From Tridacna crocea (taxonomy: Eukaryota; Mollusca; Bivalvia; Cardiida; Cardiidae): a stretch of 64,000 nucleotides of DNA. Positions within the stretch are counted from its first letter, which is position 1, and the number at the start of each line of letters is the position of its first letter. A model generated the notes under the pieces. It made no database searches and was not told the DNA's origin. It worked only from the letters and a program-made list of their open reading frames with translations. Shown here piece after piece: positions 1-64,000 of the stretch. Position numbers and translations under genes: made by a program. The stretch is taken from NCBI GenBank assembly GCA_943736015.1, contig OX031057.1, positions 59,292,001-59,356,000 on the forward strand. The letters run 5' to 3'.

Positions 1-48
1 AAGTTGTTGTCGCTGTTGATGTGGTCGCCTTTTCTGTTGTTGTTCTTT
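1..48 (-). CDS. Exon 24: start of next Thr-rich exon (cut by window edge)
   Basis: The acceptor TCATATGCAG is followed by AA AGA ACA ACA ACA GAA, reading ERTTTEKATTSTATTT. It is nearly identical to the first 48 bases of exon 20, including the upstream intron. The exon continues leftward out of the window. Confidence 0.82.
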
Positions 49-3000
49 CTGCATATGACATAATTATTTGTAAAATTGAACAAACTTTGTTTCTTTAATA
101 ATTATCTTTTTATATCAAGTATTAAACATTTGAAATTATGGAAACATTAGACTTTGGTTATTAAAGTAAGTGCAATTGATTTTTTCTCAATTGAAAATAA
201 ACCACTTTTTTTTCAGACTCCCTCTTCAGCTTTACCGAAACTACTTGGTATGATAGGCAACACGGCGATTCTCAATAAGTAGGAACACACTGTAGTCTTT
301 CCGATACAAGAGCAATTCTGCATTACAAGTTATCATTTTAGAGGTTAATTGGTACCTACATGTACGTATTATATCATTTGAATAATTTAGGTGAAATTCT
401 TTTATAACAAAATACACCGTAATTATCTAGTTTTATACCTGCCACATTAAAATTTCCATTACTGTCGCCAACGTAGAATTTACTTTATAAGAACGTTTTC
501 CAATAGTAAAATTTCATCCCTATAAAATTTCATCCCTATCATCGAAAAAAAAAAAGAGTTATTATTATTGATTTGTCTACTGACGGTGTTGGATGCATAA
601 CACTCACAGATATCAACGACTGTATAAATTTTGTCTGCGAACTAATTGTCGCCAGGTTTTTTTTAATATCTAAGAAATTAACGTTACCAGATGATTTATG
701 TCGAAATACATTTAATTCATGTGACTTTAATCTTTTTTTGTAAGTGTGTGAACTTCACATAGCATCAAGGAAATAATACTAAGTTATGTCAATGTAGCTT
801 TGATGATATCAAATATCCAGGATGAAGGGTGGTCTTTTTTGCTATGCAAACTTAAAATTTCCGTTACTGTTAACCCTTTGGCTGCTAAGCGATTCACTGA
901 TCTTTTGGAGACAATGTAGATCAAGATCAGTCAGCACTTAGCGTGCAGTCTGATCTTTGATCTACACTGTTCGACGAGGAGAGATTGTTCCCTAAAACAT
1001 ATCTTTGAAATAGCAATATTTGAAGATGAATTATCCTAATGAAAATTTTATTTCAGTTATTTAGCAGGGTAAGGACTTATGCCTCGTCTCCAATAAGTAA
1101 CTTGGTCTATCTGAAGTGGCGTGATTAATTGTTTACAAATAGTGGCAATAAATATCAGTAATTTACGGGGTTATATACACCTACTATCAAGTGAAACATT
1201 ATTAGTTGTACGTTCAGTTGACAGGGGACTTGGAACCTTGTAAATGGCTGTGTTGAAAGCAGAAGGCGAGGTGGCGACATAACTTGAAACAGCCGTGAAC
1301 AAGTTTCCAAGTTCCCTCCCACCTGACCGTACAACAAATTTATCATACCTCAAAGTTTCACCCTTTCAAAGCGTGTTAAGCGATATTTTCCTGTTTTATA
1401 GTATCAAGAATCGAGTAAGTTGACAAAACAAAAATTCCCTTCTGTGTGCCCCATTGCAATGAAAACTGACTTCACTGGGAACTGACGTCACTAAAACGTG
1501 CAGTCTGGTTCATAAACGTGCAGTCTCGTGATCGATCGACGCCGTCATTTTGGATGTTGTGTTGCAAGTGTAATGCATACGGGGCAATCAAAAGGGAAAC
1601 TGCTTTTACGTGGTTTTTGCCAGTGTACACGATATATAATTATGTTCAGGGCATATTATCCAATCAGATCTCTAGAAATTCTTTTGCAGTATAATAAAAC
1701 GTTGTGTTGATCGCAAGTTGTTTGTGGAAATGCTAATGAGTAGGTAGTACTTATGCATTCATTTGTAAAGTTTTCATGTTAGAATGAAATATTCATTATG
1801 AAACCAACTACATTTTCAGATGGGACTTATTTTTGCACAGTGTCTAGGTCGTCCCCAAATACAACAGACACAGCATAGTCTGATTTCTGACTTAATAATT
1901 TCAAAATCTGAAAAGTTTCCAATCAAGCAAGAATATCTGAAATGTTACAATATCTCTACTTATCGAATGTTATAAAAATCAAAATAAAACACTTTATGTT
2001 TTCTGTGCTAAGCCAGTAGACTGCGGTTGACATTTCAGCAAGAAAACCCCTTTTTATAGAAGAGTATGTAGAGATCTAAATATCAATTTGTACACTGGTT
2101 TACATAGTACACGCCATTATGTCAAATTCACAGGAAAGCATCTCTTAGATATTCCTTTTTTGTCCATTCTGACGAACCAGTGTCATAAATTTACGATATA
2201 ATCCTCTTTCTATCGTGGTCTATCGTTCAATAAACCACAGTTGTGAGTTATGAGGCACAATAACTACTCCACGAGGCTGATAGCCTGAGTCGTTTATTCA
2301 TTGTGCCTCATAACTTACAACATGGTTTATTGAACGATAAACCACGATGGAAAGAAGATTATTTCGATTCTAACATGACCATACTAGTTCATACTTATAG
2401 TAAAAACGCGGATGCAGATTATATTCCATTCTAACATGACACGCGACTTTGGCTCTATAAACACAGTGCAAGGAAAACGTGGTAAAATCTGCGACAATCC
2501 ATGTAGAATGACGTCATCCTATATTGAGTGACGTCATTCAATGAGTGAGTTATTCAATGGAACATAATCTTCATCCGCGTTTTTACTCTCAGTTTGAACT
2601 TGTTTTCCTTTCATTAAAAATTTGCCATGTTAGAATCGAAATAATCTTCTTTCTATCGTGGTATATCGTTCAATAAACCACGTTGTGAGTTATGAGGCGC
2701 AATGAATAACCCACTCGGCCTATCGCCCTCGTGGATTATTTATTGTGCCTCATAACTCACAACTGTGGTTTATTGAACGATATACCACGATAGAAAGAAG
2801 ATTATTTCTTAATTGAATAACTCACTTTAGACAGAATGATTTCACTCTAAATAGAATGACGTCACTTTATATGGTATGACGTAGATTTTACAACGCTTTC
2901 GTTGCACTGTGTTCATTGGGCCGAATTCACGTGTCATGTTAGAATAGCTAATGATTCATAGTAACCATCAAAACGAAGCATTCAATTCTAAGATTTACCC

Positions 3001-6000
3001 CTTTACCAAACGACAAAATTTTAGACACGTCCAAATTGAAAGCATTTGCAGACGACAAAAATATTTGTGACTCAAAAATTAAACTTGACTTCAGAACAGT
3101 AGAAAACATTGTGAGAAATGGAGAAAATGCTGGTAACCAGCATTTTCTCCTTTTCCCACAATATTTTCAGAAGGCTTCTTCCTCTGGCCGTAAAAAAAAA
3201 CAAAAAAAAACAGGGGGTTGTCTGATAAAGGGTTAAAGTCCCGAATGCAGTCCTCGTATCAGCTCAAGAGGAATATACGACAAGATAAAATAAATGCCCA
3301 GAAAAAGGCAGTTTATTGCATGTCTGTCATGCATGACACCATGAAAATCACCTCATAAACTTGAGCAATAATATCCGTTGCGTAGATCTATAACAACCGA
3401 CTGAATCATGAGGTAGACCGGTCCTTTGACATGCAAAGGAAGTAAACATAAAAAAAAAGTTTCGAACGGGGTCGATACTTTTTTGCAGATGCAGTAAGTC
3501 TCCCTTTTAAAAATAATATATAGGCCTGCAACACGCGAAAAGGGTCATTCAGACATTTGCGTAAAGTGTCTTCTCGGATCAGCCTGCGCAGTTTGAATGC
3601 CCCTTTTGCGTGCGTTGCAAGCCAATTATACCTACCGTCACAGACCCTGATGTCCAATTTAAATTTTGATTCAGGAGATGATATGTTTCCTGTCACGGTA
3701 ATGTTGATAGTTGAAATGTATATACCATCCTCCATAATAATTGGTCTGTTACTGACCTGTGTCTGTAAAAAAGCAAGTATGATCTTTGCTTCATTGTCCT
3801 TGCAAATGTTTGCCTGCAGGCTGTCGTAAAACCATCTTAGCAAGCCAAGGATAACGATCAACTACGCTACTCTACCCTTGGCGGATTGAGCTTAATTTCG
3901 ACAATCACCCGATACGCATTTTCATTGGTTGCAACTAGCTCTAACTGCACCAAATCAAATCGCTCGTAGCATTTCATCTTTGATAAAAATAGAACAGGGT
4001 CGCGAGAAAAATAGAAGGTAAACATGAACACCTCCGTGGATGTGTGCAGCATCTGTAATGGCTTATTACCGAAGAAAACATAAACAAACAATATTTACAT
4101 AAAGTTTCAATGTGACCAATCAATTATCAGATGTTTTAGGCTATACCCCAGCACCTGACCATGGAATGTCGATGTACGGTTGTTGTTATTGCTTCATGTT
4201 GAATTATTGTATTCGTAAGCGGTTTGTAAAACGATATTTCATTGGCTATAAGAAATATGATGTAAAGGGAGATAATAAGCAGCATCCAATAGAGGGCGTG
4301 TCGTGGGAAATGGATTTTATAGATCCATGACCACGTGATGTATTGCTTGGTATCATGCATCATGCAGATGCATGAAGCCCCTTTTATCAGAAAGTAGTTC
4401 AACGTTTTATTACTTAACCAATTACCATACAATCCCTAATTTTGACGACCCTTATTGAAAGAAGCCTTTAGAAAACACTGTGGGAAAAGGAGAAATTGCT
4501 GATAACCAGCAATTTCTCCTTTTCCCACATTGTTTTCTACCCTTTACAAAATAAAAAAAAAATAAAAAAAATAAAAAATCAGTCACTTTTATTTTGCCGT
4601 CTGCAAATGCTTTCGATTGGGACAAGCCAAAAGTATTGTTACTTGGTGATGAGTTAAAGTGACATATACATAATTATGCTGTCATTTGAACAGATTTTGT
4701 CGTCTTCTAAATCTTTTACTTACGATTTCAATATCACTTCCATTCTGCAAGGTATAAGATACGGTGAAATATTCAATTCCAACCAGGTCCTTCAACTCAA
4801 CTCTACCGACTTTTATGCCATACGGGAAGACAATCTTTATCACCGCGTCGTCTGAATTACCAAGATCAAATGGTGGGACGTCATTTCCGGGTCTGTAAAA
4901 AGAAAACAAGAGCACTACATGTGGGTGCCAACCTTCGTTTGCGGATGCTTGATTTGAAGTGACAACTTTAAGTTCAAAAGGAAGATCATCTTCGCAAGCC
5001 AAGACTGACGATTCACTGCTCACATGTAAATCTACCCTTGGCGGATCGAGCTTGATTTTTAAGTTCACCCGATATGCTTTTTCATTGGATGCAGCCAGCT
5101 CTAGCTGCAACGAATGAAATCACTCGTAGCATTCATCTTTGATAAAAATAGAACAAGGTCCTTACCTTTCGAATAGAAGGTAAACATGGAAACCCACGTG
5201 GATGTCTGCTTATCGCTTCATGTGTATTCGTAAGCGGTTTGTAAAACGACATTTCATTTGCTTTTAGAAATATGATGTAAAGGGGGGTAATAACCAACAT
5301 CCAATAGAGGGCGCATCGCAGGAATCTCAAAATCGGGCTCAATCAGCCAAGGTAAGATCCACGTAGTGATTGTAAACTTGGCTCGCGAAGATGAAGGAAG
5401 ATCGAAATAACTGTGTCAAAAAATACATTACTAGTTAACTACCCTTGTTGAATACCATGAAAAACAACACTACTGCTCAATATTTCGGCTATTTCCATTT
5501 TCAAGAGTTAGAAACACTTTATTCTTCTAGAACATTTTTAGCGTGCATCATGCAGTGTTGGACCGAACTATGGGGTTGACCCTCAAAGTTCGTATGAATG
5601 TTAACCCCATAGTTCGCTCCAACAATGCAGCCATATTGTTTTACTCATATTTGTTGAATAGATTCCCTTTTTCACAACCAATAACACGTAGATCTACAAC
5701 TTTTATTAATAATGGAGATATTTGAAAAATATTCTTCTTTCTGCCGTGGTTTATCGTTCAATAAACCACAATTGTGACTTATGAAGCACAATAAATAATC
5801 CATAAGGGCGATAGTCATTGCATCTTATAACTCACAAAGTAGTTTATTGAATGATAAACCGCGATAGAAAGGAGATTTTTTTTCGATTCTTGCATGATTA
5901 ACTATTAACGAAAAGAAAACAACTTCATACTTGGAGTAAAAACGCGGATGCAGACTGTATTCCATTGAAAAACTTACATGTACTTATACAGAGTCAATGT

Positions 6001-9000
6001 CACTCTATATAGAATGATGTCATTCTATTTGGCGTGTTTGCGTAAAGTGTTGTCTCGGATCAGCCAGCGCAGTTCTCGCAGGATTAACCGAAACGACAAT
6101 TTCATTTTTTTATGTAATTTTCTGTTTTGCACAAGTCTACTGTTGCCCAAGATCTAACGTAGTTGTAAAGTGCCATCTTGGATTAGCCTGCGCAGACTGC
6201 GCAGGCTAATCCGAGACGACACTTTACGCAAATGTCCGAATGCCCCTTTTCGTGTGTTGCAAACCAATTATTATAGAATAACATAGACTTTACCATGCCC
6301 TCGTTGCATTTTGTTTGTAGTGCCGAATTCGCGTGTCATGCATTGTCTTATTCATTAACCCTTTACTCCATAGATACTCATTTCTACGCATTGCTTGTAG
6401 AAGCCTTTGGAAAACATTGTGGCTAAAGCTGAAATTGTTCGTGACGAGCAATTTCACCTTTTACCACAATGTTTTCTTTGCTATCAAAAAGTGTCATATT
6501 ACACATAAGAAACGGCTTCATCCTCGCTGTTATTTAGGGTCAATTAGAGATACCATAGAAATGCCTTATGGGGTAAAGGGTTAAAACCTGATCCTGAGCT
6601 TTATGCTGAATATTTAAGTAGGCATATAAATAGAACTACAACTATTATTCAAAAAGTTATATATACACGGAAAGGAACAAACAGGTAAGCAATTGTGCCT
6701 TTGGCCCTCAAAGCTAAATGTGCTTTTGCGGTCAATGTAGATGAAGATCAGATTATACAGAACATGCGGTCTGATCTTAGGTCTGCACTGTCCAAAGAGG
6801 AAGTATTTCCCTAAAAAATAACTTTGAAATTGCAGTGCATGCTTTTTTGCTTTTTTGACTGGAATTTTTCAAAGAACTTATTTGGTCATGAGATAAAGGA
6901 GTGATTGGCGTATGCTGTGAGAAATATTTCCGTGACCATTCGGGACAATTGACGAGCGATGCCGGGGGTAAAAATAGAGTATTTATATATGTAAATGATT
7001 TTGACCCAGGTCAGATTGAATAATGTAGATAATAAACATATAAAATATGAAAGTTTTTGCATGACGATGATGACCTTGACGATGATGCAGGCGACAACAG
7101 GACTTCAACAACACCTCTATGGTTTCTATGAAAACAGCCGAGCTAAAAATGATGGGATCATTTCAAGGAAATTGGCCTCTTTAAGAAATAATCTTTCTAT
7201 CATGGTTTATCGTTCAATAATTCACAGTTGTGGGTTATGAGACAAAATAAATAGTTCACGAGTGCGAAAGTCCGAGTGGTTTATTCATTGCGCCTCACAA
7301 CTTACAACATAGTTTATTGAACGATAAACCACGATAGAGAGAGGATTATTTCGTTTCTAACATGTCCAACTCTAAATCAAAGGAAAAAATGTTCACACTT
7401 AGAGTGAAAACGCGGATGAAGATTATATATTCTATTGAATAACTTACTTACTTTATACTGAATGACGTCACATGCCATGTTAGAATTCTAAATATAACCA
7501 ATACTAAGACAAAAACTTGCAAGTTTCGTCAATCCATTACTCATGTTTTACTGGTCGATAAATAACAGGACGGAGATAGAACCCACGACCTCTTTTCCAT
7601 TAGTAGACTTTTTATACGAAGATACCAAAACGTATAACGTATAACGCTGTATTATTTGCTTATAATTGCACACATGGTGTAAAATCGATTTTTGATTGGT
7701 CAGAATCGGGTCATGTGATGAAAAAACCTGCATGTTATTTTTCGATGAATGCAATAGCACTACTTTCGGTTTTTCCAAATTGTTGTTGGTATCTAATTTT
7801 AGATTTTATGCAAACTGTTTATGGGCTATATTTAGAGTTCCATCGCTGAATCAGTCAAATGCAAAAAGATCAATTTCTTTTTCTTTAAAAAACTTGTAAA
7901 AAGGAAACTAACGAATAAACCTTGACAAAATGATGGTGTTTAACTTTATTTAGTCTTTGTCCTACTTTTCTATCCAATCAGAACGCTCATATTTGAAAAA
8001 TTTTGACCGTCTATCTTCCATAAACTACCCAACGTAGGTTTATTTTGATCATTTATCCCATGGCCAACTTTATCATGCAAATCAAACCCGGTAACTGTTA
8101 TTTGACCGCTATGTAAGCCAATTAAATTATGAGAGTTTGATCCCTTTTGGCCGTGAAATCGATCACATATGGAATGATATATTGACTGGCGATCTCTGCA
8201 AACCCTTTGCACTTATAATCCGAATTTCGCGCTTCGAGTGTAGAGGGTTTCAATTTATTGGAAAACAACTCTGCGGGATATCTGGGGTTGTAAATTACTG
8301 GGGTACCAAAACTTGTAGGATTTGTTTTCCTTTCAGGTCTTACAATTTGATCTACCTCAAATTTTACCCAAAGCATGCGTTTGAAAAATTATGGTCAGCT
8401 ATAGAAATGCTTTTGACCAGCATTTGCTCTTTTTCAAGCAATGTTGTCATGCCTTAATTGATACAAATTGAATAATTTGAGCCATATTTATTGTGTTGTC
8501 TACAACTGCTTTAAATATTGGGGCAGTCATACATTGCCAGTTCCAGAAGAGTTTAAAAAAAAGAGAAAATATCCGCAGTACAAGTTTCTTATGATGAGAC
8601 TAAAGCCGGGGGAGGAGCGCGACACGAACGCTCGAAATGTAACAGCACATTATGTTTACTGCATCTTTGGAATTTTATCTCTGATTTTTTCATCATAATT
8701 TGAATTCAATCTCTGATATTTTTATTGATTTATCAACAAAAGTGATACAATAGTAGAAATACTTCGGTAGGATATATTTCTGAATAGCTACCCACAAAGT
8801 TAAGGATATTATGAAGAGGCTTCTCTTGTTACAATGTTTTTGAAAACATTAATTTCCAACCTGTAGCATAGAGCTATTACATAGTCAGCAGACGGCATTT
8901 TATTGTAATTGTTTTGCATAGCGTCGTCACAAATACATGTACGTACATGTAGATTAGGCTGGGGAAAGTGTGTTGGTAGATCAGACCACAATGGTATCGT

Positions 9001-12000
9001 CTGATCTATCATAAACAAACCAACCGTATACAAATTATATTTTTTAACCTTTATGTTCAATAAGTCAGTTCCTTTTAAAATAATTTCGTCATTTTTTAGA
9101 AGAAGTCAGTGGTTTTGTGAGCGCACGGTAAACATAAATCAGCCTGCACAATATTGTTGGAAAATCAAAATTATCTTCAGGGAAGTCAGAAAGCTTATTT
9201 ATTGTTCTTTAATATGGCGTAGTTTTCAGTCATTTAGAAAATACATTTTAGCCCTTTTGACACTTTTTTAAAGCAACTATCGTATTTTCTTTCTTTTTCC
9301 CTGATCGTTTGCATTGCGCTGGAGTTCTCCGATGATGACCGAGTCTCACTGTTAGATAAGACGCCTATCGGGTATCTTGATTGGTGTTACGTAATGGTAT
9401 ACATTGATACATTTATACGAAGTAATCGGAAAGAAAGTACATGTATCAGGAAAAAAATCAGACTTCTTTAGGGAGAGGAACTATATAAGCTTTGATGCTT
9501 TCGTTTCAATCCTTTTCGCAATACATGTTGTTGTAAATGAATGATGTTAGTATATTGAATAAATTAAAACTACATGTTTAAACTAAGATCAGAATTTTTT
9601 TACGAGATTATTTATAAGGATTTAAAGTCAAGTTTAACAAGATCTTGTATAAGTCCAATTTGCCGCCTTCTCTCTTTAGCTCTTTACTTGCAAATGTGTG
9701 ATGATTAATGCATTTTCAAAAGTATTTTATGGCGACAGCTCACATATTCAAAGTTCTCGCTATTTTCAATCTGATCACATGTATTTTCGAGTCCCCGTAT
9801 TTTCTCCCTCTCATGTGTTTTCAAAAGTCAATAACCTTTTCCCATATGGAGAACTTTTTGACTTCACCAACTTAGAAAAAAAAGCAATTTCAGAAAATAA
9901 ATCAAATGTAGCTAAATTGGTATTCTTCACTTTAAAAGAGTCGAAAACATTGTAGGAAAAGGAATCAATACTGGATATTGGTATTTCTCCTTTTCTTACA
10001 ATGTTTACAAAAGGTTTTATGCAGGACCGTTGAAATTCGGGAGTGTGCTGTACAAGTCACATCAATACTCCCAAAACGCAAATTGTTTTCTGCTGATTTC
10101 AGTCATATATTGATATTGATTCGTCAATTTTTTTAAGCCAAGAGAATTTCGACACATAAAATAAAACCGATTCAGCCCAGGATCAGACTGCTTGTTTTGT
10201 ACAGTTTGTTATTGGTCTATTGACTGAATAACTATTATAATGATCCAATAGTACAACAAATTCAATCTTCTTTAGAAATTAAAAAAAAAAGAGAAATAAA
10301 AGTGCAATTTAAAGAAATTTATGCTAACTAAATTGAAATTATTTTCCAAAAAGAATTAAAAAAGACGATACTGGGAAGATAATGGTTTTTACAAATCCCT
10401 TAAAAGTTTTCACTGATGCAAATAATATACACGTACATGTATAAAAATGATAAATACAATCATTATATATTTGGACAATGTGTAAAAACAGGATCCAGGT
10501 TTAACAAAACAATACAGACAAGGTTATCATGTCATCAGTTCTTATCTTCCCTTTATCCGTTGCTAAATCTTTTCACCCAGTCTTAAAATCTCACTTTGCT
10601 CGATACAGCATTTATTATACAAAAATTAACGATAGTGTCGTTTTTAAACTAAAATGGACGCAAGATCTCAATTTAACAAATGTAAACGAATACTTTGATC
10701 ATAATCACAACAAAACATAGCATACTTCAAGACGTTATAGATTTTTTTCTTGCAATTCATTTTTATGTTATTTAGCGTCAAAAACGGCGCAAGAGCAAAT
10801 TTCTTAAACCTTTCTATAGAAATAAGAAGGAGAATGGGTCAGTAACTTTAAATCAAAATGGACGCAACTTCCCATTTTGCTACAGGAATTAAAATTATAT
10901 TGAAGTAAAGTAGAGATATTACAGAATACTTCAAGACGTTATAGATTTTAATCATTTTAGAACAAAAATGTGTTTTAGTCGATCAAAAAATTTTCCCTTC
11001 TGAATCCTATATGACAGGCCGTTATCGGAAATCCTCTCGGACCAGATAATCGATAAGTTCCAAGGAGAGTAACTCTTGCTCGACCTGCAGCTGAAAGTTG
11101 GGGATGCATTTAAACGTCGCAATTTATCTGGAGTTTATCTGGATTTACGGCGCATGCGTACCTAAACCCTACCCCCCTCATTAATATTCAACAATTACTT
11201 AACCCTCTCCCAAACAAGCCCTTCTTTTTACGTGTCTGCAGTACATTTGAAAACATTGTGGGAAAAGGAGAAATTGCTTGTAACGAGTAATTTGTCCTTT
11301 TCCCACAGTGTTTACTGATAATTTTCTGCCATTGTTATGAAAGTTAAAATTGTCGTCTGCAAACTCTTTCAGTTTGGAAGAGTCTGAAATTTGTCGTTTG
11401 GGAAAGGGTTAAATTAGGTCTAGCACATGCCAAGTAGATCTACAAGTTACGCCGTTGAAAAAAAAGGTAAAACACAGATACAATTTATGTTATGTAATAA
11501 TTTTAAGCCGATCAATCTAGATCTATCTGGTCGGTTTTCCTCTGAAACATACTACCTGAAGCTTGAAACAAGCTGTTGTTACAGGGTTTAAGAAGTAAAT
11601 CGACGATATGTTGAAATTTTAAGAAAAAATAATGCTGTAGTAAATCTGTAGAAATTTTCAAAGACTGAGCCTAGTAGTTACTTCCTCAAAATCTTGGTCA
11701 AATTCTGCCATATTTGACATTGTTTAACACTGGCGATAGTCAAGCGTGAACTGGAAATGAAGCTGATAATGAAGGTCCTTTAACCCTTTCCCATATGACA
11801 AATTTTAGACCATTCCAAATTGAAAGCATTGGCAGATATCAAATTTTGAAAGTGGAACAATTGAAGTTGAGTTTTTGACAGGGTAGAAAATATTGAAGGA
11901 AAAGGAGAAAATGCCAATAACCAGAATTTTCTCCTTTTCCAAAAATAACCTTCTTCCCAATTGATTGTTTGGTAAAGGGTTAAATACCACGTGGTCGTGT

Positions 12001-15000
12001 ACGAGGTTAAGCCCCGATATTCACGTGGATATTACGTCATTTTTTAGCGATGATGCAATGATGACGTTTCATTAGCGAATCAGCCAACTCCATATATTGG
12101 TGAAAGGGCGTTTCTTTGTGAATAGTGGATTCCGTATATGGGACATTATTTTAGCAATGATGTAATGTGGGCGGAAAAAGACTAAGTCAGTTAAACACTA
12201 AGAAGTTCAAAATTAAACGATTTAAACAGCCACAGTCGGTCGCTACGCTCCCTCCTTTTGGCTGTTTAAATCGTTTAATTTTGACTTCTTAGCGTTTAAC
12301 TATTACTTGCAACCTAAAAAAAATACACTATGCCAACAGTGAATAGAGTATGAATGGTCGACGTCATCAGTTACATCATTTAAAATACGTCAGCGATCGA
12401 TTTCTATGAAGCCAAGGTCACTGAGTTATATTTAGTACACTGTGTAAACGGAAAAATCACTCTCTTGCATAAATGAACTTGATTTTTTGTTTCATGACGG
12501 AGTTAAACTTTTTTATTGCGGGGATTAGGTTAAGAAAATGCTATTGATCAGAAAAAAATTATCGTGGATTTGATGGAATGTGTATAATGAAAGAACTGTT
12601 GGAGAAAGGATCGAAAGAAGTGAATACACATTTTGAAATGTTTGCGTGATAGGAACGATATTAGAAACTAGCTTAGAACTGGGAAACCATAAATACATAC
12701 TGATAAATTAACAGCTGCGACACCGTTGTTTTATGTTCTAATAAGTGGGTCACAAAACGTTGGCGTCATTCGATTCATATCTTACAAGAAACATAGGATA
12801 GACCAAGTCTTATATCGGCATCAGATAGATACTCATCGAGAACAGATCTGCCGACGGTACGTACGCATATTCTTTACAAATTATCTACGAAAAGGTCACT
12901 AGAAAGAACACATCGTCTGCTTATCCTCAAGTTTAGATAGGTGATTGTATTGTTCATATAGATCTACATAATCATTTCTTTCTTAAATTTTGTTCGATGA
13001 ATCATCGAAAGTATGATTTCAAAGCCAGCAAAATGGCCGCCTTCGACAAAAAAAAAAAATGTTCAAAAGCTAAAAATAGATTGTGTATTCATCCCCGTTC
13101 TACCAAGTATCCGCGAAGGAAATTAACTCGTATTTACTGTCGTATTTGTCCGTGCATTTTTCTCTCTATCATTTTCGAAAAGTGATTTAAGTGAACAGCG
13201 AGTGCAATTATAAGGGTTGAGTGCAGATTTTTGTGTTTTCATCGAGATATAAAATGCAATTGCCTTATTACATGGCTTAACATAACGCCCTTTATTTGCC
13301 ATGTAATAAGGCAATTGCATTTTATATCTCGATGAAAACACAAAAATCTGCACTCAACCCTATAGTGTTTGCTTGTGTAGTAAAGGGTTCATTTACTTGT
13401 ATAAAGCTGCTACGACACATCATCCCCCAATATTTGGGGGATTGTAGTGATACGCGCTATAAAGCAGCAATGGAGAAAATGGCCTTTATCAATACGTCTG
13501 TCTGGTTTAGCTCCAGATTTCTCTAAACTGCTGATCATAGTTGTATGAATCGCACCAGGTATAGCGTTTTATTTAGTAAACGTTTTAGTTTGAAATTCGA
13601 AGTAAAGGTTGTCGCGTCGAAAAGTAGTCCGGTTCTGTACCAGGATGCCCAACCTTGATAGATGTGTATTTGTAGAATGCTATCTAGCGGGAGATAACAA
13701 CTTGAACCCAGGCCACACTACCTGTGGTTTATATCCCCATCAATAGAAACCAATAAAAAATTACCTGAGACTAGCCACAGTGTTATTTCTTCCAGTTGGG
13801 TCGGACGTGAAAATGTCGACATCATCGTCACCGATTATCGTCGCCTCGTCCATTCCCTTTATGTCCTGACAAGGAGGGACTGAAAATAAAAAAAGTTACC
13901 TTGTGAACTCTTCTACTGCCATAGGATGCCTATCCTTAAGTAGTAAATTAAAAGTTAAGAATGGTTCGTGAACGAGAACTTGAAAAAAAAAATGAAGCAG
14001 AGAAACCGTTTTTTTTTTTTGCCAGAGCATGATCGTTGGGTTACTCCAAATTTTATGAACCTTGAAAGATATAGAGGATATTTGTTTATTTTGGTGAAAT
14101 ATCGTAATTCATTTCATCATGTGAACACCATTGGTAACATTTTCACGAGTGGCGCAGCTATTCCCCGTGGTGTACCCATTCTGCATAGCAACCCGTTACA
14201 ATATTACGTCAAGCGCGAGGTAATGTAAGGTAAATGATGTCATATTTCCATCTCAGTTGTGAGTCATGCGCAAATTACCTAGGTAACTAGGAATTATAAA
14301 TCGGGTTTTTTAATGGTCGTACCGGTGTAATATCGACCTATATTTTCACTGCTTTTTCTCGATATCCTACCGGAAAGCATGAAAGAATATCACTAAATTC
14401 AAGAAACAAAATCTCACCAACAGTTACGTTGTGAACTCTTCACCATACTATTCCCAGGTTAAACGACTCCAATTGGTTGTGCTTTTGAAAACATTGTGGG
14501 AAAAGGAGAAAATGCTGGTTGTCCCTTTTCCACAATATTTTCTACCCTATCAAAGATAAATTCTATCACTCGAGCCATATTCATTTGTCATCTAAACGTT
14601 TGTTTTTTTTCATTTGGACATGGCTTAAGTTTTGTTGTTTGGTAGTGACATTAACCAAAACGGCGACAAAATGTGGACATGACAAAATTGAAAGCACTTG
14701 CAGACGACTAATCAAGTATTGCTAAAATGATGATTTGTAGTTTTGATGCGGCAGAAAACAGTGTGGGAAAAGGAGAAAATACCGGTTACTTGTATTTTCT
14801 CCTGTTTCCCGCAACGTTTTACAAAGGCTTTATCCTTTGATACGATAAAACTCGGGGTTATGTGTTACATGTTAGCTTTATTCTTGTTCAATAAATCAGT
14901 TATTGCCCCTTTCACGAGTTTTCAAACATTACTGAACAAAAGGGGGTTTCAATTTCTAGTGTTTTTTATCGTTTCCTTCAGCAATACACAGTCATGTTTT

Positions 15001-18000
15001 TTTTCCAATGGTGTTTTATGACACAAAGTCATTTGTGATCATTTAGTGTGCATTATCAAACATTGACAGAATTACGGATAGGACATCCTATGGGGATTCG
15101 TGTACTATCGCCTTTCTTCAGCAAAAATCGTACGGTTTCGGCTAAGGAAATCCGTAATCATGCGGGTACCAGCGTCTATCGGCCAATCGATTACGTATAA
15201 TCCGAATCCTATTGAAATCTGTACGTTTTTTGGGGATGAATGGTGATATTACAAGAATCAAATAAAGGTAGTGGACACGTAATAGAAACCTGCTATTTCC
15301 AATATAACATCATACTATCAAAACTTGCTATGATTAAAAACGAGTGTTATTGTAACACTTTAACCGAACCACTTTTTCCTTTTTTTCCATCATGGAATTA
15401 TCATTTATAAATCTAAAACCACTATATTCTCATGAAAAAGGTAGATAACAATTACCTTCCTTGGTGGTTGTCTCTGTCGTAGTAGTTGTCCCTGTAGGAG
15501 TCGTTGAAGTTGTTGGAGTGGTTGAGACTGTAGGAGTGGTTGAGACTGTAGGAGTGGTTGAAATTGTTGGTGTAGTTGAAACTGTTGGAGTTGTTGAAAC
15601 TGTTGGAGTTGTTGAGACTGTTGGGGTTGTTGTCTCTGTAGGAGTGGTTGTCTCTGTTGGAATGGTTGAGACTGTAGGAGTGGTTGAGACTGTAGGAGTG
15701 GTTGAAATTGTTAGTGTAGTTGAGACTGTTGGAGTTGTTGATATTGTTGGAGTTGTTGTCTCTGTAAAAGTGGTTGAGACTGTTGGAGTGGTTGTCTCTG
15801 TGGGAGTTGTTGTCTCTGAAGGAGTGGTTGTTTCTGTTGGAGTGGTTGAGACTGTAGGAGTGGTTGAAACTGTTGGAGTAGTTGAGGCTGTTGGAGTTGT
15901 TATCTCTGTAGCAGTGGTTGTTATTGTTGGAGTTGTTGTCTCTGTAGGAGTGGTTGAGACTGTTGGGGTTGTTGTCTCTGTAGGAGTTGTTGAGACTGTT
16001 GGGGTTGTTGTCTCTGTAGGAGTGGTTGTCTCTGTTGGAATGGTTGAGACTGTAGGAGTGGTTGAGACTGTAGGAGTGGTTGAAATTGTTAGTGTAGTTG
16101 AGACTGTTGGAGTTGTTGATATTGTTGGAGTTGTTGTCTCTGTAGAAGTGGTTGAGACAGTTGGAGTGGTTGTCTCTGTGGGAGTTGTTGTCTCTGAGGG
16201 AGTGGTTGTTTCTGTTGGAGTGGTTGAGACTGTAGAAGTGGTTGAAACTGTTGGAGTAGTTGAGGCTGTTGAAGTTGTTATCTCTGTAGCAGTGGTTGTA
16301 ATTGTTGGAGTTGTTGTCTCTGTAGGAGTGGTTGAGACTGTTGGGGTTGTTGTCTGTGTAGGAGTTGTTGAGACTGTTGGGGTTGTTGTCTCTGTAGGAG
16401 TGGTTGTCTCTGTTGGAATGGTTGAGACTGTAGGAGTGGTTGAGACTGTAGGAGTGGTTGAAATTGTTAGTGTAGTTGAGACTGTTGGAGTTGTTGATAT
16501 TGTTGGAGTTGTTGTCTCTGTAGAAGTGGTTGAGACAGTTGGAGTGGTTGTCTCTGTGGGAGTTGTTGTCTCTGAAGGAGTGGTTGTTTCTGTTGGAGTG
16601 GTTGAGACTGTAGAAGTGGTTGAAACTGTTGGAGTAGTTGAGGCTGTTGGAGTTGTTATCTCTGTAGCAGTGGTTGTAATTGTTGGAGTTGTTGTCTCTG
16701 TAGGAGTGGTTGAGACTGTTGGGGTTGTTGTCTCTGTAGGAGTTGTTGAGACTGTTGGGGTTGTTGTCTCTGTAGGAGTGGTTGTCTCTGTTGGAATGGT
16801 TGAGACTGTAGGAGTGGTTGAGACTGTAGGAGTGGTTGAAATTGTTAGTGTAGTTGAGACTGTTGGAGTTGTTGATATTGTTGGAGTTGTTGTCTCTGTA
16901 AAAGTGGTTGAGACTGTTGGAGTGGTTGTCTCTGTGGGAGTTGTTGTCTCTGAAGGAGTGGTTGTTTCTGTTGGAGTGGTTGAGACTGTAGGAGTGGTTG
17001 AAACTGTTGGAGTAGTTGAGGCTGTTGGAGTTGTTATCTCTGTAGCAGTGGTTGTTATTGTTGGAGTTGTTGTCTCTGTAGGAGTGGTTGAGACTGTTGG
17101 GGTTGTTGTCTCTGTAGGAGTTGTTGAGATTGTTGGGGTTGTTGTCTCTGTAGGAGTGGTTGTCTCTGTTGGAATGGTTGAGACTGTAGGAGTGGTTGAG
17201 ACTGTAGGAGTGGTTGAAATTGTTAGTGTAGTTGAGACTGTTGGAGTTGTTGATATTGTTGGAGTTGTTGTCTCTGTAGAAGTGGTTGAGACTGTTGGAG
17301 TGGTTGTCTCTGTGGGAGTTGTTGTCTCTGAGGGAGTGGTTGTTTCTGTTGGAGTGGTTGAGACTGTAGGAGTGGTTGAAACTGTTGGAGTAGTTAAGGC
17401 TGTTGGAGTTGTTATCTCTGTAGCAGTGGTTGTAATTGTTGGAGTTGTTGTCTCTGTAGGAGTGGTTGAGACTGTTGGGGTTGTTGTCTCTGTAGGAGTG
17501 GTTGTCTCTGTTGGAATGGTTGAGACTGTAGGAGTGGTTGAGACTGTAGGAGTGGTTGAAATTGTTAGTGTAGTTGAGACTGTTGGAGTTGTTGATATTG
17601 TTGGAGTTGTTGTCTCTGTAGAAGTGGTTGAGACTGTTGGAGTGGTTGTCTCTGTGGGAGTTGTTGTCTCTGAAGGAGTGGTTGTTTCTGTTGGAGTGGT
17701 TGAGACTGTAGAAGTGGTTGAAACTGTTGGAGTAGTTGAGGCTGTTGGAGTTGTTATCTCTGTAGCAGTGGTTGTTATTGTTGGAGTTGTTGTCTCTGTA
17801 GGAGTGGTTGAGACTGTTGGGGTTGTTGTCTCTGTAGGAGTTGTTGAGACTGTTGGGGTTGTTGTCTCTGTAGGAGTGGTTGTCTCTGTTGGAATGGTTG
17901 AGACTGTAGGAGTGGTTGAGACTGTAGGAGTGGTTGAAATTGTTAGTGTAGTTGAGACTGTTGGAGTTGTTGATATTGTTGGAGTTGTTGTCTCTGTAGA

Positions 18001-21000
18001 AGTGGTTGAGACTGTTGGAGTGGTTGTCTCTGTGGGAGTTGTTGTCTCTGAAGGAGTGGTTGTTTCTGTTGGAGTGGTTGAGACTGTAGGAGTGGTTGAA
18101 ACTGTTGGAGTAGTTGAGGCTGTTGGAGTTGTTATCTCTGTAGCAGTGGTTGTTATTGTTGGAGTTGTTGTCTCTGTAGGAGTGGTTGAGACTGTTGGAG
18201 TGGTTGAGACTGTCTGGGTTGTTGAAAGTGTTGGAGTGGTTGTCTCTGTTGGAGTGGTTGAGACTGTTGGAGTTGTTGAAACTGTTGATACCGTTGAAAT
18301 TGTAGAAGCGGTTGGGATGGTTGATACTGTTGGAGTAGTTGTCACTGATGAAGTGGTTGTTTCTGTTCGTGTGGTTATCTCGGTTGAAGTTCTTGTCAAT
18401 GTTGAAGTTGTTGTCGCTGTTGATGTGGTCGTCTTTTCTGTTGTTGTTCTTTCTGCATATGACATAATTATTTGTAAAATTGAAGAAACTTTGTTTCTTA
18501 AATAAATATCTTTTTATATCAAATATTAAACATTTGAAATTATGGAAACATTAGATTTTGGTTATTTAAGTAAGTGGCATTGATTTTTTCTCAATTGAAA
18601 CAAACCACTTTTTTTCAGACTCCCTCTTCCGCTTTACCGAAACTACTTTGAATTATAGGCAACACGGCCATTCTCAATAAGTAGGAACACACTGTAGTCT
18701 TTCCGATACAAGAACAATTCTGCATTACAAGTTATAATTTTAGGGGTTAATTGGTACATACATATACGTATTATATCATTTGAATAATTTAGGTGAAATT
18801 CTTCTATAACAAAATACACCGTAATTATCTAGTTTTATACCTGCCACATTAAAATTTCCATTACTGTCGCCACCGTGGAATTTACTTTATAAGAACGTTT
18901 TCCAATAGTAAAATTTCATCCCTATAAAATCTCATTCCTATCATCGAAAAAAAAAAAAAGAGTTATTATTATTGATTTGTCTACTAACGGTGTTGGATGC
19001 ATAACACTCACAGATATCAACGACTGTATAAATTTTGTCTGCGAACTAATTGTCGCCAGGTTTTTTTTAATATCTAAGAAAATAACGTTACCAGATGATT
19101 TGTGTCGAAATACATTTAATTCATGTGACTTTAATCTTTTTTATGTAAGTGTGTGAACTTCACATAGCATCAAGGAAATAATACTAAGTTATGTCAATGT
19201 AGCTTTGATGATATCAAATATCCAGGATGAAGGGTGGTCTTTTTTGCTATGTAAACTTAAAATTTCCGTTACTGTTAACTCTTTGGCTGCTAAGCGATTC
19301 ACTGACCTTTTGCAGACAATGTAGATCAAGATCAGACTGCACATAGCGTGCAGTCTAATCTTTGATCTACACTGTTCGACGAGGAGATATTGATTGTTCC
19401 CTAAAACATATCTTTGAAATAGCAATATTTGGAGTTAGACTATCCTAATGAAATTTTCATTTCAGTTATTTAGCAGGGTAAGGATTAATGCCTCGTCTCC
19501 AATAAGTAACTTGGTCTATCTAAAGTGGCGTGATTAATTGTTTACAAATAGTGGCAATAAATATCAGTAATTTACGGGGTTATGTACACCTACTATCAAG
19601 TGAAACATTATTAGTTGTACGTTCAGGTGACAGGGGACTTGGAAACTTGTAAATGGCTGTGTTGGAAGCAGAAGGCGAGGTGGCGACATAACTTGAAACA
19701 GCCGTGAACAAGTTTCCAAGTTCCCTGCCACCTGACCGTACAACGAATTTATCATACCGCAAAGTTTCACCCTTTCAAAGCGTGTTAAGCGATATTTTCC
19801 TGTTTTATAGTCTCAAGAATCGAGTAAGTTGACAAAACAAAAATTCCCTTCTATGTGCCCCAATGCAATGAAAACTGACTTTTTTTTTTCGATGATAGGG
19901 ATGAGATTTCACTGGGATTTGCCGTCACTAAAATGTGCAGTCTGGTTCATAAACGTGCAGTCTCCTGATCGATCGACGCCGTCATTTTGGATGTTGTGTT
20001 GCAAGTGTAATGCAGACGGGGCAATCAAAAGGGAAACTGCTTTTACGTGGTTTTTGCCAGTGTACACGATTATAATTATGTTCAGGGCATATTATCCAAT
20101 CAGATCTCTAGAAATTCCTTTGCAGTATAATAAAACGTTGTGTTAATCGCAAGTTGTTTGTGGAAATGCTAATGAGTAGGTAGTACTTATGCATTCATTT
20201 GTAAAGTTTTCATGTTAGAACGAAATATTCATTATGAAACCAACTACATTTTCTGATGGGACTTATTTTTGCACAGTGCCTAGGTCGTCCCCAAATACAA
20301 CAGACACAGCATAGTCTGATTTCTGACTTAATAATTTCAAAATCTGAAAAGTTTCCAATCAAGCAAGAACATCTGAAAAGTTGCAATATCTCTATTTATC
20401 GAATGTTATAAAAATCAAAATAAAACACTTTATGTTTTCTGTGCTAAGCCAGTAGACTGCGGTTGACATTTCAGCAAGAAAACCACTTTTTATAGAAGAG
20501 TATGTAGAGATCTAAATATCAATTTGTACATTGGTTTACATAGTACTCGCCATTATGTTAAATTCACATGAAAGCATCTCTTAGATATTCCTTTTTTGTC
20601 CATTTCTGACGAACCAGTGTCATAAATTTACGATATAATCCTCTTTCTATCGTGGTCTATCGTTCAATAAACCACAGTTGTGAGTTATGAGGCACAATAA
20701 ATACTCCACGAGGCTGTTAGCCTGAGTCGTTTATTCATCGTGCCTCATAACTCAAAACATGGTTTATTGAACGATATACCACGATGGAAAGAAGATTATT
20801 TCGATTCTAACATGACCATACTGGTTCATACTTATAGTAAAAACGCGGATGCAGATTATACTCCATTGAATAACTCACTTTAGACAGAATGATTTCACTC
20901 TAAATAGAATGACGTCACTTTATATGGTATGACGTAGATTTTACCACGCTTTCGTTTCACTGTGTTCATGGGGCCAAATTCACGTGTCATGTTAGAATAG

Positions 21001-24000
21001 CTAATGATTCATAGTAACCATAAAAACGAGGCATTCATTTCTAAGATTTACCCCTTTACCAAACGACTAAATTTTAGACACGTCCAAACTGAAAGCATTT
21101 GCAGACGACAAAAATATTTGTGACTCAAAAATTAAACTTGACTTCAGAAAAGTAGAAAAGATTTTTCCCACAATATTTTCAGTAGGCTTCTTCCTCTGGC
21201 CGTAGAAAAAAACAGGGGGTTGTCTGATAAAGGGTTAAAGTCCCGAATGCAGTCCTCGTATCAGCTCAAGAGGAATATACGACAAGATAAAATAAATGCC
21301 CAGAAAAAGGCAGTTTATTGCATGTCTGTCATGCATGACACCATGCAAATCACCACATAAACTTAAGCAATAATATCCGTTGCGTAGATCTATAACAACC
21401 GACTGAATCATGAGGTAGACTGGTCCTTTGATATGCAAAAGACGTAAACATAATAAAAAAGTTTCGAGCGGGGTCGACACTTTTTGCAGATGCAGTAAGT
21501 CTCCCTTTCAAAAATAATATATAGGCCTGCAACACGCGAAAAGGGTCATTCAGACATTTGCGTAAAGTGTCTTCTCGGATCAGCCTGCGCAGTTTGCTCA
21601 GACTGATCCGAAACGACACTTTCCGTTTTAATGTAATTTTCTGTTTTGTGCAAGTCTACTGTAGCACAAAATATAATGTAGTCGTAAAGTACCGTCTCGG
21701 ATTAGCCTGCGTGGACTGCGCAGGCTGATCCAAGACAACTATTGACGCAAATGTCCGAATGCCCCTTTTTCGTGCGTTGCAAGCCAATTATACTTACCGT
21801 CACAAACCCTGATGTCCAATTTAAATTTTGATTCAGGAGATGATATGTTTCCTGTCACGGTAATGTTGATAGTTGAAATGTATATACCATCCTCCATAAT
21901 AATTGGTCTGTTACTGACTTGTGTCTGTAAAAAAGCAAGTATGATCTTTGCTTCAATGTCCTTGCAAATGTTTGCCTGCAGGCTATCATAAAACCATCTT
22001 AGCAAGCCAAGGATAACGATCAACTACGCTACTCTACCCTTGGCGGATTGAGCTTAATTTCGACAATCACCCGATACGCATTTTCATTGGTTGCAGCTAG
22101 CTCTAACTGCATCAAATCAAATCTCTCGTAGCATTTCATCTTTGATAAAAATAGAACAGGGTCGCGATAAAAATAGAAGGTAAATTTGAACACTCCGTGG
22201 ATGTGTGCAGCATCTGTAATGGCTTATTACCGAAGAAAACATAAACGAACAATATTTACATAAAGTTTTAATGTGACCAATCAATTATCAGATGTTTTAG
22301 GTTATACCCCAGCACCTGACCATGGAATGTCGAAGTACGGTTGTGGTTATTGCTTCATGTTGAATTATTGTATTCGTAAGCGGTTTGTAAAACGACATTT
22401 CATTGGCTATAAGAAATATGATGTAAAGGGAGATAATGAGCAGCATCCAATAGAGGGCGTGTCGCGGGAAATAGATTTTATAGATCCATGACCACGTGAT
22501 TTATTGCTTGGTATCATGCATCATGCAGATGCAAGAAGCCCCCTTTTGTCAGAAAGTAGCTCAACGTTTTATTACTTAACCAATTACCATACAATCCCTA
22601 ATTTTGACGACCCTTATTTAAGGAAGCCTTTAGAAAACACTGTGGGAAAAGGAGAAATTGCTGGTAACCAGCAATTTCTCCTTTTCCCACAATGTTTTCT
22701 ACCCTTTACAAAAAAAAGAATAAAAAAATCAGTCACTTTTATTTTGCTGTCTGCAAATGCTTTCAATTGGGACAAACCAAAGGTATTGTTACTTGGTGAT
22801 GAGTTAAAGGGACATATACATAATTATGCTGTCAATTTGAACAAACTTTGTCATCTTCTAAATCTTTTACTTACGATTTCAAAATCACTTCCATTCTGCA
22901 AGGTATAAGATACGGTGAAATATTCAATTCCAACCAGGTCCTTCAACTCAACTCTACCGACTTTTATGCCATACGGGAAGACAATCTTTATCACCGCATC
23001 GTCTGAATTACCAAGATCAAAAGGTGGGACGTCATTTCCAGGTCTGTAAAAAGAAAACAAGAGCACTGCATGTGGGTGCCAACCTTCATTTGCGGATGCT
23101 TGATTTGAAGTTACAACGTGTAGTTCAAAAGGAAGATCGACATAACTGTGTCAAAAAATACATTACTAGTCATCTACCCTTGTTGAATATCATGAAAAAC
23201 AACACTACTGCTCAATATTTCGGCTATTGCCATTTTCAAGAGTTAGAAACTCTTTATTCTTCTAGAACATTTTTAGCGTGTATCATGCAGTGTTGGACCG
23301 AACTATGGGGTTGACCCCCAAAGTTCGTACGAATGTTAACCCCATAGTTCGGTCCAACAATGCAGCCATATTGTTTTACTCATATTTGTTGAATAGATTC
23401 CCTTTTCCACAACCAATAATATGTAGATCTACAACTTTCATTAATAATAGAGATATTTGAAAAATGTTCTTCTTTCTAGCGTGGTTTATCGTTCAATAAA
23501 CCACAATTGTGACTTATGAAGCACAATAAATAATCCACAAGGGCGATAGTCATTGCGGTCAGATCTTAGATATACACTGTCCGATAAGGAGATATTTCCC
23601 TAAAAAATAATTTTGAAATTGCATTGCTTGAATTTTTGACTGGAGTTTTTCAATGAACTTTTCTGGTAGATAAAGGAATGATAAGCGTATGCTGTGCGAA
23701 ATATTTCCGTGACCATTCGGGACAATTGACGAGCGATGCCGGGGGTAAAAATAGAGTACTAATTTATGTAAATGATTTTGACCTTGGTCAGGTTAAATGA
23801 TGTAGACAATAAGCATACAAAATATCAAAGTTTTTGCATGAAGATGATGACCTTGGCGATGACGCAGGTGAAAGCAGGACTTCGACAGTACCTCTATGGT
23901 TTCTATGAAAACAGCCGGGCTAAAAATGGTGGGATCATTTCAAGGGAATTGGCCTCCTTCAGAAATAATCTTCTCTCTATCGTGGTTTATCGTTCAATAA

Positions 24001-27000
24001 GTCACAGTTGTGAGTTATGAGGCACAATAAATAACCCACGAGTGCAAAATCCCGAGTGGTTTATTTATTGTGCCTCACAACTTACAACATGGTTTATCGA
24101 AAGATAAACCACGAAAGAGAGAAAATTATTTCGTTTCTAATACGACCAACTCTAAATCAAAAGAAAAAAAAGTTCACACTTCGAGTGAAAACGCGGATGA
24201 AGATTATATATTCTATGGAATAACTTACTTACTTTATACTGAATGTCGTCACATGTCATGTTAGAATTCTAAACATAACCAACACTAAGACAAAAACCTG
24301 CAAGTTTCGTCAATCTATTACTCATGTTTCACTGTTCGATAAATAAAATGCCAAGGGTAGGGCGGATAGAACCCACAACCTCTTTGTCCATTAGTAAACT
24401 TTTTTATACGTAGATACCAAAACTCTGTTGTAAAGTTGTTCAAACGCCAACGTGTACTGGACTTATTCACCAACCATTCTTAAGCATTCTTGGTCTTATC
24501 ATAGATTTTGAAAGTAAGACAACTTCTAATTGGCTAAACCATTTCATTTAGCCAATTAGAAGGTGTGTCACCTTATATTTCAGAAAATTCTAGAGAAGAT
24601 GACGAATTGTTTTTATGTTTTCCGGTAGTTTATCGAGAAATATCGATGAAATATTTTTGGTTGCCAGCTTTTTCTCCTCTACCCACAATGCTTTCAAAGG
24701 CCTTCTTTCGCAGGGTTGTTAAATATCGAGATTGTGTGGTACAGGGTTAATTTACTCATATAACACTGTCTTATTTGCTTGTGAAGCTGTCTTATTTGCT
24801 TGGATAGTAAAGAGTCAATTTATTATGTAACCCTGTCTTATTTGCTTCTGTAGTAAGGGCTAATTTTCTCTTATCAAGCAGTCTTATTTGCTTGTGTTAT
24901 AAAGGATTAATTTACTTGTATAACCCCGTCTTATTTGTTTGTGAGGTAAAGACTTAAAATACTTGCATGAAGCTGCCTTTTTTGGTAGTGTAGTAAAGGG
25001 TCAACTTATTAAAATAACTCTGTCTTATTGGCTTGGGTAGTAAAGGGTTCATTTACTCGTATAACGCCGTCTTATTTGCTTGTGTTTGCTTGTGTAGTAA
25101 AGGGTTCATTTACTCGTATAAAGCTGCTACGACACATCATCCCCAAATATTTGGGGGATTGTCGTGATACGCGCTATAAAGCAGCAATGGAGAAAATGGC
25201 CTTTATCAATACGTCTGTCTGGTTTAGCTCCAGATTTCTCTAAACTGCTGATCATAGTTGTATGAATCGCACCAGGTTTTATTGAGTAAACGTTTTAGTT
25301 TGAAATTCGAAGTAAAGGTTGTCGCGTAGAAAAGTAGTCCGGTTCTGTACCAGGATGCCCAACCTTGATAGATGTGTATTTGTAGAATGCCATCTAGCGG
25401 GAGATAATGACTTGAACCCAGGCCACACTGCCTGTGGTTTATATCTCCATCAATAGAAACCAATAAAAAATTACCTGAGACTAGCCACAGTGTTATTTCT
25501 TCCAGTTGGGTCGGACGTGAAAATGTCGACATCATCGTCACCGATTATCGTCGCCTCGTCCATTCCCTTTATGTCCTGACAAGGAGGGGCTGAAAATATA
25601 AAAAAAGTTACCTTGTGAACTCTTCACCATACTATTTCGAGGTTAAACGACTCCAATTGGTAGTGCTTTTGAAAACATTATGGGAAAAGAAGATGCTGGT
25701 GACCAGCATTTTCTCCTTTTTCCACAATATTTTCTACCCTATCTAAGATAAATTCTATCACTTTAGCAATATTTATTTTTCATCTTAACGTATTTTTTTT
25801 AATTTGGACATAGCTTAAGTTTTGTTGTTTGGTAATGACATAGCGACAAAATGTGGTCATGACAAAATTGAAAGCACTTGCACACGACTAATCACGTGTT
25901 GCTAAGATGATGATGTGTGTTTTTGATGCGGCAGAAATCAGTGTGGGAAAAAGAGAAAATGCCGGTTACTTGTATTTTCTCCTGCTTCCAGCAAAGTTTT
26001 ACAAAGGCTTTATCCTTTGATTCGATAAAACTCGGTGTTATGTGTTACATATTTGTTTTTATTGCTCAATATATCAGTTATTGTCCCTTTATTTCACGAG
26101 TTTTCAAACAATACTGAACAAAAGGGGGTTTCAATTTTTAATGTTTTAGTGCTTTTTATCGTTTCCTTCAGCAATACACAGTCTGTTTTTTTTTTTTTTT
26201 TTTTTTTTTTTTCAAAAGGTATTTTATGGCACAAAGTCATTTATGGTCATTTAGCGTGCATTATCAAACATTGGCAGAATTATGGATAGGACACCCAATG
26301 GGGATTCTTGTACTATCGCCTTTCTTCGGCAAAAATCGTACTGATTCGGCTAAGGAAATCCGTAATCATGCGGGTACCAGCGTCTATCAGCCAATCGATT
26401 GCGTATAACACGAGTTTTATTCGAATCTGTACGTTTTTCGGCGATAAATGGCGATATTACAAGAATCAAAATAACTCTTTACCAAACAACAAAATTTTAG
26501 ACATGTCCAAATTGAAAGCAGTAGTAGACTACAAAATAAATGTAACTCAAAAATTGAAATTTGTTTTCAGCAGGGTGGAAAACATTGTGGTAAAAGGAGA
26601 ATATGCTGGTTACCAGTATTTTCTCCTTTTCCCATGATGTTTTCAAAAGGCTTCTATTTGAGGGTCGTAAAAACCAGGGATTAATTGGGAAAGGGTTAAA
26701 GTAGTGGACCCGTAACAGAAAACTGCTATTTCCACCATGACATCATACTATCAAAACTTGCTGTGGTTAAAAATGAGTGTTATTGTACCACCTTAACCGA
26801 ACCACTTTTTCCTTTTTTTTTATGCCTTCTAGGAATTATTGTTTATAAATCTAAAACCACTAGATTCTCATGAAAAAGGTAGATAAAAAGTACCTCCCTT
26901 TTCTGGAAACTAACAAAAGTATCCACAAATAGTTTCAAGATTGACGTCAAAGAAATTTCGGTTAAACATGTGCAAAAGTTTTATATCTGTATTTAATCCT

Positions 27001-30000
27001 TTCCTATTAACTATCAAGAAATTTTAATCAATGGTGCTCTAGAAGTGTTATGGGTCTACTACCATAGGGTTATTATCCTTAAGTAGTAAATTAAATGAAA
27101 TTTAGCGGAGTTAAATGTATTTGGAACAGCCCTTCATTTTGATTGGCTGCTGGGGTTGTGGAACAGCCCCTGCAATTCTTCAGCTGCATGCTTAATGGAG
27201 CATGCGTTGGCTTGCAATGGCGGTTATTGGGTACCCACCTTTGTGTCAGCAACATAAAGATGTTTCTGCCTTTAACTTAAGTCTTATCTTATTTTAGAAT
27301 TTGGCATTTTATGTTAATGAGAATTTATGAATTTATTTTTGTCACCTAAGATAACACTTTGCGTCATTTTCATTAAATGACAATTTCAACAAATTGCTGT
27401 CTTGTTTATTTTGTTGCGACACAAATAAACTTACACCGAAAATCTAGGCAGGTAAAAAGGGTGTGAGCGTAAGCCTGAGAGTTGTGGTTGTAACTAAATG
27501 AGGGCGTTTCAAATGAAATTTAGCGGAGTTAAATGTATTTGGAACAGCCCTTCATTTTGATTGGCTGCTGGGGTTGTGGAACAGCCCCTGCAATTCTTCA
27601 GTGGGTCGCCATCTTTGAACAACAAAAGACCCACCACCAAAGCCCTACCACCACCTTTCAGAGCTACAAAAGAATGATTTGTTAATATTTTTATCTTAAA
27701 TCAATGTATGTGTTAGCTGCTGCAGAATGTTTTGTGAACTTTCTTTGAAACAATGTGTGTGTTGTATTTTGCCTCTTTCAATAACATTTCGAAAGCTTTT
27801 CAGCATAGCGCAAGAATTAGTTTTGCAGAATTTAAACTTGTTTTTGGACTAAGGTTATAGTTTGATCACATAAACTTGAATTTTTCATGGATATTGTGTA
27901 CCGACGGACCTTCCGTTAGTTTGGCAACACAAAGATATTCAGCAGTTAATGTGTAAGCACCTTTGTGTCGGCAACATAAAGATGTTTCTGTCGTTAACTA
28001 AAGTCTAATCTTTTGTTAGTATTTGGCATTTCATGTTAATTAGATTTGTTGAATTTACTTTTGTCGGCGGTTTTTGTGTACCCACCTTTGTGTCGGCAAC
28101 ATAAAGATGTTTCTGCCTTTAACTTAAGTCTTGTCTTATTTTAGAATTTGGCATTTTATGTTAATGAGAATTTTTGAATTTATTTTTGTGACCTAAGATA
28201 AGACTTTGCGTCATTTTCATTAAATGACAATTTCAACAAATTGCTGTCTGGTTTATTTTGTTGCGACACAAATAAACTCACACCGAAAATCTAGCCAGCT
28301 AAAAAGGGTCTGAGCGTGAGCCTGAGAGTTGTGGTTGTAACAAAATGAGGGCGTTTCAAAAGTTAATAATACTTCGAGAACGAGAACTTGAAAAAATTAA
28401 AGCAGAGGATATTTGTTTATTTTGGTGAAGGATCGAAATTTATTTAATTGAGTGAATATCATTGGTAATATGTCCATTAGTGGCGCAGCTATTCCCCCGT
28501 GGCGTACCCCTTCTGCATTGCAACACGCTACAATATTACGTCAAAGTGCGAGATATGTAAGGTAAATGATGTCATATATCCATCTCAATTGTGAGTCACG
28601 AGCATGTAACCTAGGTAACTATGAATTAAAAATCGGTATTTTCACTGGTCGCACCGATCTAATATCGAAAAAATATTTTGACTACTATCTCTCGATATCC
28701 TACCGGAAAGCACGAAAGAATATCACTAAATTCAAGAAATGAAATCTCACCAACGGTTGTTGTAACTTGAGGACTTGTGTATGAGACCGTTGTTGTGCAG
28801 CCCTCCTCATCCTCACACCCTGTACAGTCACAGATACCGTCACAAATATCGCTGTATTCGTAACATTTCCCTGTGGGACATACATATTCACAGTAAGGCG
28901 TGGTTGTTGTTGTTGGTACCGGTGTTGTTGTTGTAGAACCAGTTGTAGGTGTCGGGGAAGTGGTCGCTGTTTGGGATACTGTTGTTGTGGCTACAGATTT
29001 GGGGAAAAAAAAGGAAATCGCCCTTATCATTCAACCCTTGTCCTGCTAAATAACTAAAATGAAATACTTATTTCGACTACAAAAACCTGCTTTGAACAAC
29101 AATATCTTCTTATCAGACAGTGTAGATCAAGATCAGACTGCACGTTCTGTGCAGTCTGATCTGATTTACACTGTCCACCAAAGGTCAGTAAGTTGCTCTT
29201 GGCAGCCTTAGGGTTAAAAGGCAAAGAGCTAGATTGGTTTAACCCTTTCCCAAACAAGCCATGGTTTTTACGTGTCTGCAGTAAAAGTCCTTTGAAAACA
29301 CTGTGGGAAAAGGAGAAATTGCTCATAACGAGCAATTTCTCCTTTTCCCACAGTGTTTTCTACCCTTTTTGAGAATTTTCTACCTTTTTCTCCAAATGAA
29401 AAATTGTCGTCTACAAACTCTTTCGGTTTGGAAGGGTCCAAAATTTGTCGTTTGGGAAAGGGTAAAGTGCTTTGCTACACAATCCCGAGATTAAACGATC
29501 GTCGGAAGAAAGCCTTTTAAATCATCGTGGAAAAAGGAGAACCCGACTTTTTTTCTACTTTTTGTCGAAGAAAAAAAATGATTGTATGATGTTTAATGCT
29601 GTTTTAACATTATTTCAGTAATATCGGCAAGCGTACCTATCCATGCTATACTGGAGTGTCTGTTACCTGTACTCTGCACACTATTCTTTTCAAGCCATTG
29701 GCTTCTTTCCCACATAATCACCGTCGAAAAAACCATCAGTGGTGAGAGAGGAATGAATTCTGCCGCAATGACTATCATAAATCCTCGGAAGGAAATTTGC
29801 CGAGCCGGGGATCGAACTCACGACCCCCTGTTTTTTTTTTTTTTTTTTTTTTTGTGAGGCCGAACAAAACTATCTGTATCAACCCATTACCACCCAATCC
29901 CTATTTTTGACGACCCTGAGAAAGAAGCCTCTAGAAAACATTGTGGGAAAAGGAAAAAATGCTGGTAACTAGCTATTCTCCTTTCCCACAATGTTTTCTA

Positions 30001-33000
30001 CCTTTACAATAACAAATTTCAAATTTACAGTCACTTTTATTTTATCGTCTTTAAATGCTCTTTGTCTTGGACAAGCCTTAAATATTGTAGTGTGGGAATG
30101 AGTTAAAGGTTTGGGTCAGAGATGGTATGGGTAGGGTAGGTAGGGATTTTTATTATTTCATTTCCAGAAGCTTTTCTACATGGAAAATGTACCGAAATCA
30201 CATCAGACAGGTTTTATTTTTCAATCGTAGAGTAAAAAGTTAAGGTACGGCAGTATTTTCTAGGTCGGGTAGAGAAACTCTGAACACAGGTATCTTTTTA
30301 AGGCCCACCTTCGCAAGCCAAGGCTGACGATTCACTACGTTACTCTACCCTTGGCGGATCAAGCTTGATTTTTACATTCCCCCGATACGCTTTTTCATTA
30401 GATGCAGCCAGCTCTAATTGCAACGAATGAAATCGCTCGTAGCATTTCATCTTTGATAAAAATAGAACAAGGTTGCTTCCTTTCCAATAGAAGGCAAACA
30501 TGGAAACCCACGTGGATGTCTGCTTATCGCTTCATGTGTATTCGTAAGCGGTTTGTAAAACGATATTTCATTGGTTTTATGATGCAAAGGGGGGTAATAA
30601 CCAGCATCCAATAGAGGGCGTATCGAAGGAATCTCGAAATCGGGCTCAATCAGCCAAGGTAAGATCCACGTAGTGATCGTAACCTTGGCTCGAGAAGATG
30701 CTTAAGGTCTGACTTTCAGAGGATTGCATTGAGTTCATATTATTTTGCTCAAAAAGAGATTGAATAAAAGATGGACCAATTTTTAGAGTAGGAGTAGAAA
30801 AAGTTAAGAGCTCCAAATTTCCGCTCGCAATTCTTTAAAGATAGAGAAAGAACGATAATATAATATTATAAATTCTGTACTAAAAGAACTATCTACCGGG
30901 GAAAAAAATGAACGAGCAATAAATACGTGAAACACAAGAATTATTACGTGAAAGACAAGGAATTTCACGTGAAACACAAGAAATAATACGCTGCACTATT
31001 ACATAGATATTGTGTTATAATGATAATGGCTTGCATCACACGAAAAGGGGTATTCGGACTTTTGCGTATAGTGTCGTCTCGGATCAGCCTGCGCAGTCCG
31101 CACAGGCTAATCCGAGATGGCACTATATGACTACAATATATTTTGTTCTTCAGTTGACTTGAAAAAATCAAAGATTGCTCAAAACAGAAATTACAGGAAA
31201 ACAGAAAGTATCGTTTCAGACTGACACGAGACGACACTTTAGATAAATATCCGAATGCATCTTTTCGCGTGTTGCAGGCAGCATGCAACAAAAGAAAAAT
31301 AACAATGACTACAATATACAGTAAACAATATGTAAAAATCCACTGGAATTTCACTAACGATTCTATGAAAAAGAAAATATTTTGCATAGTCGAAAAGAGA
31401 ATTAAAATAATATATCAAAATATATATTTTTTGTACGTGAATTAAAAATAAAAAATAAATACCCTCTTTAAAAACCAGATGAAAACAAATACAAGAACTA
31501 TTACAAAAATAACATTTGCCAAAATTGAAAGCCTTTACAGACAGCAATATGTGCCTCACATAATGAGGATTAATGATGATGATTGCTGGTAACCAACATT
31601 TTCTCCTTTTCCCAGTATGTTTCCGGAAGCTTTTTTTCTCAGCTTTCTTAAAATACACGTGGCTGTCTGAAAAAGTATTGTCAGCAATACACCATAAACA
31701 AGACAACAAGTGCCTAACTGAAAAGAAAACAATAGCAATGTTAATAAATAAGAATCAATAAGTCAAATGCACGTAAGTAACATGCAAAAACAAAATAACG
31801 ATGGTACACGAAACAAAAACTATATAGCTATATTACGTATACCCGTGGTAAAATTTCGGGTCGGTCTGGTTCTGGTTGTGGTAATGACAGTGGTAAGTGT
31901 AGGTATAACCGGTGTTACTGTTGTAATGCTAGCACCTTTACAACGATAATGTATCATATACAGCTTGCAACATGTGAAGGTCATTCGAGCATTTGCGTAA
32001 AGTGTCGTTTCGGATTAGCCTGCGCGGACCGCACAGGCTAATCCGAAACGGCACTTTACGACTACAATAAGTATTGTGCTACAGCAGACTTGTACAAAAC
32101 AGAAAATTACATAAAAACAGAAAGTGTCGTTTCAGATTAGCCTGCCAGGATTGTGTAGGATGATCCGAGATGACACTTTACGCAAAGGTCCGAATGCTCC
32201 TTTTCGCGCGTTGTAAGACAAATATGTAAGCCACGGTTTGACAAAACGGTGTTGTACAATGCACCTCCGTCATTATACTAAACAAGTCTTAACATACATA
32301 TAATTATGGAATCTAAAAATAAATTTTGTCTACAAACTGACTGAATCTGGGGGTAGTATGGTCGTTCAACGTGTGGGAAAATTTATCAAAAGCAAAAAGT
32401 TTCAACCCTTGCCAGCCTGTGCGGACTGTGCTGCCTGACATGAGTCGATAGTTTCGCAGATGTTTTAAGTCCCCATTCTATAGAACATGGCTTATCTATA
32501 CACATAGGCCACGAGGGCCTAAAAACTGAGGGTCATTCTTCAGTTATTGCCCTTGATTCTTCCCCAGTACTTCATTGGTCCTGACGAGAGGGTTACTTTG
32601 ATTTTATCCTTGATTTTCTTACACTGAACGGCTATGTTCTTGAGATAATACTGGAAGTAAATCTAGTTGGATTGTTTTACAAATTAATGTATCCGTAGTG
32701 CCTGTAGATTAAGAACAGAATTTGAATTGAATGCAGACCTTACACAAACATAATAAATCCTTGTTATATTTATCGCAACATCCCCAAGGGAAGCAAGGAT
32801 AAAAAACAAAGGAATACAGGTAAAAGGACCTATCTGTTATTTGGATATCTTTAGTGTTTATCTGGTAAAAAAGAAAATTTAATTTTTAAGAAATAAACCC
32901 CTCCCCCCATTAAAGAGTTTCGACGTATACAACATTGCTAATTTAGCTTTATGGCTCCGTTTTGCTAAGGTAATTACGAACAAAACTTTCTTAACTCTTC

Positions 33001-36000
33001 ACCAAACAATCCCTGGTTTTCACGAGCCTGAAGGAGAAGCCTTTTAAAAACATTGTGAGAAAAGGGAGAAAATGCTGGTAACCAGCATTTTCTCCCTTTT
33101 CCACAATGTTTTCTATCCTTCCAAAAACAAAAATTCAATCTTTGAGTCACATTAAATTTGTTGTCCGCTTATACCAGTACTTTCAAATTGGACGAGTCTA
33201 AAATTTAGTTGTTTGGTAAAAAGTTAAGTTTTAGGTAACTATAGTATATTGGCATTAATCTGCTACGAGATAAATGATAACTATCACGATTATTTTAGAA
33301 AACTATTGTGATAAATCAAAGGTCCTTGAAAATTTTATATTTTCATTTTTATCTAGATAAAAATCCTTCCCAAAAACAAGCATTAATTTTGGATCACTTT
33401 AATTATGTCGTGTGCTAAAGCTTTCAATTTGGCTTAGTGTAAAAGTTTGTCGTCTGGTAAGGCCTAACAAAAAATATGTTTAGGGTTTCGATCCAAGATA
33501 CTGTAGGTAGGGATTTTTTTTCTGAAAACTTTTTACATGGGAAACCCTAAACACAAGTATTTTTTTTCAGGCCTAAAACGTTAACTAACTTTAACCCTTT
33601 TCCGAATGACAAATTTTACACTGTCCCAACTCAAAGTGTTTGCAGATGAGAATTTTGAATTTGATGAGAATGGCAGAAAGTTTTCCGATAGGCTAGAAAA
33701 CACTGTGGGAAAAGGAGAAATTGCTCGTTACGAGCAATTTCTCCTTTTCCCACAGTGTTTTCTAAAGACTTGCACTGCAGACACGTAAAAATGAGGGCTT
33801 GTTTGGGAAAGAGTTAAGAATAACAATAAAGTCTTACCTCTGTAGAAACAACCAATCGCATTAATTGTAATGTTGATGTTATCTTCACTGGGGTCCTTGT
33901 GAACAGTTATTCTGATTTTCTTGAAACCACTATAAGGCGGTGGCACATAAGCTATTTCGTTGCGGTCATAGGTCTGTAATGGGAGGTGGCACATTGACCC
34001 ATGTATACTATGGGTAAAGGTGGTTGGGTAAAGGTGGTTTCTAACATGACACGTGAATTCAGCTCTATGAACACATTGCAACAAAAGCGTAGAAAAATCT
34101 GAGTCATTCCATATAGAGTGACGTCATTCCATATAGAGTGACGTCATTCTGTATAAAGAAAGTAAGTCATTCAATGGAATATGGTCTGCATTTTCACTCA
34201 AGTATGAACTTGTTTTTCTTTCATTAAGAGTTGGTTATCTTAGAAACGAAATAATTTTCGTTCTATTATGGTTTATCGTTCAATAAACCACGTTGTGAGT
34301 TATGAGGCACAATGAATAAACCACTCGGCCCTCGTCTATTATTTATTGTACTCATAACTCACAACTGCGGTTTATTGAACGATAAACCACGATATAAAGA
34401 AGATTATTTCTTAATTATTGCATAAAACGTGCCTTTATAAGCATGTATTTACGGGTAAAAATCGGGCGTTAACGGGAGAAAACGTGTATTAATCAGTAAT
34501 TCGCACACCGTTAACGCCCGGTTTGTACTATCAATATCCTCGATCCGGTCCTACCTTTTAAAAAACGTTTGTCCTTGTCAGATTTTCCCTAGACTCCGAC
34601 CATAAAACTTTAGGAATTTGTACCACATTATATCCTTTTCATGTCATATCTTTGATGATATTAGTACACCATGAACAAAATTTTGCACAGGATCTCAGTT
34701 TAATCGAAATCTGAACAAAACTTCACCCGTGAAATGTACTCTAAACCAGCTACACCCCACCCACATTTTAACGTGATCGGTCCGCCTTACTTGATGTAGA
34801 TCGAATCTTCTGTCGACTTTCAGTTACAGAAATTCATATCCACTCATTCATCCTTGCTATAATCGTCCAAACGTGTGCAAGTTTATTCCACATAAGCTCA
34901 GTTTGTATCAAAAATCAATAAAGTGTTTTTACGCCGAGAGAATCAAAACTGGACTAACGGCCCTTCATCGCTCGTAACAAAAACTTCTTCGCCAACTTCC
35001 GGGTTTGACTAATTTACGCACAGTACACTTGAAGTTGGCTTATTTGCATTTCTATGGAAATATATTTGCTATCATTGCAAACTATTGTTAAAATAACTTT
35101 ACTTTATGCAATAATAGCGTTAATTCGGGTTTTTTTGGTCGTTAACATTCGCAGAGGCCCTCAAAATACTTAAACACCCTCGTGCTTCGCACTCGGGCGT
35201 TAAAGCATTTTTCGGGCCTCTGCGAATGTTAACGACCTCAAAAACGTGAATTAACCCAATAATAAAACACGCTTTGAGTTATGAGGCGCAATGGATAAAT
35301 ACTCGGCCCTCGTCTATTACTTATTGTACTCATAACTCACAACTGTGGTTTATTGAAGGATAAACCACGATAAAAAGAAGCCTATTTCTTAATTAATGCA
35401 CAGGCGTGATACATTGTACCGAGCAAGTTATCACAATAATATGAATCCGTAAAATCCATTTTGTCTGACAAAAGGCTAAATACTGATTTAGAAGGGCTAT
35501 TGGTTACGCAGAATATTTTTAAAAGCACAAAGTTTCGACCCAAGTCGGCCTGCACTGACTGCGCATAGAATTATACGAATCAATACTTTTAGCGGATGCA
35601 ATGAACCCTTTACTCCATAAGACATTTCTATGGTATCTCTAATTGACCCTAAATAACAGCAAGGATGAAGCCGTTTCTTATCTATATATGACACCTTTTG
35701 ATAGCATAGAAAACATTGTGGAAAAAGATGAAATTGCTCGTCACGAGCAATTTCACCTTTTGCCACAATGTTTTCTAAAGGCTCCTACAAGCAATGCGTA
35801 GAAATGAGTATCTATGGAGTAGAGGGTTAACATGCATGGTTCATTTTGGAAATATAGGGTTAGAGTTCTAAATGGTCTTGCACAACATTATGACGCTCCC
35901 ACGAACGACCATTTGCTTTCAGTGGGTTTTGAATCTAGCGCCTCTAGGTTACGAGTCCTACACTTCACCACTAATCCACGCAAGTACACCCTCAGAGTCA

Positions 36001-39000
36001 TGCATAAAATACTCACAACATAACAGTTTCAATATTTACTTACTGACTGAGCTACGTCGTTGGGTTGCCAGGTTCCATTGCTATCTAGATATTCTACGGT
36101 ATAAAAGTCCACTCCACCAGAAGTCTCCAGACTGAAACTCTCAAGTTCATCTTGTAATAAAACATTGATTTCTATTGTAACATTATCTGAAGATGTAATC
36201 AGTCCGGGGCCAGATGGTCTCAAGTTGTCCTTGACAGCATTTAATGAAATATCACTGGTAATATTTATATCGTCGTTTCTTAATGTATCGTTGTTTACCA
36301 TTCCGTTTACCTTCACACACGGTGCTTTAAAGAAATAAAATGATAGAAGTCAAAACGCAATGTAATATAAATTTGGCTTGCAACACGCGAAAAGGGGCAT
36401 TCGGACAACTGCGTAAAGTGTCGACTGGGATCCGCCTGTGCAGTCCGCCCAGGCTAATCTGAGACGGCACTTTCGGTTTTTATGTAGTTTTCTGTTTTGC
36501 GCAAGTCTACTGTAGCACAAAATCTAATGTAGTCGTAAAGTGCCGTCTCGGATTAGCCTGCGCGGATTGCGCAGGCTGATCCGAGACGACACTTTACGCA
36601 AATATCCAAATGTCCCTTTTCGCGTATTGCAGGCCATATTTCAAACATCAGAATTATTGAAAACATAAAAAAAAACAAGAAGAAAATGTTGGAGTGGTAA
36701 TGAATATTTTCTCACAAATCAAGAAGTAAATACATAGGCCAGGAATGTCACTAAAAGTAACATCTCTAATATTACACAGGTTCAAAATTTAAAAAACATT
36801 TAGTTGCAAATATGGAGAACGATAAGGAAATTCTAGGAGATTAAAAGCAAACACAAATAGAACACATACTTTAAAAACAGACATGCTAGTATCAGCGTAT
36901 GTCACTTTTTCATATGTTTTATGTACACTGCGGAAAACTTAATCATGTAACCTTTCTCATGATGCAACTTTCATATTAATACTAATTTAACAAATATGTA
37001 TGATACACGTTTAAAATAGTAATATATACTATGGAACACTCTGCAAATGCATCCACTAAGAGTGTGAAAACTTTTCAAATGGATGGCGGATGAATATCTT
37101 GACGTATCATTTTGACCAATCCAATTAGAAACAAAGCTAATAGCCGTCCAAACTAAAATAGTCCGTCAGTTATGTACATCATGTTACCAAACTACTATGG
37201 GCCATAATTTCTCAATTATATCTGACTTTATTAATCTATCCCTGTGTGATGCATGTGTTTAAGAAATATAGACTAGTATATATAGCAAAGATACGCTTTA
37301 AAGGCCTATTAAAGGCCGAAATATCAAAGCATATATCATAAAAAACATTTTGATTTCAATCAATCATTTGAAAGTATGGAAAATATTATGCAGATGACAG
37401 GCTTTTATTGTTAGGTCCAGCTATTATGTTAGTCGCTTGTAGAAAATAAAGAACGTTAAAATCAGGCAATAAGTAAACGAAAGACACAGGAACCTGGCAA
37501 GTTTTAACCTAGTTTAGGAATTAATTCATTTGTTAGCCACTAACACTTCGACGGACCGTTTATCATCTTCACAATTTTGTCCATACTTTAAAATGGTATG
37601 ACATAAATTCAAATGCATTTAAACAATGGTTCTGAGTACATTTGACCTTTATTGTTACGTTAACCCTTCAGCAAGTGATAAAATCTTAGACTCGACCAAA
37701 GTGAAAGCATTTGCAGAAGACATATCAAAATATGGTTTAAAAGGCATGATTTTTTCTTGGAAGAGTAGAAACCAGTTTGGGAAAGGGAACAATTATAAGC
37801 AGTTTTCCCATTTCATCATGTTTTCCAAAGGGTTCCCCCCACCCCCTTTGCAGATTGTTTAGAACTGTAGACCGTGTGGCAAAGGGTTAATGCAAACAGC
37901 ATATCTTACTGGTAGATGTTACTGATGTGGTTGTTACTTCAGTTGAAATCCTAGTGGATGGCGCGGTAGTGACTGTGGGTGACGTTGAGAAGGCACTTGT
38001 TGACGCTGACGGTGTTGTCGCTGTTGTAATTGTAGATGGTGACGTCACTGTCGTAACTGTAGATGGTGACGTCTCTGTTGTTAATGTAGACGGTGACGTC
38101 ACTGTTGTAATTGTAGATGGTGACGTCACTGTCGTAACTGTAGATGGTGACGTCTCTGTTGTTAATGTAGACGGTGACGTCACTGTTGTAATTGTAGATG
38201 GTGACGTCACTGTCGTAACTGTAGATGGTGACGTCTCTGTTGTTAATGTAGACGGTGACGTCACAGTTGTTATTGTAGACGGTGATGTTGTTATACTTGG
38301 ACTGGTTGATGCAGTTGAAGTTGCAGTAGTTAAAGGCGTTGTAACTTCTATATTGTGAATAAAAGAAAAGTTAGTACACCCAATATGTACGTTACCTCTG
38401 GCAGCGATTACTACGTTGTTCACCAAACGCAAAAATTTAAACGTATCTTAATTGACCGCTTTGGTAAAAAAAATCATTTGGCCTGCAAGACGCAAAAAGG
38501 GGCACTCATAAATTTGCGTAAAGTGTCGTCTCGGATCAGCCTAGGCTGTCCGCACAGGCTAATCTGACACGATTCTTTCTGTTCTTATGTGATTTTCTGT
38601 TTTGCGCAAGTCTACTCTGGCACAAAATCTGATGCAGTCGTAAAGTGCCGTCTGGAATTAGCCTGCGTGGACTGCATAGGTTGATCCGAGACGACACTTT
38701 ACACGAATGTCCGAGTACTCCTTTAAGCGTGTTGCAACCCAAAGGATAGTCATTGCAACAGGATTAATTTCTCTCTCACCACTGGTCATGATTTTGACTC
38801 TGAACGGCAATACCATCCCGTCCCCTACAAAATGACCCGGGTCATTATTCTACGTAGAGAAATGACCCCCAGAAGTCATTTCACTATGTAGAAGAATGAC
38901 CCGGGTCATTTTCCTACGTAGACAAATGACCCCCTCTGGGGTCATTTGTCTACGTAGAAAAATGACTCGGGCCATTCCGCTACGTAAAGAAATGACCCAT

Positions 39001-42000
39001 GGGTCATTTTGTAGGAGGAAGGTCATTTCTCCTCATTACACCCCCACTCTCCTCCTCTACCACCTACACACATAAACACAAAAGAAAACATACAAAATAC
39101 TAGAATACAGTTTTTTTTTACCTTCTTCCTCTGCGCAGATTTCAATCGCTAGGTCTCCGATACGAGCGCATGACACATTGACATTTACAAACAAGAGTCT
39201 CAGTACTGTCACATTGCGAGGGGTAGACAAAACGAATGTCTGATAAAATTCTGTTTCTGGCACTTCTGGATTAAAAACCTAAAGAGAGATTAAAACTCTT
39301 CCTAAAATACAAGTATGTACAAGTATTTATGCAAATCAGATTCAACACTTTGATATTTTAGTTATAAAACAGTCATGCATTGTGAAGATGGGTTTTTATT
39401 ACATAGCAAAGAAAGTTCTCGTAATCTGATTGGATACCCCCAACATATATATCATGTACACTGGCAAAACCAACGTAAAGCATATTCCCTTTCGGGAACC
39501 CCTTATACTACACAATCAACAAAACATCCAAAATGGCGGCGTCTATAATGATTAACATCAAGATTATGCCCAAAGCTTCACCTTTAAGCACGTATTACCA
39601 AGGTTTCAGTGACGTCGTTTACAGTGACGTCAGTTTTCATTGAATTGGGGCACTCAGACGGGAAATTTTATTTCGTCAGGGTACTCATTTTTTGAAATTA
39701 AAAGACAAGTAAAAATCGCTTAACAAACATTGGAATGGTAAACCTTTGCTGTTTAATAAATTCGTTGTACTGTCAGGTGGCAGGAGACTTGGAAACTTGT
39801 TCAAGGCTGTGCTGAATCATGTCGCCACCCTTGCCTTCGTCTATGGGCGGCATGTAATTCACCACAGCAGTAAACAAGTTTCCAAGTCCCAAGACCCTGC
39901 CACCTGACCTACAACTTGCAAAATGCATATACTAAAAAACATCAACAGGCTGACACTGTCAGAACTGTTTGCTATTGATAAATTTCCTGCATGTAAATGG
40001 GTCATTTTACCTAACCATTTTGTGGGTTGTTAGACGAAATGGACCGTATTGATCAACCCATTTAACTAAGTGTTACCACAGCAGAAGATTGCTTCTTTTT
40101 CCTTCTCATTAGTCTTTTATTTTGTTTTGTAGTGTCTCGGCTCTTTTCTTTCAACCCTTTCCCAAAGGACAATTTTTAGACTCTCCCACATTCAGAACAT
40201 CCACAGACAACGAATTCAGAACGAGCATAAATGAGCTTTAGGTTTCTGATAGGGTAGAAAACAATGCCGGAAAAAGGAGAAAAGGCAGATTATCAACGTT
40301 TCCTTCGTTTCCTTTAATGTTTTCAAAAGTCTTCTTTCCCAGGGTCGTGAAAACCATAAACTATTTTGTAAACGGTTAATAGAATAATAAAGAGATAGAG
40401 AGAAAACAGAGTCAGCTTTTGTGTTTTATCGGATGCTTTTATAATTGGAGTGCAACACGCGAAAAAGGTCATTCGGACATTTGCGTAAAGTGTCGTCTCT
40501 GATCAGCATGTGCAGTCTTCACAGCCTAATCCGAAATGACATTTTCCGATTTTATGTGATTTTCTGTTTAACGCAAGTCTACTGTAGCACAAAATCTACT
40601 GTAGTCGTAAAGTGCCGTCTCGGATTAGCCTGCGCGGACTGCGCAGGCTAATCCGGGACGACACTTTACGCAAATGTCCGAATGCACCTTTTCATGTGTT
40701 GCACTCCATATGGAACCTTTCGTAACTCAAAAGAAATATCATAAGAATTTATCTACAATACGCACACTGATCAACGTGAGCCGCGGACACCATATGTTCT
40801 TAATACACCAGATCGGGCTTTCCATGGAAGAACCGGAGATGGTGTAAGTATTTTCATTTTTTATGGACCTGATAAACCTAAATAGAAATGTTGATTTACA
40901 GCAATGTCAAGGCGAATGATTGATCGGTTTACAGACATACTAGGGAACAATAATACCATCATGTAAGCGAGCTGTGGCTAAATGAGCAAGTGGGATTTTA
41001 TTTTTTTTATTTGAAGTTTGTTGCCGATTTTCGCACAAAATCCCCTCACCATTGTTCATTTTACAAGCTTGTGTAATAAGATATATGTATCCCCTAAAAG
41101 AACACAAAATTTCACTTGGAAATGTCCATCAAAAGCGAAGATGGACAATTTTGATAAACCTGGGTAGAGGAAAATAAGACACCAATTTCAGTTTCAGTGT
41201 ATGCCCATGGACACCAGATCAGAAAAGGCTTGTGGTTACTGGACACCAACCTTTAAATCATCAATATTTCTGCTTGAAACTCGATGCATGGACTGTATAC
41301 GAAGATTACCTGGTAAAGAGCATGTTCAACCCAATTTCATTACTTATAAGCAAGCTGTGGCTACATGAGCAACAGGGACTTTATTCTTTTTAAGTTTGGG
41401 GCCGATTTTCGGGCAAAATCCCCTGGCCACTGTTCATTTTACAAGTTAATATAATATTCTAACATGACACGCGGCTTTAGCTCTATAAACACAGTGCAAG
41501 GAAAACGTGGTAAAATCTGCGAAAATCCATGTAGAGTGACGTCATCCTATATCGAGTAACGTCATTCAATGAGTGAGTTATTCAATGGAACATAATCTTC
41601 ATCCGCGTTTTTACTCTCAGTTTGAACTTGTTTTCCTTTCATTAAGAATTGGCCATATTAGAATCGAAATAATCTTCTTTTTATCGTGGTAGATTGTTCA
41701 ATAAACCACGTTGTGAGTTATGAGGCGCAATGAATAACCCACTCGGGTTATCGCCTTCGTGGATTATTTATTGTACCTCATAACTCACAACTGTGGTTTA
41801 TTGAACGATATACCACGATAGAAAGAAGATTATTTCTTAAATGTAAATGCATCACTTAGAAGAAGTCAAAATTTCACCTAGAAATGTCCATCCAAAGCGA
41901 AGATATACGCTTTTGAATGGACCGGGTTAGAGAAAAACATGCTAACAAGACCAATAGAAAAACATGCTAACAAGACCAAGTATAGAGTCCAAGCATCGAG

Positions 42001-45000
42001 TTTCAGGCAGAAATATAGATTGTTTAAAGGTTAGTGTCCAGTTACCACAAGCTTTTTCTGACCTGGTGTCCAAGTGCATACACTGAAAATGAAATTGCTG
42101 TCTGACCAGGTTTGACACTTTTCGCAGTTTCCAGATGATCCATTTTTTCGTGACGGGTCACATTATTTTCTTACCTCAGCTTCGTCGTCAAATTCCACCA
42201 TTATCTTATAAACACACTGCATGGTAGAGTTTATACTTAGGATTGTTGTGCTGGTTGTAAACTCAAACCGTAAGTAATCCAATTCTTCAGTGATAGGGTA
42301 AAAGTCAGTGCCTGGAGGGGGGAGTTCATCGTATAAGGCTGTCAGTGGGTTATCACCATGGTATGAATATAGTGTGACATTAAATGAGAAACTGTCAATA
42401 GTATTCCGAGTGAGTGTCGCCACGTCCTCGCAGACTGTAAATGAGAATAAGATTCGTCTTTTTATTTTGTCTTGAAATATAAAAGGTCGAAAAAACTTTC
42501 AGTCCAGGGCCCGTATTCACCAACCATTCTTGAGAATATTCTTAGTCTTATTCTCCAAGCTTTTCTAGATTTGTAAGTAACACAACTTCTGATTGGCTAA
42601 ACCATTCGGTTTAGCCAATCAGAAGTTGTGTTACTTACAAATGTTCAAAATTCTGGAAAATAAGACAAAGAACGTTCTTAAGAATAGTTGGTGAATACGG
42701 GCCCTGCCCTATGAGATGAGGGCTAGATGCATCTACAGAAAGTATCGACCAAGGTCATCCTGCGTTATCCACACAGGCTGACCTTGCGATTTTTTTGTGG
42801 ATCTAGCTGGTAATTTTTCTGCGTGTCAAAGGACCGTTTTACTTCTGGATTTAGTGTGTGGTTTGACAACAAGGTTTTTTATGTAAAGCTTGGAATCTTT
42901 AGGTTGGTGCTTATACGAATTTTATCCTTTGAGCTGGGGAAACCGAGTCTGATTATGTTTCACAATTCAAAGCACCAATAATCTATTCTGTTATCATGTT
43001 TGTCATTTATAACATGTTACATACTAAACTGAATATTTGGCTCGATAAATCACACGTACACGCATCTTTTCAATTATTGAAAAACTGTTGTGGTTTTTTT
43101 TTTTTTAAGTCCATATACTATATAACATACGCAGCTTTAATAGTGATGACGAAGGATTCATGATTACATCGTAGAAGTGACGTCATCCTAGGAAAAATGT
43201 TGTGTCGAATGAAACTAGAGTTTCCTTCCAAGAGTAACAACCTACGTCACAGGAAGTGATATCGGACCTGGGCATTTTCATAACTTATGTCCGCCATATT
43301 GAAAAGTAAGTACGATATGAAGATAGAATGAGGCTAGCTTGGGTGGATACAAACGGACTACAAAGACTCTCATGTATTTATCAAAGACATTAGATGAATA
43401 CATTTAATATTTTGATGTTTTAGACAGGAATCGGATGTCTATATGCACAAACACTTTGACCAAATATCAAAAAGTGATTGGGTTTTAATAGTTGGTCGAA
43501 GTCTATTCCATTATTATAAGTAGTTAACAAAAGCTTTGACAAAAAACAAAGTCTCTAGGCATTGTACGCTTTGGAGGTCTAAAGACTTTTTCAGATCATT
43601 TAAAGGAACGATTACAAAAAAAAACCTTACCAAACACGCACACTGACTTTAAAACAAGGGTCCGATATCACTACCTGTGACGTCACACTGACGTACACAT
43701 ATGTTGTGAGGGATGTTTATTTCAAGTGTTTAAACATATGTAAGAAAACGAAGCAATCCAGGAAATAATCAGTGAGTGTAATAATAAGGTTATTACACGG
43801 CTGATGAGGGCTGGGGAGTAATATCGGCCCGCCACCTCGAAATCTGCCCTCGGGCTTAAACCCTCGGGGCCGGTATCAAGGTGGGGCCGATATCACCCTC
43901 CGGTCCTCATCAGCCGCGTAATATAACCTCTATTTACTTCGTGTCAATTTTTTTGAGCAATAACAGAACTCGGTCTGTATTCACCAACCATTCTTTAGAA
44001 AGTTCTTAGTCTTATTCTTCAGAATTTCATCAATGTGAAAGTAACAGAACTTCTGATTGGCTAAACCATTCGGTTTAGCCAATCAGAAGTTCTGTTACTT
44101 TTACTTGCAGAAAATCTTCAAGAATAAGACAAAGAACGTTCTAAAGAATCGTTGGTGAATACGGACCCTTGTATTCATCAACAGAGGAGTATGAAGGTAA
44201 TTACCGTAAGGTGTGGTGGTTGTTGGTGTTGTGGATACTGTTGTTGTTGAAAGTGTTGTTGACGTTGTCGGCTCTGAAATGAGAAAAATAGAAGACAAAA
44301 GTAAAAAGAAACCAAGCCCTTCGCACAGCGGAGAATGTACGTCCCAAGGGGCTTGTCAGTAAAATGGGTAAAAATCGAAAACGCCTAAAGATACAGGTGT
44401 CACATGCACAAGTAGGTATACACCTTTTCACCCCTCCTTCCCTCTCAAATTGCTAACTACTTAACATATAACCCCGGCTTTAGAACGTTACATGCTTTTC
44501 CCTCTTATGCTATACAATAACTGTCTGACGGGCGATGCTAAAAGTCTACCAAGAGTAATTATGAACATGAAGACATTACGTAATGTCTTGTACAATAAAG
44601 GCATGTGTAATGAGACCTGGATACTGTTTCAAAAATATATATTTAATTGAATCAATGAAAAGAAATAAAACGAATACATTTTGTTCATTTTCAATAACGA
44701 GTTTTGTTTATAAAAATAATTTTATTATACAAAACTGACTCGCTATCGCTTTCTATTTAGATTAATAACAGAAACAAAGCAAATAACATTCCTTTTTGCC
44801 GATTTTCTATGATGAATTTTAAAAAAATGGACTTATCTTGTTTATCAATACTTTGTTTATTTATTTCTAAGGCAAAACGGATTAGCTATTTAGCTATATA
44901 TAAAATATAAATTCTAGGCCTCAGTTAACTTTATGAAAGGTTTCCAAGTTTAATAAAATCTTAAAAGGATACCATTAGATAATAGCATAGACAGATGTGT

Positions 45001-48000
45001 TCTATAAACCATAGGCCGCTAAGCAGGACCCACTGATTTGATCTTGAATCTACACTGTCCTTTCATTTTTTTTGTTTTGTTTTGTTTTTGTGTTTTTTCG
45101 AACACATACGTTTGAAATAGCACTATTCGGGTTTCCAGTATAGGCTTCATATTTCAATAATTCAGTCTTAGTTTTCTTCATGAGCATTGGCGAGTTCTGA
45201 TTGCCTGGTTTTTGTTCATAGCTCCATGGAAAAAAACAGTAGTGCCTGGACTACTGCTGCAGTCAAAGTAGTGTAAACACGAGATTTCATAATGGTTTTC
45301 TTTCTATAGATATTCAGAGAGAACTGAAAACTCATTGTCACTTTGCTGGGTTGAAACAATCTTTATTTTCAACTTCTAGCATATTGAACTTCTAATAATA
45401 AATCTACTAAACCTGCAAAAGTTCAATACTATATTCTAATATGACACGCGAATTCGGCTCTATAAACACAGTGCAAGGAAAGCGTGGTAAAATATGTGAC
45501 AATCGATGCAGAGTGACGTAATTCTATATCGAGTGACGTCATTCAATGAGTGGGTTATTCAATTGAACATAGTCTTCATCCGCGTGTTTACTCCAAGTTT
45601 GAACTTGTTTTCCTTTTATTAAAAATTGGCCATGTTAGAATCGAAATTATCTTCTTTCTATCATGGTTTATCGTTCAATAAACCACGTTGTGACTTATGG
45701 GGCGCAATAAATAAACCACTCTGGCTATCGCCCTCTTGGATTATTCGTTGTGCCTCATAACTCACAACTATGGTTTATTGAACGATAAAACACAATAGGA
45801 AGATTATTTCTTAAATGACGTCACAAGTTTAGGTCATTGTTACGGCGGTATGAATTATGAATCAAATGGACATTAGAGAAATATGTAATGTTAGATTTTC
45901 AGTGAAAAGAGCTGGTAGTATTTTCAAGTGCATATTTTGTTATCTTTGATATTAATCATCTTTGATATTAAGTTAGATTTATAAGGAATGAAGTTTTTTT
46001 TTTCATGGAGGTATGAAAAAAAAAAATCTGCTAATCACACTTCGCGGTTTCATACAGTGTGATTAGGGTTTGTTTTACCTCCATGAAAACAAGAAAATTT
46101 CTCATCATTCCTTTATTGAATCTATTTGGCAGGAAAAGGGTTAAAGAATTCCATATTCTTCAGGACTTACCGTAACACAACCTGACATCGATTTCAACTT
46201 CTGCTGGTCCAGGAAAACTGCTATTTTTCATAAGAGTAATATCTATTTGTTCAATACCGATCGCATCACTGTACTCTGCTATTTCGTTGCCAAGATACGT
46301 CTGAAAAATCAAATCAATCGTATGATAATTGGCAAAGCCTGTAGGTCGATTCATGCTTAATTGTAAAATACAATACGGAACAATGGTTCTGTATTTAAGG
46401 CATCTGGCCCATAAAACATATGAGCCATGCTCTGGCAAAAGGGGCTTAATGTATTTGTGAAAAGTGTCGACCCAGGTCAGCCTGCGCAGTGCGCACAGGC
46501 TGACCTGGGCCAAACCTTTTTGCTTTTGGTCATTTTCTGTATGTCCAAGTGTAGTATATTGGTATATCCCAGAGATAGATGTAAAGGTATAGCTTGTGTT
46601 GGTATAATTGGACACTTTTACTGCCATGCTTTAGAGCTAGCTTTTGTAGCAACGTGGTAGAGTCTTTGCCTTGGGACCGGAAGTCCTTGATTCAAACCCA
46701 GCCAGAGACGGCTATTTGTGAGAACTGTTACACAAGGATATAAAGGTATAACTTGTGTTTGTGTAAGAGGACACTTATACTGCCTTACTATAGAGCTAGT
46801 TATTGTAGCAACGTCACGGGTAGAGTGTTCCCATTGAGACCCGGATGTCCTGGGTTCCAACCCTGCCAGGGACGGCTATTTGTGAGAACTGTTACACAAG
46901 GACCTGTCTACTCTATGATTAGGTCGATTGTTACACAGGTGGCAATACCATGGATCTATGATTTTTGATGACTTGCTTGACATCATGCATCAAGGAGGTG
47001 CATTAAACTCCCTTTTCAAAGATCACGGCTCATATGGAACATAAACATGAGAAGACACATTTCGTCGGTTTGCTTCCAAAACCTCGTTATTACAGCTTGT
47101 AACAAGCTGTAGTTACGAGGTTTTGGAAGCAAACCGACGATTTACAAATTTGGCATAAGCCAGTGGTGCAAAGGCATTTAAGATCAATAAAATAACGAAC
47201 TGAAACCACATGTTGATGATTTAACCTTTGGACTTATACGTAAATGAAATGAAAATATCCAATAGGGTGAAAATACCCAGATGTAGCTGCTGAAAACTTT
47301 TTGACCAGGATATTTCACCGGAATCGGGAGGTACAGATCTGTGACTAGACCATGTATTCTGTTGACCCACGATGCACTGTCCAAAAATTATCAAAATCCG
47401 TCAAAGGAGTCCAAGTCTTAAAGGCACATTAGCCCCCAAATGTAAACAACTCGGGGTCAAATCAAACACAACAGCCACGTGTGAAAATATTGCCGATGGT
47501 ATTCATTCGATGAAATAAATTTCGATCTTTCACTATTTATTTCATGCTGTTAAGCCTTTCTAAGACGAGTTTGATCAAATTCCTGTACTGTTTTTTCCGT
47601 TATTCCCCGTGGCCTACCCCTCCCGCATAGCAACGCATTACAATATTACGTCAAGTGCGAGAAATGTAAGGTATATGACGTCATAGTTCCCATCTGGTTG
47701 TTAGGCACGCGCAATTTACCTAGACAGCAAAAACGTGAAAATCGGTATTTTCACCGGTGGTACCAGTGTAAGATCAAAAAATATTTTCAGGGCTATTCCT
47801 CGATATCCTACCGGAAAGCATGAAATAAATATAATTCACTTGCGCCCCTGGATAAAATAAAGTATAACACAGCTTCTAAACCAACAAAATTTAAATATAT
47901 GATGTCAAAGATATTTACTTTTGGGACGGTTCCAGATCTTGGTGTCAGCGAGACCATATAATAATCAATCCCTGTATTTATCGGGAGGCTTATCAGGCCG

Positions 48001-51000
48001 ATCTGTGCATTGTATTCCAGCGTGATTGTTACTAGGATACCATAGCCCTGAAAGGTGTACGGACTGTTGTCGGGTCTGAAAATGGAAATAAATAAATTTT
48101 ATTTCATCAGCTTGTGGGGTGACGGCACTCGTTTTCTCATACCTTTCCCTTTTTTCGGCAAATATTTCCCTATATTAACCACAAGCTGATAAAATAAATT
48201 ATATATTATATTTCTTCTGATTATTTTGTCAACGAATGCTACTTTGAAAACTAGTGACCTCAAGTTAGTTAACCAGATTTTCGGCAGGAGGAAAATATTC
48301 ACTGCACATGACCGGGAAATAATTCCCCAAGCTTAAATGACGTCATTTCTTTACCCATAACATTTTTAAAAATAGACACAGTATGAAATATAATATACCT
48401 CTTTTATAATGGCTCCTGAAATTTCTGGGAATTTCTTTGTTCGCACAGAATCATAATTATAATTGTAACTTTTACAATTACCAAAGAGAGGAGGGGGTGG
48501 GTTTAATGTAGTAATATTTGTTTATGATACACACAGAGCTCCAGATAGAGGGAGTGGGTTTGATTTCAAAATTGAAAATATTAATTATTCTCCACTTAAA
48601 TCCTATGTTGTGGGTACTCATTAGAATCGTCTCATCGAGACGATTCTAATAAGTACTACAACATAGAGTTTGGAAAAGAAATAAAGGATTTAGTTTATCA
48701 TCACACCCTCTTATCTGAAGCTCTGTTCGCTGCACAATAAAATGGTGGAATTTTGGTAAAATGCAGAAATAAATTGACCTTTCTATATTGTGAGCTTTAT
48801 TTTATCGAATGAACATTGCATTACATTCCAGTGATTTTATGTCTTCATAATGGTCCTCCCCTACAAAATGACCCGTGGGCGTAAGGCAGAAAAATGACCC
48901 TCCCGTACAAAATGATCCGCGGCCGTAATGCAGAGAAAGGTTCTCCCCTACAAAATGATCCGTGAGCGTAATGCAGAGAAATGGTCCTCCCCTACAAAAT
49001 GATCCGCGGCCGTAATGCAGAGAAATGGTCCTCCCGTACAAGTTGACCCGCGGGCTTAATGCAGAGAAATGACCCTCCCCTACAAAATGACCCATGGGCG
49101 AAATGCAGAGAAATGGTCCACCCCTACAAAATGACCCGTGGGTGTAAGGCAGAAAAATGACCCTCCCGTACAAAATGATCCCCGGCCGTAATGCACAGAA
49201 ATGGTTCTCCCGTACAAGATGACCCGTGGGCGTAATGGAGAGAAATGGTGCTCCCCTACAAAATGATCCGCGGCCGTAATGGAGAGAAATGGTCCTCCCC
49301 TACAAAATGATCCGCGGCCGTAATGCAGAGAAAAGGTTCTCCCGTACAAGATGACCCGCGGGCGTAATGCAGAAAAATGACCCTCCCGTACAAGATGACC
49401 CGCGGGCGTAATGCAGAGAAATGGTGCTCCCCTACAAAATGATCCGTGGCCGTAATGCAGAGAAATGGTCCTGTCCTACAAAATGACCCGTGGGCGAAAT
49501 GCAGGGATGACCCACCCCTACACAATGACCCGTGGGCGTAAGGCAGAGAAATGGTCCTCCCCTACAAGATGACCTGTAGGCGTAATGTAGAGAAATGGTT
49601 CTCCCCTACAAAATGACCCACAAACATAACGCAGAGAAATGGTCCTCCCCTACAAAATGACCCGTTGGCGTAATTCAGAGAAATGACTCTCCCCTACAAA
49701 ATGACCCGCTAGCGTAATGCAGAGAAATGGTCCTCCCCTACAAGATGACCTGTGGGCGTAATGTAGAAAAATGACCCTCCCCTACAAAATGACCCATGGG
49801 CGTACTGCATAGAAATGACCTTCCCCTACAAAATGACCCATGAACGTAATGCAGAGGTTGGTCCTCCCCTACAAAATGACCCGTGAACGTAACGCAGAGA
49901 AATGGTCCTCCCCTACAAAATGACCCGTGAGTGTAATGCATAGAAATAACACTCTTCTACAAAATGACCCGTTGGCGTAATGCAGAGAAATTGTCCTCCC
50001 ATACAAGATGACCCGTTGGCGTAATGCAGAGAAATGGTCCTCCCCTACAAAATGACCCGTGAGTGTAATGCATAGAAATGACCGTCCCTACAGAATGACC
50101 CGTGGGCGTAATGCATAGAAATGACACTCCGCTACAGAATGACCCGTGGGCGTAATGCAGAGAAATTGTCCTCCCCTACAAAATGATCCGTGAGCGTAAT
50201 GCAGAGAAATGGTCCTTCCCTACAAAACGACCCGTGGGCGTAATGCATAGAAGTGACACTCAGCTACAAAATGATCCGTGAACGTAATGCAGAGAAATTG
50301 TCCTCCCCTACAAGATGACCCGTGAGCGTAATGAATAGAAGTGACACTCCGCTACAAAATGACCCGTGGGCGTAATGCAGAGAAATGGTCCTCCCCTACA
50401 AAATGATCCGTGGGCGTTATGCATAGAAATGACCTTCCCCTACAAAATGACCCGTGGGCGTAATGCAGAGAAATGGTCCTCCCCTACAAAATGATCCGTG
50501 AGCGTAATGCAGAGAAATGGTCCTTCCCTACAAAACGACCCGTGAGCGTAATGTAGAAAAATGGCCCTCCCCTACAAGATGACCTGTGAGCGTAATGTAG
50601 AAATAGCCCTCCCCTAAAAGATGACTCGTGGGCGTAATGCATAGAAATGACACTCCGCTACAAAATGATCAATGGGTGTAATGCAGAGAAATCGCCCTAC
50701 CCTACAAAATGACCCGTGAGCATAGTGCTGGGAAATGGTCCTTTCGTACAAGATGACCCATGAGCGTAATGCAGAGAAATGACCCTACCCCACAAAATGA
50801 CCCATGGGTCATTTTATTACATAGAGATATGACCCATGGATCATCATTCTACGTAGAGAAATAACCCAAGAGGATTATTTATCTATGTAGAATAATAACC
50901 CGGGTCATTCCTCAAAGTAGTGAAATGACCCATGGGCGTAATGCAGAGAAATGACACTCAGCTACTAAATGACCCGTGGGCGTAATGCAGAGAAATGGCC

Positions 51001-54000
51001 CTCCCCTACAAAATGACCCGTGGGCGTAATGCAGACAAATGACCCTCCGCTACAAAATGACCCATGGGTCATTTCATTACATAGAGAAATGACCCATGGA
51101 TCATCATTCTACGTAGAGAAATAACCCCAGTGGATTATTTATTTATGTAGAATAATAACCCGGGTCATTCCTCTACGTAGTGAAATGACCCATGAGTCAT
51201 TTTGTAGGGGAGAGCCATTTCTCTGCATTTCACCTGAACTTTTTTCCAAATAATGGCCATTTTGTAGCATTTTTGACAATTATATAAGAATTAGAAAAAA
51301 AGTTAAATAAGGAATGTAATAAATACGATAATCAAGTGGTTGTGTGTGACATTACCAAACGACAAAATCTTAGACTGGTTCAAATTGAAAGCACTTGCAG
51401 ACGACAAATTAAACATAACTAAAAAATTGCAGTTTGTTTCCAACAGGGTAGAAACATTGTGGGAAAAGGAGAAAATGCTGGTTACTTTTTCTCACAATGT
51501 TTTCAAAAGACATCTCATGGTCGTAAAAGCAGGAAATGTTTAGTCAAGACTTAAAAATCTGTCACTCGAATATTATACGGTGAAAAAACTCGATCTTCAG
51601 CCTCGATTTAAACCGCATCACAACCCATTCAAGCGACAGATTCTCAATTTCACACACCACCAGTTGATCATCCTCTTTAACCACTTTACCACACAAACAC
51701 AGCTTTAAACGACCCTGTGAAAGAAGCTTTTTGAAACATTGTGGGAATAGGAGAAAATGCTGGTAACCAGCATTTTCTCCTATTCCCACACTGTTTTTTA
51801 CCAAGCCTATAACAAATTTCAGTTTTTGAATCGCATTACTTTTGCCGTCTGCACATGCTTCCACTTTAGACCAGTCTAAGATTTTGTCGTTTGGTAAAGA
51901 GTTAAATACCGTAGAGCAGTAGCAGGAGCTGTAGATAGAGTATAACCGATCTTTTCTACGGCGATGTTTGAATCAGGTATGATGAAAGGATCAGACATTC
52001 CTGAAATCTCTTGGCAGGGATGAGGAGCTGGAATTAAAATAAGAAAAATAGATTTTAGGTAGGTATTTTTTTGTGAATTTTATAGCTACTCTCTACGTAA
52101 TATACATACATAAAGGGTAAAAGTAGTGAAATATACTAACTGGAAATGAAGTTTAAATGACAGTTATGTGTAAAGAAAAGTAGGTTCGTCAGTTAATATA
52201 ACATATATCGGCATAGAAATAAGAAAAATAATTAAATAACAAAATTCCAGTATACATTCTCGTAACTGTTTTTATCAGGCTTGATGCCATAAAAATGCCG
52301 ACAGTAATGGCATATGTTTTTGACTTAGGACATTCTGACAGAACAGTAAGTAACATACTTGTGACTTCTGTAGTAGGTGTAGTAAGCGAGGTTGTTGTTG
52401 TAGGCGTGTTACTTGTTGTCGGCGATGAGCCCGTTGTAGGCGTAGTATAAGGTGTGGTTGTTGTGGTGGGAGAGGTTGATGTTCTATAAGTCGTCTCTGT
52501 TGTAGGAGCAGTGGGAGAGGTGGTACTTGCTGATGATGTGGAAACGGTTGTAGGTGTGGTAGCCGTAGTAGGTGTGGTCCCTGTTGTGGTACTTGTTGGT
52601 GTAGTGGCGGTCGTCGGAGTAGTTCTTGTTGACGCCGTAGACGTGGTGCTTGTTGTAGACGTCGTGCCCGTTGTAGACGTCGTGCCCGTTGTAGACGTGG
52701 TGCCCGTTGTAGGTGTCGTGGCCGTTGTAGACGTCGTGCCCGTTGTAGGCGTCGTGCCCGTTGTAGACGTGGTGCCCGTTGTAGACGTCGTGCCCGTTGT
52801 AGATGTCGTGCCCGTTGTAAACGTGGTGCCCGTTGTAGACGTGGTGCCTGTTGTAGGTGTGGTGACTGTCGTGGATGATGTGCCTGTTGTGGTGGTTGTA
52901 CCTGTTGAAGGTGTTGTCCTTGTTGTTGGAGTTGTAATTGTTGAGGTTGTTGGTGTTTCTGGTATAAAAGTATATCAGATTGATACATACATGTATGACA
53001 TGGAATAAGAACATGACTTCAATCTAAATAGTCAACAGTCTGTACCACTTTGAAAATTCTTATTTCCCAAACCAGTGGCGTTCTGATCTTCAGTTTACCT
53101 TTTTGTCAGCTCACAAAATTTTAAAACTCTTTGAAGTAGAAAATGTATCTTGTAAAGTGCATTTTCTGTTCTATCCATAATGTTTGGAAAGACGCCTTTC
53201 CTTTTAGGGTCGTTAAAACACTGGGTTGTTTGGTAAAACTCAATACTTAAAAAAGGATTGGTGAAGGTTCCCGTCCTTAAAATATTCTTGCCAAAATGGC
53301 GGACATTTTTACATTGACTTTACCCCATGGAAAAAGGCTGGACATGTCTTGACAAATGTGGGATATTTCTCTAGAAAATGCAAGAATATTCCCTAGACGG
53401 AGTAGAATGCTCGTATGTCCTCAAAAAAGCGGAAGAAAATGACTGTGTAAATGTTTTTTTTTTCATGGCTCACAAGCGTATCAGAATCGTTAGATAAATT
53501 ATTTAGGAATAATTGGTCGGGTCAACCCTTAGATTGCTATGCGCGACTCACTTACTTTTTGCGGTCAGAGTAGGTCAAGATCAGACTGCGCTTTTTTCAG
53601 ACTGCACAAAAAGTGCAGTCTGATCTGTCATCAATACTGTCCGATTAGGAGGTGTTATTCCCAAAAGCGTAACTTTTAAACAGCCCTATTTGCGTTTTTA
53701 ACATCGAATGGAAAGTCTAAATTTAGCTATATAGCAGGTAACGGGTTAACCCTTTCCCGAACAAGCCCTGGTTTGCACGATCTACAGATAGAAATCTTTT
53801 GAAAACATTATGGGAAAACGAGAAAATGCTGGTAACCAGCATTTTCTCCCTTTCCCACAATGTTTTCTGCCCTACCGGAAACAACTTTCAATTTTTGAGT
53901 CACTATTTTTTTGCCGTCTGCAAGTGCTTTCAATTTGGGCATGTCCAAAATTTTGTCAGTTGATAAAGAGTTAAACAAATTCTCGTCATCTTCAAGCTAC

Positions 54001-57000
54001 ATTCGGAAAACCTCGAGTAAGAGCTGATCATTTCCCTGTGCTGTTTTACGATGGAAGATATGCACCTACAAGATACGTTTCTTCGCTAAAAATGTACACC
54101 GAATGACAAATAATTATTTCAATCTACAAAGGAGTCTTCATCTTCGCAAGCCAAGGCTGACGATTCACCACGCTACTCTACCCTTGGCGGATCGAGCTTG
54201 ATTTTTCTTTCCCCCAATACGCTTTTTCATTGGATGCAGACAGCTCTAACTGCAACAAATGAAATCGCCGGTAGCGTGTCATCTTTGATAAAAATAGGAT
54301 AAGGTCGTGACCTTTGGAATAGAAGGTAAACATGGAAACCCACGTGGATGTCTGCTTATAGCTTCATGTTGAATAAATTTATTCGTAAGCGGTTTGTAAA
54401 ACGATATTTCATTGGCTGTCAGAAATATGATGTAAAAGGGGGGGGGTGTAATAACCAGCATCAAATAGAGGGCGCATTGCAGGAAACTCGAAATCGGGCT
54501 CAATCAGCCAAGGTAAGATCCACGTAGTGATCGTAACCTTGGCTCACAAAGATGAGGAGTCCTTAGTATCTCCTCGTATTTAGATATTCGATATTTTATT
54601 GACAACGATTTCAAACCCAAGAGAAAGATCCGAAAGCTATACGAGTTCTTTTTAGCTAGTGTACGCTGATAAAGTTGAACCTTGAAAGTTCATTCTAGGA
54701 CGAACATGCTCATTGTGCTTTTGATTTAAAAGAAAGGTTGGTTCTTCTTAAATATCAAGCTATTCATTTCTGCCTTTACTTTCGTTACAACAGTAATAGG
54801 ACCACACGGGCACATACCGTGTGCACTGCTGGTAAATTTACAACCAAATAATACAAAGATGCGCGGTTTGTTTGTTTTTGTCTCTCAAGAGGGTTATCTT
54901 AGAAAAAAGTATGGAAGAAAAGAGTGCTGTGAATATTTATAAACATCTCAATGCATACAAAAGTAATACCTTTTCAATATACCACTTTATGTCTCGCAAA
55001 TTTTTAGTTCCTTGTGTCACGTAAATACTTTTTTCGCAAGTCAGACAGATTTATCCATTTTTGAACATTCTTCTGCTTAAGTCTTGTGAGACAGCATATA
55101 TTTATCGTCAGTTTACATCCAAATCCTCGTAACTACAGCTTGTTACAAGCTGTAGTTACGAGGTTTTGGAAGTAAACGGACGATTTATTTCTAGGTCAGA
55201 TTAGGTGCCCTTACCGTAGACAATACACGTCATTTTATGATTTTGTGACTTTTCTAGCGCTTGTTTTTACTTTGAGCTGAGTGAGAAATATTGGCGTCGA
55301 GTGAGATACCGAAATTTTCTTAACGAAAAGTAAATAAAAACATCAAAAAAGTCACTATGTACATTGAGGATAGTTTTTTTTTCGACGAAAGATCGAAATT
55401 TATTTCATCTCGTGAACACCATCGGTAAATATTTTCCCGAGTGGCTCTTTTTACAGAAAAAAAAATCTATCGGGTTGTCACACGCATTCCAACTAGGTAA
55501 CTAGAAAATGAAAATCGGTTTTTATTTTCACTGGTCGTATCCGTGGAATATTGAAAAATATTTTCACCGCCATTTCTCGATATCCTAACGGAAAGCATGA
55601 AATAAATCACAATATTTCCTTTATTAGGTCTTCACTTTTCCAACGACAAAATGATGCAAATCATTGACTTTTTATTCGAAAACGGTAAGAAAAATAACAC
55701 AAATAATAGTGTAGTGGCCATAGACTTCGTTTTATGAATTGTGAATGAATATTACAGCGTAGTATTTTATCAAATGAACATGCAAGGGAATACATACACG
55801 CATGAGTTACGTCATTATGATGTCACCATACCATATTTGGAACCGTATTCAACAGTGTATAAGAGTTTTTTTCTGTCCTGTGTGATACTTTATCAGCACG
55901 AGACGTATTAGTGTTTATTAATTGAAAATTTAACAATCAAGACATCCTAAGGGTACGAACGTAGTGAGCGATCGGGTGTTTTAATTGTTAAATTTAATTT
56001 TCAATTAATAAACACTGACATAGTGTTTAACCTTTGACCTGTAGTACAACAGACAGTGAAATCCTTTTGTGGTTAGGCTAATGTCAAAACAGAATGGCTG
56101 ACTTCTAGCATTCAGTACGACAGCCAATAAAATCCCTTTTTACCTTTTGACGAAACAATTTACGTCATGAAATTTCATTTTCCCGCTTGATGCAATATAC
56201 TATGTGTCTCAATTCCTATACAAATCATAAAGTAGGTCTTGCGATGATAAAAGCTGATTTAAATTTAGGCTTGTCGAATTTCGACTTTTTGGAAAAGGAA
56301 TTAGATCAATCGTCCCTAACTCTTAATTGGAATTAATATCTAGGATCTAGTACCGGGAGTTTTTATTATTTTCTAATTAATTCATTGTTACCATGCCATG
56401 TCAATTAATCCTGCGTCCCCAAAATCAATATTGACACTTGTAAACTGTGCCGATTCAAACGAGGCAGCACGATGAGTTGGTTCACTTGAATTCTGCATTG
56501 TTTGTCACTTAGATATACAACTGATACTTAAACCCAATGATACAAAAATGAAATGATCCAGTGATCGAAATGGAACTGTCAAATGTTTCAAATGCGGCGC
56601 TGAAAGGATTGAATAGACACTTGTACATGTAGTACAGCACATGTAGGCCTGACAGGACAGTAGGGCGGAGTTTCCACAATTCACTGGCGCATGCGCTCTT
56701 CGCCTTAAACACTTAATGATTAAGTGGCGAACTCTTAAAAATTAATTGTTCAGGGAGCCAGGTTAAATAAAGAAGATGGACTTATTTTTTTTCAAAATAT
56801 GGCCCATTTGATTGGTCAGCAAATGAGGTTAAACACTAAAATCCTGTTTTGGTGGCGCCATCAGTTAGCCTTGTGGAGAAACAATTAACGCCATGAAATG
56901 TCATTTTCCCCCTTGATGCATTATTGTACTGTCCCATTTCCTATACAAATCATAAAGGCCTCGGACATGATACAAGCTGATCTAAATTTAGGCGTACCGG

Positions 57001-60000
57001 ATTTCGACTCTTTGGATGAGGAATTCGATCAATTCGCCCTCCTCTCAATTAATTGGAATTAATATCTAGGATCCAGTACGGAGAGGTTTTATTATTTTAT
57101 TTTTCATTCATTATTATCATGCCATGTCAATTAACCCTGCGTCACCATTATAATACTGATGTTTATTCATTTTCGTACAATGTTTTGTAAAATATGTAAC
57201 CTTAAATTAAATGTATTACTAGTAGTACGATAAAAATATAGTAAGGATACGCTACGGTCGTTTGATCCGAAGCGAATTTTTGTGCATGTTCAAAAATTGT
57301 CAAGGACCGCTACAGATATACAAGGACTACTACGAATGACTACGGTTATAATACGGAGAGCTACAGACTAGTGCGAGTTGTCACGGACAATGCCGGAACG
57401 AATCCGTAGCTCTTCCGTGGCGGCCTTCCGTGAATGTGTGACCGGCGTATAAACGACCTCAATGAAGTTTTTCACATCTGTCTATCTGACGGTTAAAACT
57501 TCAATCGGAATTGATAAACTACGATAAAAAATTAATGTATGTTTGTCATCTGAAATATGGTTCGAAAGATTTCGATAGAAAATTAAAATCCAAGTTTTCT
57601 TTTGTAAGAGGAGCCTGCCAATTTTCAGAACGGTAAACTGGCGTATTGCCGGGCGATGAATATACCGATCTGCTGCATAACAATCCACTAGATACAGACT
57701 CGATAGGGATATGATGGCTACCATCACCCGTGGTATGCCGAATGAGCCTGACTGCAGACAATTGTCCAGAAACTAGTGCAAGGACAACATAAATAATAGG
57801 TAACGCCGTACGACTCAAAACGCACGTTTGTACAACCGTCAATCAAAAGAGGTGTGGCGAACCGAGCTTTCTGTCATTCTTGTACGGTTCTTTCCACCCA
57901 ACCGTAGCTGTCAGTCAATTAGAAAGTAGGGCAAACTGTAAGTTAGTTATTGATCAATATATTTCATTTGCATGAAACTAAATCGTCGGTCGGCTTCGCC
58001 TCCCTCCGATTTAATTTCATACAAATGAAATATATGATCAATAACTTATACATGCTTTGTTAGATTTTCAAGGAAAAGAGCTGGTAGTATTTTTCAAGTG
58101 CATATTTTGTTATCTTTGATATTGAGTTAGATCTAAAAGGAATGAAGATTTTCTTTCATGGAGGTATGAAAAAAAAAAAAATCTGCTAATCACACTTTGC
58201 GGTTTCATACAGTGTGATTAGGGTTTGTTTTACCTCCATGAAAACAAGAAAATTTCTCATCATTCCTTTATTGAATCTATTTGGCAGGAAAAGGGTTAAA
58301 GAATTCCATATTCTTCAGGACTTACCGTAACACAACCTGACATCGATTTCAACTTCTGCTGGTCCAGGAAAACTGCTATTTTTTATAACAGTAATATCTA
58401 TTTGTTCAATACCGATCGCATCACTGTACTCTACTATTTCGTTGCCAAGATACGTCTGAAAAATCAAAATCATATTCAATCGTATGATAATTGGCAAAGC
58501 CTATAGGGCGAATAATGCTTAATTTTAAAATACAATACGGAACAACGGTTCTGTATTTGAGGCATCTGGCCTATAAAACATATGAGCCATGCTTTGGCAA
58601 AAGGGGCTCAATGTATTTGTTAAAAGTGTCGACTCAGGTCAGCCTGCACAGAGCGCGCAGGCTGACCTGGGCCAAACCTTTTTGCTTTTGGTCATTTTCT
58701 GTATGTCCAAGTGTAGTATATTGATATATCCCAGAGATAGATGTAAAGGTATAACTTCTGTTGGTATAATTGGACACTTACACTGCCATGCTTTAGAGCT
58801 AGCTTTTGTAGCAACGTGGTAGAGCGTTTGCCTTGGCACCGGAAGTCCTTGGTTCAAACCCAGCCAGAGACGGCTAGTTGTGAGAACTGTTACACAAGGA
58901 TATAAAGGTATAACTTGTGTTGGTGTAAGAGGACACTTATACTGCCTTACTATAGAGCTAGCTATTGTAGCAACGTCACGGGTAGAGTGTTCCCATTGAG
59001 ACCCGGATGTCCTGGGTTCCAACCCTGCCAGGGACGGCTATTTGTGAGAACTGTTACACAAGGACCTGTCTACTTCATGATTGAGTCGATTGTTAAACAG
59101 GTGGCAATACCATGGATCTATGATTTGTGATGGCTTGCTTGACATCATGTATCAAGGAGGTGCATTAAACTCCCTTTTCAAAGATCAAGGCTCATATGGA
59201 ACATAAACATGAGAAGACACATTTCGTCGGTTTGCTTCCAAAACCTCGTTATTACAGCTTGTAACAAGCTGTAGTTACGAGGTTTTGGAAGCAAACCGAC
59301 GATTTACAAATTTGGCATAAGCCAGTGGTGCAAAGGCATTTAAAATCAATAACGAATTGAAACCACATGTCGATGATTTAACCCTTGGACTTATACGTAA
59401 ATGAAATGAAAATACAATTTGGTGAAAATACCCAGATGTAGCTGCTAGAGACTTTTTGAAAAGGATATTTCACCGGAATCGGGAGGTACAGATCTGTGAC
59501 TAGACCGTGTATTCTGTGTGGCTGACCCACGATGCACTGTCCAAAAATGATCAAAATCCGTCAAAGGAGTCCAAGTCTTAAAGGCACATTAGCCCCCAAA
59601 TGTAAACAACTCGGAGTCAAATCAAACACAACAGCCACTTGTGAAAATATTGCCGATGGTATTCATTCGATGAAATAAATTTCGATCTTTCACCAAAAAA
59701 AAAAGCAACAAATATTCTATTTATTTCATGCTGTTAAGCCTTTCTAAGACAAGTTTGATCAAAATCCAGTACTGTTTTTTTTTTCCGTTATTCCCCGTGG
59801 CCTACCCCTCCCGCATAGCAACGCATTACAATATTACGTCAAGTGCGAGAAATGTAAGGTATATGACGTCATAGTTCCCATCTGGTTGTTAGGCACGCGC
59901 AATTTACCTAGACAGCAAAAACGGTGGTACCAGTGTAAGATCGAAAAATATTTTCAGGGCTATTCCTCGATATCCTACCGGAAAGCATGAAATAAATATA

Positions 60001-63000
60001 ATTCACTTGCGCCCCTGGATAAAATAAAGTACAACACAGCTTCTAAACCAACAAAATTTAAATATATGATGTCAAAGATATTTACCTTTGGAACGGTTCC
60101 AGATCTTGGTGTCAGCGAGACCATATAATAATCAATCCCTGTACTTATCGGGAGGCTTATCAGGCCGATCTGTGTGTTGTATTCCAGCGTGATTGTCACT
60201 AGGATGCCATGGCCCTGAAAGGTGTACGGAACGTTGTCGGGTCTGAAAATGGAAATGAATACATTTTATTTCATCAGCTTGTGGGGTTACGGCACTCGTT
60301 ATTTTCGCATACCTTTCCCTTTTTTCGGCAAATATTTCCCCATATTAACCACAAGCTGATAAAATAAATTATATATTATATTTCTTCTGATTATTTTGTC
60401 AAGGAATGCTACTTTTAAAACTAGTGACCTCAAGTTAATTAACCAGATTTTCGACAGAAGGAAAATATTCACTGCACATGACGGGGAAATAATTCCCCCA
60501 GCTTAAATGACGTCATTTCCTTACCCATAACATTTCTAAGAATAGACACAGTATGAAATATAATATATCTCTTTTATAAGGCTCCTGAAATTTCTGGGAA
60601 TTTCTTTGTTCGCACAGAAACATAATTATAATTGTAACTTTTACAATTACCAAAGAGAGGAGGGGGTGGGCTTAATGTAGTAATATTTGTTTATGATACA
60701 CACAGAGCTCCAGATAGAGAGAGTGGGTTTGATTTCAAAATTGAAAATATTAATTATTCTCCACTTAAATCCTATGTTGTGGGTACTCATTAGAATCGTC
60801 TCATCGAGACGATTCTAATGAGTACCTACAACATAGAGTTTGGAAAAGAAATAAAAGATTTAGAATATCATCACACCCTCTTATCTGAAGCTCTGTTCGC
60901 TGCACAATAAAATGGTGGAATTTTGGTAAAATGCCGAAATAAATTGCCCTTTCTATATTGTGAGCTTTACTTTATCGAATGAACATTGCATTACATTCCA
61001 GTGATCTTATGTTTTCATAATGGTCCTCCCCTACAAAATGACCCGTAGGCGTAAGGCAGAAAAATGACCCTCCCGTACATAATGATCCGCGGCCGTAATG
61101 CATAGAGATATGGTTCTCCCCTACAAAATGATCCGTGGGCGTAATGCAAAGAAATGACCCTCCCCTACAAAATGACCCGTGGGCGAAATGCAGAGAAATG
61201 GTCCTCCCCTACAAAATGACCCGTGGGCGTAAGGCAGAAAAATTACCCTCCCGTACAAAATGATCCGCGGCCGTAATGCAGAGAAATGGTCCTCCCGTAC
61301 AAGATGACCCGTGGGCGTAATGCAGAGAAATGACCCTCCCCTACAAGATGACCCGTGGGCGAAATGCAGGGAAATGACCCACCCCTATAAAATGACCCGT
61401 GGGCCTAAGGCAGAGAAATGACCCTTCCCTACAAAATGACCCGTGGGCGTAATGCAGAGAAATTGTCCTCCCCTACAAAATGACCCATGGGCGTAATGCG
61501 GCATAGAAATGACCCTCCCCTACAAAATTATCCGCGGCCGTAATGCAGAGAAATGACCCTCCCCTACAAAATGACCCGTGGGCGAAATGCAGGGAAATGA
61601 CCCTCCCCTACAAAATGATCCGCGGCCGTAATGCAAAGAAATGACCCCCCGGACAAAATGACCCGTGGGCGTAAGGCAGAGAAATGGCCCTCCCCTCCAA
61701 ATGACCCGTTGGCATAATGCATAGAAATGACCCTCCCCTACAAAATGACCCGCGAGCATAATGCAGAGAAATGGCCCTCCCCTACAAAATGACCCTCTAG
61801 CGTAATGTAGAAAAATGACCCTCCCCTACAAAATGACCCATGGGCGTACTGCATAGAAATGACCTTTCCCTACAAAATGACCTATAAACGTAATGCAGAG
61901 AAGTGGTCCTCCCCTACAAAATGACCCGTGAACGTGACGCAGAGAAATGGTCCTCCCCTACAAAATGACCCGTGGGCGTAATGCATAGAAATGACACTCC
62001 GCTACAAAATGACCAGTTGGCGTAATGCAGAGAAATTGTACTCCCCTACAAAATGACCCGTGAGCGTAATGCATAGAAATGACACTCCGCTACAAAATGA
62101 CCCGTGGGCGTAATGCAGAGAAATTGTCCTCCCCTACAAAATGACCCGTGGGCGTAATGCATAGAAATGACACTCCGCTACAAAATGACCCGTTGGCGTA
62201 ATGCAGAGAAATTGTACTGCCCTACAAAATGACCCGTGGGCGTAATGCATAGAAATGACACTCCGCTACAAAACGACCAGTGAGCATAATGTAGAAAAAT
62301 GGCCCTACCCTACAAGATGACCTGTGAGCGTAATGTAGAAATAGCCCTCCCCTACAAGATGACTCGTGGCCGTAATGCATAGAAATGACATTCCGCTACA
62401 AAATGATCCATGGGTGTAATGCAGAGAAATCGCCCTCCCCTACAAAATGACCCGTGAGCGTAATGCTGGGAAATGGTCCTTTCGTACAAGATGACCGATG
62501 AGCGTAATGCAGAGAAATGACCCTCCCCTACAAAATGACCCAGGGCGTAATGCAGAGGAATGACCCTACCCCACAAAATGACCCATGGGTCATATTATTA
62601 CATAGAGAAATGACCCATGGATCATCATTCTACGTAGAGAAATAATCCCAGAGGATTATTTATCTATGTAGAATAATAACCCGGGTCATTCCTCCAAGTA
62701 GTGAAATGACCCATGAGTCATTTTGTAGTGGAGGGCCATTTTTCTGCATTTCACCTGAACTACCTTTTTTCCAAATAATGGCCATTTTGTAGCATTTTTG
62801 ACAATTATATAAGAATAAGAAAAAAAGTTAAATAAGGAATGTAATAAATACGATAATCAAGTGGTCGTGGGTGACATTACCAAACGACAAAATCTTAGAC
62901 TGGTTCAAATTGAAAGCACTTGCAGACGACAAAGTAAACATAACTAAAGAATTGCAGTTTGTTTCCAACAGGGTAGAAACATTGTGGGAAAAGGAGAAAA

Positions 63001-64000: not shown

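Follow-up and report, generated by a model that had tools for sequence, protein, structure and literature searches.

Introduction

The closest described systems are the gel-forming mucins MUC2, MUC5AC, MUC5B, MUC6 and MUC19, in which VWD-C8-TIL blocks lie upstream of a huge PTS region that is interrupted by small globular modules and includes tandem-repeat Thr sequence. In the vertebrate proteins the PTS region is encoded by one giant exon. The CysD module is characterized by a WxxW motif and approximately ten cysteines, and a role in cross-linking or binding has been proposed for it in MUC2, MUC5AC and MUC5B. FCGBP and VWF contain related D assemblies without a long PTS or domain array. A gel-forming mucin is usually defined by a signal peptide, VWD and VWC domains, a PTS region and a cystine knot, as outlined in PMC9080433. 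Passages of PMC10475054 report snail mucus proteins that group with the gel-forming mucins and mention no domain like the recurrent one described below.

The locus of Tridacna crocea analyzed here shares with these mucins the upstream VWD-C8-TIL block, the interrupted PTS region and the tandem-repeat Thr exons. It differs from the vertebrate proteins in that the interrupting modules, although in the same position as CysD, are not CysD (two cysteines, no WxxW), the PTS region is distributed over many exons, 20 modules were counted, and LDLa modules and an EGF-like module are added. The C8-TIL block matches the D assemblies of FCGBP and VWF at E values of 1e-46 to 1e-48. The recurrent globular domain resembles the F5/8 type C domain in its similar length, N- and C-terminal cysteines, Gly-Met after the first cysteine and a weak profile match, but is without the signature W and R-Y-I-R and without an F5/8 type C match in Pfam or PDB searches. 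The alternation of Thr exons and domains was not found in the titles and abstract openings of the literature surveyed, nor in passages of PMC9080433, PMC4650134 and PMC10475054, weak evidence of absence given that subscription papers are mostly outside this coverage.

Results

The window, the whole stretch of 64,000 nucleotides that was analyzed, is located at C2:59292001-59356000 of its own genome (1.05 Gb in 31 contigs), to which all searches of animal genomes were confined. The sequence-only reading had claimed that 24 exons can be chained in frame across it as part of a single regular mucin gene in which the order Thr-domain is repeated six times. The minus strand contains exactly 24 exons, identified independently of that reading's list and each defined by its own splice sites, that are joined in frame from position 64000 to position 1 with 2,356 codons and no stops (Table 1). 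Reading the joined DNA in the two alternative frames gives 94 and 80 stops. Every one of the 46 splice boundaries inside the window is canonical, with AG at 23 acceptors and GT at 23 donors. The Thr exons are of phase 1-1 and all module junctions are of phase 1. Three pieces with phases 1-2, 2-0 and 0-1 encode each of the domains A, B, E and F, and in domains C and D the first two pieces are fused, giving phases 1-0 and 0-1. The six-fold order was also borne out, with an additional short Thr exon and the Thr + LDLa-like exon preceding domain E. Random AG-anchored stretches of the same lengths and phases were open in 0.2% (ThrF) to 51% (ThrG) of 2,000 draws each, percentages that serve as a guide and not as P values because the exons were chosen. 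Both edges of the window cut through Thr exons, and the start and end of the gene are located outside. Thus, the sequence supports the claim of one regular mucin gene, predicted to be larger than claimed and to extend past both edges. Searches of the window for Rfam families and tRNA gave no matches, and a viral contig search gave 20 pattern matches with no relatives among them.

Table 1. Features of the window, in the order of the predicted transcript.
Feature	Position	Strand	Basis
Thr/Ser/Pro exon A, partial (full exon to C2:59356410)	63883..64000	-	chain
Domain A exon 1, phase 1-2	63434..63551	-	chain
Domain A exon 2, phase 2-0	60086..60242	-	chain
Domain A exon 3, phase 0-1	58326..58455	-	chain
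Thr exon B, 600 bp	52359..52958	-	chain + splice scorer
Domain B exon 1	51910..52027	-	chain
Domain B exon 2	47919..48075	-	chain
Domain B exon 3	46171..46300	-	chain
Thr exon C, 69 bp	44205..44273	-	chain + splice scorer
Domain C exon 1+2, phase 1-0; no detectable kinship to the other five	42175..42434	-	chain, hhalign
Domain C last exon, phase 0-1	39122..39278	-	chain
Thr exon D, holds 81-bp tandem unit, 3.4 copies	37910..38347	-	chain
Domain D exon 1+2, single uninterrupted exon, phase 1-0	36044..36324	-	chain
Domain D last exon, phase 0-1	33838..33973	-	chain
Short Thr exon, phase 1-1	31843..31935	-	chain
Thr + LDLa-like exon, CDGICDCTGCEDEEGC, two extra Cys	28751..28990	-	chain, Pfam, tblastn
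Domain E exon 1	25475..25589	-	chain
Domain E exon 2	22875..23043	-	chain
Domain E exon 3	21798..21924	-	chain
Large Thr exon, 2997 bp, ~7.4 copies of 378-bp unit	15456..18452	-	chain
Domain F exon 1, copy of E	13765..13879	-	chain
Domain F exon 2	4724..4892	-	chain
Domain F exon 3	3636..3762	-	chain
Thr exon, partial (continued to C2:59290114)	1..48	-	chain

The 290 kb around the window were examined by tblastn with the window exons. Upstream, four further modules of the A type were found, as well as Y, a divergent copy; downstream, the search revealed F', a second Thr+LDLa exon, E'', N and five D' modules approximately 13 kb apart, with 9.7 kb of examined DNA remaining beyond the last D' domain. 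The window and flanks together contain 20 globular domains, including the six of the window and domain Z, and 18 of the 20 belong to the recurrent family, the profile test having been performed with one representative for each of seven domain types.

A chain of 59 exons was assembled that starts at TIL3, runs through the TIL-E-LDLa-LDLa block upstream, domain Z and the window, and continues beyond to N3 (C2:59263202). It comprises 6,543 codons with no stops, all boundaries AG/GT and consistent phases; the other frames contain 230 and 204 stops. The TIL exon and the next exon join in frame between GCQR and CECEEGRLQC, the residues after the join reading on as those of a TIL-E module would, and two LDLa modules and domain Z then follow in phase. 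In module N, the Thr segment and the first two domain pieces share one uninterrupted frame (C2:59265516-59265062), which ties the two exon types together without a splicing assumption. Thr, Ser and Pro account for 60% of the chain residues, and pure Thr exons contain 41-63% Thr where the scorer assigned an exon.

The VWD, C8 and TIL exons upstream of the chain were recognized as HMM fragments, and the five D' modules are outside the chain. Of the 26 Thr ORFs of the examined region, 11 received no exon from the automatic splice scorer, 10 of them in the D' array, where both types of Thr exon have visible phase-1 AG/GT ends of weak consensus. One Thr ORF, at C2:59452152-59451955, was excluded from the chain for want of a usable phase-1 acceptor. 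The chain includes one intron of ~38 kb between two A modules (C2:59428436 to 59390772), in which tblastn detected no module exon, only a chance-level hit with a stop. A modules are otherwise 11-12 kb apart, compared with ~38 kb across C2:59390772-59428436, and this intron is possibly a large insertion.

Nineteen same-strand exon peptides from upstream were compared with Pfam, and matches above the curated cut-offs were obtained for VWD (four), C8 (two), TIL (two) and LDLa (two). The E values were 1.1e-6, 2.3e-5, 1.8e-6 and 5.8e-8 for VWD, with a further match of 9.6e-4 below the cut-off; 7.7e-6 and 2.8e-8 for C8; 1.2e-11 and 5.9e-6 for TIL, with 2.5e-4 and 0.021 below the cut-off; and 2.7e-8 and 1.2e-11 for LDLa. 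The best E value of an EGF-like peptide was 1.7e-4, under every cut-off, and five of the 19 peptides, including candidates for the first C8, matched no Pfam family. The VWD, C8 and TIL matches are ordered as in a D1-D2-D'-D3 block in which the first C8 is unrecognized. A C8-TIL query, joined by hand from several exons with one residue at a join not derived from the DNA, matched FCGBP (1.3e-48), VWF (2e-46), MUC2 (1.2e-35), MUC5AC (7.9e-24) and MUC5B (4.3e-17) in the PDB; all 27 PDB sequences at E values of 1e-5 or lower were one of these five proteins. These matches indicate that the gene is most likely of the gel-forming mucin type with a D1-D2-D'-D3-like N-terminus. When 14 of the upstream peptides were used for tblastn of the array side (below C2:59456000), no VWD, C8 or TIL relative was found with an E value better than 0.04, and the only good matches were to the two Thr+LDLa exons (1.4e-5 to 7.1e-4). 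With no second VWD/C8/TIL set detected on the array side by this search, the array has the appearance of the PTS portion of a single gene that carries one D block. The VWD motif normally reads CGLC. Two VWD pieces read QGLC and RGLC, with the cysteine before GLC replaced, and the polymer chemistry may differ given these replacements.

The LDLa insert claimed for the window received mixed support. The exon failed the Pfam cut-off for LDLa (E value 0.085, 13.5 bits versus 24.1). It was nevertheless matched by tblastn, with E values of 2.2e-5 and 6.8e-5, when the queries were the two LDLa exons from upstream whose Pfam scores exceed that cut-off. The motif, CDGICDCTGCEDEEGC, has two extra cysteines, both retained in a copy outside the window (C2:59274914-59277244); the retained pair suggests an extra disulfide.

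The recurrent domain is approximately 131-137 residues long, with two cysteines, one near either end, in A, D and E; the domain is probably closed by one N- to C-terminal disulfide. Domain C contains four cysteines. Gly-Met after the first cysteine and Leu-Arg approximately 30 residues later are present in all seven aligned copies. The family alignment for hhalign combined three window domains (A, D and E) with four copies located elsewhere in the examined DNA; B and F are near-copies of A and E. In all hhalign tests the rows for N and D' were slightly wrong at their boundaries, with two intronic residues included and four residues missing, respectively. In leave-one-out comparisons all seven members were recovered at 98.0-99.8%. 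Domain C scored 12.4 against the family profile, inside the null of 60 shuffles (mean 11.8, maximum 20.6), which rules it out as a demonstrable paralogue. Of the six domains that had been read as paralogous, A, B, D, E and F are thus one family, and C is unassigned.

The recurrent domain reached the curated cut-off of no Pfam family. None of five members matched NCBIfam, a prokaryotic library and thus a weak test, and a PDB search with the domain gave nothing better than an E value of 0.92, the hits at 0.92-1.3 being judged chance. The best Pfam match was Golvesin_C, which appeared at an E value of 0.002 in one of seven members and at 0.077 (13.5 bits versus a cut-off of 31.6) for D' with corrected ends, both values presumably from the one member, D'. 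DUF7035 (0.84) and Bombinin (0.24, domain Z) were judged chance. CysD (Mucin2_WxxW) was rejected on the basis of no WxxW in 6,543 residues, two cysteines in A, D and E and four in C, and no Pfam CysD match. AlphaFold modeling was applied to the exon 1+2 fragment of domain D only (93 residues, window-derived rows) and returned a pLDDT of 47.4, too low for a usable model.

An F5/8 type C (discoidin) profile aligned with the domain by hhalign from residue 1, with the cysteine and Gly-Met in register, and scored 27.2 compared with a maximum of 18.5 for 60 column-shuffled controls and 13.0 for the reversed control, at a probability of only 24.7%; the profile consisted of three rows, one a hand-typed consensus, and the family was selected after the pattern had been noticed. 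Pfam and PDB searches with the recurrent domain gave no F5/8 type C match, and the conserved W and R-Y-I-R features are absent. A discoidin-like fold is therefore a weak lead and not a classification.

Modules A and B are offset by 12.2 kb, and E and F by 18.4 kb at the start, dropping to approximately 11.7 kb. DNA divergence is 3.4% for A/B over aligned, mostly intronic DNA and 4.6% for E/F over 5,047 aligned, mostly intronic bases. By these comparisons both pairs are recent tandem copies, and the regularity of the array is in part the product of recent copying. The divergence of unit A of the window is 0.66-0.97% from three neighboring A units and rises to 2.0% for the farthest one. In E/F one nonsynonymous change was found in 320 sites (dN 0.003, dS 0.058); dN/dS is 0.30 for E/E'' and 0.40 for A/B, and synonymous sites are saturated between D and D'. 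The nonsynonymous rate is below the synonymous rate in 15 of 15 A-copy pairs and in the three E/F/F' pairs computed, although many of these pairs rest on one to three changes and are non-independent, and three E'' pairs were not computable. These ratios are indicative of purifying selection. The low nonsynonymous rates combined with the low divergence indicate that the modules are functional coding units that have been copied recently and repeatedly.

The window also contains several other repeats. A 44-bp minisatellite (units such as AAATGACCCGTGGGCGTAATGCAGAG...) is located at 48849-50808 in the B module and at 61025-62589 in the A module, each time in the intron that separates the first two domain exons, and belongs to the duplicated unit. 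A similar motif, AAATGACCC, is present at 38829-39009. An interspersed repeat of ~390 bp, probably a mobile element, is found at 2428-2816, 20628-20998, 34039-34416, 41456-41840 and 45433-45818, with shorter copies, in both orientations and with roughly 76-96% identity. A second interspersed repeat, of ~270 bp, is intronic and also in both orientations (21510-21791, 31953-32225, 36364-36640, 38466-38742 and 40440-40711).

Discussion

The results point with good confidence to a single giant, secreted gel-forming mucin whose gene lies on the minus strand and whose internal PTS region is the window. A group of smaller mucin genes that arose by tandem duplication, each repeated segment being its own transcription unit, would also produce copies 11-18 kb apart and a D' array of 13-kb units, both of which resemble cluster growth, and the D' modules are outside a chain that was built from sequence alone. 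The chaining of 59 exons with consistent phases and no stop makes this alternative very unlikely, as does the array side itself, where the 14 upstream peptides gave good matches only to LDLa exons and no VWD, C8 or TIL relative better than an E value of 0.04 below C2:59456000. That the chain is an artefact of low-complexity repeats and chance ORFs is almost certainly false: chance alone often leaves stretches as short as several of these exons open, but homologous copies retain frame and splice phases and diverge less at nonsynonymous than at synonymous sites, observations that already contradict it.

The nature of the protein has two further competing interpretations. In the PDB the D block is matched best by FCGBP, which is no mucin; this counts against the mucin reading and, together with LDLa exons above the Pfam cut-off and an EGF-like exon below it, would fit an FCGBP-, zonadhesin- or SCO-spondin-like VWD protein that is adhesive or matrix-forming and not a mucus gel former. 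We consider this quite unlikely, since a content of 60% Thr, Ser or Pro in 6,543 residues fits a mucin, and VWD-C8-TIL blocks followed by PTS fit MUC2/5. Less remote, but still doubtful, is that the globular domain is a true discoidin or galactose-binding lectin and the protein chiefly an opsonin or glue. The residue 1 to residue 1 alignment with the F5/8 type C profile, above all 60 shuffled controls, favors this interpretation, while the low probability of the match, the missing Pfam F5/8 type C hit and the missing W and R-Y-I-R features oppose it, and the comparison family was chosen post hoc with the three-row profile that includes a hand-typed consensus.

For a gel-forming mucin, the products of the Thr exons would be densely O-glycosylated and form stretched, hydrated bristles, the D assemblies would join monomers by disulfides into polymers or nets, and the ~135-residue domains, possibly discoidin-like beta-sandwiches, may act as spaced knots for cross-linking or ligand binding. 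The array would grow through duplication of whole Thr+domain modules, with every copy keeping the frame because each module is of phase 1-1. The suggestion of an undescribed mucin family is partly supported: the domain reached no curated Pfam cut-off and has no significant PDB match, and the titles and abstract openings surveyed show no such architecture, but the gene as a whole is of the known VWD-C8-TIL kind. The domain family may be lineage-specific, the animal genome searched being that of the window alone. The fullest version of our proposal stands at about an even chance: a giant gel-forming mucin in which an undescribed two-cysteine, possibly discoidin-derived domain family with 18 recognizable copies replaces CysD and gives the mucus polymer, at regular intervals, knots for binding or cross-linking that are not CysD, and in which copy number shifts by recent whole-module duplication and is probably variable between individuals.

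Most of this gene is hidden from simple ORF calls, a caution for annotation. If the proposal is true, this would be a gel-forming mucin of the VWF/MUC2 type using an interrupting domain other than the CysD of vertebrates, and one could test whether the design of beads between bristles is convergent. Modules that are nearly identical offer a natural system for the evolution of PTS length and bead number, and the recurrent domain is a concrete target for structure determination and glycan-binding assays.
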